From Boothiomyces macroporosus (lineage: Eukaryota > Chytridiomycota > Chytridiomycetes > Rhizophydiales > Terramycetaceae), in the NCBI GenBank assembly GCA_027604185.1, contig JADGKB010000030.1, positions 1-64,000 on the forward strand: DNA of 64,000 nucleotides. The letters run 5' to 3'. Below the pieces are notes generated by a model that ran no database searches, was not told where the DNA came from, and saw nothing but the letters and a program-made list of their open reading frames with translations. Shown piece by piece: positions 1 to 64,000 of the stretch. Both the position numbers and the translations under genes were made by a program. Every line of letters starts with the position of its first letter. Position 1 is the stretch's first letter.

Positions 1-255
1 AATCAAAAAATTGTGTTTCTTTTGCAAGGATAGTAATTGCTCAACTAAATCGTAATCAAAATCTTCAATGATATCAATATGAGTCTTGAGAACACAAATG
101 TATGGTCCCAACACGTCAGCAAGGTGCAATAGCTCTTTCTTTGTAGTGACATCGACAGCTACTGATAGATTCGTCTTTTTCTCATCCATCAGTGCCAAGA
201 GTTTCTTTGCGGTAGGATTTGAGTACAATTCAGCTCTTGCAGTGTAGGTAGCCAT
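1..255 (-). CDS. URA3: Orotidine-5'-phosphate decarboxylase, N-terminal part (partial)
   Basis: This is the first 85 codons of OMP decarboxylase, the cytosolic enzyme that makes UMP in de novo pyrimidine synthesis. The gene runs off the left edge of the window. The reading frame starts at the ATG complementary to 253-255 and follows the yeast Ura3 pattern closely: a short N-terminal helix with TARAE, then [17 protein letters not shown] (the first beta strand and its Asp), then [15 protein letters not shown], which contains the Lys-Thr-His-Ile-Asp motif that binds the phosphoribosyl group. It resembles the monofunctional fungal Ura3 type rather than the fused UMPS of animals, though the missing C-terminus prevents certainty. 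No intron is needed in the visible part. It is divergent from the CCCH gene, with 214 bp between start codons. Confidence 0.93.
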
Positions 256-469
256 TTATGAAAAAAAAGAAACAATTTTTAACTGGTGAACAGAAACAAC
301 CAGAGGGTGGCTAATTATGACTCTTGCCAATCCGTTAATTGCGCGATGCTGGCGGGTTATCTTTCTAGGTTTCAGTTCATTTTTCCCTTTTTCAAAAATG
401 TACATTAGGAAACGAAACCAGCTAATTAGGGTACAAAATCGTATTTATAACTAACCTCAAGCAACTGGG

Positions 470-1302
470 ATGGCAGTTAATGGCGCACATATTCAGAAAC
501 GAACCTCGAATACCAAGAAAACACAGAACGCTGCAAACTACAATCCACAGTTTTTTTCTAATGCTGGAGAATATACACACTCGCCAGAGTCAGAATCGAC
601 ATTATCCCCTTCACCAGCAATGTTCATTACACCTTCAGGAGAAGCAAGGCTAAAGTAAGACACAAAGAATCGATATTAACAACAAGGTCACGATACTGCA
701 TGAATTTCAGGATTGGTATATAATGCTAATACTTAGGAAGATGCTACAAACCTTATTGTCCTAGGATCCACGACGTTACGAGGGTTTCCCCATGCTACAA
801 TGTTTTGTTGTATGGGGAATGTAATGAGCCTAATTGCCAACTAAATCATTATCCAAATGAGCATGTTACTCCCGTGTGTAAATTTTACGAGATGGGTAGA
901 TGTACTCAAGAAGATTGTAGGTTCATGCATATTGATTTACCAAAAAATGCGCCGGTTTGTATTTACTTTGCTCAAACTGGATATTGTAGAAATGGTAAAA
1001 AATGTGCCAGCAGGCATAGCTTTGATTGCCCGTTAGGCACTCTTTGTATGCAGAAAGGTTGCTCATTGAGACATGTGCCAGGTAACGTACGATCGACGGC
1101 ACCAATTGGTAACTCATTTGAAATAGGGTCTGAATCCCCTACTTTAACACCGCTACCTGGTAAAATTATATCGCCTCCCAATGCTGTAATAGAAAACACT
1201 AATATACCAAATATATTGGCAACGACCCAATATATACCATCGATTTACGACTATAGTTTGGAACCTGAATTTAGGGATGATTATGAAGAATGGTCAGACT
1301 AA
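470..1302 (+). CDS. Five-finger CCCH zinc-finger protein (ZC3H3-like)
   Basis: A 259-residue protein is obtained by joining exons 470-654, 687-715 and 737-1302. The introns are 32 nt (655-686) and 21 nt (716-736). The splicing is supported by the protein it creates: the tiny middle exon supplies SRYCMNFRIG, which completes the first CCCH finger (CMNFRIGRC, YCPRIH) in the pattern of ZC3H3, whose first finger reads YCMYYNRFGRC. Five tandem CCCH fingers follow one another through residues of about 63-160, ending CSLRHVPGN. The tail is Pro/Thr-rich and acidic. ZC3H3-type proteins act in nuclear mRNA export and polyadenylation; CPSF30/Yth1 is the alternative five-finger family. The match to the ZC3H3 finger spacing is the better one, but the assignment is by motif only. 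Confidence 0.8.
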
Positions 1303-1335
1303 GGTAAGTTCAAGTCAATAAATAAAAATATCTAT

Positions 1336-2823
1336 TCACATTTCATGTAGTATAATATGCCCTGGATAGGTAGCTTTCAGTTTCAACACTGTTTCATCGT
1401 TCCTAGACCTTGTCTTTACCCAAGTAGCCTCTAGGAATAACACATGATGTTTTTTCATTTGAGATAATAGATTCATTATTCCATAGGAAGTCAATATATT
1501 GTGTTTTAAATACAGCTTGACTATTTTTGATCGCTTTAGGTTTGAACCCAGTATCAAAGCCCCTTTATCTGGAATACCACAATTTTCAAGGGCTATTGAT
1601 TTCAAGCAAGTTCCATGAAGCTTAGTGGCAATATTGGTAATACCTTTCAGCCCAATCATATTGTCATTCAGTTCCAATACTTGGACTCTAGATCCAATTA
1701 AACAAGTCATCAAAGTTTCTGTATCAGAAATTCCACTGTTATTCAAACATAATTTAGTCAGTTTTGTGTACTTTAAGCTTTGCAATTCGTTTACTCCATA
1801 ATTGCCTATTGGATTTATAAATTGAAATTCATTCAGCTTTGAGTGAATGCAACTTTTGAGGAAATCATCAATAAACTCTGGTGCAAGCTGTAGAGTTACT
1901 GACTTTAGCTTTGATTTTGGTAGTGCAGCGATAAAGTGCAAGTTTGATGCAATGTCAACTTTGTTGTAATAATGAAAGATTTCTATCTCTGTATTAGGTA
2001 AATGATCAAATAGAATACAGAGATCTGACGGAGAAAAATCATTGAATGATATCTGAAGTTCTTTTACTGTTGAAAAGGGGAGCACAGTTGAAAGCGCGTT
2101 CAAATGTTCTCCCTCAAGGTTATTTCTGGATAACACCAGTGATTCGATTTTCGGTTTGATGTCGCCAATCAGGAGGTTTTCAGAGTTTAAGACAGACTGA
2201 GCGTTATAATCCAGTACAGGTCGTCTATCCAGCAAATCCAAAATTAAGCCAAAACCCTCAAATGACAATCCACCAGAGATCTCTAGCTTGGTAATCGATT
2301 CATACAGAATTAATTTGAACATGGCATATATTTTACTGTGAGAAAATAGTAATGATGAGCTAAAGTGCAGTGATTTCAAGTTCCACTGTTTATCCTGACG
2401 AGCCAATGAAAGCAATTGCAAGTTAGTCATGTCTCTGTAACAGTATAGTTCGGTTGATTTGTAAACTACGTCTGCTAACTGAGTATAGTTGGTGTTTGCA
2501 GTGGTGAATATCTTCAAGTCCTTACATGCTGGAATACAATCGTGAATGACACAGTACAGATCACTAGGCACTACAATTTTTGGGAATACCCAAGTAAGTT
2601 GGGAGAGCTTCCTGTATTCTTGTTGGTTGACTGTATCGTCCTGAAGGATCACCAGTTCCGGCCAGATGGATTTTATCTTCAGTTTGTTTAATATTTGAAC
2701 TGCGTTTAAACGGGTATAATATTCCGTATTGATACGGGAGAGATTCCTGATATCGTTTCCATCCAAATAGTAAAATATTTGAGATTCCAAAATGTCATAA
2801 GGAAGCATAGAAAAAAAATTCAA
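1336..2823 (-). CDS. F-box-like protein with leucine-rich repeats
   Basis: An uninterrupted 495-codon frame. Residues 1-45 (LPYDILESQIFYYLDGNDIRNLSRINTEYY) look like an F-box, the helix bundle that binds Skp1 in SCF ubiquitin ligases. From about residue 170 to 460 there are irregular leucine-rich repeats of the RNase-inhibitor type, with repeated patterns such as IESLVLSRNNLEGEHL, LTKLCLNNSGISDTETL, VQVLELNDNMIGLKGI and LKSIALENCGIPDKGA. This points to a substrate-recruiting subunit of a ubiquitin ligase, although the F-box is degenerate and a RanGAP-like scaffold cannot be excluded. No specific orthologue is recognised. The 3' end faces the end of the CCCH gene with only 33 bp between them. 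The start is divergent from WRAP73. Confidence 0.72.
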   Translation of the reverse strand: MNFFSMLPYDILESQIFYYLDGNDIRNLSRINTEYYTRLNAVQILNKLKIKSIWPELVILQDDTVNQQEYRKLSQLTWVFPKIVVPSDLYCVIHDCIPACKDLKIFTTANTNYTQLADVVYKSTELYCYRDMTNLQLLSLARQDKQWNLKSLHFSSSLLFSHSKIYAMFKLILYESITKLEISGGLSFEGFGLILDLLDRRPVLDYNAQSVLNSENLLIGDIKPKIESLVLSRNNLEGEHLNALSTVLPFSTVKELQISFNDFSPSDLCILFDHLPNTEIEIFHYYNKVDIASNLHFIAALPKSKLKSVTLQLAPEFIDDFLKSCIHSKLNEFQFINPIGNYGVNELQSLKYTKLTKLCLNNSGISDTETLMTCLIGSRVQVLELNDNMIGLKGITNIATKLHGTCLKSIALENCGIPDKGALILGSNLKRSKIVKLYLKHNILTSYGIMNLLSQMKKHHVLFLEATWVKTRSRNDETVLKLKATYPGHIILHEM

Positions 2824-2921
2824 GATATTTCAACTTTGAAGAATTATTATTACCAATCTCCCGATATTTTCAGTGGATAGTTTGCAAAACGAAATTTTGT
2901 CCGATTTCCAAAATCTCAAAA

Positions 2922-4384
2922 ATGGCAGACTTTACAGAAATATTTAAACAGACAGACAGGCTATGCAGATTCTCACCAAATGGGGAATATATTGCTACCG
3001 CAGTTCAGCAGCGATTGGTGGTGAGGGAAGCTCACTCTCTCCAAATATTATCCCTATTCAACTGCAATGATCTGATACAGGAAGTTCAATGGGCAAAAGA
3101 TTCTGATCTATTGCTGGTTGGCTCTTACAAGCAAGCTAAATTTCAAATTTGGTCTTTGCATGATGAAAAGTGGACTGCTAATGTTGAAGAAGGTATAGTA
3201 GGATGTGTAAAGTTAATATGGGCTCCGGATGCCAGACATGTGCTAAGCTTTTCAGATTATCAAGTATATAGTGTTAATATAGTTACGGATAACGGTATGG
3301 TCACTGATTACAAAAAAGTCGGTGTATATTCAATATCCAAAATATGCAGACAGAGGATACGAATTCAGGACTGATGGATACTATTTTGCATTGATAGAGA
3401 GAGCAGAAGCCAAGGATTATATTAGCATTTTTGATTGTGCAGATTGGACTCTTGTCAAAGTATTTTGCACTAATATAGCGTTTTCCTACAGAATCTTGCG
3501 ATTTGGAAGACTTGAGATGGTCTCCGGATGGTAGATTTATTGCCGTATGGACCTCACTTTCGCAGGTAGGATTAACTAATACAAGTATCACGTATATCTA
3601 TATTATCCTGATGGAAGACTGGTCGCGGATTATTCTGCCTATGACTATGGCCTTGGTATAAAGGCAGCAACGTGGTCCCCATCTAGTCAAATATTAGCGG
3701 TCGGTAGCTTTGATGAAAAGGTTATCAAAACTAACCAAAGTGTCGCCTGCTCAATCATTACTCTTGGAAACCTTTAATAGAACTATCGCATGAGAAACAA
3801 GTCGCGGAAAAGAATATTGTAACAATTCACTTACTATAGCCGTGCTATAAGGAGATTGATCTAGTACAAGTAAACGGTAACACGCGATCCTGGGCAAGCA
3901 ATGTGAAGCCAAAGCTTTCTTGTAATTTTCGATTGATATAGATGAAGTCAAGAAGACACCATGTAGTGTTCCCACTATAAATGTTGACCCAGAAAAGCCC
4001 AATCCAAAAGTAGGAATATCAACTATTGCGTTCAATTGTACAGGAAACTTGTTACTTACAAGAAATGAAAAACAGCCCAATGCATTATGGATTTGGGATA
4101 TGATTAATTTAAAGCAAATGGCTTTAATTCAACAAACGCAACCAATTAAAGCAGTCGCCTGGAATCCATTGGTAAAAGAGCGGTTGGCCTTTTGTTGTGC
4201 AAGTGGATTACTATATCTGTGGGAATATGGGCTTGGTTGCGATGCAATAGAAGTTCCGGCTGGTAATTACGTATTGACAATAGTAAGCTTTAATATTGTA
4301 GATTTAGCTTGGAATCCAGATGGCAAATCGTTGTTGTTGATGGACAAGGACAAGTTTTGTTTAACCTTTTTAGTTGATGAATAG
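2922..4384 (+). CDS. WRAP73: WD-repeat protein WRAP73 (WDR8) orthologue
   Basis: A 440-residue protein follows from exons 2922-3263, 3283-3459, 3479-3565, 3586-3720, 3741-3818, 3840-3921, 3942-4262 and 4284-4384. The introns are 19, 19, 20, 20, 21, 20 and probably 21 nt. The spliced product follows animal WRAP73 almost end to end: [80 protein letters not shown] and PNALWIWDM match the human pattern in order. Human length is about 460. WRAP73 is a WD40 propeller at centrosomes and spindle pole bodies, where it partners SSX2IP/Msd1 to anchor microtubules. The last intron (4263-4283) keeps frame whether removed or not and is the least certain. This gene is the clearest proof of the 19-21 nt introns. 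Confidence 0.93.
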
Positions 4385-4643
4385 ATACTTGATTATTTTC
4401 GTTGATCCTAATTCATGAACCATCTTTAAGGGAACCAAAAATAATTTCACGAACAATCTATCTGAATTTATGAGCGACCACCTTGGTAAAGAAGGTGACG
4501 GAAAAAGATACCACCACCTTGTTTAAAGATCTTGGACGTACTAATGAAACCTGATGCTCAGATATTGTATTGGTAGAATATCTACTCTAAATTGAAGGTG
4601 GATGAGACGCCTCAGATAAACAAAACCAAATTGTTTCACAAAA

Positions 4644-5219
4644 ATGCCAGTAGATAGACCAGCCTCGAAATTATCGACTGAAGCAACGATTATTCCCTAC
4701 CAGAGTGGATTAAAAGAGTTTTTGATTGGGCTATTTAAAGGGACAAGATTGGACGTAAAGATGGTGTTTCTATCTGATTCGGTGCACTTGACTATTCATG
4801 GGCCTTCATTAGTCTTGCCCACAGCATTACCATATTTACAAGGCCGCATTGCCTACGAATTTGAAGGAGTAGTGATGGATTGGTCTGAGCTAAACTTGGT
4901 AGGTGCTGCTGAGTTGTTTGATGGAATAATGGTAGAGTCAAATATCGTGCAGGATTTGTCAGAGTTAATTGACAACAAACTGCAAGGCATGCCTGCTAGC
5001 GGAAAGTTCAAATCGCTGGACGAGTTCTATATGGAATTACAAAATCACGATTTATCAAATGAAGATATCATTGAAATCCGACGGTGCTTCAACAAGAACA
5101 AAATTAAACTTGGTCATCTTGCGAAGCTTGACCGTGGGTTCTTGAAGGACTGCGGGCTACCGGTGGGTTACATCATTCCAATTCTAATGACTCTCGACAA
5201 CTCTTATAATATAATATAA
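4644..5219 (+). CDS. Uncharacterised 191-residue protein with a SAM-like C-terminus
   Basis: An intact frame with a start context (aaaaATGcc) typical of the window. I do not recognise the family. Residues 1-95 look like a compact alpha/beta domain (LDVKMVFLSDSVHLTIHGPSL). Residues 120-185 form four or five helices (SLDEFYMELQNHDLSNEDI, then KIKLGHLAKLDRGFLKDCGL, then VGYIIPILMTL) whose spacing resembles a SAM (sterile alpha motif) domain, in which the helix before 'GL..G' contacts partners. That resemblance is pattern-based only. There is no signal peptide, membrane segment or obvious intron. The 259 bp between WRAP73 and this gene hold no supportable feature. Confidence 0.6.
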   Translation: MPVDRPASKLSTEATIIPYQSGLKEFLIGLFKGTRLDVKMVFLSDSVHLTIHGPSLVLPTALPYLQGRIAYEFEGVVMDWSELNLVGAAELFDGIMVESNIVQDLSELIDNKLQGMPASGKFKSLDEFYMELQNHDLSNEDIIEIRRCFNKNKIKLGHLAKLDRGFLKDCGLPVGYIIPILMTLDNSYNII

Positions 5220-5349
5220 TTTTGCCGTCCTTGTCTTTGAAAACGACACAAAGAAAAGTCATGTTCAAACTCTTTAGATTCCAAATTGGGCTTGTGTCCG
5301 TCCTTTTAAGCGGAAATTCGCTTTTGCAGAAAATCTTAAATAATAGAAG

Positions 5350-6580
5350 ATGCAACTCACTCAGCTGCTAGTTATCTACTCTGTATACGCTGCATGTCCT
5401 TTTGCAGGCGAACATAAAGTAGCAAAGCGCTCTGCCAACTGGCAGGTGAATTACAAGAATACTCTTGATAACGCTGAATGGGATCAAATTAAAGCGGAAA
5501 TCCAACCAATTATCAACCAAGGGTTTGGACCTCTTTTGGTTCGTTTATCCTGGCATGACGCTGGGACTTACGATGCTGCTTCCAACACTGGAGGCCCTCA
5601 TGCAACTATGCGCTTTGCTCCTGTTGCCAATTATGAAGCAAATAATGGTCTGGGTTCAGCTAGGAATATGTTGGCACCTATTAAAAGCCGTCACCCAGGG
5701 ATTTCTTATGCTGATTTGTGGTCATTTGCTGGAGCTGGTACATTGAACACTAATTGTAGTTGCTGTTTCCAATATTGGAGGTCCTACCATTCAGTGGAGA
5801 CCAGGTAGAAACGATGCTGTTGACAGTTCGGACTCGCTTACTCCCGATGGCAGACTTCCCGACGCTGATTTAGGAGCCGCTCATTTACGATCAATCTTTT
5901 ACAGAATGGGATTTGGCGACAGGGAAATTGTTGCACTGTCAGGAGGTCACAATTTGGGAGCTACTCATCTAGGGAATTCCGGCTATGACGGACTTTGGAC
6001 AAGTAATCCTGGTAGTTTTGGGAATGAATTCTTTACACGATTGAACAACGACTTTTTCAGCAACTATCAAACTGAAACTCTTTCTTCTGGCAAGACTCAA
6101 TATCATGATTCATCAAACAAGATGATGTTGCCAACTGATGTCAGTTTAATCCAAGACCCATCGTTTACAGGATTCGTGCAAACTTATGCGTCAGATAAGA
6201 ATGCATTTTACGGTGATTTCAAAGCTGCATTTCAGCGTTTACAAGAACTTGGAGTAGGGGGTGGACTCGGATCCCCAGTGGAAACTAGATTTGGTGTTCC
6301 AACCACTGGACATGATAATACACCCAATCCACCGCCAGTTCCAACAAAACCACAAACTACTCAGGGCACAGTTGCAAGTACGGCTGCATTACCGAAAACT
6401 ACCAAGGATGCTACCTCAACAACCAGCGCTGCCGTACCAGCTGCTTCCAGTAGCATCAGTGCAAGTGTTAGTGCTGGCGAAACTGCTGCACCTGCCACTG
6501 GGACCACAAAACCTACACCAAACTCTGCAGTCAAGTCCTTCTCCCTTGTTGGGTTGGTCATTTCGTTATTTTTGTTATAA
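5350..6580 (+). CDS. Secreted, probably GPI-anchored class I haem peroxidase (CcP-like), copy 1
   Basis: Exons 5350-5737 and 5760-6580 (22-nt intron) give 402 residues. The catalytic set is complete: distal Arg65, Trp68 and His69 in VRLSWHDAGTYD, proximal His near 193 in LSGGHNLG, the Asp of DVSLIQDPSF, and the Trp of SGYDGLW, which corresponds to Trp191 of cytochrome c peroxidase. The fold is therefore class I (CcP/ascorbate peroxidase), yet the N-terminus is a short signal peptide rather than a mitochondrial transit sequence, and it is followed by a KR-S site that Kex2 could cut. After the catalytic domain comes a Pro/Thr/Ser/Ala-rich stalk (about residues 305-385) and a hydrophobic C-terminus, the pattern of a GPI-anchored surface protein. 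It likely detoxifies H2O2 outside the cell. The true electron donor is unknown. It is a tandem paralogue of the gene at 7029. Confidence 0.85.
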
Positions 6581-7028
6581 ATTTGCAATAGTAATAAAAG
6601 ATTGTATTCTTGAATGTTCTGCCAGATGAAAAGTATCTAGAAATAAGTGCCACTGCCGATTGATATCAGGTTCAAATCCACTATTCAGAAGGTGAATGCT
6701 CCAAAATACATCACCATTTGATAAAATTGTATCTCCAGTCCCTTGTAATTTTCTGGTCAAATAGTCCGCAACGTGCCCCACTTTTTGTGTAAAGTTGTTT
6801 TCACCTACATGACCACAATATCGATTGAAGCACTCACAACACACTTAATGAACAGAGAAATTCAATGATACCAGTGCTGTTCTAGTGTGCTATAAATTAA
6901 GTTGAACGTTCTTATCGTGTTACACTGGATTACTCATCATGTTCAAATTTAACCATATATGCCACCGTTTTTCACGCTGGCCACCCCATTTATGGATTAA
7001 AGAGCCGCTAAAAAATTGACCTATAAAT
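6581..7028. other. Intergenic spacer between the two peroxidase genes
   Basis: These 448 bp separate the tandem peroxidases. Short open frames exist on the minus strand but have no recognisable composition, start context or intron pattern. A TATA-like ATAAATA lies immediately before the second gene's ATG, so the promoter of copy 2 must be within this stretch. I see no RNA gene or repeat. Confidence 0.5.
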
Positions 7029-8074
7029 ATGGTGCAAGTTTTCTCCATTTCAATGCATTTTGCTATCATCTCATTACTAACCGCTTTTGCTGGTGCTGCA
7101 TGTCCGTACAATGGAGAACACAAGATTGCGAAACGATCAGCCAATTGGCAAGTAAATTACAAGAGCACAATCTCCAATAGCGAATGGGACCAAATCAAGT
7201 CTGAAATCCAACCTTTGGTCACGCAAGGATATGGTCCAATCCTCGTTCGTTTAGCTTGGCACGATGCAGGAAGTTACAATGCTTCTTCAAATAATGGCGG
7301 CCCTCATGCTACTATGCGTTTCTCTCCTGTAGGAAATTATTCAGCCAATAACGGATTATCTGTAGCGAGGGCATTATTGGACCCAATTAAAGCTAATCAC
7401 CCGTTGATTAGTTTTGCTGATTTATGGTCTTATGCAGCAGCAAGTAAACTATCGTTAACCTAGTCGCAATTACCAACAGTGGTGGCCCAATCATTACTTT
7501 CCGTCCTGGTAGAAACGACGCAGTAGACAGCACCGATTCTCTCACTCCTGATGGAAGATTACCTAACGCCGACTTGGGTGCCGACCACTTGCGCTCAATT
7601 TTCTATAGAATGGGTTTCAATGATCAAGAAATTGTCATTCTATCTGGCGGACACAACCTTGGTAACTGCCATATGAATAACTCTGGCTATGCTGGCCCAT
7701 GGACCTCCAGTCCAAATACCTTTGGCAACGAATTCTACATTAGACTAAACAGCGACTTTTTCAACACGTACAAAAACGTAACACTATCTTCTGGCAAGTC
7801 TCAATTCAACGATTCTTCAAACGCCATGATGCTTCCTACGGACGTTTCTCTGGTCCAAGATGCAACTTTCCAAGGGTTCGTGAAGGCTTATGCTGCCAGT
7901 AAAGATGCTTTCTTTAGAGATTTCAAGGTTGCTTTTGAAAAATTGATGGAATTGGGGGTTGGTCCTGGATTGGGTAGTCCAGTCGAAACCAAATTTGGTG
8001 TTGCAACTACTGGCCAAAGTTCCGCAATTACATATGGTGTCTCACTTGCATTGGTCACTCTTTTGTTGGTTTAG
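7029..8074 (+). CDS. Secreted, probably GPI-anchored class I haem peroxidase (CcP-like), copy 2
   Basis: Exons 7029-7443 and 7464-8074 with a 20-nt intron (GTAAACTATCGTTAACCTAG) give 341 residues. The intron sits at the same place in the protein as in copy 1. Distal Arg74, Trp77 and His78 (VRLAWHDAGSYN), proximal His near 202 (LSGGHNLG) and the Trp of SGYAGPW are present, so the enzyme should be active. A strong signal peptide (ISLLTAFAGAA) precedes CPYNGEHKIAKRS, which shares the KR-S site of copy 1. The catalytic domain runs straight into a short hydrophobic GPI-type tail (ITYGVSLALVTLLLV); the long Ser/Thr/Pro stalk of copy 1 is missing. The pair looks like a recent duplication that diverged mainly in the wall-spanning stalk. 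Confidence 0.85.
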
Positions 8075-8134
8075 ATCGCCAATTAAATTCTATAAACAGA
8101 TTTGCTTTATTTAATCAACGTCTAGTAAGACTTT

Positions 8135-9933
8135 TTAATCATCGCCAATAACTGTTTCAACATGAGGGGATATCCTTTGAACTGTGTCGATAAAGTCACT
8201 AGTACTTTCTCTATTAGCAAACACCACATCCCAAAACATTACTTTGGGAACAGATGTGGGTGGTTCAGCAGGTCTGATTGGCTCACCTTCTTGCTTTCCA
8301 AAGTAGATTCTAACCCACCAAAACCAACCACTAGTAGTAGCTTGCTGTTTATTGACTGAGGTCATGGCATTATAATATCCAATGTGTCCATTTTGTAATT
8401 GGGCTCCAAGGTTCTTTAATTGGGGGAAACAAGAGTCTATTCTCCAACTTCTCCATCTTTCTATCTTTTTGATATCTGATATTCTTCCAACGCCCAACAG
8501 TGTATATTGAGGGACTACATCAATCAGAAACCCTTTCACGTGGTTATATTTTGAGGGATAGCGAGAGGAAAATTCTGGCGGGAATATAGCTGGAGGCCAC
8601 GCATCCAGCCTTTCTTGAAGGAGATATAGATACTCTCTAGTGCCCAAAATACTTACATGCTGAATTTCAGCTCCGAGTATATCAGTTTCAGGCACTGGTT
8701 TAAAGTACCGCAAGAATACTCCAAACAAATAAAGCTTAACAAAATCAAAGTCTACTTTGGTAACTTGTTCTTTAACTCCTGAATCATATTCTTCTGTTGA
8801 TAGCGGATTAACTTGGGATGGCCATGCATCATATTTGAGGATTTGGCTTTCTTTGTCACCTGGTTGTAATATAATGGTATCTTGGAGATTCTTTATGCAC
8901 CATTCAGTATCTTGATTTATAAGAGTAGATCTGTCTTGTGAATTTTCCTTCACTTCATCCAATAACGTGGTAATTGAATCAACTACTTGCGTTGTCAAAT
9001 ATCTTGATCTAGTTTGAAATAACACAGATAAAATAACGGGTTCTTTTCCAGGCATTCTTGTGTCCGTGTGGAATACTAAATATTGCCTCCTTGGACCAAC
9101 ATCGATCCTATCCATTTCAAAAATAGACATTTTCTGACAGATTTCAATCAGCTTTGAGGGATTCATATACATGGTTTGTTCATCTTGAAGAGGGGCTTTA
9201 AGATTCCCCAGTTTAAATAATGGTCTGGCAATGTAAACATACTTGTTGGTCAATAGAAGGTAGCCCGGGTAATTTTGACCCGGAATAGTTTGATCATGCT
9301 TTTCCACATTTTTAAATAGTTTTGCAAAATTGAAATCTATTGTTAATTGTTATTACTATTTTGCTGGTTCACGAACGGCGAGCTTTGAACGAGAAAACTT
9401 CCTGGTATCCAATAAATGATCCTCTCATTATCCTCCAACACCCTTAATTTCAAATGCAACTGTAATGCATTGGTCATTTGCATGAATGGTATTAATGGCT
9501 GTGATTTTTCAACAGTGGAAGAGTCCCCAAAGCTATTTGAAAACATAGATCCTGATGATCGAGAGTACCTGGGGCCAGACTTTACGGATTTCGGTCTGTT
9601 AAGTATAATTTCAGAATTGTTTGATCTAGTAGATTGTTTGTCAATGACTACTCTGGTAATTGTAGGTGGAACTTTGATCACATTGGGATATGACGATGAA
9701 AATAAACGCTCTTTTTGAGATGATACCTCAACAATTGATGTGTATTTGTGAGTAGGGCTCTTTGGTCGTTCCGGCTCTTTCTTTTCCCTTTCCGGTTTCT
9801 CGTATACTCGTATGTATGGTCCATGGGATATCAGCTTTGCTTCCAATGAAGATATTGTGTAGGCTTGTGCTTGCTCAATTGCCGACGTTAATCTACTTTG
9901 GTTCGGTTCAACGGGTTTCTTTGGAGATGACAT
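8135..9933 (-). CDS. Uncharacterised 592-residue protein with a PH-like region
   Basis: Exons 9933-9357 and 9336-8135 join through a 20-nt intron (GTAATAACAATTAACAATAG). Without it the second part would have to start at a GTG, whereas splicing gives one continuous frame (NFNFAKLFKNVEKHD). The first 190 residues are polar and Pro/Ser-rich, with a charged KPEREKKEPERPK stretch, and are probably disordered. The middle (from about residue 165) alternates strands in a way that resembles a PH or related lipid-binding fold: ERIIYWIPGSFL, YPGYLLLTNKYVYIARPLFK, RQYLVFHTDTRMPGKEPVILSVLF. The C-terminal half is mixed alpha/beta with many Trp. No family is recognised with confidence; large PH-domain scaffold proteins are one possibility. 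Confidence 0.65.
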
Positions 9934-9972
9934 TTAAAAAACGAAAAAGTTGAAATGTTAATAACAGTATAT

Positions 9973-10727
9973 TCAGTCTTCATCTTCAAATACAAGAGCT
10001 TCCTCTACTTCAGGCTCATCGATTTTCTCTTGAATGACGACATCGACGTCCTCGCCTTCTCCCATGTATTGTTCATCACTCTTCAACAACGCGGTGTTTT
10101 CTTCAAATAATTGTCTACCAGTCTTTTTGCCGCCAGTTTCCAGTAACTTTTCTACCGCCAATGCATCCTTCATTGCCTATATTAGAATGCAATTACCAGC
10201 GTGAGTTCTTTTCCACTCTTTTTCAATTCAGTAGCCTCCTTTAGAAATGCCTTTTGCCACTCTTTAAATGATTCCTTTGTTACTCTAGTTCCTATATATT
10301 TGATTCGCTCTTCTTCCTCTTGCTTTTCCAACAGTTCTTGTCTTTCCTTTTCTAATCTTTCTAGACGATCTTTGATGGTGATTTCAGACTGTTCTTTTAA
10401 CCACGAAACCATTAGAAATATCATTCCAATACCCAGTTGATCATTGCATTGTTGGGTCAATTGTGAAGATAGCTCTGCAATTTCTTCCTCTAATAGATAC
10501 GAGGAATTAATCACAAATTCTGGTATTTCTTCCGGATAGGTTGGGGTAAAAGTTATTTCTATAGACAAGAGCCATTCTTCATCCTCCTGCCTGATTGATT
10601 CTAAATCAGGGTCGTCCAAATGCACATTGATTACAAAATTCTTTGGGTCGTTAATTACCAATTCATTTTCCTGGTAAATGAATCCTAATGCTTCCAATTC
10701 TTGTTCTTGTTCGGCTTGATGATCCAT
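9973..10727 (-). CDS. RWDD1: RWD-domain protein, RWDD1/Gir2 orthologue
   Basis: Exons 10727-10197 and 10176-9973, joined across a 20-nt intron (GTAATTGCATTCTAATATAG), give 244 residues. Residues 1-115 are an RWD domain starting EQEQELEALGFIY and containing the diagnostic YPEEIPEF. A long charged helix (ERLEKERQELLEKQEEEERIK) follows, then GTRVTKESFKEWQKAF and KTGRQLFEEN, the two signatures of RWDD1/Gir2, and an acidic tail. Gir2 binds the GTPase Rbg2/DRG and Gcn1 on translating ribosomes and dampens Gcn2 activation. The intron is essential for joining KELTL to AMKDALAVEKLL. The 3' end is 40 bp from the start of the next minus-strand gene. Confidence 0.9.
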
Positions 10728-11565
10728 TTGAATGGTAGCGTCAAAGATTGTTTTTGAAAAAATTTCTTTGGATTTTTGAATCCTTTACTGGCACTGAGAT
10801 ATCGCTTGAGATTACTGGTTTCAGTGTTTTCATTTAGTAAGAAACCTAGGAGGTGGTTTATTGGGGAATCAAGAAGCGGACTAGTAGGGAATCAAGAAGC
10901 GGACTAGTAGGGAATCAAAGTGAAGCTTTCGTGTATGTGTAGGACTGGCTTTATAGTCTTAATATTGCTCATTGGGAGTTACACATTAATGACATCAACT
11001 TGACAGAGCCAAATTCCTTACCACCACAAATAAAAACGAGGAATACATAGATATGAATTAAAAGCCATTCGCTCGTATTTCAACGGTTGATGGTATGATG
11101 CAATGTTTGATTAAGCACTTGTGATTCTATTGTTCACCAATGCTCCTTGAAAAGAAAGTGTTCTTTCTGGCTCAACTATTGACGCCTCAATTTTAAAAAT
11201 ACAATCAGGAAAAGACAGGGAAATCGGTTGAAATTTAAATATCCGCTTTCCAGTATTTATTTTAAATATATTTATTTTGAAAGTCTGTCCTACTCGCATT
11301 AATCTACAATCGCTGATTATCTTGGCCAAATTTTGCCAACGTCGCACAAAGTCTCATGCCTGTCACGAAAGCCACCTGCATTGCCTCTAACATACTTTAC
11401 GCAGTTAAAACTAATCAATAAATAATATAAAATTTATATTCATTCTTGAAAAAGAAGTTGCAGTCTATATCCCCACTAAATTCAAAGCATTTTTGTTAAA
11501 CAGAAATTTAAGAATTTTCAGTGTCCAGAATCAATAAATCACAAGCCTCGCAAACGCCTTCCTTC
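10728..11565. other. Long intergenic region upstream of the first 7TM-family gene
   Basis: About 840 bp without a supportable gene. It holds a short 23-bp tandem repeat at 10864-10920 (separate entry) and very AT-rich stretches around 11240-11280 and 11400-11470. A minus-strand open frame at 11111-11347 lacks family resemblance and a good start, and I treat it as chance. The region must contain the upstream elements of both RWDD1 and the 7TM gene. It is one of the largest gaps in an otherwise packed window. Confidence 0.5.
10864..10920. repeat. 23-bp tandem direct repeat, about 2.5 copies
   Basis: The unit GGGAATCAAGAAGCGGACTAGTA (split here as GGGAATCAAGAAGCG then GACTAGTA) occurs at 10864-10886 and 10887-10909, followed by a partial copy (GGGAATCAA) from 10910. 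The two full copies are identical, so the duplication is recent. It contains a SpeI-type ACTAGT. No function is evident. Confidence 0.85.
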
Positions 11566-11573
11566 TATAAATA
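11566..11573 (+). promoter_or_regulatory. TATA-box-like element of 7TM family gene A
   Basis: TATAAATA lies 34 nt upstream of the ATG at 11600. The sister gene B has TATAAAAG at almost the same distance. In such a short-leader genome this is a plausible core promoter element, but an AT-rich background makes chance matches common. Confidence 0.45.
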
Positions 11574-11599
11574 AACATACCGAAAACAAAACAAGCACC

Positions 11600-12400
11600 A
11601 TGACAGACTTTATTACAGCACTCGTTAATACATACACCGGTTCTGGCTTGTCCTCTGTACAAACTGTATGTACTTTTTACATTATCTACGCCTACTGCTT
11701 GTACACTAGGAAACCACTATGGCATGTACTAATAGTTCATGCAGTTACTGGTATGTTGGGAACCTTTATTGAAAATTCATTCATTGCAAAAACAGTTTCC
11801 AACCCAACTGAAAACTGGGCTATTCTACTGGGGCTAAATGAAGTGAACTGGATATTGCATGAATCAGGAACGGTTTTATATTCACTCTTGAAATTGGAAG
11901 TAATTGTGTCGCATTCAAAGTACAAGCAAGTGTTGCGTATTATAATGATGATTTGTTTCGTTGCCTTTGCTATTTGCAGAGTGAATATTGGTTATCATAG
12001 AGTAAAGGATGACACTACTATGAATCCTGAAATTGCAAAAGCCCATTCATATGCATTCTTGGTATGGGGTATCGCAGACTTGATACTATTTGGTCTATTG
12101 ATTGCAAACACTCTCAACCAGCTCAAAGTCAATGCAAACAGAGGCCTAATTACTGTACTATTCAAATCTTCCGTTCCTCGTTTCATGTTCATCATTGCCA
12201 ATACTTTTGTAATTGTTATACTGGGACAAATGACTACTTTGAACGAAGGCCAAGCTAATTTGAACAATTTGGTCTGGGTATTCAAAGGTTCTTATCCACT
12301 GGTCTTGCTATTCGATTTGATCACCACTAGAGACATGCTAATCCAGAAAGCTGAAAGCATGGATACAAGGACTACCGAAAAGAAATCCATCTTTAATTAA
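11600..12400 (+). CDS. Multi-TM family protein, copy A (266 residues)
   Basis: First of three homologous genes in this window. The product is strongly hydrophobic with about seven predicted membrane segments: 19-36 (VQTVCTFYIIYAYCLYT), 41-63, 75-100 (LNEVNWILHESGTVLYSLLKL), 113-130, 155-178, 197-217 and 230-250. Conserved marks shared by all copies are LSSVQTVCTFY, ENW..LLG.NE.NWI.HES, R.N.G..RV.D.TTMN and FKGSYPLVLLFD.ITTRDM. The C-terminal tail is short and polar. There is no signal peptide and no intron. I do not recognise the family. It is not a rhodopsin, since TM7 has no retinal lysine in the usual place. It could be a receptor, transporter or lipid-related membrane protein. Confidence 0.8.
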   Translation: MTDFITALVNTYTGSGLSSVQTVCTFYIIYAYCLYTRKPLWHVLIVHAVTGMLGTFIENSFIAKTVSNPTENWAILLGLNEVNWILHESGTVLYSLLKLEVIVSHSKYKQVLRIIMMICFVAFAICRVNIGYHRVKDDTTMNPEIAKAHSYAFLVWGIADLILFGLLIANTLNQLKVNANRGLITVLFKSSVPRFMFIIANTFVIVILGQMTTLNEGQANLNNLVWVFKGSYPLVLLFDLITTRDMLIQKAESMDTRTTEKKSIFN

Positions 12401-13068
12401 TCAGCTACTAATAAAACCGTTTTCATTTACATAACTTGCACTAATTTGAGTTAGTTTTGGAAAGTAGTTGGGCTGCAGGCCTGTCATCAGATAAAATGTT
12501 GAAATTTCTTGGATAGCGCTGGAGAGATCAGAGCTGGGAATGGAAAAGAAGCGTTGCTTTCATAGAAAATACAACATTCTGCAAGCCCCTTACAAAATGC
12601 CCGCAAACATTGAACAGAAACTGAAACTGGCTTTGAACTCTTTCTCAAGGTCTTGTCTAAAGAAATCCTTGCTTATTTGTTCTTGCCGACATTAAAACGC
12701 CAAGCTTCCGCCCTTCCGCCCAACAATAAAGTATGGCCAGAAAAAGTATTTAGTTATGGGAAAATAGATGGAACAGAATGTGCAATCTACTGGAAAAAAA
12801 TTCCCCATCAATTCCGCACCATCATGTCAAACAGATAGACTCTAACTACTTCACGTGATTAACTTCGGTCGGCTTTGAGAAAAGAAATTTGGCGGTTGAA
12901 AGGAAAATGGCACTGCAATTCAGGCTAATTTTCTCCCATAGTTTCCAAATGAGACTTATAGACAAAAGAAACAGGAAACCAAATATGACACGCCTTCAAT
13001 GTCAATTTTCACTGATGCGCAATTACGTCGATGTTTTCAGACTATTGTTTCGTTCCATTGTTCAGTAG
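12401..13068. other. Intergenic region between 7TM family copies A and B
   Basis: About 670 bp with no gene I can support. A plus-strand frame of 61 codons (12653-12838) has no recognisable feature. The stretch ends in the promoter of copy B. Confidence 0.5.
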
Positions 13069-13076
13069 TATAAAAG
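13069..13076 (+). promoter_or_regulatory. TATA-box-like element of 7TM family gene B
   Basis: TATAAAAG lies 35 nt upstream of the chosen ATG at 13104. The spacing matches that of TATAAATA before copy A, which supports both as core promoter elements and supports the choice of 13104 over the in-frame ATG at 13080, which would leave almost no leader. Confidence 0.5.
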
Positions 13077-13103
13077 ACATTGATAGCAGCTACTTTATAC
13101 AAA

Positions 13104-13910
13104 ATGCCTGATTTCATTACAGCTCTTGTCGGAGTGTATACAGGATCAGGATTGTCGTCCGTCCAGACTGTGTGTACTTTTTACGTTATCTACGCCTACT
13201 GTCTCTACACTAGGAAGCCGCTGTGGCATGTTTTGATTGTCCACGGCATCACCGGGATGCTAGGCACCTTTATCGAAAACTGCTTTATCGCAAAGACAAT
13301 CTCCAATCCAGGCGAAAACTGGGGGATGCTGCTCGGCATCAACGAAATCAACTGGATCCTCCACGAGTCCACCACTGTTCTCTACTCTCTGCTTAAGCTG
13401 GAAACGATTGTCTCAAACAGGGCGCAAAAGCTGGCTATTCGAGGAGTGATGGGGGCGTGTTTTGTCGCCTTTGCAGCCTGCCGAATCAACATTGGGTACC
13501 ACAGAGTGCAGGATGACACCACAATGGATCCAGTAATAGCACGGGCTCACTCATATGCGTTCATTGTGTGGGGAACGGCCGATCTGATCTTGTTTGCGCT
13601 GCTGATTGCAAACACCATCAACCAGTGCCTCGTGAATGCTACCAAGGGGATGATTCTGGTGCTGTTTTCGTCTTCGGTTCCTCGCTTCTTGTTTTTGATC
13701 ATCAACACGTTTATTATTGTTGTACTCGGCCAGCTCACTACTATGGACGAGGGCCAGTCGAACCTCAACAGCTTGGTGTGGACTTTCAAAGGCTCTTACC
13801 CTCTAGTTCTTTTGTTTGACTTGATCACCACCAGAGACATGCTGATCCAGAAAGCAGAAAGCAAGCAAACTAATAGCGACAAGAAATCTACCTCTACCGC
13901 TTTGAAGTAA
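13104..13910 (+). CDS. Multi-TM family protein, copy B (268 residues), GC-rich codons
   Basis: The start at 13104 (MPDFITALVGVYTGSG) aligns with the starts of copies A and C; an in-frame ATG lies 24 nt upstream. The protein has the same seven membrane segments and conserved blocks (LSSVQTVCTFYVIYAYC, ENWGMLLGINEINWILHES, FKGSYPLVLLFDLITTRDM). The tail is Lys/Ser/Thr-rich. Unusually for the window, its codons end mostly in C or G (for example CTCGGCATCAAC and GAGTCCACCACT), while copies A and C use the AT-ending codons typical here. That suggests strong selection for highly expressed codons, or a different history such as transfer or gene conversion from a GC-richer source. There is no intron. 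Confidence 0.82.
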   Translation: MPDFITALVGVYTGSGLSSVQTVCTFYVIYAYCLYTRKPLWHVLIVHGITGMLGTFIENCFIAKTISNPGENWGMLLGINEINWILHESTTVLYSLLKLETIVSNRAQKLAIRGVMGACFVAFAACRINIGYHRVQDDTTMDPVIARAHSYAFIVWGTADLILFALLIANTINQCLVNATKGMILVLFSSSVPRFLFLIINTFIIVVLGQLTTMDEGQSNLNSLVWTFKGSYPLVLLFDLITTRDMLIQKAESKQTNSDKKSTSTALK

Positions 13911-13999
13911 ATTCACGTCCAATAAATTTTGTTTTTTCTTGTACAATTTTAGCTGGTGGTCCATGATTTTTCACAGCAAAAAAATACAGATCAGGAATT

Positions 14000-14986
14000 A
14001 TGGAAAAGGAACTGAGGAAAATATTTCTAACGGATTTGCGGTTTGAATACAATATTTACTTGATAATAAAGCATCAGAAATGGTTGTCCTTTGATTGCCT
14101 ATTTTCCAAATTGGACTGTGATGACGAAGCAAAAATAGCAAAGAAACTACGAAAGATAAGCGAATTAGAAGTTTCAGAAGATGGCAGAGCAGTAACTATG
14201 GAACTGCCAAAATTTGACTTTGATCAGAATACATTGTATGTAGAAATTGACAGCCAGATAGATCTGCAGGAGTTTAATCAATTCGGCAATGTGAGCCAGA
14301 CATGGATTCATAGCTCAAATAAGTTTGCATTCATCACTTTCACCTCTGCCGCTGATCAAATTATGAACAAGTTACCACCACCAGTTCGAGAAAAAGTGAT
14401 GCCCAAAATTAAATGGAACAAGAAAACTGAAGAGTATTACTTACTATCAATTAGTAAAGTGGAAAAACACGCTGTACCATTTTCAATACAATACCAAAAA
14501 GGGATAGTTGGTTATTTTGAAAATGTCCATTCAGAAACCAGTTCCAAAATATTACGGCAGCTGTTTGAATTAGCAGCACCTGTGGCATTTGTAGAATATA
14601 AGAATGGTGACAGATTTGGATATGTTCGATTCAAAGATCCAAGAGAGGCAGATAATGCAAGGAATCTTTTCAGTCGTGTCACTATAAAACAAAACAACAA
14701 AAACTGCAAAGGCAAAATTTTCCCATTCACCCGATTCACTAATGGCATTCGGCTTTCAATACTGAAGGGCAAAGAAGAGGAAGAATATTGGGAATGGTTA
14801 AAGAGCGAAAAGGATGAGCAGGAAACAGTTGCTCTACAAGAAACAGCTCCTACAAAGAAAGAGAAACCTCCAAAGAAAAAAGCAGTTCATTTAAAATTCG
14901 ATGAACCAGAAGAACCCCGCAAACCTAGAAAAAGAAAAAACGATTCTGTGGAATCCGAGGGTAAAAAGTCAAAGCTGGAAACATGA
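14000..14986 (+). CDS. La-related protein with La motif, RRM and C-terminal xRRM (LARP7/Pof8-like)
   Basis: A 328-residue frame without introns. Residues 1-75 are a La motif (KELRKIFLTDLRFEYNIYL, CLFSKLDCDDEAKIAKKLRK, LEVSEDG), the winged helix that binds 3' UUU-OH of polymerase III transcripts. Residues 76-140 are an RRM (TLYVEIDSQIDLQEFNQFG, KFAFITFTS). Residues 165-265 match the xRRM: GIVGYFENVHSETS, VAFVEYKNGDRFGYVRFKDP and the terminal GKEEEEYWEWL that forms the extra helix. The tail is Lys-rich. This domain order is that of LARP7 and its fungal counterpart Pof8, which stabilise 7SK or telomerase RNA and U6; genuine La is the alternative. The xRRM with the EEEYW helix favours LARP7/Pof8. 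Confidence 0.82.
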   Translation: MEKELRKIFLTDLRFEYNIYLIIKHQKWLSFDCLFSKLDCDDEAKIAKKLRKISELEVSEDGRAVTMELPKFDFDQNTLYVEIDSQIDLQEFNQFGNVSQTWIHSSNKFAFITFTSAADQIMNKLPPPVREKVMPKIKWNKKTEEYYLLSISKVEKHAVPFSIQYQKGIVGYFENVHSETSSKILRQLFELAAPVAFVEYKNGDRFGYVRFKDPREADNARNLFSRVTIKQNNKNCKGKIFPFTRFTNGIRLSILKGKEEEEYWEWLKSEKDEQETVALQETAPTKKEKPPKKKAVHLKFDEPEEPRKPRKRKNDSVESEGKKSKLET

Positions 14987-15141
14987 AAATATAATGCATT
15001 TGTGGATACTTTTTATCTTTGTCTTTCTATTCAGCTGGATTCAGCAAATTAACACATCAGCAACGGATAAAACAATGGTTGTGAAGTGACATCATCAATT
15101 TGCTATAGAACAGTTATCCAAATATTTAAATTGTTTGTATA

Positions 15142-15972
15142 ATGCCAGACTTTATAACCTCTCTAGTCAACACATACACCAGCTCTGGCCTGTCTTCTGT
15201 CCAAACAGTATGCACTTTTTACGTGATATACGCATATTGTTTGTACAACAGGAAAAAGCTATGGAATGTACTAATAGTACACGGAGTTGCAGGCTTACTT
15301 GGCACTTTAATCGAAAACTGTTTTATTGCAAAGAAAACATCAGATCCAATTGAGAACTGGGCTTTACTGCTAGGAATCAATGAAATTAATTGGATATTTC
15401 ATGAATCTACGACAGTACTCTATTCTTTACTCAAACTGGAACTCATAGTATTTAGCAATACGTACAAAAAGGTCTTACGAGGAGTAATGCTATTGTTATT
15501 CTTGGCTTTTGCTGGTTGCCGTATCAACATTGGAATTAATCGGGTGCGAGATAACACCACAATGAATTTTGCAATTGCACAAGCGCATTCTTATGCATTT
15601 CTAGTGTGGGGAGTAAGTGATATCGTCCTTTTTAGTTTACTTATTGCAAACACTGTAGATCAACTAAAAGTAAATGCAACAAAGAAAACTATTAAGGTAC
15701 TGTTTAGATCCTCTCTACCGCGGTTCTTGTTTTTAATTGCAAATACGTTTGTTATAGTAGTGTTGGGACAGTTCCAGAGCTTGGATGAAGGCCAGCAAAA
15801 TTTAAATAGCTTGGTGTGGGCTTTTAAAGGTTCGTATCCTTTAGTGCTGCTGTTTGATGTAATTACAACCAGAGATATGATTGTTAATAGGTCTGAAGTT
15901 ATGGATTCAAAGTCTAATGGAAAAACCAGCCATGAAGTGAAAAGTATAGAGATGAAGAAAATAGAAAATTAA
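15142..15972 (+). CDS. Multi-TM family protein, copy C (276 residues)
   Basis: Third copy of the family. It keeps all shared blocks (LSSVQTVCTFYVIYAYC, ENWALLLGINEINWIFHES, FKGSYPLVLLFDVITTRDM) and about seven membrane segments. It has the longest C-terminal tail of the three, rich in Lys/Glu/Ser (SNGKTSHEVKSIEMKKIEN), probably cytosolic. Codon use is AT-ending as in copy A. It follows the LARP7-like gene with 155 bp between them and has no clear TATA element at the spacing seen in copies A and B. Its 3' end converges on the mucin-like gene with 29 bp between stop codons. Function is unknown. Confidence 0.8.
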   Translation: MPDFITSLVNTYTSSGLSSVQTVCTFYVIYAYCLYNRKKLWNVLIVHGVAGLLGTLIENCFIAKKTSDPIENWALLLGINEINWIFHESTTVLYSLLKLELIVFSNTYKKVLRGVMLLLFLAFAGCRINIGINRVRDNTTMNFAIAQAHSYAFLVWGVSDIVLFSLLIANTVDQLKVNATKKTIKVLFRSSLPRFLFLIANTFVIVVLGQFQSLDEGQQNLNSLVWAFKGSYPLVLLFDVITTRDMIVNRSEVMDSKSNGKTSHEVKSIEMKKIEN

Positions 15973-16001
15973 CTATAAAAACAATTTATTTTAATATCGT
16001 G

Positions 16002-16841
16002 TTAATATCCATTGTATCTTGGCCTTGGGGCTTCATAAACTGGTCGTCCATAGACTTCTGGGTTCGATGGTCTTCTTTGATCAAACGTTTCTGGAGGAGG
16101 TCTTCCGTAGGCAGATTCTGGATTAGATGGCCTCCTCTGATCATATCTAGAACTATCAAATGAAGGCCTTTGTTGTTGAGGGTAGTTTTGCGGCGGATAA
16201 TATTGAGGGCTTTGCTGGTAAGTTTCAGAATTATTTGCATTGTAATCAGATCTGGCATAGTAGTCATTTGATGGTCGGCGATCGTCATATACAGGAGATT
16301 TTCTTGGAGCATAAGGCGAATTCCTTCCACTATTATAGCTAGCTTCTGAAGGAGCATAGTGCGATTGATAGTCTAAATCTTTTGGGGAGTGGATCGCAAC
16401 AACTGGAGTGCCTTGAACTGAAGGTTCTGAATCTTGACGTTTAAGTCTATCTTTAAAGTCACCAGAAGGTGCAAGTCCAAACTTTCGAACAATAAATATA
16501 CCAATAACTGCACACACTAATGCCACTGCGCAAATGATGGATGTCAAAACTGGAACCCCAACAGAGGAATTTACTTCCTGCTTTTGAGTTGCACCATCCG
16601 AAGGCATGGGAGCATTGGTCGATCCGGATCCATTAGAATCACCACTGGTGGCAGCTCCTCCAGAGTTTGTAAGTGTAGCAGTTTGCTGATTCTTTGTATT
16701 CGTCTGTGCATTATTTGTTGTCTGTGGAACATTATTGGTAGTGGTTTTTGGAACGTTGTTGGTCGTTACCGCATTTGTGGTTTCTGTACCGTTGTTCTGA
16801 GCCAGCACGCAACTTAGAAATATTAACAGCGAGAACTTCAT
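16002..16841 (-). CDS. Single-pass surface protein with Thr/Asn-rich ectodomain and RRPSN-repeat tail
   Basis: A 279-residue frame. Residues 1-14 are a signal peptide (MKFSLLIFLSCVLA). Residues 15-90 are almost only Asn, Thr, Ser, Gln, Gly and Ala (TTNNVPKTTTNNVPQTT), expected to be heavily O- and N-glycosylated and extended. A single membrane helix lies at about 95-117 (VLTSIICAVALVCAVIGIFI), followed by basic residues. The cytosolic tail of about 160 residues is Tyr/Pro/Gln-rich with repeated DRRPSN and QRRPSNPE units. This layout is like fungal wall-stress sensors (Wsc/Mid2 type) without a WSC domain. The repeated RRPS units fit basophilic kinase sites. The assignment as a sensor is inference. 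Confidence 0.75.
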   Translation of the reverse strand: MKFSLLIFLSCVLAQNNGTETTNAVTTNNVPKTTTNNVPQTTNNAQTNTKNQQTATLTNSGGAATSGDSNGSGSTNAPMPSDGATQKQEVNSSVGVPVLTSIICAVALVCAVIGIFIVRKFGLAPSGDFKDRLKRQDSEPSVQGTPVVAIHSPKDLDYQSHYAPSEASYNSGRNSPYAPRKSPVYDDRRPSNDYYARSDYNANNSETYQQSPQYYPPQNYPQQQRPSFDSSRYDQRRPSNPESAYGRPPPETFDQRRPSNPEVYGRPVYEAPRPRYNGY

Positions 16842-16951
16842 TTTTGAGAACTTTTTTCATCACAGCTTTTTTGGGAGTAAACGCCTTCCATTCAGCCACA
16901 GATTGGGGTAGACATGAATCAAATCGAAACATGAAAACAAATAATATATTT

Positions 16952-18229
16952 CTATAATACGAATATCCAGATTAATGAAGCGAGCGGAACTATTTTAGTT
17001 GCTGCGTTAGGAATTGAAGGATCATAATCATAAGGCCCTCGAAGGGTGGTGGCATACGTTTGATTATTGGAATCTACAGAAAAGGTTACATCTCCTATAA
17101 CTACTTGCGGAGCAGCATCTTGAGGCTACAGTTAAATATGGTTTACTTTTGATGCTTGGGTTGGTGCATTGATGGGAGGAAGTGTTACTGCAGGCAGAGT
17201 TTCTTGTATTTGTGGTAAAGTAGGGACTGGATTAAAAGCTGGGGTTGGATTGCCGGTAAAAACAGGTACTACAGGAGGAGTGTAGCCTATTACTTGTGGT
17301 AATTCATTTGAATTTCCTTGTGAAATCCCGGTAATATCATTCTGGGGGGATACAGCAACATTACTTTGACCATTTGCTTGCGAACCAGGACTAGGTGTAT
17401 TGGGTTGACCATTCGATGTAGTTCCTGCATTATTTGAATTAGAAGTAGTTCCTGCATTATTTGAATTAGAAGTAGTTCCTGCATTATTTGAATTGGAATT
17501 AATTCCGCCAGTATTTGAATTAGAATTAGTTCCGCCAGTATTGGAATTAATATTAGAAGTTGAACCTAATTGGGAGCTGGGGGTGCTACCAGTTGGATTA
17601 TTAGTGATGCCGGCATTTGATGTACTTTCCGGATTACTCGTCTGGCCATTTAGGTTAGTTCCCGTTTGCAAACTACCCCCAACTGATGTATTCAATGTGC
17701 TTTCGGTATTTCCAGACTGGCTGTTTGTTGTACCTCCTGTTTGTCCTGTTGTAGAACCAATTTGTGTATTAGCATTCTGTATATTTCCAGGAATAGCACC
17801 AGAGCCAGTGTTTACAGTTTGCCCTCCGGTTTCGCTGTTTGCAATTGCCTGCGAATTTGACCCCAGATTAGTTTGACCAACTTGACTCGTGCTAGAACCA
17901 ACTGCGGCATTCCCAGTGCTACTCTGCGATCCTAAGCTACTTCCAGAGACCACAGAGCCTCCAGTATTTTCACTATTACCCCCACTGGTAATAGAGCCTG
18001 TTCCAGTATTTGAACTCGAACCAGTATTACTTCCAGTGCTTCCTTGAGATCCAGATGTACTGCCATAACCTCCTGTACCAACAATACTTCCTGTGTTACT
18101 GCCAGTATAACCAGTTTCTCCATTGGATAAAGTTGCATCTTTAAAAGAACCCAAAACTTTACGTTGTGCGCTCCCAGTAACCAATCCAAACACACCCTTA
18201 CTTAATAATAAACACGCGATATGTTTCAT
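16952..18229 (-). CDS. Gly/Asn/Ser/Thr-rich, probably GPI-anchored surface protein
   Basis: Exons 18229-17147 and 17125-16952 with a 21-nt intron give 418 residues. The intron matters: it links the long low-complexity region to a globular-looking C-terminal piece (QDAAPQVVIGDVTFSVDSN, YATTLRGPYDYDPS) and a hydrophobic end (IVPLASLIWIFVL), the pattern of a GPI signal. The N-terminus (HIACLLLSKGVFGLV) is a signal peptide. Residues 35-330 are repeats of Asn, Gly, Ser, Thr and Gln, including three copies of GTTSNSNNA encoded by a 27-bp minisatellite. It is probably a cell-wall or adhesin-like protein. The C-terminal VVI..VTF module recurs in the neighbouring gene at 18353. Confidence 0.72.
17421..17495. 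repeat. 27-bp minisatellite inside the surface-protein gene
   Basis: The unit starting GTTCCTGCATTATTTGAATT and ending AGAAGTA is repeated at 17421, 17448 and 17475 (the last copy diverges at its end). Being 27 bp long it keeps the reading frame and adds nine residues (GTTSNSNNA) per copy, so copy number can change the length of the wall-spanning region without breaking the gene. Confidence 0.85.
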
Positions 18230-18352
18230 TCAGTTTTCAATATCTTTCAAACTATTTATAATTGGTTTGTTTATCAAAGGTCTGAGTTGTACGTGTTTTA
18301 TCGGAGCGTGGTTCAAATGACTAGAATCAAACTATCGGTAATATATAATTTA

Positions 18353-18655
18353 TTATAGTAACAATAGGAATAATGACCATAAACTGGATTGCATGATTTC
18401 AGCTGAGCTGGTTGGGTAATCTCCAGTAGGGACAGCTAGTCCATTTGTTGTCATTGTAGTCTGGGCAAATGTTACTTTTGGGGCATGAATTACTACTGGT
18501 GGTGCCAAATTGGTTTGGGTTGGTTGAGAACCTGACTGGGTCTGATTAGGCTGCGCTTGAGTTGCAGATTGTTGTGATGGTGCATTTGACTGATTTTGCC
18601 CGCCTTTCGATTGGGAATAAACTAGAGCTGCTAATGCGACAAATTTAATATTCAT
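18353..18655 (-). CDS. Small secreted, probably GPI-anchored protein (100 residues)
   Basis: The frame begins with a signal peptide (MNIKFVALAALVYS), then a Gln/Ser/Asn/Thr/Pro linker (residues 15-48). It ends with a module PPVVIHAPKVTFAQTTMTTN, TGDYPTSSAE and a hydrophobic tail (SSLWSLFLLLL) typical of a GPI signal. The VVI..VTF....T..G.Y arrangement resembles the C-terminal module of the larger gene just downstream on the same strand, so the two are likely paralogues that differ mostly in the length of the low-complexity stalk. No intron is needed. No known family is recognised. Confidence 0.65.
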   Translation of the reverse strand: MNIKFVALAALVYSQSKGGQNQSNAPSQQSATQAQPNQTQSGSQPTQTNLAPPVVIHAPKVTFAQTTMTTNGLAVPTGDYPTSSAEIMQSSLWSLFLLLL

Positions 18656-18860
18656 TTTGGAAACTATTTTCTTTGGAGGCTGTTCACCTTTGGGCTACGA
18701 TTTTGCCACAGATGCGGTACAAAAGAAACCTTTTTGAAAAAGAGGGTGGTTGCAATGTCTGTGTGATTGGAATTTCCCTTGCATGAGAGTTGAGTTGGAA
18801 TTGAATAATGATTTATTTATTTAATTGGTAGATAAAACAAGCTGAAACATGGCACATTAA

Positions 18861-19318
18861 TTAAAAATCAAACGAGGAACCAAATTCAAAGTTGGGTTCA
18901 TCATCACTTAATTCGACAGAGTCCCCCGCTGATCCCAAACCATCAATATCCATAGTTTCATTATTTGCGGATGAATTCCTATTCACCTGCTTTTCTGTAG
19001 CGTCCTTGTTTATGAATTTTGCAATATCATCAAAATCCTTGAGATCCTCTGTTTCCACCTAAGTTAATATTAACACACAGTCTGGTTGAGTTACAGGTTA
19101 CCGTTTCTACAATATAATCATCCTGTAGCACAACTTTGTTTTGTTTGACGAGTTGTTCTAGCTTATCTGTGCTCTCTATAAACTTTTGGTATCTCTCTAA
19201 TGCTCTTCTCTGTATTTCAATCTTGCGCTTTAATTCGATAATTTCCTTGTTAAGAACTTTCTACTTGATCGTAATCTCTCATCAACATCAAATCTCTGTA
19301 GACTTCATTCACCATCAT
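18861..19318 (-). CDS. Small coiled-coil protein with acidic tail (131 residues), unidentified
   Basis: Exons 19318-19265, 19245-19102 and 19058-18861, with introns of 19 nt (GTAGAAAGTTCTTAACAAG) and 43 nt, give a continuous 131-residue product. Residues 15-60 form a heptad-like helix (QEIIELKRKIEIQRRALERY, KLEQLVKQNK). The rest is polar and acidic, ending SDDEPNFEFGSSFDF. Small subunits of nuclear complexes such as Mediator or kinetochore assemblies have this look, but I see no diagnostic motif. The 43-nt intron is the longest inferred in the window. The gene starts only 29 bp from an ATG on the opposite strand at 19348. Confidence 0.6.
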
Positions 19319-19347
19319 TTTTGTTCAAATTTTCAAGATTTCAAAAA

Positions 19348-19757
19348 ATGAAAGTAACCCAGTCTGGCAAATTCATCGACATGGATCCAGTAGAAATCGA
19401 TTGAATATTAAGAGCACTGTATCCTGCTTGCTGCGCATCTATGTGATTACTGGGAATGCAGCTGCAAGTATTCCATAAGAGGATACCATATTTATCAGGT
19501 ACTCAAAGTACCGCCCTCATTCAAAATATTAAAAGGTGCTTTCCTTATGTGGTCAACCAATTAATATTCAAAAACTACTACCTTTACACCCAACGATCAA
19601 ATGTTCCGCAATCCAAAAAGAAATCAGATTTCAGTATCCAAACAGGAATCAAATTGGCTATTACCAAAGCAAAACATTTAATTTTACATGGGCTTATAGT
19701 CACATGATGATGAAACGAAAAGAATTTTGATTTTGGCTGGTCAAAAACTTGTTCAAA
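19348..19757 (+). other. Probable gene of unresolved structure
   Basis: An ATG at 19348 opens MKVTQSGKFIDMDP. It is followed by a donor-like GTAGAAATC, and further coding-looking pieces lie downstream (for example 19456-19707, which includes KKKSDFSIQTGIKLAITKAK). No combination of window-typical 19-23 nt introns gave me one clean frame; a 25-nt intron after codon 14 opens a frame for about 50 codons, but it ends without a convincing stop context. The region lies between two divergent start sites and is too long to be only promoter. I do not assign a product. RNA data would be needed to place the exons. Confidence 0.3.
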
Positions 19758-20917
19758 ATGACCCAAACTTATAAAGAAATTGTAATGGAAATCGTAGCTG
19801 AAAGTAAGTCAATGATTAATTCAGTGCGAAGAGAAAGAAAGTCTTCTTATCATCTCGCAACCATCAAAACTCGGTTCAAGGTAATTCAAGTATAAAAGAA
19901 GCGGTACATGGAAATGCACCAAAGGAAATTATCCCCAGTTTGGCACCGTTTAGTACTAACTGCAGTCAAGAAGCTTGTTGCGGAAGAAAATTTGGTATGT
20001 CAAGGACAAAGCCGATTCTCCCTACCAAGTCAAGCTTTTAGACAAAATTCTCATTCGAAAGCTTCACTTAGTACTCCAAGAGCAAAGAGAAACTCTACTT
20101 TAGGTTTAATTACTCCTACTTCGATTACCCCAAGTAGACAATTTCGTTTAAAGAGTTTCTCAAATCAAGAAACTCAGACATGGGTTCCTGATTCACCTCA
20201 AAGTGAAATTCAAGTGGGTGAAACAATGTATGACCATCCCAATACTCCTTTGATTAATGAAATGGAAGCGCATACTCCTACAAGGCAGTATAATGAATCT
20301 TGTTTGAGAGTAGAGTTGCTTGATGGTAAGTAACGGCTAAACTAGATTCTATTGCCAATTCAGACTTGGCAGAGTCTAATTTCTTTGAGGACGCCCAACC
20401 TAATCCCCATTTTGAAGTGTCTAATCCATTCTATCCTGCAACCGGCAATGGTATTGAATATCGGAGCCTTTTGGCAAAGATAGACGAGTTGGAAACCGCT
20501 CTTCAAGAAAACTCCTTGGAGACTAGATCCAAGAATGAAGAACTAAAAAGACTTTATTCAAGTCAAATCCAACTATTCAATTTAGTTGCCCAGTTGAAAG
20601 TAGATTTCAAATCTGAAGTGGAATCGTCCATGAGAAAGATTTCTGGATTTGCCAGTCAAGTTCAGAATCAAAAAGGTGAAATCAAATTCTTGCGAGAAAT
20701 GATTGACTCTCTCAAAGAGGAATTAGCAGAATTGGAAACCGCAAATCAAGTCAGTGTCGCACAATTAGCTGAAAATAACGAGTTGCATAGTAACGCAATT
20801 CAACTCAAAGTAACTGAAATTGCAGGGTTGTTGAAAGAGAAAACTCAATTAAAATCCCAGCTAGAAGCAAACCGGATCGCTTTCCAAAATATTGTTGCAA
20901 TTCTGAAATCAACTTGA
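19758..20917 (+). CDS. Protein with N-terminal helical basic domain and C-terminal coiled coil (365 residues)
   Basis: Exons 19758-19803, 19825-19880, 19902-20325 and 20346-20917. The introns are 21 nt, 21 nt (or 18 nt using the tandem acceptor AAAG/AAG) and 20 nt (GTAAGTAACGGCTAAACTAG). The first 75 residues (TQTYKEIVMEIVAEMRRERK, HLATIKTRFKKRYMEMH, WHRLVLTAVKKLVAEENLV) suggest a small winged-helix domain, reminiscent of linker-histone H15 domains. The middle is Ser/Thr/Pro-rich with several SP/TP sites (LITPTSITPS, WVPDSPQ). The C-terminal 170 residues are a long coiled coil. This combination fits a chromatin or spindle-linked protein regulated by CDK, but that is inference and no orthologue is recognised. 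Confidence 0.62.
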
Positions 20918-20952
20918 ATAAAATTCTCTTATTTTTGCTTGCTGATCTTGAC

Positions 20953-23900
20953 ATGGATTTTGTATCGAGCGCTTTTGAACATAATAAAGTAATTCAAACT
21001 GATACTAGGAGCTCCTGCTCTTCAGAAACATATTCCCGAACTTTAGAAAGCAGGAAAGCAGCTTAATCGATTACGAATTATACGAATGGTTAATCCAACT
21101 CCCGAATTTATCATTACTCTCATTCCCACTTTCTCAATCCACTCAGCAAACCTTGCTAGGAATCCTTTCTTTTCGTTTAGCTGGAGGAAATCCTGAACAC
21201 TACGAACAAATTTTCGGTGCTAATCCAACAGTAGTTCAATCATCAGGATCAACAACGTGCGGATATGTTTTCAAGAAAGGAGATGGAATATATAGATGCA
21301 AGTAATTAGCTATTAAAGTAGTGACTGTGGATTTGATGGAACTTGTGTAATGTGTGTCCCATGTTTTAAAGCCTCCGAACATGAAAACCACGATATCAAT
21401 TTCAGATACTCTGAAGGAAACGGTGGCTGTTGCGATTGTGGAGATAAGGAAGCTTGGAAAGTTCCCGGAACTTGCAAGATTCACTGTAAATCAGAGTCAG
21501 ATGAAATGGAACAGGATTTGCAAGAATTGTCCAGTGTAAGTAATTTTAATCTGTAGGAAGTGTTGATTTCAGTCAAGAAAACCATTGCGACTGCTTTAGA
21601 GTATATTATTGCTATTATGGATCATATGGAGTTTGAGCAAAAGCTGGAAAGTCTTGAAAATATCAGGGCACATAGAGATATTGACTTGGCACTGCCTAAT
21701 TCAAATCCGCTTTGGTCAATTGTATTGTGGAATGATGATTATCATAGTTTTGACGAAGTTATTCATCAATTGGTTAATTCTATTGATTGCACTGAAGATG
21801 AAGCAAAAGATTACGCACATATCGTTGATTCATACGGAAGACATGTGGTTAGGACCGAGTCGGATTTGGATTCTCTGTTAAGCCAAGCACGGAAATTGTC
21901 AGAAATTCATTTGATTGCGACAATAGAACCAACCAAAGACGTCTATAGACAATACATTGCTGGGTTTTTATTGGAATGGCTGAAATCCTTACCAAAAAAA
22001 GTTGTTGGCTATCAAACTATCAATGGAGTACAAATGGAATCTGTTGAAAAACAGATTAGACTTACGCTATGTCAACTTTTAGACCAGCCAGCTGTTATCC
22101 AACCAGCTAGAGGCCTTCATCCCCTTCAACCACAACCGCAAAACAGATTAGAACACTTTTTCATATACGATAGGAAGATGTGGTTGCAGTTCAGAGCAAC
22201 ATCAAAAGAATTCTTTATCAATACAATGATTATTCAAGGAGAATATTATAAAAAGAGAATTGCGGGAAATTTTGCCAATCAATATATCACTCTAGCTCAC
22301 TCGTACATCAAAGACAATAATTATGAACAATCATTGATGCATCTTTCTGTCCAACTATTAACATCCCCATCAATAGTGCACTTTTTAGTTACAGAAACGA
22401 ATCTATTCAATGATATAGTATTAGTATTGAAGACTTTTTACTTGCAGTTCATTTACGTCAGTCATATAAACATCAAGGAATCCTTTTTCGACTCTGTAAC
22501 TTTTGCAAAGTCCAACAACCTCAACAAATATCCAACTTTGGAGTTGAGGGACTTTAGTCAGGATCACATTCAAAAAGCGATTCACATATTCAATGATGTT
22601 TACTATATCACTACGGGAATCAGTGTTCCCAATTCACAAGGAAAGTTTGTAATGTTCAATGAAAGCAATATCAAAAGTTTACTGGACTATATCGGCATAT
22701 TTGAAGGAATGTGCCCACAAAGACGGGCACTGTTTACACACGTTGAATATGAATGGGATCAGTATCAAATGGCAGCGCAAGTATCTTTTAGTTTCTTGCG
22801 AATTGAAAATCACATTGCGCAGTCTTATATTACTGCTTGTAAGAATACCGATGTTTCACAAATTTTGAATTTTGTGAGCGAAATCAATGATGCATTACTA
22901 AAATGGTCATTGGAAGCCCATTTTGACTATATTAGAGAGAACGGGATCGATTCATTCGGGTTCAGGAATGTAGAAATTTACCCTGGTGTTGCATGTAGAG
23001 TTCCTGATGTCAGAGTTGCAATATTTGAAGTTTCGTTATACCATCCACTTTTATGGCTTTATGGAACACTGATGGCTCAAATCCCTATTTATCTGCATTT
23101 CCAGTCCAGCAGCAACACAATGCTGATGATTGAAGAAGTAGTATTCGGAGCGTCTTCCCCAAACTCTGCTATTCCTGGAAATCAAAGTCAGCTATCGCTC
23201 GAAAACTTGAGCAAGGTATTATCAGAGTCTGATAGGCAATTGCTTGTTTTTGATGGTGTGTTCCAATTTATCAGTTTCATTGCACAAATCAGATCTGGAC
23301 TATGGGTGAGAAATGGAATTACCATTCTAGAACAAGCAAGGTTCTTTAAAGAGTCTGTTTTGAGAGACTTTTATGACCGAAACTTGTTTTTACTTCAAAT
23401 AGCTGCGATAAAGTTTGGAGGAGATGTATTCTTGACTCAATTAGTCGATCGATTTGATGTTCAGTACTATTTTACTGGAAATTCCAATCACCAGCGAACC
23501 AATTCATTTACCCAAGAAAATGCAATTCATTTGGTGGAAGATTTGTTTGAAACATTGATTTATATCCTTACAGAACGGTCGATTTTGCAAGTTCAAGACT
23601 CCAAAGCACAAATTAGAAGGGAAATTATTCACCAACTAGCGGTGTCGAAGGGTGGACTTGCATACACTTCTCTAATCAAGAAAATTGGAATATTTAGAGA
23701 GGAAGCAGAGGGAGAATGCATTACTGAAATACTTAAATCAGTGGCAAACTTTAAATTCCCAGAAGGTTTAACAGATAACGGAACATACACACTCAAAGAT
23801 GAATTTTATGATCAGGTTGATATATGGTTTTGGCATTATACCAAAAACCAAAGAGAGGAAATTGAAGAGATTTTAAAGAAGCATTATAAAGAAAAATACA

Positions 23901-26900
23901 AAAATGCAATTGATCATAATGCCACACTAAATTTACCAAAGATTACGAAACTAGAAACTGGATCTGTGTTTGATTCTTTGGGAGATCTTGTCGATTCACC
24001 AATATTTACTCACATGCTCTTGTCAGCAATGTACCAAGTGTCACACAAGCTCTTCTTGACAAAATTCAAGGAAACAATATCCAATGAAACTATATTTGGT
24101 GAAGTTGTGTACCTTTTGCTAATTGCTGTGGAACAAAAGGCAATCAGTCCAGCAGGCGATTTCTTTAAAAACGTTGTCGAGCAAAAAGTTCACATCAAGG
24201 TTCAAGATAAAGAGTTAACCCGGGCAACAACTATTCTGGATATGATACTGTGCATGGTCGATCATGCAAATGAAGAATGTATCAAAGAATTTGCACAGCG
24301 TTTACGACATATTGTCACAACGTTTGAGCAAATCGGCGGTCCTACCATAGCTCAAATTATTTCGGGCTGGAGGGATAAATCAAATTGGACATTTTTCAAT
24401 CAGGAACAAAAAGTTGATTTTAGCTCTGCGACATCTGATGCTGAAAAGAAGAAGCTTGCTGCAAAGGCAAGGCAAGCAGCTATCATGGCCCAATTTGCAC
24501 AAGCGCAAAGTAGTTTCATGGCGAATTACGGTGATGAAATGGATGACCTTGAAGACGAAGATATGGAAGAGGATTCTGCTATGGTAGAAGACACGGCTGA
24601 ATCCCACGAGACAAGAATGTGTAGTTTTGTTGAGGGGCCTTGTATTGTTTGTCAAGAAGAACTCAAAACCTCCGATAAGCTGTATGGACTGCTATGTTTG
24701 GTTCAAAAGAATTCAATGCGCAGACAGGTCGATTATGAGGACCCTGACAATTTCCAAAAAGTGCTAGCTTCGCCGCTAACATTTGACGAACCAATCTCGA
24801 GAAAGAGCTCCAAGCAGTCTAGCAAAGCAGAACTATTTGACCCAGAAGACACATTAAAATACAATAACGTAAACCGAAATGGATCGAAAATTTACAAACA
24901 AGGATTACTTTCAACCACCTGTGGACACAAAATGCATATTGACTGCTTTCAAACTTATACAGCAAACTCTGCTGCTTCACGAGCTAGAAATTTAGCCAGA
25001 AATTTTCCAGAAAATCCTCTCTTCAAGGAATATTTGTGTCCTCTTTGCAAAGCCATAGGGAATATTATCGTCCCAATCCTATGGAATGAGCGGGAAGAGA
25101 CTATTAATTGGAATGGAACTAAAGAGAGCCCAAATGAAGAACAATTGATTGATGGATTAAAGAACTACATTATTACTGATGTTGCTGGTTTTGCTGTTGA
25201 TACTATTCCAAAACGAAGACCTTCCATTGTAGAAAATCGACAAGATAGGCTGGAAGATATAGCAATGGATATAGAAGAGCCGGTTCAAATTACTATTCCT
25301 GGAATGTTCCCACAGGACGATGAAACCACCACTCGCCTTAAATCCTATTACATTAAAAGTATGTCCCAATTTATTCCAATTTTCGGACCTAACCCCACCC
25401 CTTCAGGATTATTTTCTGCTCCAGCTACACCACAAGTTACCCAAACATACGAAATGATACTCTTCAAGAATCTAAACAATTTATTACCAATCAGGACTTT
25501 TGCCAGATCTCCTAAATTGTCCAACATTCGAGATCTCTCTCAATTTTGGAATATGTTTACCGATACTATTTGTCACATGGAAATGTACACCAGAGGAGCA
25601 CCGCCAATTGATGCTGAACAAGACTTTCACTCTGTAAAAATCGGGATTCTAGATCGGCTGAATTCTTCATCTTTAGATTTGTTGCGGGTTCTGGCAGAAA
25701 CTGGATTATCGATTGTATTATTGAAACGGAACAGTAATGTGAAATTTGTGGACTCTCACGTTAGTGACTTTTTGGCTTCCATTTTCCCATCGTTCAATGC
25801 CAAGTTGAATATCAACAACCAAATACCCCCACTATTGTTGAAGGATGGATTTGCGCACCTTGTGGATGTCTCGATGACCGTCATTCCCGTATTCAATCTC
25901 AGCAATCCAGAACATATATTTTATTGGATTCGTCTTTTTGGATTTTTTGAAGTAGTGCGAGGAATGGTATCGGTAATAGAGGCTGTCTTCAAGGGAAACA
26001 TGAGCCTTACTTCAGATGTGCCGCTCCAGGCAAGTGACAAGATTACAAACCTTTTAGGATTCGTATTGGCTAGTTTGGGACTTGAAGGAAGTGTCGTAAA
26101 TCGCATTCCATTGGGAATTTTGCAAAAACTTTGCTTGAATAACCTTTTGATTTACACTCGCAAATGTGTTCTATTTTTATATGCAAGGTATGGGATGGTC
26201 CCCCCTGAAGGATCTTTAGGATTTGCAAAAGTAAAGAATAACAACAATTATCCGGAAAAATCAGAGCTGGAGCGATTATCCAGCTATCTCAATTTAATAT
26301 CGTTTGAAACTTTGTGCAATCTCGAAAAAGATTCCGTCTTTGCATCTTTATGTGGATTCTGGTGTGACAACTTGGCATTTAGCGATCTGAACTACTGGCG
26401 AGGAAGGCCAGAAGTGGGGGATGTATTTGAGCCAAAAGTTACGCTAGAGCAAGGGTTAGTTTACGAGCTGATAGAGTTACCATACAAGTTAGAAAGGATT
26501 TTTGAAGATGCTCTTGTTCGAAAATGTGTAAATTGTCAAAAAGGTAAAGGATCCTCTAATTTAGTACCAAGAGAACCTGCTATTTGCCTTTTATGTGGGG
26601 AATTTGTTTGTGTCCAGGATTACTGCTGTGGAGAAGTAGTGGATGAAATGCAGACTGGCGAATGCAACATCCACAAGAAAAAGTAGTTGAATGTTAACTT
26701 AGATGCGGATTGACAATCGGTATGTACTTTCATATTAAGAAATGTATCATATTATTTTTATGTAATAAGAATGGCTGTATGCTTAATCCGCCGTATTTGG
26801 ACGCTCATGGAGAAGTTGATATCATGCTGCAAAGAGGGAATCCTCAATTCCTGAATCTTAAAAGATATGATGAATTGCGGAAACTTTGGTTGTCTGGATT

Positions 26901-26967
26901 AATACCAAGTTTTGTTGCCCGAAGGATGGACCAAATCTACGACCAAGGAGGTTGGATGACATACTAA
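20953..26967 (+). CDS. UBR1: E3 ubiquitin ligase of the N-degron pathway (UBR1/N-recognin)
   Basis: A 1977-residue protein from exons 20953-20988, 21009-21301, 21322-21535, 21557-26682 and 26703-26967, with four introns of 20, 20, 21 and 20 nt. Domains in order: UBR box from Cys96 (CGYVFKKGDGIYRCNDCGFD, CVPCFKASEHENHDINF, CCDCGDKEAW) that binds basic N-termini; ClpS-like domain at about 232-300 (LWSIVLWNDDYHSFDEVI, HVVRTESDL); a cysteine/histidine RING at about 1203-1340 (CIVCQEEL, TTCGHKMHIDCF, CPLCKAIGN); and the C-terminal autoinhibitory UAIN region ending PYLDAHGE, LKRYDELRKLWLSG, IPSFVARRMD. Yeast Ubr1 is 1950 residues. The last 20-nt intron joins NIHKK to KCGLTIGMYFHIKKC, restoring the conserved end. 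It is convergent with the Mdm1-like gene, 17 bp between stops. Confidence 0.95.
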
Positions 26968-26984
26968 ATAAACACAAATGAATT

Positions 26985-29900
26985 TTATTTCTTTTCAAAC
27001 ATAATATTTTGGAATATCAAATGTAGCGAAGAGTCTAGTAATGTGAATATCAAGTGCTTGTTTAAAGTTTCGTTCTGGAGCAGATCCAGCATTTTGCTAA
27101 CCCCATGATAGCTTGACTCACCACCTAATGGCCTAGTGAAAATACCTATAGCTCAAATCTATGATTACCTGCAAAACTTGCCAAAAACTTTTGCTTGGTT
27201 TCTATCCTTAGGCTCTGAGATGATGAAATATTGGACTGCAACAATAGCTCAGGCGATGTGGTAATTTCTTTGAATCTCTTGATCAATCTGCATAAATTCT
27301 CATCTGAAATTTGAGACTTTAGTAATCTGTGCAATTTTACTTCGAGTGGCCCTTGATCAGTAAAGTATTGCTGAAGAATCATTGTAGCAGTATTTTCTTT
27401 CAGCCATTGAGGTTGATCTTTAAATTGAAAGATTTGCATTAAAAGATTCAAGCTTGCCTGGAGTAGCGCGTTCGTTGGCAATGTTTCCAGATGATCATTT
27501 ATGTGATCTTCAAAATCGTTTCTAGATTCAAGACTTTGTTCATCGTCGCTTGCGGATACTACTTCTTCGTGTGCCAATGGCGAAGTCACAATTCCGCCAG
27601 GACTTGAAAACGCACCAGTGGTAGTCGAATCAGTTGCTGGAGATACAGCGACTGGATTGTAATCCAAATCCGCAGCTTGGCTATCTCTATTTCCGGAGCT
27701 CCTTTTCTTTGCGCTTTCCAAAAATGATTTCATCTTCAAGGACGCTTGTTCGGGTATCTTCATTGTAGTCAAAGTAGATATTGTTTTTGCCCATTTTTGC
27801 TGAGTTTTCTTCATTGTGGGCTGTTCTGGATCAAAGCTAAAGAGCTTTTTCTTGTCTGGTTTGTAAGATGAAGCCAAGAAATTTCGAAGATGATCAGACT
27901 TGCTGACTTCGTGGTTGTCAATTAGCCGCTAGTGTTAATTCAATATACTTGAAGATATTTCTCTAGAGCCTTCATCCTTCCAGATCTTATCTCATTTTTA
28001 GCCCGGTTTGGCCAGAGTCCTGAAGTTTTCTGAGGGAGATCGAATTCGCTGACAAATGAGAATTCTTCCTTTAATTTTTGGTGCAAAGCGTCAAAATCGC
28101 TGTATCTTCTTTTCACTGTCCACCCTAATTCACCATTACCTTGGACAATGTGTATTAAATAATATGTCACTCTTTTCCCACTGAGATTTACTTCCGGATC
28201 AGAATCATCTTCTTCGATCCGTACAATACACTGGTTTTGCATCAAAAGCTCCCTCTGCTCCTGACTTTCGTACTTTGCCCTTTGCCTAGTCAGCTCCCCA
28301 ACTTCATAACCAAGTAGTTCCTTTGTCTGTTCTAATATGTGAAGCATCATCATTTGATATTCAATGTCCAACTTGGTTTTGTTTACAAAAACATTCAAGT
28401 AATCCAAACACTCGATTTGATACATTAGCGACTGGATTTCAGCTTCCACCTGGGAAATTTTAGACGTATTGTTTTTAAACTCACCAGGTGGTTGCAAATC
28501 TAATTCATCTTCCTCTTCGTCTTTAACTGGTGATTTTTCCAACTCTACTGCAACTGTGTCAGCAGGATCGGCTATTATCACATCTTCCAAAGTAATTAAT
28601 ATCGATTCATGTTTTTGAATATCATTTGGTTTCTTTTCACCGCCTTTTCCGATAACCTTCACACAGATTGCCTGAAGTTCTTTCATGAGCGATTTGAGCA
28701 ATCCACTTTTGACATCCAATTTTGTATTTTGCAAGCTTTGATCTTTGTTTATAATTTTTGAGGTTTGTGATTCTGATGCCCATTTGAAAAATGATTCTGA
28801 GTTTTGAAAATCATTGAATACTCCTTCAAGTGAATTCACTGTTTCGGATTGTGCCTTTATAACGCATAAATAATCATCGTGTTGTAACGGTTGGGAATTA
28901 TGATTCATCAACGGTCCTACGAATCGTTGAAAAATCTCTAATGTTGGTTGGGTAACACAAACACATAGATTCGGAGGAAGCTCTGGTGATATATAAGTAT
29001 TGTACAATTTTAGAGCCTCTCTTTGCATTCTAATCATTGCTTCCCCAGAAAATTGTTCTGCTCTATCCGGATATTCATGATACACTTGAGTTGAATCAGT
29101 CACAATTCCCACATTTATTCTCCAAACCAACCTCCTAAATTTAGAAACATTTACCTATATTTTTCAGCAGATGCCCAGAATCGAAGTTGGTTCATACATT
29201 TGGCAGAGTCTTTTCGTTTCCCCAAGTAGTCGATGAAATAAAAGAGCGAAGTGGATTGCATCGCTCCAGTTTCTTCTCCAGATGCATAGTATTTTTCCAA
29301 AACCATGCTCAGACTCAAATCGTCTTTCAGCTGTGATTGGACTAGTGGGGTTTTGCTATCTTTGCCTTTCAAGCCAGGGATGATGCTTTCCTTGTTTCCA
29401 TTCAAAATTGAGATTTTCTTTTCAATTTTCGATAATGTGAATTCTAATTGCCTCAAATACTTGTTGTAGTCGTCAATTTCATCAAAATTGTTGACCCCAT
29501 TCATTTCCGCTAGCTCTTCATTTCTCTTTTTCAATTCCCGGAGTACTTCGTACCTTATTACGTTCAAATCAATAAGAGATATGGCTTTCTTCAAGTATTT
29601 CTGGACATTGATACCATACCGATGCTTTTCAAATATCGTCTGTGGGAACGCTCCACTAACCAGAAATGGGGGCGGAAACATTGTAAAATCTGCTTCAATT
29701 AACGCTCTAAAATTCTTGACAGCCTTTTGAACTACCAACCTGCGATTTGCCTTGTTATACAAAAGATACCTTTTCCAACAGATAAGAATTGACTGTGTCG
29801 GGGTTGCTAACTTTGTTTATCAACGGCCAGAGTGCTTTGCATACAACCCATTCACGAATGGCTACTTGGAGGATTTTTGACGGGGAAGAAGGGAAAGTTT

Positions 29901-30598
29901 TGCTGTAAGACTCATTGAAATGAATCACTTGGTTTGCAACTCCTCGTAGATATTGTTGCTCAATTTCGATCCCCCTTCCTACTGATGGGTGCAGTGTGTC
30001 GGAAGCCCGCATTTTCAAAATAATCTGCTCTTGTAACTTGTCCAAGTTGGCACTCCAAATTATGCTTTCATTATCTGTTTCGGTTGAATACTCATTAAAA
30101 TCCTACATTAGTTCCGCTTACATCCAGATGACGCGGCTCTTCGTTTGATGACAGGCTGCCTTGGAATTCATCTTTGTAGTGTTGATACTGTTTAATATGT
30201 GTTTCCAAAACTGACAAGAAGTTCACGCAAAGAGATTCGTAAAGCGGATGATTGGCCAACAAATGAAGGCAGTCAACCAATATTACGAGGAATTTGTCCA
30301 CTTTCTCGTCCACCACTACTTGTTGATTAAGTTTTAATAATTCCACAGGCACATATTCCTTGATCACCGCAAAGATAGTTTCGTGTAGCTGCGAATATGT
30401 GGATCGTTTATGGACGACAGTCTTTGGCTTGTCATAGTTGATTACTAGGTTCTTTGGTTTAAAGGTAGCTTTCTGCGGTTTAAATACTGCTCCAAGAATA
30501 AAGAAAATCGTGAGGATTAATCCGAATACCGAAAGTAAGCCCCAAATATATCCTACATACGGGTAGAGTATGATGGTTGCAATTACCACTTTAATCAT
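26985..30598 (-). CDS. PXA-PX sorting nexin of the Mdm1/SNX13/SNX14/SNX25 family
   Basis: Exons 30598-30122, 30102-29770, 29750-29155, 29134-27949, 27928-27169 and 27145-26985, with introns of 19, 19, 20, 20 and 23 nt, give 1170 residues. Two N-terminal membrane helices (VVIATIILYPYVGYIWGLLSV, LILTIFFILGAVF) anchor it in the ER. A PXA domain follows (TYSQLHETIFAVIKEYVPVEL ... ILKMRASDTLHPSVGRGIE). A PX domain lies at about 790-895 (GWTVKRRYSDFDALHQKLKEEF, KALEKYLQRLIDNHE), with the RRYSDF phosphoinositide pocket. The end looks like a nexin-C region. Mdm1-type proteins tether ER to vacuole or lysosome and organise lipid droplets. No RGS domain is obvious. It shares a 38-bp intergenic space with the divergent transporter gene. 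Confidence 0.85.
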
Positions 30599-30636
30599 GT
30601 GGCTACAAGCTGGTTTTCAAAGTTTGCAAAATTTAC

Positions 30637-31623
30637 ATGTGGCGATTTTATATCACTTGCTTCTTGTGGTATACTTCATCAACCCTCACCAGCAATATTG
30701 GCAAAGCGATATTGACGGAATTCAAATATCCGGTTACACTTACCATTATACAGTTCGGATTCGCGTCTCTCTTTTCATTTGCTTATGGAACTTTTTATGG
30801 GAAAATCAAGAGAGTAAACAAGCAACATATCATCGCCACGTTCCCATTAGCCTTATTTCAGATATTTGGGCATATTTTTTCCTCTACAGCGCTTACTTTT
30901 ATTCCCGTTAGTTTCACACACACCATCAAAGTAGAACTATTTTTGACCTAGGCATTATCGCCGTTGTTTACAGTATTCATCTATCGAATTGCATTTGGAG
31001 TTAGTCATAAAGCAAACGTGTATTATTCTCTGTTGACCCTTACCTCTGGAGTGGTATTGGTGTGTGCAACAAACATTAAATTTCACTGGATCGGCTTTAT
31101 TTGTACTGTGGTCTCCACTCTGATATTTGTAGTTCAGAATATAGTATCAAAGAAAATTTTCAACGAACATGCGATTTCATCACTACATACAGAAAAATTA
31201 GACAAGTTGAACATGTTATTTTACTCTGCGGCAACTTCATTCGTGCTGATGATTCCAATTTGGCTCTATTCTGATGGGAAGGTATTGCTCAATGCAGAAG
31301 TGCCTTCGTTCAAACTAACAGGACTATTTTTTGCAAAAGGAATCACCCACTTTTCGCAAAGTATGTTTTCATTCTCGATCCTGGCTATGGTTTCGCCCAT
31401 CACTTACTCGATTACTTCGCTTTTCAAGCGTATATTTGTAATTACTGCATCAATCATTTATGCTAGGGATCATGTAGACTTTATCCAAGGTATTGGTATA
31501 ATCACAACTTTTTTGGGGCTATGGATGTATCAAAAAGCTGGAAAACAAGTTGCTGATGCTGAACTACAAATGAAAAGTCTATCTCAGAAAAGATACAGTC
31601 TGCCCAAATTTCATACTAGTTAA
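30637..31623 (+). CDS. Triose-phosphate/nucleotide-sugar transporter-like protein (TPT/SLC35 family)
   Basis: Exons 30637-30930 and 30952-31623 (21-nt intron) give 321 residues with about ten membrane segments. The intron restores the family's central motif FTHTIKALSPLFTVFIYR. Other family marks are NIGKAILTEFKYPVTLTIIQF near the start and SPITYSITSLFKRIFVI near the end, where the conserved lysine and arginine bind phosphate of the substrate. Fungal members (for example Sly41-like proteins) sit in ER/Golgi membranes, and the real substrate is usually unknown. The start at 30637 (MWRFYITCFLWYTSST) lies 38 bp from the divergent Mdm1-like start; no other in-frame ATG is available close by. Its stop is 19 bp from the stop of the convergent NSUN7-like gene. 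Confidence 0.85.
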
Positions 31624-31642
31624 AAATATTTATTAGCGAGCA

Positions 31643-33942
31643 TTACTTCCACTTTGTTGGGTTTGGAACCTAATATTAAAATAATAAATATACCGGATAC
31701 ACCCATCTTAATTTTTGTGGAATTTCCATTGGTAATTTCTCAATAGCTTTGATGGCTTCAGTTCGCGGTCCATAAAACTTTTGCAAACTTACTCCGAAAA
31801 CACCAATATCTTGAGTGTCTAAATTTGGTTCGTCTTTTGGAGAACTATATTCTGCTTCCTTTTCCATTGCTTCTGTTGGTTGTAGTTTCTCTACAGATTT
31901 GCTACCATGGAGTTGCTTTTCAATCAATATAGCTTTCGAGCCTCCTAAGGATTTGGTCAGAGCTCGGGGCATTGAAAGTCGAGTAACAGATTCTTTAAGT
32001 TGCTTTGGTAAATGCAAATGAAGCTTTTCGCCTTTCTTCCTTACTAGTGATTTCCTTTTGCGTTTTGGAGCAACAGGCTCTGGCTGTTCTTGAATTTCAT
32101 TGATATTCAATTGTGACACTCTGTTTGACAGCTTTTCATTTTCAGGCTTTTCTTTTGGAGGCTTCAGTTGAAAGTTGGCAATGAATATTCCATTTCCGGT
32201 ACTGTTCGAGGGTCTGATGGTAAAACATTCTTCGATTTCATCGTCTCTTTCTTTTTCAGTTGGAATATCTGGTAACACATACACAAGCTTCCATTCTACG
32301 CCATAACGATCTCGTTAAAGAGCTGTTACCTAATGTTTCTTCAACTACTTGTTCATTTTCTTCTGCATGTATTGATCTAGTAACATAAAGAATATTTTTG
32401 ACTTTTGGCAGCTTGAAGGCGTGTTTTAATACAGTAACTTGTTGACGCTTTAAAGTATACAAATCCTTTTGCGTAATATGGTCGACCGGGTACTCTACGG
32501 TTAAGAAATTATACCTTCTTCTTGTAGCATGTAACTTAATTTATCCACAATTGTTGTGCCTGAATTAACAGGTTCAACGATAGCCAGCTCTACTTGAGCG
32601 AACCTTGGATCATGCATATCAAAAGTTGAAAATTCTTCATCGATAATAGTTACATCTTGATTAGATTATTGTTACTTGTACAGCCATATAGCTTTAAATT
32701 CATATGAAGCGTTTCCAACCTTCCTGGTCGGCTTTCAAAAGCAAAAATTCGGCCAGTTGGACCAACCAAGGCTGACAGCTGGGCAATTTTGGTACCTATG
32801 TTACTTTTTGAATACCGCATCCTGCCCTTGCATCGAGAATATGCATTCCTTTCGTAACGTAAGATGCAACTTGCTGTGGACAGTACATGCTCGCTTTATC
32901 TTGGAAAATCAAATATCCTTCAGTCACAAGAGGTCCAGCTTTTATTTCCGCATATATTGAAGGCGGGAGAATAAGTAAATCATCGAAATCATCATCAACA
33001 TAAATTAATCTATCAATATGGCGACTAATTAAGGATTTGATTACTTGCATATTTCGTCTGGAATGTTGTTTAGGGTCTCCATCTCTATAAAGTAACCCAA
33101 ATCTCTTATTCTCTTTGTCAACTCTTTTTTTCCGATTTTTAATCTATTGATTCGCAAAGTTTTTGGAATATCAACTGGTATTAAGCTCTATTAACCTGCC
33201 ATAACTTCCTTTTCTCTGACTTTGTCAGGCAGGATATTCTCCATCTGTTCCCTAGGATCGTCTCCTCTTGCTCCCAGCTCGATTCTTAATCTGGCATACG
33301 CAGCACTGAATTTAACCTGGAAATTTCGAAGTGTTTCCTCTAAATCGCGAACTAGGTCAACACATGCCGTTTGGTACTTTAATTCCTGGGGTGAAATGTT
33401 GGGCGGTAAGTCGTAATTAATTCCAGGATAGTATTTAAAATCGAAATGGTGTTTCATCAAGTCAAAGATTAGGATTTTTGCAAGACCCAAACTGTCAAGA
33501 AACTGTTTTAGAAGTATTTACTTGGTTATTGAAGACCAAAAATTGAGTTTTGACTAACAGCAAGTCGATATATGGAAGGTCTTGTTTAAAAAATCTTACA
33601 TTTCATTGTTCCGTATACCAGCTTCAATACTCTGTCACTCATTTCCTTTCCGACATAGTCCAAATCCTTTTCTCCAGCAAGCCATTTAAACTTCGACCTT
33701 ATAGTACCTACGAAAGCGCCTTCATTCACTATATTTTCTAAAGTTTCAGCTGCGAAAAGCAATTCGTGATAAGTGTGAATGGTTCTATCATCTGAAGAAT
33801 CTAACAGAGGATGTTTCTTTTGCAAGTTCGGTTCTGAAATGGCATTCCTATTTAACTTTGCGTGTTTTTGGACTTCACTTTTGTGTGGTGCTCTATGCAA
33901 ATTTCCCTCTGACACTGATTGTTTCTTTAGTTCGTTTTTCAT
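31643..33942 (-). CDS. NSUN7: NSUN7-like RNA methyltransferase-fold protein lacking both active-site cysteines
   Basis: Ten exons (33942-33600, 33580-33522, 33502-33196, 33174-33097, 33076-32816, 32795-32676, 32655-32515, 32494-32330, 32310-31694, 31669-31643) with nine introns of 19-24 nt give 705 residues; human NSUN7 has about 718. Family blocks in order: FSAAYARLRIELGARGD and ILPDKVREKEV, LRINRLKIGKKELT, YVDDDFDDLLILP, LIFQDKAS, SAM motif ILDARAGCGTKIAQLSALV, IVEPVNSG, YTLKRQQVTVLKHAFKL, HAEENEQVV, TIRPSNSTGNGIFIANF and the end KLRWVYPV. The usual motif IV P-C-S-G reads PVNSG and motif VI T-C-S reads VTRSI, so neither catalytic cysteine is present. The fold and SAM site persist. NSUN7 is tied to sperm motility in mammals. 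The fourth intron (33077-33096) and last intron are the least certain. Confidence 0.85.
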
Positions 33943-34126
33943 ACAAATAATTGACGTGCATACGCGTCATTTCACAATTCTATAGATGCAAGTAAGAGTG
34001 CTGCTTATTCAGGGCTCTGAATTTGATTTTGAGTGAATATGGCATTTACATTTTTTATGGGTTGGTTTTGTCGTGGATATTCATTCATGGATAAATGAGC
34101 ATCCAACACCTCACCTCCTAAAGAAG

Positions 34127-36505
34127 ATGGCATTCAACGCAAATGAATCCCAAGTAGGCAAGTTCTTGCCGCTATTAGACATGTCATCAAAATCGTTAAT
34201 GGTGCAAGGCAACGAAGGCTACCTACCAGCAGCACTAAAAGCTAGGCAATTGTACAATCAAATGGGTATTCCCTGTCATGCTGTTAACAATTCCAAAAAT
34301 CATAGAATTGCAAAGCCGTCTCATATCGTTCACAAATCATGGTGCAGTTTTAGCCAAAATTCCAAGTGTATATGTCAATTATACAATCCAAATCCGCCTA
34401 AAGAGACATTGGTGAGAGTTGGTAAGCTAATGCTAACATGACAGAATGCACAAAAGGAAAAATCAATGGTTTTGTAGAGTATGCGGAAATGGCAAACGAA
34501 AATGGAGCTTATAATTTAACCAAAAGCATTTTGCAATGCTTCGAGGCTCAAAGGAATATGGAAATTGAAGAAAGAGCAAACACCATGGTATACCCTGTTC
34601 TGAATACAAAATGGAATAGAAAGGTGGGTGAAGATACCCTCCTCAAAATAGAAATTCCAGAAATCAAACTGAAAAGGATAACCACTCCAAAGAGACCCAA
34701 ACCGCTATTAAAAAGAAAATCACCAGAAAAGGAGCTTTCTCTGGCTGTCATGGCTGAATTTTACCCAAAGGAATTGGTCACTGAGGATGTTGAATTGCTT
34801 GAACAAGCGAGGAGGATTGAACAGCAGAGGCAGGAAAAAAGAGAACGAATAGCTGAGAAAGTGAGGCTTCAAAAGGAAAAGGCGAAACAAATCAAGATCA
34901 AGCTCGAGAAACGAAAGGCACTACAAACAAACCGGGCAATCGAGCAAGCCCAATTAGCACAGCAGGAAGAACAGAAAAAAGAATTAGAAGTGCAAGAAAG
35001 ACGATTGAAAAGACTTGACTTACAGAAAGGAAGGAAAGGGAGCCGTTCAAATATGGGATTATCACGGAAAAGAAAAAACAGCAAGAAAAGTGTCGATTCA
35101 GAGAGCAAGTCCCAACTTGATATATCAGATTTCGATAACCCATCTGTAGATTCCGTTGCGGTTTTCGAAAACGGTCTGGAAGAGAACCAATTTAATTCTT
35201 CTCAAGAATTAGCATCTGACACGCCAGCTGGAACCAACGAACAGAATAAAAGTGAACAATTACAACCTTCTGATGGAAATATTGAGGGCTCAGCAGCAGA
35301 TAATCTCTCACAAGACCCGTCCGCAAGCACTCAGCTACAGAATATCGACTCAAGTACAGCTAAACCAACACCAGAGTCTGCAGAAATGATTAATAATTCC
35401 CAGAATAGTCAATTACCTGACTTGCCTGAAAAAGAAAGTGCTGCAACTCAAGATTTTGAAGGCACTGTCTCTAGGGTGGAATATACAGACGAGCCAATTA
35501 CAGACCTTTCTAATGATCCTGAGTCGGTTTTGAAATTGGATTCACATAACCATCCTCCAACTGGTGAAGGTGCATCTACCTTGGATGATGAAAAGAAACA
35601 GATACTTGAAGCAGTAGAAAATATGACTCCAAGGCAATCTGTTAGAACATCTGTATTTAGTAAAAACGGACAGCGCTACAACGAAAACGATCACTATTAC
35701 CGTAGAAAGAGTGTTGACAGCATGCGAAGACAATCGATAAATGAGGAAGCAATTCTCCAAGCAAACTATAGAGGCTATGACGAGAGTGGACCGCGCACAG
35801 TAGATACAAATTCACCTTTTGGTTATGGAAAATCTCGGCGACATCGTTTTTCAATTGCTTCTCGTGGAGAGATATCGCACAGTAGCTCACAAAGAGAAAT
35901 TGCGAATCAAACAAGAAGGTCGGTCGGGTCTGATAATAGCTATTACATGGATGATGACGGCGTCCTAATCCTAAAAGACCAAGGTATTTCCTACTTTAAT
36001 CTTAGTAACTTTGGACATGGAGGAGATAAAGTACCAAAGCGAAGCAGAGTCTGAAGTTGCAAATTTGCGAGATATTGTAAAGAAAAGTAAAACAAAAGGA
36101 AATGAAATGGCAAGGGATGAAACAGATACCAACAGTTCCCATCAAAAGAAAGGCTATGACAAAGAATATGTTCTTGAAAAAGATTTGAATGTTGAAAGAA
36201 GTAAACTCAAGTTTGGCATCGAAGGGTACAAAAAAAAGTCGCTGCAGCCATTTGTTACCAGGATCCCAATCAAAAGGTCGAATGTAAAATACGTTCCGCC
36301 CATCAACGATGCCGTGCACAAGTTCATTGGCAGACCAGTATTCCCTTCGCAGAACCAATTTCTGTACGAAACAACTTACTTTAAAGTTGATTTCGATGCA
36401 CTTAAAGAAGAAAGCGAAGAAGAAGAAGACTTTGATACACCATACATTCCTCCAAGTGACTCATTAGAATTTTCACCAGAAGATTCTTTAGCTACAGATA
36501 AATAA
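34127..36505 (+). CDS. Uncharacterised long, charged protein (about 777 residues)
   Basis: Exons 34127?-34421, 34445-35983 and 36006-36505, with introns of 23 and 22 nt, give one continuous frame. The start is uncertain: the frame is open upstream to 34037 without an ATG, so an additional 5' exon may exist. Residues 1-140 look folded (KFLPLLDMSSKSLMVQGNEG, ALKARQLYNQMGIP, INGFVEYAEMANENGAYNLT). Residues 200-310 are a highly charged helix (RRIEQQRQEKRERIAEKVR). Residues 320-600 are acidic, Ser/Gln-rich and probably disordered. The C-terminus has IPIKRSNVKYVPPINDAV and FIGRPVFPSQNQFLYET. No family is recognised. Its start lies close to the NSUN7-like start on the other strand, so a flagellar role is possible but unproven. 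Confidence 0.6.
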
Positions 36506-36506
36506 A

Positions 36507-36887
36507 TTAATTGAAAATTCTGTTTATTCTGTTCCACATTTTTTTTTCGCACTTTCGGTAATTTTCCAGCAACAAGTCATTGAATCCAAAGGTATTGTTG
36601 TCGTGATCCAAGAGAAGTTCGATTGTAGAATAGCCTATACCTTGAACATCATCCATTACTACTTCCAACGCCTTTGTTAGTATTGGAATACTTCTTTTTC
36701 CTGTCGGATCATATCAGTAAGCGCAGTTACAGGTATTTTTGAACCTTGCGCTTCAGGTGTTGCATAATCATGTTGCACGCTAATTTTGCCTTGAATAATA
36801 TCCTGAGTCAATCAAATATACGTTGAATAGCTCAAAATTCAACTCTTGCGCGTCAAACGAATATTCATCCATTTCAGTATCAACCAT
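36507..36887 (-). CDS. Hidden small gene, 113-residue acidic protein
   Basis: This gene is invisible as a single open frame because its three exons (36887-36822, 36802-36692, 36671-36507) are each short. Two introns of 19 nt (GTATATTTGATTGACTCAG) and 20 nt (GTATTCCAATACTAACAAAG) match the window consensus and restore frame twice. The product begins MVDTEMDEYSFDAQELNFEL, has a middle KIPVTALTDMIRQEKEALEV and ends ENYRKCEKKMWNRINRIFN. It is helical and acidic at the N-terminus and basic at the C-terminus. I do not recognise a family. The stop codon is one base from the stop of the convergent gene, and the start is 92 bp from the divergent armadillo-like gene. Confidence 0.62.
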
Positions 36888-36979
36888 TGGCTAATTAGAA
36901 AGTTTCTACCTTCATCTTTTTATTCAAACTTTTCATTTTCAATTGTCAAGTTTGAATTTGGTAAACAAAAAAATTTGAC

Positions 36980-38737
36980 ATGGATTTTGACTTTGACACG
37001 ATAATTGAATCATTACATGATCAAAAATCTCAGAAACAGATAGCAGAGAATATTTTAGACGCTCAGTATACCGCTGATATTGTACCATCTGATTTTAATT
37101 TTACAAAAGATCATATTGGATATTTTATGACGCTGTTAAAAACTGGATCGGTGCAGGTAGAGAGAGCGGCCATGATATTACTTACACTTGTTGTACATAT
37201 ACCTTGCGGATTTCAATCTAGTAGGATAGATATGATTGTAAGTGGGGGGCTACTACAATTTATCATTGATCAAGCTGTTCCTCTCTTTCATGTTCAAAAA
37301 GAGAAAAGCTTAGACTTGGGAATACTTTTTCTCAAATTCATACATGCAGTAATTAAAGGCAGTGAAAGCGTGACGAGAAAGATTATCAATTCAGAAGAAC
37401 CACTTTTCAATTCGTTAGTAGTGATTTTGGAAAGCAGTAGTAGTAATCTTACTTTTGTAGAATATAGCTGTAGAATTATCAAAGCGATCAGCGAGTATCA
37501 ATCCTTGCGAGCTTTTTTGCGAAAGACAGACACAGACACCACCCTCCTGGAATTTTTAAAGACAGAATCTGGGAAAATTGAAAGCAACTGCTTCTATGTT
37601 GTTAAAGCCTTGACGAATATGATGGTGCATAGCGACGAATCTAAACTTGATCTGCTGAAAAATGGGATAGTTGAACCATTGATTGTCTTATTGCCCTTAT
37701 ATCCCTCTCTGGTTGTTCAATTCTTTGCACATTTATTGCCTCAGAATGAGCTAGAGTTGGATGATAGAGTTAATGAACAGATATTGCAAATGGTAAATCT
37801 GATAAAAACAATGTTGAAAGAAACCAAGGAACAATCATTGATAGATGAATATCTTTACGCAATAAGCAAGTATTCAAAGTATAGCAAGGTGCTTCAACAT
37901 TTAGATTTATTTGATTGGTTGGTAAACCTGCCAACTCAATCCGAGCAATCGTTATGTGTTTTAGCAAATATGACATTTCATGACAAGAATGAATTGTTTA
38001 AAAAGCACTACAAGAATTTAGTTTCAACACTGTGGAAATCGCTGAACGATGACAGTCTGGCTGGTAACGCACTAGCCGTTCTTGTAAATTTGGCTTTTCA
38101 CGACAAGGAATCCCAGAAGATATGTGTGGATGTTGGCCCAGATCTGTTTCCACATCTTTTCAAACTATCAGAGCATACAAATGAAATTATTGCTAAAACT
38201 AGTTTAGAATGTATTAGGAATCTTTGTATAGACGATCAAGCTTGCACTACTATCCTGCAAGTAGGTCTAGAGAGAATGTTTGAAACTATAAAAGAACGGA
38301 AACCAGATTTGCGAATTGAAACGATGCAGATAGTAAGAAATATTTTCTTGATATCTCCCGACTGTTTTGACAAGGTATTCAGACAAGCCTGTTTCATACC
38401 AGAAATAGTGTCTAGCTTATCACAATCAGCAGACTTGCAGAAATGTGCCCTTGATATAATAGAATTCCTAGTCGACAAGAAACAAGACAACCTGAAGATT
38501 CTCCTTCTTGATTGCGGTATACAAAGTGCCCTCTTGGAAATGACAGCAAAGAATTCTCCATACACGAAAACAGCTTGCAAGCTATTCGTAAACTTGAAAA
38601 AGTTTCGGTTGAAATTTCTAGACTGTGATATCTGGAAAACCGTGTTGCGACAATGGGATGACGACGATAAAAAGTATGGAAGAAAGAAAGCCAAAGCAGC
38701 AGTCAAACCCAAGAAGAAAATCAAAAAGAAAAAGTAG
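36980..38737 (+). CDS. Armadillo/HEAT-like helical repeat protein (585 residues)
   Basis: An intact frame with no intron. From about residue 40 to 555 the sequence is a run of paired hydrophobic helices typical of armadillo or HEAT repeats: MFETIKERKPDLRIETMQIV, LAVLVNLAFHDKESQKICVD, TSLECIRNLCIDDQACTTIL, CVLANMTFHDKNELFKK. The repeated phrase L.N.(T/A)FHDK in two repeats is characteristic of this protein itself. The C-terminus is a lysine-rich tail (KKAKAAVKPKKKIKKKK) that suits nuclear or nucleic-acid association. I cannot tie it to a named family; generic armadillo scaffold or ribosome-biogenesis factor are possibilities. Confidence 0.72.
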   Translation: MDFDFDTIIESLHDQKSQKQIAENILDAQYTADIVPSDFNFTKDHIGYFMTLLKTGSVQVERAAMILLTLVVHIPCGFQSSRIDMIVSGGLLQFIIDQAVPLFHVQKEKSLDLGILFLKFIHAVIKGSESVTRKIINSEEPLFNSLVVILESSSSNLTFVEYSCRIIKAISEYQSLRAFLRKTDTDTTLLEFLKTESGKIESNCFYVVKALTNMMVHSDESKLDLLKNGIVEPLIVLLPLYPSLVVQFFAHLLPQNELELDDRVNEQILQMVNLIKTMLKETKEQSLIDEYLYAISKYSKYSKVLQHLDLFDWLVNLPTQSEQSLCVLANMTFHDKNELFKKHYKNLVSTLWKSLNDDSLAGNALAVLVNLAFHDKESQKICVDVGPDLFPHLFKLSEHTNEIIAKTSLECIRNLCIDDQACTTILQVGLERMFETIKERKPDLRIETMQIVRNIFLISPDCFDKVFRQACFIPEIVSSLSQSADLQKCALDIIEFLVDKKQDNLKILLLDCGIQSALLEMTAKNSPYTKTACKLFVNLKKFRLKFLDCDIWKTVLRQWDDDDKKYGRKKAKAAVKPKKKIKKKK

Positions 38738-38913
38738 TTTTATTGCTTGAGGTAAGCGTCCGCCATCTCGTAATAAACCTTTTCCAATACTTTCATCACT
38801 TGCTCCTTTTTTTTCTTTTCCTTTTCCTTGTTCTCCATACTTTTTTTTCCATTCTCTTTCTTTTATTCAGCTTTGCTTGGTACTGTTCAATTCCATTTTT
38901 TTGTTTTTTCAAA

Positions 38914-40034
38914 ATGCTACTGGAGAACCTTGCACAGATTTACCAGTCGATCCCATTTGTACCATTGATCCCTGTATTTCACTATTGTCTGATCAAGCAT
39001 ACAAGCATACCAATCAAATATTACACGACAGTCTTTTTGATTTCGCTTGCAGTATTGCCAACAATCAAAGTACCAGGAACATTTGTAATTCACTTGATGT
39101 TTCCATATCTAGTGCTTTGGTTCCGATTTTGTTATTTGCTTTGTATTGATTTTGGATTGGTAAAGTCGTTTGGGTTTTGGGAATATATTAGATTCATAAT
39201 CTCTATGGAAACACCAAAGAGATTTAATTTACCAACAGATCCAAGAACTATTAAGCCGCAGGATCTACAATTAAGTTATGTGTTAAAATATACTGGAACA
39301 GGGTTGCTTAAATATTTTCTTTATTCGCTGATATTATCCTATGTTCGGGAAACGAGATTCCACTGGAACCCAACCAAATTACAATTATACCAGTTTGACG
39401 ATCCATGGGTAGCGATTGATTTGTATTTACTAGGGCTGGCGTTATCCCTTCTGTTGGATTATGGTAAGAATAGCTAATTATAGCTGATCATTTGCTGATA
39501 TTACCATTATGCTACATTTTCAAGATGGAGTATACACCAATTATGAATGCAGTATATCTCTCTTGTTCTGTTAGGGAATTTTGGGGATCTAGATGGAATT
39601 CAATGATTCAAAGAGGTTTAAAGTGTAGCATCTTTGATCCAGTGCTAGAAGCGCTAAAAGGCTTTCCGATACCATTTAAATTCAAAGTAACCATCGCCAC
39701 TTTATTGACATTTGTATTTAGCGCGATAATGCACGAATGGTGCATCCTTATTGTATGTGATGAGCCAACAACATATGAACAGCTCGCATTCTTTACTGTG
39801 CAGGCATTCATATGCACATTTGAAGTACTGGTTTCAATAATGTTCAAGAGGATATTTGGGCTAAAGATAGGACATGTCTTCCCAAAGGTGGTACAGGTCT
39901 TGTGGGCAACAATTGCCGTCCTTTCCACATCTCCCTTATTCCTCAATCCTTTTATACGAGGAAAGGTCTTTGACAAGTTTCACTTGGATTATGATATCAT
40001 GAAGGCATACGTAGAAAGGAATTTCTTGAAATAA
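38914..40034 (+). CDS. Membrane-bound O-acyltransferase of the wax-synthase type (MBOAT_2-like)
   Basis: Exons 38914-39463 and 39484-40034 with the 20-nt intron GTAAGAATAGCTAATTATAG give 366 residues and about eight membrane helices. Two family signatures are present: REFWGSRWNSMIQ in the second half and the catalytic-His block FSAIMHEWCIL. The N-terminal half has the characteristic KRFNLPTDPRTIKPQ loop before the membrane helices. Such enzymes acylate alcohols or terpenoid/polyketide hydroxyls using acyl-CoA in the ER membrane; wax synthase and Tri7-like acetyltransferases are the closest concepts. The start at 38914 is preferred over an upstream in-frame ATG because the latter would add a poly-Phe/Leu stretch coded by pyrimidine-rich leader. 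Confidence 0.78.
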
Positions 40035-40126
40035 AGATACTATAATATCCTTGTTACTAAGCAAGAATGCTATTCCATGATCCCCAACAGAGATGCTTCA
40101 GTTCATCGACAACAAGGCGATTTAAA

Positions 40127-40191
40127 TTAGGGCTATACTTACCAAGATTAACCCAAGTTTAGATTGGGGCTATATTTACCAAGATTAGCCC
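40127..40191. repeat. Pair of 28-bp direct repeats upstream of the mitochondrial S12 gene
   Basis: Two imperfect 28-bp copies lie at 40127-40154 and 40164-40191; both read GGGCTATA(C/T)TTACCAAG then ATTA(A/G)CCC. Together they also place AGGGCTA (40129) and TAGCCCT (40186) in inverted orientation. Placed 56 bp before the ATG of the S12 gene, they could be a regulatory site, or simply a local duplication. Confidence 0.75.
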
Positions 40192-40246
40192 TAGTAATTA
40201 CCTCTTGGTAATCCACTGAAATCTTTACATTTTTTTTCAATCACAA

Positions 40247-40729
40247 ATGTTGAAATTCTTCAGACCACTAGCATTAATTAGACCAAAGCTATTTAATTTA
40301 CCGTTGAATTTCACACCAATCAGCAAGTTTCACTCTTCAGCACCTGCATTCGCAACTCTCAACCAAGTCATTAGAGGATGTCGTAAACCACAAATCAAAA
40401 AAGTTCCATCCCCAGCATTGGACGGATGCCCGCAAAGAAGAGGAGTTTGTCTTAAAATATTCACAGTTAAACCAAAGAAACCCAACTCTGCTCAACGTCA
40501 AGTATGTAGAGTAAAGCTGTCCACCAACAAGACTGTTCTAGCCTACATTCCCGGGGAAGGACATAACTTGCAAGAGCACTCTGTTGTATTGGTAAGAGGC
40601 GGTCGTGTTAGTGATTGTCCTGGTATCAGATACAAGGTCGTCAGGGGTGCATTGGATTGCCAAGGTGTAGTTGGACGAACTGTTTCAAGAAGCAAGTACG
40701 GAACAAAGAAACCTCAAAAAGACAAGTAA
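40247..40729 (+). CDS. MRPS12: Mitochondrial ribosomal protein uS12m
   Basis: A 160-residue frame without introns. An N-terminal mitochondrial presequence ([20 protein letters not shown], basic and hydroxylated) precedes the full S12 core: [45 protein letters not shown] (the decoding-site KPNSA loop), [20 protein letters not shown] and [19 protein letters not shown]. uS12 sits at the decoding centre of the small subunit. A ribosomal gene of bacterial origin, it is here nuclear and targeted by presequence. Only 33 bp separate it from the next gene on the same strand. Confidence 0.96.
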
Positions 40730-40762
40730 TATAATTTTTCCATTTAAATTTTCCTCATCTCT

Positions 40763-41953
40763 ATGTGTGATGAAAAACTAGTGAAAAAATATGGATGGGT
40801 GTTTGTGGGATTCACGATATTCTTGATCACAGTCACTCCACTCCTAGCACAGGTATACGTCTTCCATCCATTCTTTTCCTACCATTTCTACGATTACGAA
40901 TGGCTATGGGTTGGTCCGTTTCACTTGTCAGTCTTGTCGATCTGGATAAATTACTATTTAGGTTGCACTACAGACCCAGGAAGCACACCAAAGAACTACG
41001 ACCCTGTGAAAAAGGATGCTACGAAACAGAAACAGAAACCTCGATGGTGCAAGGACTGCCTGGCGTATAAACCACCACGCGCTCACCATTGTTCAGTTTG
41101 CAACAAATGCATTCTCAGGATGGATCATCACTGTCCATGGTTGAATAACTGTATAGGTCACAAGAATCACCCTCACTTTATAAGATTTTTAGGGTCAGTT
41201 TCATTTGCCAGTACTTATGGAGTTGCTCTGATTTGTATGCGTATATGGTACGTCATCAGCTATCAAAATCAAATGAACACTTATTTCAGAGGTCAAGTGG
41301 ATTACAAATTCAATGTTCACTACACTCCAGTATTTACTGATTCTCAAATATTCTCATTGTTATTTGTTGTCATTGTGTTTTTCGCATTGTTATTCACAGT
41401 TGGAATTTTAACTTTATGGCAGTTGTGGTATGTATCTAGGAATGTTTCAACCATTGAATCATTTGAAATGAATACTATTGATGATATGAAACGAAGAGGG
41501 CAGATTCCAAAAGAAAAGCGATTCCCATACGACTTGGGTGTTTATAGAAACTTTCAAGCTATGTTTGGGGATAATATGCCATTCTGGTGGTTTCCAAAAA
41601 CAAGTAAAGGGGATGGCGTACATTTTGAAGTTGATCCAGAAATCGAGAATGAATGGCCGCCAAGAGAATACTATTTGTACAAGAAATATCCAAATGGTAA
41701 GCCTAGTAAAGCGGATCAAGCTGAACTACGTAGATACAAGCATCATCGACGAGGCAGTGAGGGGTATTTAGTCAAACAATTGACTCCTGAAGAACGTGAA
41801 GCACTAGTAAACAACCCACCGAAACAAGCAGTTGAAGAAGAGTACATATCTAGTACCGATTATGATTCACTGTACAGCGAAGAAGAAGTTGAAGAGAACA
41901 GTGATGAAGAAAGCTTGATGGCTAGACAAAGAAGAATTACTAAAACCGAATAA
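40763..41953 (+). CDS. DHHC palmitoyltransferase (Pfa4/ZDHHC6-like)
   Basis: A 396-residue frame without introns. Four membrane helices lie at about 10-32, 48-67, 145-165 and 195-225. Between the second and third lies the zinc-bound catalytic domain: WCKDCLAYKPPRAHHCSVCN, then CILRMDHHCPWLNNCIGHKN with the DHHC at 121-124. The catalytic Cys takes the acyl group from acyl-CoA and passes it to substrate cysteines. The arrangement 'KPPRAHHCS..NKCI' and the long C-terminal cytosolic tail fit Pfa4 of fungi and ZDHHC6 of animals, ER enzymes. The tail ends in an acidic stretch (EEEVEENSDEESLM). The stop is 24 bp from the stop of the convergent Rab-like gene. Confidence 0.9.
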   Translation: MCDEKLVKKYGWVFVGFTIFLITVTPLLAQVYVFHPFFSYHFYDYEWLWVGPFHLSVLSIWINYYLGCTTDPGSTPKNYDPVKKDATKQKQKPRWCKDCLAYKPPRAHHCSVCNKCILRMDHHCPWLNNCIGHKNHPHFIRFLGSVSFASTYGVALICMRIWYVISYQNQMNTYFRGQVDYKFNVHYTPVFTDSQIFSLLFVVIVFFALLFTVGILTLWQLWYVSRNVSTIESFEMNTIDDMKRRGQIPKEKRFPYDLGVYRNFQAMFGDNMPFWWFPKTSKGDGVHFEVDPEIENEWPPREYYLYKKYPNGKPSKADQAELRRYKHHRRGSEGYLVKQLTPEEREALVNNPPKQAVEEEYISSTDYDSLYSEEEVEENSDEESLMARQRRITKTE

Positions 41954-41977
41954 AATTATTTTATTTAAAGTACATAG

Positions 41978-42893
41978 TTAGCAGACACATTTAGTTGTTC
42001 TTGCCGGTTCGTGGATATCGTGCAAGGTAATATTTTCGACACTGTTGACGACTTCTTTCGGTGTTACATTGCTTGCAATATCTATGAATACCTGTTCGAT
42101 TCCCACCCCAGCTAATGCAGATGCTTCGTAATGTGGAAAACTGTTTTCGAGATAAGCTTTCTCGTTCATATCGACAGAAGGTTCATTCTCTCGAACATTG
42201 TTGATATTTGTCAGAGCAATTGAATCATCCATTGATACTTGGGACAGGACAGTATGAAATGAGGCAACAGAATCTCTGTTTCTTTGTCTATTCATTGTCG
42301 CCTCTACTTTGCCTATCCGTTCTTTTGTACCGCTAATCAGATTAATCTTGGATTTGAGCTGTAGCGGCACTGATATACCGTTATTCACGTAATAGTCTCT
42401 AGCTATTTCCAATGATAGCTGCTTGATATAAAAACTCCCTTTGATTCCCAAATGTCGTGTGATTTTTCGTTGTTCGACCAGATCAATCTTGTTTCCAATG
42501 ATATAGAATGGAAACTTTTCTGGCTGAGTAATATTAGAATTTTGAATAAAGTTGTGTATCCATGTTGTTAAATTGTGAAATGATTCTGGTTTGGTAACAT
42601 CGTAAACCAATATGCATGCATCCGCACCTCTGTAAAAGGCGGATGATAAAGAAAGGAATCTTTCTTGCCCTATGGTTAGTTTTAATTACCCGCGGTATCC
42701 CAAATCTGAATTGATACCTGTCGATCTCCCATTTGCACAGTTTTCGAAATGAAATCGGCGCCAATGGTCGCTCTGAACGAATTTGTAAACTTGCTATGGA
42801 TATACTAGGTTAATGGATAATCACTTGATTTCTAAGAGCCGTTTTGCCCACTTCTGAATCTCCAATCATTACCACCTTTAGGCTTTCTTTCAT
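41978..42893 (-). CDS. Rab7-like small GTPase with a roughly 90-residue insertion
   Basis: Exons 42893-42825, 42804-42690 and 42669-41978 with two 20-nt introns give 291 residues. The first intron has the rarer donor GTGATT. Motifs: P-loop GDSEVGKTA (11-18), effector region FRATIGADF, WDTAGQERF near 60-67, NKID at 121-124 and the G5 equivalent YEASAL at about 242-247. The effector and switch sequences (TIGADF, SSAFYRGADACILVYDVT) follow Rab7/Ypt7, which governs fusion at late endosomes and vacuoles. In normal Rab7 about 30 residues lie between NKID and the G5 motif; here there are about 120, rich in Ser, Asn and charged residues. The C-terminus CVC is a standard double-prenylation site. Confidence 0.87.
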
Positions 42894-43205
42894 TTTCAAA
42901 AAGTTAAAAATCGCACGCCTTGTTGGCGTTCAAAAGACAGCACATGAACAATTGCCATAGGCTTTACGCAATTATGGAAATGCTTTAGTATTGGAAATGG
43001 ACTTTGCTAGAAAGTTGTAGAGTTGTTTTTAACATCTATCTTCGCCGCTTCAGTGTCAACTTCAATCCCGTATCACAACGGCTTACCTATACCCGCTGGA
43101 ATCATCAATACGCATTTAGCGGATTGGCATTACCAAGTGGCACAGCAGTAATACGACTCATGCGACAAAAAAATATTTAACCACAAGGACCAGAGTATCT
43201 ACTAG
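42894..43205. other. Divergent promoter region between Rab-like and MFS genes
   Basis: These 312 bp separate two divergent start codons. I see no gene, tRNA-like fold or clear repeat. It is one of the longer divergent spacers in the window and presumably holds both promoters. Confidence 0.5.
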
Positions 43206-44661
43206 ATGGACCAGGAGGATACACACGAAGAAAGTATGCCAGTGCAGGAAAGCCCGTTGCCCGTAAAGACGATGATAATCCTTTGTCTCACCATTCTCTC
43301 AGAACCAATTTCATTGACAATTTGTAAGAGCTATTTAACAAAGTGTTTCCATTCGTATATTTCATGGTGAAAGATTTCAATTTATCGAAAGAAGCAGATA
43401 TAGGTTATTATGTTGGATTCCTAGGAAGTTCCTTTTGCTTTGCTCAATTCTTGACTGCATCATTTTGGGGATATTTAAGCGACAGATTTGGAAGGAGGCC
43501 AGTTATCCTGATGGCTTTACTTGGTAATTCACTTTCGTTGCTAATGTTTGGTGTGAGCAAGTCTTTAGCGTGGGCCATTACTGCTAGATTGGCTTGCGGT
43601 TTGGTAAACGGAACGATAGGGGTTGCAAAGTCATTATTGGGAGAAATCACAGATAGCACTAACAGATCGAGAGCCTTTTCACTGATGTCTTTGAATTTTG
43701 GTGTGGGAACTGTGATTGGACCAGCATTGGGTTCTAAAAAACTAACTTAGGCGGTTTACTAGCCAATCCAGCCGAAAAGTATCCAGATATCTTTGGACAC
43801 ATTGATTTTTTGAAAGAATACCCTTATTTTTTGCCATGCTTTTGCAGTGCAATCATAACTTGGATTGGATTCACGTTAGGCTATTTCTTTTTACCAGAAA
43901 CATGCACCACAGTTGTTGGTTACCAAAGAGTTGAAGATCAGATCGCTGCTCCGAGCCATTTGGAAAGTAGCAATGAAGAAGAAGTCGATATCGATGGTAA
44001 TAATGAAGCTGTTGATCAGACAACAGAGCCTCAATCGACAGGTCTAGGTGCTGCTGCCATTTCATCCATCTTTTCATATTCCATTTTAGCGTTTTCAGAT
44101 GTGTATTTCGCTGAATGCTTTCCACTTTGGGCAGTAACACAACCAACTATTGGATTGGGATTTGACGGTGGACAAATTGGTATCGCATTTACTGTTTGTG
44201 GTACTATTATGCTTTTCAATCAGTTAATTATCTATCCTGAAGTAGCGAAAAGAACAACCACAAAGCAATTGTACCAAATATCCACCATAGTGCTAATTAT
44301 ATTTCCTCTAATGTTCCCGCTGATATCAAACTATGTAGCAGGTAATGCAAACCTTCGATGGCTTCTTTGGCCAACTTTGTTGTTCACCATGGGTCTTCGA
44401 ACTATTACAAATGGATTTTTGTTCACCTCGATCTTTGTTTTGATTACGGTCTCTGCAAAAGGAGGACAGTTGGGTACTGTCAATGGGATTGCTCATGCAG
44501 CAGCTTCATTAACTAGAACATTTGCACCAACTGTTGGAGGAATTTCTTTTGCATGGTCTCTACAAAATGGATTGCCGCCACCACTAAACCATTTGTTCAT
44601 ATTCACGACATTAACGGTCGTGAGTATTCTTTTGGCTATTCAAACATACTTTATGTTGTAA
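43206..44661 (+). CDS. Major facilitator superfamily transporter, tandem copy 1
   Basis: Exons 43206-43323, 43344-43730 and 43751-44661 with two 20-nt introns (the second, GTTCTAAAAAACTAACTTAG, has a GTT donor) give 471 residues. Twelve membrane helices are visible, with the MFS signature between helices 2 and 3 (GYLSDRFGRRPVIL) and its echo (ARLACGLVNG...AKSLLGEITDSTNRSRAF) typical of the zinc-induced-facilitator and drug:H+ antiporter-type families. A charged loop of about 60 residues lies between helices 6 and 7. The start lies in an acidic cytosolic leader (MDQEDTHEESM). It is a tandem duplicate of the gene at 44893; introns 1 and 2 are at the same protein positions. The substrate is unknown. 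Confidence 0.88.
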
Positions 44662-44892
44662 TAAAAAATTACTGGCGAGATGCTCTTTGATTACTTGTCT
44701 CTCAAAAGATAAAGCGCAATCCTGTACAACTAGAATGAATTATACTAATATTCCAGAATCAAAAAACAATTCAGCGCATATCTGATATGAGGCAAACTTC
44801 ATCTCTTCATTTTCGGTGGATAGAATGAAACGGCTGAGTCAGATACGCGTGTCCATTTATATTTTTTTTGAAAGAGGAATTTTAAAAATTAA

Positions 44893-46402
44893 ATGGACGA
44901 GTGGAATGAACCAGAAGATCAGATCCATGATGAAAATAAACCAGAAACTCCATTGCCCATAAGAACGATGGTTATTCTTTGTCTCACAATTTTATCAGAG
45001 CCAATTTCGTTTACCATATGTAATTATAATTAATTCAGTATTTCCGTTTGTATATTTTATGGTCAAAGACTTTAATATTGCAAAGGAAGAAGATATTGGA
45101 TATTATGTTGGGTTCATTGCTAGTTCATTCAGTTTTGCCCAGCTGCTAACTTCGATGTTCTGGGGATACATGAGTGATAAGTTTGGAAGGAGACCGATAC
45201 TATTGATTGGATTGATTGGTAATTCCGTGTCGATGATCTTGTTTGGGCTTAGCAAGTCACTGCCATGGGCAATTGCATCAAGATCACTGTGTGGATTGCT
45301 TAATGGCAATATTGGTGTCGCCAAATCTGTTTTGGGAGAAATTACAGATAGCACAAATAGAGCCAGGGCGTTTTCTCTGATTGCACTAAATTTTGGTATT
45401 GGATCAATAATTGGTCCTGCGTAAGCAATTCATTTACTTTAGACTTGGCGGATTGCTCGCTAAACCAACAGAAACTTATCCAGATATCTTTGGAGGAATT
45501 GAATTTTTAAAAACCTTTCCATACTTTCTACCTTGCTTGTGCAGTGCAACAATTACGCTCTTTGGATTTACATTTGGGTATTTCTGCCTACCTGAAACTA
45601 ACCCTAAACGGTATATTAAGGTAGCGAATGAAGATAGCCAAGAAAGCCTGTCATTTGAACCAGACACAGTTGAAGCACCGACTTTCGACGATCCAGAGAT
45701 TGCTAGGGAAATCACTGAAGCTTCTCTTACTGATTCTTCAAACACACTTGTTCAGAACAAAGGTATTGGTTTACCAGCTATCGCTTCCGCTTTGGCATAT
45801 GCTCTCCTGGCATTTTCTGATATCCTATTTGTAGAAACGTTTCCGCTTTGGGCAGTGTCAAAACCATCAATCGGACTAGGTTTTGATGGTACTAGAATAG
45901 GAATAATGTTTTCAATTTGTGGGATATTCATTCTTACAAATCAAGTAATCATTTATCCAGCGATTGCAAAGCGTATGTCGTCAATCAGACTATTCCAAAT
46001 CTCTTCTCTGATTATTCTACTTTTCCCATACATGTTTCCAATGATTTCGTACTTCCTGGCTAGTAATCCCAATTTGGAGTTTTTGGTTTGGCCAGCCTTG
46101 CTGACTACTATGGCAACTAGAACAATTATCAATGGCTTTTTATTCACAACAGTATTTGTAGTAGTAAATATTAGTTGAACTAGGTCACTATATCCGCAAA
46201 ACCTGGTCAATTAGGGTTGGTAAATGGTTTGGCTCAAGGAGCAGCTTCTTTCACACGAACAATTGGCCCAGCATTAGGAGGAAGTATGTGGGCATGGTCT
46301 TTGCAGAATGGTCTACCAACACCATTCAACCATGTTTTTATTTTTACTTTCATCCTGTTCATGAGTGCTGTATTGGCGTTACAAGCTCATTTTATGTTGT
46401 AA
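44893..46402 (+). CDS. Major facilitator superfamily transporter, tandem copy 2
   Basis: Exons 44893-45019, 45039-45420, 45443-46163 and 46184-46402 with introns of 19, 22 and 20 nt give 482 residues. The signature is GYMSDKFGRRPILL, and GEITDSTNRARAF follows as in copy 1. The third intron (GTAAATATTAGTTGAACTAG) is absent from copy 1; removing it gives FTTVFVVVTISAKPG, exactly collinear with FTSIFVLITVSAKGG of copy 1. So one copy gained or lost an intron after duplication. Both copies face the same way and probably serve similar substrates. Identity between them is high in helices and low in the central loop. Confidence 0.88.
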
Positions 46403-46432
46403 TCGCAACTAAATATATCTTTATTGACTAAA

Positions 46433-47317
46433 TTATTCCTTCTTTGGCTTAACTGGCATTCTGACTTTGCAAATTGAAATCACACCAATAACAATGAAAG
46501 GAATAGTCCATGGATTGTGGGTTGGATCGACATAATGGCTAATGCCAAACGCGATGGTAAAGAACACTGATAAAGCAAACAGCAAACCAGTGTAAGCCAT
46601 TAACACTTTTGGAAAGTTGTAATTCAGGAAATTGTAAAAGAACACGCCAATCTTTTGAGCCAATATCCAGGAAAAGGCAATGTAAGTAATGCCAAACAAT
46701 CCAGCATAAGGGAAATGTGAAAATTTGAATTTGATGTTGTTCAATACCAATTCAGTGATCATGAACACTACATTTGCATTGTGGGTTAACAATACTTGGA
46801 ATCTAAACAGTCCAACCATATTCTTGACGTCGCCTTTTGCAGCTCCTGGAATCAGCACAAACGTAACCACTACAGTGACTAGAATGGCAACCGATGTTGC
46901 TAGTTCAAACATAATAACAATCGCTTCCAAAAAGTACAGATTGGTAATATATCCCAGCTGAGTAGCAATCGCACAGGCGAAATAAATTCCTTGGATTAAC
47001 CAACTCCATAAAGTAAAAGTGCAAAACCTGATTCCGCCCTTCATTCTAACTGTTCTTGGTTGCGTATCAATTTGAAATGCGGTAATTGTATGCCCAACCT
47101 TATCGAAAAAAGTCGGAATAAGGTCTACATACAAATTTGAAACAAGGCAGAATGCTCGAAAGTACAGCAATTGATCTGAAGTGACTAATGAAGAAGTTGA
47201 GATTTGGGTTACTAATTCCGAGGCGGATTCTTCCAGTTTATGATAATTGAATATCAGGTAGATTAATCCTAGTTTGAAGAATGTGAGTAATCCGTATGCT
47301 TGATAGAATCCTGCCAT
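46433..47317 (-). CDS. Multi-pass membrane protein, tentatively FAR-17a/AIG1-like
   Basis: A 294-residue frame with six or more membrane helices and no intron. The block RFCTFTLWSWLIQGIYFACAI recalls the 'YLTF.N...Q..YF' segment of AIG1/FAR-17a proteins, whose Thr is the nucleophile. LLTHNANVVFMITELVL recalls their catalytic-His block. AIG1-type enzymes hydrolyse fatty-acid esters of hydroxy fatty acids in membranes. The match is by pattern only, and total length is longer than the ~240 of animal AIG1. The C-terminus is basic (RMPVKPKKE), an ER-retention-like KKxx variant. It converges with the second MFS gene with 30 bp between stops. Confidence 0.55.
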   Translation of the reverse strand: MAGFYQAYGLLTFFKLGLIYLIFNYHKLEESASELVTQISTSSLVTSDQLLYFRAFCLVSNLYVDLIPTFFDKVGHTITAFQIDTQPRTVRMKGGIRFCTFTLWSWLIQGIYFACAIATQLGYITNLYFLEAIVIMFELATSVAILVTVVVTFVLIPGAAKGDVKNMVGLFRFQVLLTHNANVVFMITELVLNNIKFKFSHFPYAGLFGITYIAFSWILAQKIGVFFYNFLNYNFPKVLMAYTGLLFALSVFFTIAFGISHYVDPTHNPWTIPFIVIGVISICKVRMPVKPKKE

Positions 47318-47482
47318 TCTTGAATTTGGAAAAAATTAGATCCCTGAAGAAATGCGATCCACTGATAAAGTCGATCATCAAGGACGAATAAGCAATCTCC
47401 TTCTAGTTGTAAACTCCAAGTTAAATCCAGAGATACCAACTTGGAATTAAAGAATGCTGAAGCATTAAGAGTACATGCTTTA

Positions 47483-48313
47483 TTACAATTCAAAAGTGAG
47501 TGCTTCATAGTATTTAATCTTTGGTCTTATCGAAGGGCAAATAAGCGACGCCAAGTACGGCTCATTTCTAATCAGCTTGCGAGAGTCGATAATCGAAATA
47601 TCGGATCGTTCAACCAGCCCATTTCTCAATTGTCTCTTCAAAAGCTTCCTTTCCATGATTCCATGAACTGGATACAAATTCTTTGAAATAAAAGATTGAG
47701 CAGAGCCTGTCTTAGTTTGATTTTACCTGCAATGTTTTTTGGTAGTTGGTTCACACTCTTTCGTTTTGACATCTGAGCTGCCAGTCGCATTCTCTTGAAT
47801 TCCTTTGTAAGAGTCAATATTTGTGCATGCAATGATGGGGCTATTGACGAGCTGGTTACCAGGTTGCGTTGACTATATCAAAATATTAGTACCTTAAATC
47901 TTCAATTGTCGGTCTTTTTTGTAAATGTCTGGTTAGTACTCTTTTTTGCTGCAACTGTTTGAGCAATACGGAAATTTGATAACTGGTAACTCCAAATGGG
48001 CCAGAGTAGTAAGAACCAGTGTTGATATCATTAGTCAGTGAGGTAATTGAACTTGAAGAGCGGAGTATATTTCTTCTTACTAAATCCAGTCGATCCGGTC
48101 GATCGGCTTTAGACAATAAAAAGTTAACTTGGTTTAAATTTCTTTCGGTAAATATCATTTTCCATAATATTGGGTCAGTAGCTAACGTTCTGAATTTCTT
48201 TGATACCAAAGTCATAGTGCGTAAATCGGTATCGGGAACAAACTAGTTTAACTACAGATTACCAATAATATAGAAAGTAATATTTCCAAAGGGAGCTGTT
48301 CTAAACTTGTCAT
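47483..48313 (-). CDS. F-box protein (256 residues)
   Basis: Exons 48313-48263, 48242-47893, 47872-47726 and 47705-47483 with three 20-nt introns give 256 residues. The first intron (GTAATCTGTAGTTAAACTAG) joins MTSLEQLPLEILLSILL to FVPDTDLRTMTLVSKKFRTL, forming a standard F-box at residues 4-45 (LP.EIL..IL..V...DL......SK.F..L). After the F-box come TDPILWKMIF and a helical basic region with no recognised repeats (KEFKRMRLAAQMSKRKSVNQ). It is likely a substrate receptor of an SCF ubiquitin ligase. Without splicing the gene appears as three unrelated short frames. Confidence 0.78.
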
Positions 48314-48840
48314 TGGAGAGATATTTTGTAAAAGTCAGAACGGCGCAAAATTACTCGAGATGAAACGACGCATGGTGTTTCAAAGTGTCCATCTCCCAGC
48401 ATCATGTTATCCGCCATTGTATTTAGTTTGTCATCCAAGATCATCTCTATTGCAGTTGCTCAATAGGTCTTTTAACCGTCATCACTGATCTTTACACTTG
48501 CGAGTCGGATATAGCGGACAAGTTTGATATAATAATGCCATTTACAAAGGGAAAGCTTAATTTGGATTATTTCAACAGATATGTTCATTTCCCGAGTTTG
48601 GAATAGTACACATGGGTGTTTGAATTTGCATAATAATGATAGCCGGATTATACTTGTAAAGCGAAATCTATAGAGTTACTTTACTGCTGAGGTTTATGCA
48701 GTAGCACGTATTAACTATTAAGAAGCAAGAATCGCCCTGTTCAATGATGGAACAGTGCCAAGGAATATTAAACTAATAAATATCGCTGTTGAGAATTATG
48801 GAAATTGTTCTTTTGGTTTCCATATTTTTTTTCTTTCAAA
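48314..48840. other. Intergenic region with a possible unresolved short gene
   Basis: A plus-strand frame from 48358 (MKRRMVFQSVHLPASCYPP) and another ending at 48605 (TDLYTCESDIADKFDIIMPF, GKLNLDYFNRYVHFPSLE) look coding, but joining them needs a 37-nt intron without a clear branch motif. I therefore leave it unresolved. The remainder (48606-48840) shows no gene and contains the leader of the TTC4 gene. Confidence 0.3.
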
Positions 48841-50010
48841 ATGACAATGGAAAATGAAATCAAGCAAATGATGGAGAAATTGGCTACTGGACCAATGCCT
48901 CATTCAAACAAGACGGACGAGGAGCGAATGGAAGCTGTTCTTAGTCATCCACTATTCATGGATTCAGTCACAGATGATGACATGCAGAAAGATACTCTGG
49001 CAGCTCTTCAATCACTAGTGTTTGATGGAACTCCTGAAGAAATGGCAGAGAATTTCAAAATTCAAGGAAACAGTTGCTTTCAAGCCGGAAAAACTAAATA
49101 CAAGGATGCCATTGATTTTTACACCAAAGGGATATTGGCAAAGTGCAAAGATAATGAACTCAACTCTGTATTGCATTCAAATAGAGCCGCAGTTCATTTG
49201 AATTTGCAAAATTATCGTTCAGTATTATACGACTGCTCCCAAGCAATAAAGTTCAACCCTAAAAATATCAAAGCGTACTTTAGGTCAGTCAAAGCTTTGA
49301 ATGCCCTTGATAGAGTAGACGAAGCGATAGATTGTTCACAAAAGGCTCTGCTAATCGAGCCAAATAACCAAAACCTTATTGATGAACTAAAGAAGCTCCA
49401 GGAACGCAAAATTGTTCTTGAAGAAACTGCCAAATTGGAAAGAATCAAGCAGGAAAAGAAGCAAAAAGAACAGCAAGCATTGGATAATATATTGGCAAAG
49501 AGAAACTATAGATTTGCCAAATTGGACAAAGATGAAGCAACCAGCACTTATCAACACCCAGATGCACCAATCAACAAGATCCAGATAGATGGCGATAGAC
49601 TTGCATTCCCTGTAGTATTCTTGTATCCAGAATTCAATCAGTCCGATACTATCTCAGCTTTCCATGAAGATGACACTTTCTATTCGCACTTTGAAAACAT
49701 GTTTAGTGAACCAGCGCCATGGGATCATGAATATCTATACTCTCCTCAGTCTCTAGATTGGTACTTTGAAACCCATGCCACAAAGAAAGCAAGCGAGTAT
49801 CCAAAATTAGTATCTGTTTTGAAATCAGTTGAAGCTTCAAACTCACCTTCTCAATCGCCAGCACACAGGTATGTCTACACCACGCTAGCGGATGTCTTGA
49901 GACACAAGGATTTTACAGTGGTAGATGGCGTGCTGACTTTTGTAATATTATCCAGAAACTCTCCCTTCGGAGCCGAGTACAGAAAGAAATACAGGAGTTT
50001 AAACCAGTAA
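48841..50010 (+). CDS. CNS1: Hsp90 cochaperone TTC4/Cns1
   Basis: A 389-residue frame without introns. The start at 48841 (MTMENEIKQMM) follows a pyrimidine-rich leader; an upstream in-frame ATG would add only hydrophobic leader sequence. Three TPR repeats (residues about 70-180: NFKIQGNSCFQAGKTKYKDAIDFYTKGI, VLHSNRAAVHLNLQNYRSVLYDCSQAI, AYFRSVKALNALDRVDEAIDCSQKAL) form the carboxylate clamp for Hsp90/Hsp70 C-termini. A charged helix and the conserved TTC4 C-terminal domain (VVFLYPEFNQSDTISAFHED, WDHEYLYSPQSLDWYFET) follow. Cns1 is essential in yeast and helps eEF2 folding. The next gene starts 21 bp after the stop. Confidence 0.93.
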   Translation: MTMENEIKQMMEKLATGPMPHSNKTDEERMEAVLSHPLFMDSVTDDDMQKDTLAALQSLVFDGTPEEMAENFKIQGNSCFQAGKTKYKDAIDFYTKGILAKCKDNELNSVLHSNRAAVHLNLQNYRSVLYDCSQAIKFNPKNIKAYFRSVKALNALDRVDEAIDCSQKALLIEPNNQNLIDELKKLQERKIVLEETAKLERIKQEKKQKEQQALDNILAKRNYRFAKLDKDEATSTYQHPDAPINKIQIDGDRLAFPVVFLYPEFNQSDTISAFHEDDTFYSHFENMFSEPAPWDHEYLYSPQSLDWYFETHATKKASEYPKLVSVLKSVEASNSPSQSPAHRYVYTTLADVLRHKDFTVVDGVLTFVILSRNSPFGAEYRKKYRSLNQ

Positions 50011-50031
50011 TAAATTAACCAAAAAGTTTTC

Positions 50032-50748
50032 ATGCTAATTTACATTTCAGTAATCTTGATTTTGCCTCTGATTTTATGGACAGTGATAACCACCACTAAA
50101 CCACAGATGGAAAACCAAGAAATCCTGCTTGTAACCGCACATCCGGATGACGAATGCATGTTCTTTTCTCCAGCAATCATCCAACTATCCAAAACCAATA
50201 ACGTCCATGTTCTGTGTTTATCTGTTGGGAACGATCAGGGATTGGGGAAAACTAGAGAAAAAGAGTTGATAAAGAGCTGCAGCATATTGGGAATCAAGAA
50301 TGTCCTATCGACTGATGACCCAGAGTTACAAGACGGGATGCAGATTGATTGGAAAGCAGATGCAGTATTGAAACACTTCAACAAGTATGTATCAGAGCAC
50401 AATATATCTACAGTAATTACGTTTGATCATCTTGGGATATCAGGACACATCAATCATAGGAAAATCCATACAGCGTTGAAATTAGCAAAGATATCACAAA
50501 AGCTATACTCTTTACATACTATACCTGTAATACCAAAGTTTAGTTTCCTAATTAGCGCATTGCTGACGAAAGCCGAGCAGCTGTTTGCTCCAAAACCAAA
50601 CTCGCTCTATTTCTTTGCGTCTATGAACGAATACCTCCAAGGCCGCAAAGCAATGTATGCTCATGACTCACAACTAGTCTGGTTCCGTCACTTGTACCTG
50701 CTTTCATCATCCTACATGCTTGTGAACCGCCTAGACTTGGAAGAATGA
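50032..50748 (+). CDS. GPI12: N-acetylglucosaminyl-phosphatidylinositol de-N-acetylase (PIG-L/Gpi12)
   Basis: A 238-residue frame without introns. One N-terminal ER membrane helix (MLIYISVILILPLILWTVI) is followed by the metal-binding active site VTAHPDDECMFFSP (His37, Pro, Asp39, Asp40). Further family blocks are SVGNDQGLGKTREKEL, DDPELQDGM and VITFDHLGISGHINHRKIH, whose His residues complete the zinc site. The enzyme removes acetate from GlcNAc-PI, the second step of GPI-anchor synthesis on the ER's cytosolic face. It fits with the several probably GPI-anchored proteins in this window. It lies between two genes in the same direction with 21-25 bp spacers. Confidence 0.95.
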   Translation: MLIYISVILILPLILWTVITTTKPQMENQEILLVTAHPDDECMFFSPAIIQLSKTNNVHVLCLSVGNDQGLGKTREKELIKSCSILGIKNVLSTDDPELQDGMQIDWKADAVLKHFNKYVSEHNISTVITFDHLGISGHINHRKIHTALKLAKISQKLYSLHTIPVIPKFSFLISALLTKAEQLFAPKPNSLYFFASMNEYLQGRKAMYAHDSQLVWFRHLYLLSSSYMLVNRLDLEE

Positions 50749-50773
50749 TGTCACAATAAATAGTTACCATTAA

Positions 50774-51140
50774 ATGACCCTAGAATTTATCGATAATTTC
50801 AACAAGCAGCTACAAATTGAGCAAGAAAAGTTGAAACAACGACAGTTGGAGCGTAAGAATGGACATTGCCTGACTTGCTTGGATTTCAGTCCAAAGCCAG
50901 TTGATATAAATCAAGTGGCTAGAATCGTTACGCAGCAGCCAGAGCAGCGTATTTATTTGGTAACTATAGCGAAATGGAAGGAAATTGGATTTCCAAAGTT
51001 GCAGCAAAAAACTGATTCTCAAGTTACTATAGTAGAGGAAGGTACGAGTGAGCAAGTTGCTAAGCCAATTAGTTGTAAGTATGGTTAAAATAGGGGTTAG
51101 TGATGTTATTCCTGCGCTGGGCTTAGCTTGGGGGTTTTGA
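50774..51140 (+). CDS. Small unidentified protein (115 residues)
   Basis: Exons 50774-51074 and 51094-51140 are joined by a 19-nt intron (GTAAGTATGGTTAAAATAG). Removing it converts the end from a short CKYG to WVSDVIPALGLAWGF, a hydrophobic finish that looks more like a real C-terminus. The start MTLEFIDNFNKQLQIEQEKL is a charged helix. A pair of cysteines follows (GHCLTCLDFS). No family is recognised. It starts 25 bp after the PIG-L gene. Its 3' end converges with AsnRS with 65 bp between stops. Confidence 0.58.
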
Positions 51141-51205
51141 GCACGCGTTGTGATCTTAATTGTATTAATACCTGAATAAACAATTTAATAAGAATGTCAA
51201 CTTTA

Positions 51206-53019
51206 TTATGGTTGGCAACGGTTCTTGAAACGTGGGTAGAGGCATACATCACGAACAGAGTATCTGTTCAATAGCCAAGCCAAGTAACGCTCAACACCTA
51301 AACCAAAACCACCATGTTCGCAAGTACCGTATTTTCTTTGGTCAGTGAACCAATAGTATGGCTTTGGATCAAATCCTTCCCTTGCATATGCTGCCATCAA
51401 TTCATTCTAATGTTAAACAAGATATACATAGTCGGCAATTCTCATGCTTCCTCCAGTAATTTCACCAACACCAGGCATCAACACATCAACACTTTCGGTC
51501 AATCTTGGGTCTTCAGGGCACTTTTTCATGTAGAAACTCTTGATTTCGACTGGGAATCTGCACAACAAAATTGGTTCGCCAATTGTATCAGTCATTAAAC
51601 GCTCTGGAGATTCAGGAATGTCTTCGCCAAATTCATAATCGACTTTGATTTCGTTTCCGTTTTCATCCAAAACAGGGTTATCGTTTTCATCAACCAAAGT
51701 CTTTTTGATTCCGTTATCCTTGAGCCATTGAATAGCGTCAGCATAGTCCATTCTTCTGAAGGGCTTTTTAGGAGGTTTAAAGTTTGGGTTCAATTCCATC
51801 AAAATTTGTTTACTGATTGGATTTGCCATGACTGCATCAACAACTGATACAATCATGTTTTCAATTCTATCCAAGAGGTCATCAAAAGTAATAAATCCAT
51901 ATTCAGCCTCACAATGAGTAAATCTGTTTTAGTACTTCAATTACTCTGAAAGATGTCTACGGGTGTTGGAGTTTTCAGCTCTGAAAGATTCAGTCATACA
52001 GTAAGCATCACCAATTGATGGTAATACCGTTTCCAAGTACAATTGAGAACTTTGTGTCAGGTAAGCAGTTTCACCGTAGTAGTTAAAGTCAAAGATAGCG
52101 CTTCCACCTTCAGCTTGCGATTGCACCATCAATGGCGGAGTTACTTCAAACACATTTTGCGAATCAAAGTGGTCTCTGAAAGCCTTGAGTGTGATTGAGC
52201 GGAATTTCAATACGGAAGATGCAATATCTCCACGAATAACAAGGTGACGTTGATCAAGGAGCAAATCAGGGCTAGAATCTGCGGTGAACAAGTTTCCAAA
52301 TGCTTCATCACCACCAGGTGCCTTTCCAATAACCTCCCAGTAATCACAAATCAATTCATGACCGCCGATAGCCTAAATAAACAGATAATTACAGTCTTTC
52401 CTTCTGGTAATTCCTGAATGACCCCATAAATGGATACAGTTGACTCCAAAGTTAGAGTGAGAGCGTCGTACGTGTGGCATTGCTTTCCGGTTAAAACACA
52501 TTGGATTTGGCCATAACCATCTCTTAATACAATAAACATCATATCTTTTCCTTGAACTCTAAGTCTATGAACCCATCCAGAGACTTTAACTCTCTTTCCA
52601 CGATATGCGGTTGAATCTCTTAGCCTAATATATTGTGCTTCAGGCAGAGAGCTATCTTGTTCCAACACAATTGCTCTTGCGGCTTCTAATTTTGCCAATT
52701 CTGCAGCTTTTTGTTGCTCTGCTTTTTCACGATCCTGTACAGCTCTTTCTGCGTCCTTGGCAGCCTTCTTTTGTTGTACTTCATAGGCTTTAACGGCCTT
52801 CTTCAATGCAGCTTTTGCAGCTGGTGCGTATGGCTCCAGTATTTCCTTTCTTACTTGGACATCGTATTTGCTGATTTCACCATTTACATGAGTAACGGCT
52901 TTCAAAAGGGATTTAAAAGGCATTTTCTCAGTTCCAATACCTTCCCCATCGTTTCCTTGAACTTCACACACAAATAATTTGCCAATAATTTCCTGCTTTG
53001 CTTGTTTAGATTCTGACAT
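51206..53019 (-). CDS. Cytosolic asparaginyl-tRNA synthetase
   Basis: Exons 53019-52393, 52372-51945, 51923-51428 and 51406-51206 with introns of 20, 21 and 21 nt give 583 residues. The eukaryote-specific N-terminal extension (residues 1-115, with a Lys/Ala/Glu helix) precedes an OB-fold anticodon-binding domain ([27 protein letters not shown]). The class II core has [20 protein letters not shown] (motif 1 region), motif 2 [21 protein letters not shown], created by the second intron, and motif 3 [15 protein letters not shown]. All three introns fall inside conserved blocks, so the splicing is secure. The enzyme charges tRNA-Asn. Its 5' end is near the dipeptidase 3' end on the same strand. 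Confidence 0.95.
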
Positions 53020-53093
53020 GGAATTTTTTCAAGTGTGGCTGGAGCTTTTATATCAGCACTCGCTCGATAGAGTCATATGAAAACATTGACGGT

Positions 53094-54335
53094 TTATTGG
53101 CATGTTTTTGGAAACTCAATTCGAGTTCTGTCAATCGGAACATTAGTCATTTCTTTGGCAATTAGTTCCGTCTTTTTCAGCACTCGAATTAGGTTGGCTC
53201 CCATGATGTTCACCACATCTTTGTCAGAAAATCCTCTTTTGATGAGCTCTGCAACGAGATATGGATACTTGGAAACGTCTTCCAAGCCTTCTGTTACCAC
53301 GTCAATTCCATCAAAATCTCCACCAAAACCAACATGTTCTGGGCCAACAAGATTTGAAATATAAGAAATATGATCTGCAACTTGACTCAGAGTTGCTTTG
53401 GAGCTACATGAAATGAGATTTGGCCAAAAGTTGATCATTACTACGCCATCCAATTCCTTCATTGCTAGTAACACATCATCAGGCTAACTATTAGAACATG
53501 GTACCATATTTCGCTCAGTTGGACATAAACTTGCTGAAGAAGAGTGCGAGGCAAATAGTGGTGCTCTGGTCGCTTTAATCACATCCCTCATTGTCTTGTG
53601 AGAGACATGGGATATATCCACCATCATACCAATTCTATCATCAAAAATTAGTCACCTGTTCATTTCCTTTACAATTTTAATCCCAAAATCAGTCAATCCG
53701 TTATGCAATGGTGGCATTGAAGCAGAATCTGCCCAGTTTGTATGGCACCCATGGGTTAAAGTCATATAGCGAACCCCCAGATCATAATACATACGGAGAG
53801 CTTCCAAAGAGTCATCAATTTGATGGCCTCCTTCAATTCCGATTAAAGAAGAAATCTTTCCTTGTTTGAAGAGTGAAATGATATCATCAGCTTCAGCGGC
53901 GTATGCAAAATCCGGATTATCTTTGATGAGCTGCTTGACAATATCAATTTGCTGTAATGTTTTCAAGATAAAGTCACCTTTCTTTGTCAGGTCCTTCTCA
54001 CATCCAATATATGCACTCCAGATTTGGCCTGTTAATCCTCCTTCTCTCATTCGTACAATATCGGTATGGAAACTTGAAGGAAGAACCGTCACATTCAAGA
54101 CATCATCCTTGCGGTTTCTAATTGACCATGGCAAGTCGTTGTGAGTGTCAATAAGTGGATGATGGTTAATCAGAAATCGTGCGCGCTCCAAAGGGTCAGA
54201 GGGAATTTCATCAGATTTGAGATATTGAAAATGGTAAAACCCAAATACAGAAATGATCAGCAATAGCGGAAGCCATCGAAATGGACACTTTTTGGTTTTG
54301 CGAGTTGGTGCATCATGTGTTGCGAGTCCTTTCAT
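53094..54335 (-). CDS. Membrane dipeptidase (M19, renal-dipeptidase family)
   Basis: Exons 54335-53656, 53634-53505 and 53483-53094 with two 21-nt introns (the first with a GTGACT donor) give 399 residues. A basic cytosolic leader and a signal anchor (WLPLLLIISVFGFYHFQYL, 21-39) place the catalytic domain outside the cytosol. Zinc ligands are visible: His65 and Asp67 in DTHNDLPW, Glu168 in IGIEGGH, and His residues in VDISHVSH and ASHSS. The second intron restores ERNMPDDVLLA, which matches the family block NVPDDVL. The C-terminal GFGGDFDGID is the substrate-binding signature. The enzyme hydrolyses dipeptides and cysteinyl-glycine from glutathione breakdown. The start lies 17 bp from the divergent SET-domain start. 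Confidence 0.92.
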
Positions 54336-54352
54336 TTTGGGAAAAATATTTC

Positions 54353-54910
54353 ATGAAGCAAGGGTTTCCAATAACGGTCAAATATTTGGATAAACTGGAA
54401 TGGAGCAGCGCTGCGCTAGAATATAAACGGAATAATGATTCCAAGTTTCATGACATTCCTGCTTACCCAAATTTGAAATCCTTCCTTCACAATTTGGAGA
54501 TTAGAAAATGCCCAGAGAACCATCCATCCACCGGATATGGACTATATACGACGACTGCTTTGGAACCAAATACGTATCTCTTGGACTATAACGGTGTTGT
54601 AGACCTGGATGTAAATATACCCAGCGAAAATGATTATTGCATTCATTTACATGATATCCTATGCGTTGAAGCTGAAACAAAAGGAAACGAAGGCCGATTC
54701 ATAAACGATTACTTTAATATAGCACCAAGACCGAATGTTGCATTCGACACTTATATCAACAAGGAAGGAGAATTGGCGGTAGGTGTGTGGGTTCTAAATC
54801 AGCGGATTCAAAAAGACAAAGAGCTGCTAGTTACTTATGGGCATTCATTTTGGAAGTCTAGAGGGATTCCTAGAGAAGGGCCTGAATGGGATGATGAGTG
54901 GGACAGTTGA
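54353..54910 (+). CDS. SET-domain protein (185 residues)
   Basis: The start at 54353 (MKQGFPITVKYLDKLEW) is preferred over an in-frame ATG at 54281, which would overlap the divergent dipeptidase gene's coding sequence. The core is a SET fold: GYGLYTTTALEPNTYLLDYNG (the N-SET strand with Tyr-Gly-Leu), GRFINDYFN..PRPNVAF (equivalent of the RFINHSC-type block) and LVTYGHSFWKSRG (equivalent of the ELTYDYG block with Tyr). It lacks the pre-SET and post-SET cysteines of histone methyltransferases, so the substrate is unknown; small SET proteins of this type occur widely in fungi and protists. It ends with an acidic WDDEWDS. Next gene begins 27 bp later. Confidence 0.78.
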   Translation: MKQGFPITVKYLDKLEWSSAALEYKRNNDSKFHDIPAYPNLKSFLHNLEIRKCPENHPSTGYGLYTTTALEPNTYLLDYNGVVDLDVNIPSENDYCIHLHDILCVEAETKGNEGRFINDYFNIAPRPNVAFDTYINKEGELAVGVWVLNQRIQKDKELLVTYGHSFWKSRGIPREGPEWDDEWDS

Positions 54911-54936
54911 CAAAAAGTTTGACGCGTCTAATTAGT

Positions 54937-56178
54937 ATGGCCTTATCGCTAAAAGAGGCAAAGTTGGAATACGTAGAAATAAATCCTCTTTCAAACCCAA
55001 AAGGAGTAAAACGATTATGTGAAATATGTGAGAAACCGGCTTATCGTCAATGTAAAAACTGCAGGGTTACGTACTACTGGTAGCTCTTTCTAATTCCAGT
55101 GATAAAGACCACCACACGATTGATTTTAAAGGAATTCATCATCTAATATGTAATCAGCTGTCACTATTGAGGAATTCAGAAGCAATTTTGGGGAGTGAGG
55201 AAGAAAGGGCAGAACAGAAACGACAGCAAGTTAAAAGACAAGTAAGCAGTGCTAATGCAGATGGAGTTATTGCGTATATCGAAACAGCAATCTTATAGAT
55301 ACTTATTTGAAGGGCAATATGAACTCGCAATTCCAGCTGCTCTCCAATCTCTAAAATTTTCCATGGCAGTGTCTGGAGATAGTCCAATTAATTTAGTTCC
55401 TTCGTATTTGATTCTTGGGGAAGCCAGTATAGGTATTAATTTTTTAAATCAGGAATGAAGAGGTACTACGAAGCTGAAAACTACCTATCATTGGCAAAGT
55501 GGGCAATTTTAAAGTCTGAAGACTGCGCAAACGATATAAAATCCAAACTGCACCGCAACTTTGGCCAACTTTATGCCGCTCGAGGACAGTATGATAAAGC
55601 ACTCCATCAACTTGCGTTAGATGTATTACTGTATTAAACGTAGATCACATGCATCACTATGCATACTAATAACCCAGAGGATGTGGCAGTTTCTGGAGGC
55701 TATTACCACATGGGAATAATATTTCAAAAACAAGGAAGAAATGGAGATGCGGTTGCATTCTACGATATTGTAGTTTCCATATGGTCAAAAGTATGGACCC
55801 CAACCTTTAAACTAGGTAATTCACTATTTGATTGCAGACATTGCTCAAGCAGCAGAAGCAATTCAAATGATTTCCTCAATCCACAAGTTCAGGCAACAAA
55901 CATCAGAAGCAACAAGTTCGGCAGTTAGAACCTCTTCTTTTACACTTGCAAAAATGTATTTCAGTGCAGGACAGTATGATCGTGCCAAGGAGCAAGGATT
56001 CAAAGCACTGGAAGGTAATTACTAAATAAATATAGCCTTTGAAGCGGCTTTGGGAAGAGAACACTCAGCTACGATTGAAGTTCGAACGTTTTTGAAGAAT
56101 GCTGCTTCGTTAGCTCCAATGATAACTCAAAGAAAGCACAGAGGCAGCTTTAGTGCTCCTGCTCCTACAACTTTATAA
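54937..56178 (+). CDS. ZMYND12: ZMYND12 orthologue (axonemal MYND/TPR protein)
   Basis: Exons 54937-55079, 55100-55241, 55261-55432, 55453-55622, 55644-55815, 55838-56014 and 56036-56178 with introns of 20, 19, 20, 21, 22 and 21 nt give 372 residues; human ZMYND12 has 365. The MYND zinc finger is at about 30-70 (RLCEICEKPAYRQCKNCRVTYYC, IHHLIC), completed by the first intron, which makes the Cys of YYC. Then come TPR repeats with family-specific phrases: YRYLFEGQYELAIPAALQSL, VPSYLILGEASIGM, YYEAENYLSLAKWAILKS, LHRNFGQLYAARGQYDKAL and SGGYYHMGIIFQKQGR. ZMYND12 localises to the sperm axoneme and partners TTC29 in dynein-arm docking. Its presence implies a motile flagellum. Confidence 0.92.
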
Positions 56179-56246
56179 ATATATTAAGCGTTCTACAATG
56201 CAATTTTTTGGTATTAATGAATGAAAGCTGAGCTCTTCTGATATGT

Positions 56247-57941
56247 TTAGTCTGTCTTTTGAGCTTCCATTCGATCTTGTAAACCATGCTGTTTGGTATT
56301 ATTTTTAGCCATGCTAGAAATTAAAAGTAACTTTGAAGACCTTCGTTCGTGTTTTGGAGTATTCACTTCGTTTTCTTCCAATAGGACATCAGTGCCTTGG
56401 GCTTTGAAAGAAACTTTTCTTGGAAATATGGGTGGATTAGTATCCAATTCATTAGCATCTGCACTATTGTGGTTTGAGAATCTTCTCAGATGGTTGGATT
56501 TGATTGATAGTTTTCTCCGTGATAGTTCCACAGAGTTCTCTAAAACAGTTAACCCGGTTTTGTTTGTTAAATCTCCATTCGACTGTATTTCGCCTGAAAC
56601 CAGACTTTCAATTTTTGATGATGAGCTGTTACTTACTTCTCGAGAGCCTGTCGCTTTTATAGATAGTTTCCTTGTGTGGGATTCTCTGTTTCGGTCATAA
56701 TCGGAAGATACTATTGACTTTGATGAAAAGCGTCGATTTCCGGCCATATCTATCTGTTGTGGAGAAGGCTTTCTTGCAATTGAAATATCAAGTTCAGGCG
56801 AAGAAGGGATCTCCTTTGAACTCTTGTGAAGGGATTGTGCCGAAACTTCCGCTTTGGATGATCCTGTTTTGACTTCGTTTAAAGAGCCTTTGTTAGATTT
56901 GTTCAAAGAACTCTTGTGTGAACTAGAATATGATCTGTTCCCTTCCACTCCTCTTGACGATAATACCTGCCTATGTTTATCATCATCTTTTGCTGAGACA
57001 ATTGGAATCCTCAAATTTGATCCACCAATCGAATGTTTCCTTATAATCGATGGCTTCCTAGATGGCACATCATATCCCACTGAAACTCTAGCAGAGTTTT
57101 CAATCTCGAATGACAGGTTGGGACTACCTTTAGAGCTGTTGTCTCTTTTCGATTGTTCACTAATAACAGACATTACCCCTTTAATTGAGAGCTCTACCCA
57201 AAGATTGTAAGCATGCAATATTGAAACCGCGAGGGCATTTACAGCTGGATCAGCAAGTTTAAATAATCCTACAATCGAACAGATTTGAAATATTATTGAC
57301 GCCCCGCCAGCAATTATCGTAGTTGCTGTTGAGCAAAATAGCATCCATTTCAGCTTTGTAGTGAATTTCTTTCCAATTGCTACAGAGGTCCTCGTATGCC
57401 CTCGTATCAGTGCGCGAGTATCATGCATAAAGTTCCTGAGCATTACACTATGATAAAATGAAAAATGTAGAAACAGGCAGTCAAATATGATTAACCCAAT
57501 GACATTCAAATAGAAAGTCGCGATGGATAAAATTACTCTGAAAGTAGAATCGTTGACAGCAATTGAAATGAAAAAAGAAATCACCGACAGTCCAAGGGTC
57601 ACTATCACTAGAATGAATATGTACTGATAAAATTGAAATTTCGACAGCGTATCAAAGTATTTCTGCTTCATGTTTATCGGATAAATCTCTGAAAAACAAA
57701 ATAATATCAACAGCAAATTACTGCAATTGAGAGTGATTTCATCTTCAGTTTTAAAATACAATAGCAAAGTTACTGAATGTGAAAATAACAAGGTTGAAGA
57801 AATTGATTCCATAATTTTCACTGCTCTCTTCTTCAGTTTGGATTTTAGCAATTTCTTCAAGCACAGTACGAGACTTGCAAGCGAAAATATCATGGAAATT
57901 CCAAGAAATGCTATCAAGTGTGGTTTCTGCGATAGTAACAT
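56247..57941 (-). CDS. Seven-TM receptor-like protein with long Ser-rich tail
   Basis: A 564-residue frame without introns. Residues 1-275 hold about seven hydrophobic segments (HLIAFLGISMIFSLASLVLC, SISSTLLFSHSVTLLLYF, NLLLILFCFSEIYPI, FILVIVTLGLSVISFFISIA, FYLNVIGLIIFDCLFLHF, MLFCSTATTIIAGGASIIFQ and VNALAVSILHAYNLWVEL). The remaining 290 residues are basic and very Ser-rich with many R.(K/R)LS(I/F)K units (SHTRKLSIKATGS, LSRRKLSIKSNH, FPRKVSFKAQG), which fit sites for PKA-like kinases. The general plan is that of a G-protein-coupled or fungal-type receptor, but no diagnostic DRY- or NPxxY-type motif is seen, so family assignment is open. Confidence 0.6.
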   Translation of the reverse strand: MLLSQKPHLIAFLGISMIFSLASLVLCLKKLLKSKLKKRAVKIMESISSTLLFSHSVTLLLYFKTEDEITLNCSNLLLILFCFSEIYPINMKQKYFDTLSKFQFYQYIFILVIVTLGLSVISFFISIAVNDSTFRVILSIATFYLNVIGLIIFDCLFLHFSFYHSVMLRNFMHDTRALIRGHTRTSVAIGKKFTTKLKWMLFCSTATTIIAGGASIIFQICSIVGLFKLADPAVNALAVSILHAYNLWVELSIKGVMSVISEQSKRDNSSKGSPNLSFEIENSARVSVGYDVPSRKPSIIRKHSIGGSNLRIPIVSAKDDDKHRQVLSSRGVEGNRSYSSSHKSSLNKSNKGSLNEVKTGSSKAEVSAQSLHKSSKEIPSSPELDISIARKPSPQQIDMAGNRRFSSKSIVSSDYDRNRESHTRKLSIKATGSREVSNSSSSKIESLVSGEIQSNGDLTNKTGLTVLENSVELSRRKLSIKSNHLRRFSNHNSADANELDTNPPIFPRKVSFKAQGTDVLLEENEVNTPKHERRSSKLLLISSMAKNNTKQHGLQDRMEAQKTD

Positions 57942-58225
57942 TTGGCAAAAAATGACGTTTGCGAGAAGTAATCGAGAGAGCTACACCATTTGACACTATG
58001 CACACATATTCTTTGAGAAAAATGACAGGTGAGCTTTATTCCAAAAGAAATACGCGAGACTGTTAAAGAAACAAGTCCGAATTAAAACCGGGTGTTGCTC
58101 AACTGCTATTCTTGAAACTTGTCATAAAACTCTATCACTGTTTGTGGCCCCTGAAATTTTAACTCCCCAAAAGCTGTGTTGCCACACAAAATCAGGTGAT
58201 TGGCATAGACCAAATTTTTTACCAA

Positions 58226-58501
58226 ATGTCAGACATTCAGCCAGTTGAACACTCACAACCAATTGATATACCAACGACAAAAGTAATAGTTCCAAGTTTG
58301 ATCAGCACGGATAGCGACGAAGACACCAATTCTCCAAATGTTTCTGTTCAGGAGGATTATTCTGCTTCCCCGTCCAAAAAAGTTCACTTTGTTATGGAAC
58401 CAACGATTCACCTGTACGAGTTGCCGGAGCCAAAGCCTTCAAAGTTGGAGAAATTTACTCACAAAATGTATCTCCTATTTTCCAAACCGAAATCGATTTA
58501 A
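58226..58501 (+). CDS. Small acidic hypothetical protein (91 residues)
   Basis: The start at 58226 (MSDIQPVEHSQPIDIPTT) is preferred; an in-frame ATG 30 nt upstream exists. The protein is acidic in the first half (TDSDEDTNSPNVSVQEDYSA) and ends basic (KLEKFTHKMYLLFSKPKSI). The motif SPSKKVHFVMEP resembles the short K(K/R)V.F docking motif for type 1 protein phosphatase (RVxF-like), followed by IHLYELPEP. That is suggestive of a phosphatase-1 regulator but unproven. No known family is recognised. Confidence 0.5.
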   Translation: MSDIQPVEHSQPIDIPTTKVIVPSLISTDSDEDTNSPNVSVQEDYSASPSKKVHFVMEPTIHLYELPEPKPSKLEKFTHKMYLLFSKPKSI

Positions 58502-58855
58502 TATTGTGAATTATAAAACTTGTATAATAAAGTGTTTCTAGTTATATTTGCGGATATTATAATCAGCTTGATTATAATATAGCACTTGCCGTTATTTAGG
58601 AGTAGATCCACTGACCAATGTCTGTTGGGTGCCCTGCCGTTGAATTATATGTGTATTTCTATCTTTTACGTGTGATCTGCCAACCACTAACCAAATACCG
58701 TGGGGATCCATATCGGAGGCGGTTAGGGAATTGAAAGCCTGCTATCCCAGCAAAGGGGTTAAAGTAACCAGTTAATCTACTAACCGCCAGAATGGGAGTT
58801 GAGGGTGGTTTATTTGCATGACCCTTGCAATCAATTTTTTAATTTTCAATCTAAA
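58502..58855. other. Intergenic region upstream of RPN9 with an inverted repeat
   Basis: About 350 bp with no open gene. It contains a 9-bp perfect inverted repeat (separate entry) and several GGTTA/TAACC words. I tested it for tRNA-like folding by eye and found no T-loop or anticodon arm. Confidence 0.5.
58718..58788. repeat. 9-bp perfect inverted repeat (GGCGGTTAG / CTAACCGCC)
   Basis: GGCGGTTAG at 58718-58726 and CTAACCGCC at 58780-58788 could form a stem with a 53-nt loop. It lies 68-138 bp before the RPN9 start. Proteasome genes in yeasts are co-regulated by Rpn4 through a PACE element, but this sequence does not match PACE. It could be a binding site for a dimeric factor or a short structured RNA. 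Confidence 0.6.
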
Positions 58856-60117
58856 ATGCAAGTTGACTTGGACATTGCCAGCTATTTAAGCCAACAAAAA
58901 ACCAAATATCCGGAATTCAAAGACATCTTTGCTCAATTCGAGACCTTGTACGATCAAAAGTAGGCTGAAATTAACACCAGATTATGGCACCAGCTTACTG
59001 TTGCTCTTGAAAAGCTGTTGGCCAACCCAAAATCACATTCTCTATTAATACCACTATACAATAACTTTGTAAAAGACTGGGAATCAAAAATGAACCAAAT
59101 CAGTCTAGTTAAATTTGTCAGTTTAACCAGCGTACAGCTTGGAGGTATTTATGAATTAAACAGATCACAAAAAAGCGCTTGAATTTTTAACTCCATTTGC
59201 TACTAAACTTAAAGGCGATGATAGTGCAAAGGATGCGTACGTGTTGATCTCTACCGAAATTGCCAGAAACAAGTTGTTGAGCGGTGACTTGGAAGGATGT
59301 AAAACCAATATTGAAGAATGTGAAAAGATTTTGGACTCTTTGCCAGGAACTGACCCAGTGATTAATGCTGGCTTTTACCGTGTTTCTTCAGATTATTTCA
59401 AAGCAACCATGGGATATCCGCAATACTACCACAATGCTTTACTATTTCTATCTTCAGTTTCTCTGGATGATTTGACTGTTCAGGAAAAACAAGAGCGTGC
59501 ATTTGAATTGTGTATGAGCGCTCTGTTGGGCGAGGGATTGTACAACTTTGGTGAATTAGTACCTTTATTTAACATAGCTTATGCACCCAATTCTAAACAC
59601 TTTGCAAGGAAGCAGCTATGCATGGCTGCGTGAATTATTATTCTTTTACAACTCTGGAAATATGGAAGGATTTGAAAAAACAAGTAAATCAGGAGAATTC
59701 CTTCGTCAAGTAGATTTAAACTAACCCAGCCTTTATTGGTATCTGCTCTTCCGTTCTTGAGACAAAAATTATGTTTAATGACATTGGTTGAATCTGTGTT
59801 CAAAAGATCAAAAGAAGAAAGAGGAAGACTTTCATTTGCAGATATTTCTAAAGAAACTAGGGTTGCATTTGATGAAGTTGAACATTTAGTAATGAAAGCT
59901 TTATCTCTTGGTTTAATCAAAGGGAGCATTGATGAAGTGGATTCTATTGTCTCTGTAATTTCAACTAATATAGGTAACATGGGTCCAACCTCGTGTGCTA
60001 GACAAGAACCAAATAGGACACATTGGAAAGCGTATTGAAGAATGGAGTTTGAAAGTAAGCCAACAAGTAATTGGACTTGAAAGCCAAGAAAGCTTTACTT
60101 CCGTGTTTGCGCAATAA
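58856..60117 (+). CDS. RPN9: 26S proteasome regulatory subunit RPN9 (PSMD13)
   Basis: Exons 58856-58959, 58981-59144, 59164-59558, 59578-59709, 59730-59954 and 59974-60117 with introns of 21, 19, 19, 20 and 19 nt give 387 residues, the normal length for Rpn9/PSMD13. Conserved stretches: YPEFKDIFAQFETLYDQK at the start, GDHKKALEFLTPFA, FGELLMHPILNTLQG (created by the 59559-59577 intron), LRQKLCLMTLVESVF and the PCI-domain end SFADISKETRVAFDEVEHLV, VTWVQPRVLDKNQIG, WSLKV (the last created by the final intron). RPN9 is a PCI-domain lid subunit beside the deubiquitinase Rpn11. Its 3' end is 30 bp from the convergent TPR-like gene. Confidence 0.95.
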
Positions 60118-60147
60118 ACTTTTACTAGTACTTTATTATGCAATGTG

Positions 60148-63100
60148 TTATGTTGGAGGCTGTCCTCTACCTCTTCCAGAACCAGGTCTTGCACCACGCA
60201 CTTTAATGGAACCTTTCCCTCGCACAGCTCCTAGAGGTACGGTCCTTATGACTTTTGGTTTAGTAGCTTGGTCAGAAGTAGGAGTGGTAGTATTTTGCCC
60301 CTTTTCTTTTTCAGCTTTTAGTTTGGCTTGTAGCAGTAGTGCTTTTTGCTTCTTTTCCATCGCGGACAAGGCTGAACTGTCTTGTTTGACAGGAGCTGTT
60401 TTTGCTGAATTACTTTCTGCAGGCTTTACATTAACTGGCGGGTTTGGTGTAGTTCCAGCCGGGGTGGTAGCTAAGGGCTTGATAGATACAGGGGTAGATA
60501 CGGTAGTAGTCACTGGAGTGGCAGCTTTCGTAGTGGTTGGTGTAGCACTTAGTGTAGTGGATGGATTTACAATTGCAATTGGTTTTGCAGGAGTAACACT
60601 TGCCTGAGGTTGCTTAATTGTGACAGGGGCTGAGACTGCTTTAACGACTAATGGTGCGGAAGGAGGGACAGCCGCTGGTATAGCTTGCTTTTCAGTGGCA
60701 GTATTTGTGGCAGGCTGGGCAGTTGTAGGAGTGGTAGTAGCACTTGGAATAGTATTTGTTCTTTGAATTACTACTATTTGTGAAGAAGTAGTTTTAGTTG
60801 GACTTGAGGGGGTTTTTGCAGGACTTGATGGTGCAGATTGAGTTTGAACAATCTCTGGTTGTGGAGCGAGGACAGAACTTGTCGTGTTGGACACGCTGAT
60901 TTCATTCTTTGGGAGAGATGTTCCAAATACCGACTCCATTGGTTTTGCAATGTTAACCGATCCACCAAAGGCTGACTGTTGCTTGTTCTGGGAAAATAGA
61001 GGAGTGGTAGTTCCAAGCGGAACAATTGGGGGAATTGGAATAACATTTTTCGACTCCTCCTTTGGCAGAGTAGGTGTTGGTTCCTCGACATTGCTTTCTT
61101 CCTGCTGGGTAGAGATATCCTGAGCAGAAGTTTCTTCTACTTCTGGTTCAACAGCCTCATCAGCTGATTCCATTGCAATGTCTGCATTCCCTTCTTCGAC
61201 TTGCTCTTCATCGTCTTCATTGTCAGGAACATCTTCATATTCATCATTCTCTCCCTCCCCTTCTGCCTCCAAATCAATTTGATCCTCGTCATTCAAATTT
61301 TCAGGGGGTTGTTCGTCAGCAACCTGCTCTTCATTATCCACTTTGACTCTCTTTGAGGTTTCTTCCGATTCAAAGTCAGAATCCCTTGGTCTCTTTGGAG
61401 TAGTGGCATTTTCAATTTGTGATTCGTCTTCTGGTTTTTTTGGTACGGAAGAGGAAGACTCCAATTGTTTTCGCAAACTTTCCGCTTTTGCCTCCCATTC
61501 TTTCACTATGGCTTGGATTTCTTGGTCTTTAATATGCGTCAAGGAATCCTTCTGTTCAGATAGAGCAGTGTTTAATCTATCCTCTGCGCCATCTTTCTCT
61601 TGCTGTAACGCAGTGATAGTCTGCTTTAGTTCTTTTACTTGAGCAGCCTTCGCCTTCAGTTTTTCATTCGCTTGGCTGGCCAAATCTCTGTTCCTGGCAA
61701 CGGCAGCATCCAACTTTCCTTGAATTTCCGCCTAACATTATCAAAGAATTACCAATTGCTCGCTTCCAACTTTATCTTTAGAGTCACTCAAAAGCTTTTG
61801 GTTTTCGGCAACTAATCTGTCTCTTTCTGCAACAAGAGAAGCAACTTCTTCAGTGAGCTTCAATACAGCCTGTTCTTTCTCGGATATCTTTGCATTGAGT
61901 TCGTCCCTTAATTTGATCAGTTCTTGGGCCAATTCTTCATTTTTTCCTGTCAATGTTGTAACACTGTTCTTCAACTGCTGGTGCTCCATTGGATCAATTC
62001 TCTCATATTTCTCTAATATTTGCTGTGCCCTTCCTTTCCATCTAGCATTATCTTCGGTAAGATTGGAAATTTCAGCTTTCCTTACTTCTACCTCTCCTTC
62101 TAGCTGGAAGATTTGCTCTAAACTTAAAGACAAAATACCTTTGAGAGGTGAGATTTGATCTTCTAGCGATTTGATCTTGACTTCTAAAGATTCCACTTTC
62201 TTTCCTGAAGCTTCAAGCTGGTTGCGCAATGTAATATTTGATTCCCGCAACAAGTTACTCTGTTCAATTTTTTCCATAAGTTCCAAATGTTTTCTTTCAG
62301 ATCCAAGACTTTCCTGGCTTCTTTTTCTTTCTTCTTCAAGAATTAATCTATTTTCATCCAATGATTTTTGCAAATGCTCAATTTGCAATCGAGATCTCTC
62401 TGCTTCTTGTCTTGCAATTTGCAGCTTGGTATCAACAATCTCTTTTTCTCTTCTCAAATATTTGATAACTTCATTCAATTCAGCAAGATTTTCATTGTTT
62501 CCTTCCGTTTGTTCACCAGTTGGAGCAGCCGACGTTCTAACTGAAGTTAATTGCTCGAATTGTGCATGTAACAAGTTGTTTTGATTATTTAAATCTATCA
62601 CCCGGGTTTCCAGTTCAGAAATCTCTTTTTGTAATTTGTTCTTTGTCGAGTTGAATGTTTCAGTGAGCTGTGCCAAGTTCTCCTTTGCAACATTGCATTC
62701 TGTAACTGCGACTTCTTTTTCTTGAGCCAAAGTTAAATTGGCTTGTTTCATTTGCGAAAGAGATTGAATAGTTGCAGAGTGGGCGACAATTTCGCGTTCG
62801 TAATTATCTTGGGCATCCTTGGCAATTTTGGCCTGCCTTTCTACATCCGCTTTCATCTCATTGACATTAATAATGGCCTATGGTTAAAATCCTCTTACCG
62901 TCTTTTCGCGTTCTTTCAGTGACAGTATTTGTTTATCGTAAACGGCTAAAGTGTTTTTATGTTCACTTTGCTCAAGATCCATTGCTTCTTGAGTTGAAGT
63001 AAGAGTTTCTCCCAACTTTTTCAACTGCTCAACCAAATCGGTACGTTCTTGTTCAAGTCTAGTTGTTTTGTTTGTCAATTCTGCAATCTTTTCTTCCATC

Positions 63101-64000
63101 TCAGATTTGTAAACATCAAAAGTGGTGTTCATTTCGTCTAGTCTTTCTTCACTAGCTTGGCTAATTTGCTTGAATGTTTCCGCCTGTTCAGTAACTAGAA
63201 CTAATTCGGCCTTCAGCTTTTCAACTTCAATTCTTGCTTTTGCCAATTCAGATTCCAAAGATCTAATTTGATCAATTTCGGTTGCTTCGGGACCCAGCTC
63301 TCCTGTATTTAATATCTTTTCCTCGTAAATACGAGCTTTGTTTTCTGCTTGCTCCAGTCTGATGGTTAACTCTGACAATCTTGCTGTTGCTGCTGCCTCT
63401 TTACTTTGAACCACTGACAATTCTCCCTTTGTTCGTTCAAAATTGCCGGTAAGTTTTTCAACTTTAAGTTGATATTCTCGCATTTCTGCATCCCTCTTTG
63501 AGCTTAGAGTTCGTTGATCATCCAGCAAATCATTGAGCTGTTTTCGAGAAAGTTGTAGCTCCCTTCCAAGTTGCTCGATCTGAGCTTCAAATTTCTTTAC
63601 GTTTTGCAGGTGGGCGTGATCTTTTTCCTCTAGGAGTGACTGAATTTCTCTTATCCTGTCGTTTGCGAGATTTCGCTCCTTGATTAGGTCTTGAACATCT
63701 TTTGACATACGAGTTTCACTCTGTTTCCAGACCTGCTTTTCTAATTTTAGGTTCTGATTCTCGAAAGTTGTAGTATCTAGAGTTTGGCGAGTGCTGGACA
63801 AAGTGTTGGATAATTCTTCAATTTTAAGATCTTGACGAGTTGACATGGTGTTGAGCACCGAGAATCGCTCCTTCAATTGTTCGAATTCCTTCTCTTTGGA
63901 TTGCAAATTATTGAGCAGCATTTCATGGCGATCTAGTGTAAGCAAAGCATATACCATTAAGATACGAGATCTGATTATTCAACTTTGCAACCTGGATTGA
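60148..64000 (-). CDS. TPR/Mlp-type nuclear-pore basket protein, 3' part (partial)
   Basis: Exons 64000-63955 (continuing off the window), 63932-62899, 62877-61753 and 61731-60148 with introns of 22, 21 and 21 nt encode 1263 residues of a larger protein. The first 860 residues are unbroken coiled coil, with SYLNDRHEMLLNNLQSKEKE near the beginning, as in TPR and Mlp1/2, where the SYL.ER...L block is conserved. Then come an acidic segment (NDEDQIDLEAEGEGENDEYEDVPDNEDDEE), a Pro/Thr/Ala/Ser-rich stretch of about 250 residues and a basic Gly/Arg end (GKGSIKVRGARPGSGRGRG). TPR forms the nuclear basket and takes part in mRNA export. The acidic-then-disordered C-terminus matches TPR. The N-terminal half is outside the window. 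Confidence 0.85.

Follow-up and report, generated by a model that had tools for sequence, protein, structure and literature searches.

The segments of 19-23 nt that interrupt the coding regions of this chytrid nucleus are almost certainly genuine U2-type spliceosomal introns, and judging from the sequence nearly all introns in the sample, and by extension in the whole genome, would be of that size. The best reading is that they are ordinary GT-AG introns squeezed to a floor. The sample comprised the window, meaning the whole stretch of 64,000 nucleotides that was analysed, together with 200 kb from ten other contigs, i.e. 264 kb on 11 contigs or 1.7% of a 15.2 Mb genome, and in it the gene finder called 267 introns, 264 of them 18-23 nt long. 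As many as about 14% of these 264 may be false, since decoy signals run with the informed length prior yield 7-38 introns at 18-24 nt. None of the 267 introns in the final models (gene score cut 12) is shorter than 18 nt, and the three introns longer than 23 nt (38, 43 and 57 nt) all lie in the other 200 kb. The window and each of the 20 other sampled stretches, 21 sequences on 11 contigs, yielded introns, at a density of about one per kb of sample. Within the sampled part, nearly all introns thus lie within a tight size band under about 26 nt, which is what characterizes a micro-intron genome, and the observation of an earlier note that nearly all introns here are tiny is confirmed, with flat-prior and decoy controls in agreement. 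Sixty introns have lengths divisible by three and 11 of these 60 lack an in-frame stop, so that these 11 are not proved by frame. Six CCT gene models, with 5-7 introns each, furthermore give a single unbroken Pfam match apiece over 487-489 of 490 positions, and 38 of their 39 introns are 19-24 nt long, the remaining one being 44 nt. The CCT introns show an enrichment of GATC that does not extend to the general intron sample.

The window holds 68 introns in 22 of its 36 genes, with lengths of 19 nt (15 introns), 20 nt (30), 21 nt (17), 22 nt (4) and 23 nt (2), which bears out the 20-nt mode proposed in the earlier note; this mode also appears when only GT..AG and reading frame are used. The earlier tally of about 73 introns comes close to the 71 found here, if three in genes scoring below the cut are included, and its counts at 19, 20 and 21 nt are nearly equal to ours, but the two longer introns it claimed (32 and 43 nt) are missing, since none of the 68 exceeds 23 nt. 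The three below the cut are probable introns at 716..736 (+, 21 nt; gene 700-1302, score 10.4) and 39464..39483 (+, 20 nt; gene 39205-40034, score 11.6) and a possible one at 51075..51093 (+, 19 nt; weak gene 50774-51140, score 5.7).

Individual junctions are also fixed by protein homology. A signal-free protein-to-DNA alignment with 45 homologs each recovered all 12 introns of WRAP73 (seven) and RPN9 (five) with modal lengths of 19-21 nt, and when twelve homologs were compared the alignment gaps lay mostly on, or a few nt from, the GT..AG segments. In WRAP73 (gene 2922-4384, plus strand) the introns of the final model are 3264..3282 (19 nt, the length given by 42/45 homologs), 3460..3478 (19 nt, 43/45), 3566..3585 (20 nt in 23/45 homologs, 23 nt in 20/45), 3721..3740 (20 nt, 43/45), 3819..3839 (21 nt, 33/45), 3922..3941 (20 nt in 15/45 with the others scattered, the weakest of the twelve) and 4263..4283 (21 nt, 31/45). 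Those of RPN9 (gene 58856-60117, plus strand) are 58960..58980 (21 nt, 42/45), 59145..59163 (19 nt, 40/45), 59559..59577 (19 nt, 44/45), 59710..59729 (20 nt, 43/45) and 59955..59973 (19 nt, 41/45), so that the notion of a protein match fixing the RPN9 junctions holds for five out of five in an alignment blind to splice signals. The spliced RPN9 is 99% identical to its counterpart in Boothiomyces sp. JEL0838 over all 387 residues, with 4 differences, and since the public JEL0838 protein leaves out five of these introns, the trait is already implicit in public annotation. The junctions of AsnRS (gene 51206-53019, minus strand; introns 52373..52392 of 20 nt, 51924..51944 of 21 nt and 51407..51427 of 21 nt) likewise fit the protein match, as removal of the three introns leaves no gap at any junction against the solved cytoplasmic AsnRS (PDB 8tc8). 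Junctions do also fall within conserved domains, as had been claimed, in the MYND/TPR gene (54937-56178, plus strand), where intron 55080..55099 (20 nt) lies within the MYND Pfam match and is followed by 55242..55260 (19 nt), 55433..55452 (20 nt), 55623..55643 (21 nt), 55816..55837 (22 nt) and 56015..56035 (21 nt), and in the Rab-like gene (41978-42893, minus strand), where both 42805..42824 (20 nt) and 42670..42689 (20 nt, at WDTAGQE) lie within the Ras Pfam match.

The other window introns of the final models are, on the plus strand, 5738..5759 (22 nt) in gene 5350-6580; 7444..7463 (20 nt) in gene 7053-8074; 19804..19824 (21 nt), 19881..19901 (21 nt) and 20326..20345 (20 nt) in gene 19758-20917; 20989..21008 (20 nt), 21302..21321 (20 nt), 21536..21556 (21 nt), 26544..26564 (21 nt) and 26683..26702 (20 nt) in a UBR1-like gene (20953-26967, name assigned by eye); 34422..34444 (23 nt) and 35984..36005 (22 nt) in gene 34127-36505; 43731..43750 (20 nt) in gene 43364-44661; and 45020..45038 (19 nt), 45421..45442 (22 nt) and 46164..46183 (20 nt) in gene 44893-46402. 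On the minus strand they are 9337..9356 (20 nt) in gene 8135-9933; 10177..10196 (20 nt) in gene 9973-10727; 17126..17146 (21 nt) in gene 16952-18229; 30103..30121 (19 nt), 29751..29769 (19 nt), 29135..29154 (20 nt), 27929..27948 (20 nt) and 27146..27168 (23 nt) in gene 26985-30598; 33581..33599 (19 nt), 33503..33521 (19 nt), 33175..33195 (21 nt), 33025..33044 (20 nt), 32796..32815 (20 nt), 32656..32675 (20 nt), 32495..32514 (20 nt) and 32311..32329 (19 nt) in gene 31676-33942; 48243..48262, 47873..47892 and 47707..47726 (20 nt each) in gene 47483-48313; 53635..53655 and 53484..53504 (21 nt each) in gene 53094-54335; and 62878..62898 and 61732..61752 (21 nt each) in a coiled-coil gene (60148-63957). 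Two weak minus-strand genes, each with a gene score of 17, add 19246..19264 (19 nt), 19082..19101 (20 nt) and 19059..19078 (20 nt) in 18861-19318, and 36891..36909 (19 nt), 36803..36821 (19 nt) and 36672..36691 (20 nt) in 36507-36936.

It could be argued that the short introns are real and that many ordinary introns of 50-150 nt were simply missed by the method, and indeed long introns may be under-called because the informed prior spreads only 8% of its weight over the whole range of 12-300 nt; we nonetheless consider this improbable. A length prior kept flat over 12-300 nt puts 171 of 195 introns at 18-24 nt, where five decoy signals give 1-4, and the 23 introns longer than 24 nt, which might seem to favor a missed class, are exceeded by the 28-82 such calls that the decoys produce, although the splice matrices of these runs were trained on the short class with a hand-seeded branch motif, so that only the GT..AG scan, the finder given GT..AG and frame alone, the inspection of its motifs and the signal-free alignment are free of that bias. 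The finder given GT..AG and frame alone returned a modal length of 20 nt together with 32 long calls (29-144 nt) among its 77 introns, but the donor and branch consensus is absent from the 31 long calls inspected, and most of these are for that reason taken as errors. A frame-bridging scan (third-order coding model, with an interpolated fourth-order one in the gene finder and a fifth-order one too sparse to yield anything) found 145 GT..AG sites at 19-21 nt, whereas nine other dinucleotide pairs gave 25-81. The informed run does retain some longer introns (three of 38-57 nt, one of 44 nt); however, of five long window calls in an earlier run, the final models turn two into a pair of micro-introns and two more into one micro-intron, the fifth being gone, and no recurrent long gap is present in WRAP73 or RPN9 in the signal-free alignment.

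The signals of the short segments are those of ordinary introns. The donor is mostly GTA(A/T)nT (G/GTAAnT), with G at +5 uncommon, the branch motif, for the most part YTRAY, has its A preceded by 13-14 nt of intron and followed by 5-6 nt, and the 3' ends are mostly TAG or CAG, removal of the segments restoring the coding frames. The finder demands the terminal GT and AG of U2-type introns, but other pairs and decoys do worse. The donor and branch motifs moreover emerge unasked among introns picked by GT..AG and frame only, where 32 of 42 carry YTRA 4-7 nt from the 3' end as compared with a mean of 6.1 and a maximum of 15 in 1000 shuffled controls, and the same placement is seen in 13 of 15 homology-fixed introns. 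A reading of the frame breaks as errors of sequencing or assembly that mimic introns is very hard to sustain, for although the assembly is a draft in 216 contigs, errors would not insert GT..AG blocks of 19-21 nt with a branch motif at a fixed distance, nor would they be expected in every sampled sequence on 11 contigs and at positions where most of 45 homologous proteins run uninterrupted.

The genome also encodes parts that would read these signals. Genes were found for U1, two U2 and U6 snRNAs with target-pairing regions that look canonical, although the U1 match, at 68.8 bits, lies just below the 69.5 cut-off, and U1 ATACTTACCTG and U2 GTAGTA are complementary to the donor and branch motif when pairing is compared by eye. 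The Rfam search of the genome gave no match for U5, and none to RF00007 for the U12 snRNA, misses that are not decisive for absence. SF1, U2AF65, Slu7 and Prp18, the four splicing factors sought, are all encoded, the U2AF65 match being below the family cut-off when scored exon by exon. Loss of Slu7, Prp18 or U2AF65, which the branch-to-3' distance of 5-6 nt might lead one to expect, finds no support, as a match to each of the three was obtained. Short, precise and frame-restoring segments do occur in systems that remove them at the DNA level, such as the internal eliminated sequences of ciliates, or that skip them on the ribosome by translational bypass, but an explanation of this kind is scarcely credible here, since the boundaries are GT and AG and not the TA of ciliate eliminated sequences, the donor and branch consensus fit the U1 and U2 that the genome itself encodes, and the genome is a fungal nuclear one encoding splicing factors.

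The source of the DNA is, by protein matches, the nucleus of a Rhizophydiales chytrid closely related to Boothiomyces, and the best matches being chytrids bears out the earlier guess of a probable fungus. An origin in the reduced nucleus of an endosymbiont or parasite would be attractive in that chlorarachniophyte (Bigelowiella) nucleomorphs have introns of 18-21 nt, more than 800 of them in about 300 genes, and microsporidia have few and relatively short ones (both from PMC10245619), but it is most implausible given that three searched proteins all match Boothiomyces or Terramyces best at 85-99%, that the genome measures 15.2 Mb, and that its gene content includes a DHHC acyltransferase, WRAP73 and homeobox genes.

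If the segments are thus ordinary U2-type introns, the major spliceosome would remove them by its usual two steps, giving a lariat in which the circle is about 14-15 nt and the tail 5-6 nt. The duplex with U1 (or U6) and that with U2 would be just a few bases apart, a polypyrimidine tract would not fit within the intron, and the 5' exon would have to supply the sequence ahead of the branch point on which the U2 snRNP normally takes hold. The introns may have shrunk through deletion to a lower bound imposed by the 13-14 and 5-6 nt geometry, in a host that appears unlike the reduced parasites and endosymbionts usually linked to such introns. We lean slightly towards the wider view that this fungus is free-living, can be cultured, and with a spliceosome of essentially conventional make-up removes introns of 18-24 nt numbering roughly ten thousand or more, in a fixed geometry that leaves the U2 snRNP nothing within the intron to grip ahead of the branch point, so that U2 would have to hold on to the 5' exon, and the intron could hardly accommodate both U1 and U2 at once. 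On this view the trait would extend across the Terramycetaceae and would represent the first micro-intron genome of a non-parasitic fungus. The nearest named relatives are presumably saprotrophs. Relatives of this fungus also bear culture-collection strain numbers.

Among known systems, Paramecium has introns of about 25 nt. It resembles the present case in being free-living with many short introns and differs in being a ciliate with slightly longer ones; more than 90,000 are given in PMC10245619. Stentor coeruleus, with 8,806 annotated introns of 15-16 nt, is similar (PMC9505925) in having AU-rich GT-AG introns of U2 type, a free-living host, canonical U1 and U2 pairing regions and a branch A at a near-fixed position with a tail of 5 nt, but in this ciliate the branch A is the tenth of 15 nt and there is no strong branch consensus, whereas here the branch A is mostly at position 14-15 of 19-21 within a clear YTRAY. 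The branch-to-3' module (about 5 nt) is accordingly alike in the two, and the 5'-to-branch module is 4-5 nt longer here. PMC10245619 furthermore describes mikrocytids, intracellular parasites with 224 introns of 16-17 nt that were omitted from the earlier note's list of known minima, an omission which leaves its micro-intron reading standing; they share the near-uniform length and conserved motifs, but have a strongly reduced spliceosome, as opposed to about one intron per kb of sample here with SF1, U2AF65, Slu7 and Prp18 present. The size class of the Bigelowiella nucleomorph is, on the same source, as narrow as here, but in a relic endosymbiont nucleus and not a 15.2 Mb fungal one, and microsporidia, while related to fungi, are reduced parasites with few introns as compared with the many found here. 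No description of Boothiomyces or Terramyces introns, or of genome-wide chytrid micro-introns, was found among the literature matches listed, which lie mostly outside subscription journals so that a printed account may exist, and passages from PMC9138132, PMC9894930, PMC6733946 and PMC7466969 contain nothing on chytrid intron length. The suggested novelty for a fungus stands in so far as no printed fungal case is among those matches, and is qualified by the trait being implicit in the JEL0838 protein.

Micro-introns have so far been tied to reduced endosymbionts, parasites or ciliate nuclei, and this chytrid may offer a new test case for minimum intron size, near the shortest known for splicing. 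A fungus that retains the 3' splice-site factors looked for would serve to test what sets the lower limit of intron size, and would allow one to ask whether micro-introns need a reduced spliceosome. Gene finders that impose a minimum intron length may furthermore misjoin genes in this group. Likely cases of this were seen in the signal-free alignment.

When 45 of the 120 fetched homologs each of WRAP73 (2922-4384, forward strand, seven introns) and RPN9 (58856-60117, forward strand, five introns) were aligned to the genomic DNA, under a scheme that charged every DNA gap of up to 400 nt the same and favoured neither GT nor AG, all 12 predicted introns were recovered at, or a few nucleotides from, the predicted sites. 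The modal gap lengths were 19, 19, 20, 20, 21, 20 and 21 nt for introns 1-7 of WRAP73 and 21, 19, 19, 20 and 19 nt for introns 1-5 of RPN9, and the respective numbers of supporting homologs, each out of 45, were 42, 43, 23, 43, 33, 15 and 31 and 42, 40, 44, 43 and 41, the weakest of the 12 thus being WRAP73 intron 6. Furthermore, once its three introns are removed, AsnRS (51206-53019, reverse strand) can be aligned over residues 11-583 with a cytoplasmic AsnRS of solved structure, and the gaps in that alignment all lie away from the junctions. In 13 of the 15 introns of these three genes the motif YTRA is situated 4-6 nt before the 3' end. Outside the window, six models of CCT chaperonins with 5-7 introns each likewise give a single Pfam match apiece, spanning 487-489 of 490 positions; a seventh model, L041, which is apparently truncated at its 5' end, does not belong to this Pfam set. 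Of the 39 introns in all seven models, 38 measure 19-24 nt; the exception has 44 nt.

The length peak also appears where no splice signal beyond the terminal dinucleotides is supplied. Among segments joining two coding frames, GT..AG accounts for 145 sites at 19-21 nt as compared with 25-81 for nine other dinucleotide pairs, and in the same scan GT..AG is not outstanding at 41-80 nt (1089 sites against 775-1665). A gene finder supplied with nothing but GT..AG, coding statistics and a fixed penalty for each intron called 77 introns with a mode of 20 nt (24/77); 42 measure 18-23 nt and another 32 measure 29-144 nt. The 42 short introns, selected blind to donor, branch point and length, have A at +3 in 86% and T at +6 in 64% of cases and share a T-(T/A)-A-A block upstream of the 3' end, one A of which is present at 86%; this donor and branch consensus is absent from the 31 calls of more than 30 nt made by the same finder. 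In addition, 32 of the 42 have YTRA 4-7 nt before the 3' end, compared with an average of 6.1, and never more than 15, across 1000 shufflings of the inner bases.

The genome comprises 15,203,306 bases in 216 contigs, of which the window represents contig C30, and twenty 10-kb stretches of contigs C1-C10, picked by position and not by content except for one C2 stretch centred on a homeobox match, brought the sample to 264 kb. To refine the finder, matrices for donor, branch and acceptor were added, initially trained on calls of 17-24 nt, the branch motif being seeded by hand. With a flat length prior of 12-150 nt, 145 of 164 introns fell at 17-23 nt and 19 were longer; with an informed prior favouring 17-24 nt and spreading 8% of its weight over 12-300 nt, 264 of 267 fell at 18-23 nt (2, 67, 118, 57, 16 and 4 at 18, 19, 20, 21, 22 and 23 nt), the other three being 38, 43 and 57 nt, and introns were present in the window and all 20 stretches. 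Five long calls made in the window in an earlier run were resolved in the informed-prior run, two into a micro-intron pair and two into one micro-intron, and the fifth was gone. A decoy control scored letter-permuted sequence with the splice matrices and left the coding model intact. Under a flat prior of 12-300 nt, 195 introns were called with the true signal: one below 18 nt, 171 in the range 18-24 nt and 23 above it. Each of five decoys produced 30-86 introns, of which 1-4 lay in that range and 28-82 exceeded it. Under the informed prior the true signal placed 264 of 267 introns at 18-24 nt and the decoys 7-38 out of 22-68; since real introns stay unspliced in the decoy runs, the proportion of false micro-intron calls is probably no higher than 38 of 264.

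In the 267-intron set the commonest numbers of bases before and after the branch A are 14/5 (64 introns), 13/5 (53), 13/6 (41) and 14/6 (33), together 191 of 267, the remainder being mostly 14/4, 15/5, 13/7, 15/6 and 14/7 with a tail of poor branch calls. The main donors are GTAAT, GTAAA, GTATT, GTAAG and GTAAC, the G at +5 of the usual consensus being uncommon, and the 3' ends are TAG (167), CAG (59), AAG (37) and GAG (4). The introns are 71.5% A+T, and 49 of the 60 whose length is divisible by three contain an in-frame stop. At least one intron is found in 94 of 145 genes, with a maximum of ten, and one per kb would mean some 15,000 genome-wide, as extrapolated from a non-random 1.7% sample.

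As for the splicing machinery, U1 starts with ATACTTACCTG, its score of 68.8 bits being just below the 69.5 cut-off, U2 is present as two genes with GTAGTA, and U6 contains ACAGAGA. SF1, Prp18 and Slu7 have matches above their family cut-offs; for U2AF65 the top match, which runs across exons from profile position 168 to 471 of 510, falls below its cut-off, and the spliced model has three RRM matches. U5 and U12 gave no match in the genome search, in which a miss does not show absence. At the two U2 genes and at U1 (L010:1708, L011:1695 and L032:1676), the 11-mer TTAAAATGAAA starts 4-15 nt past the point where the Rfam match ends; it is absent at the U6 locus and from both strands of the 264-kb sample. 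This 11-mer may be an element of snRNA 3' ends, of use in locating U4 and U5.

The sequence signals, the intron geometry and the presence of the named splicing factors are directly observed, and we infer that these introns undergo conventional two-step splicing through a lariat whose circle measures about 14-15 nt. With a U1 duplex reaching to about +6 and a U2 duplex of some 6-7 nt at the branch A, two or three bases would stay free between them. U2 snRNP proteins contact the RNA on the 5' side of the branch point, a stretch that would here fall in the 5' exon. Stentor introns have the branch A at position 10 and a tail of 5 nt (PMC9505925); the 3' module is alike in Stentor and this chytrid, whereas the 5' module is 4-5 nt longer in the latter, and the comparison suggests that the 3' module is at a minimum shared by the two.

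Judged by the best protein matches of a DHHC acyltransferase (40763-41953; 91% identity to Boothiomyces sp. JEL0866), WRAP73 (85% to Terramyces sp. JEL0728) and RPN9 (99% to Boothiomyces sp. JEL0838, with 4 differences in 387 residues), the source organism is a chytrid. Boothiomyces belongs to the Terramycetaceae of the Rhizophydiales, and such chytrid fungi are free-living in soil. Tiny introns are known from heterotrich ciliates, mikrocytids and the chlorarachniophyte nucleomorph (PMC10245619, section 7), and among the open-access matches listed there is no description of them in chytrids or other non-parasitic fungi. Public gene models of relatives vary in how micro-introns are handled: the JEL0838 RPN9 model leaves out all five introns, the JEL0866 WRAP73 model lacks 215 nt whose limits are exactly the intron 1 donor and the intron 2 acceptor (both micro-introns with the intervening exon) and a second stretch of about 205 nt, and the JEL0728 models of WRAP73 and RPN9 miss residues at one micro-intron each. 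In our reading this unevenness comes from the minimum intron lengths set by annotators, and it hints that the relatives share the micro-introns. The models of Boothiomyces JEL0866 and Terramyces JEL0728 that lack residues at micro-intron positions are P0123, P0121 and P0242.

The introns of the seven CCT models contain GATC in 10 of 39 cases versus 4 of 267 elsewhere (Fisher p 2.6e-7, for a pattern spotted by eye before the test), the loci listed being L033, L034, L036, L038 and L040; the 44-nt intron, at position 1490 of L038, has two such sites and sister introns of 19-21 nt. The 400 bp upstream of the CCT genes hold 24 GATC sites in seven models, or 18 in six without the truncated L041, the mean over 128 genes being 1.3 per gene (resampling p 1.5e-5 and 1.3e-3, respectively). 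GATC may be a shared regulatory element of CCT genes, carried even by micro-introns. Within the window, three similar neighbouring genes (11600-12400, 13104-13910 and 15142-15972) are intronless, encode about 270 aa and by eye appear to be membrane proteins. Two adjoining similar genes (43364-44661 and 44893-46402), transporter-like by eye, differ in having one and three introns; recent gain or loss of introns might be studied here.
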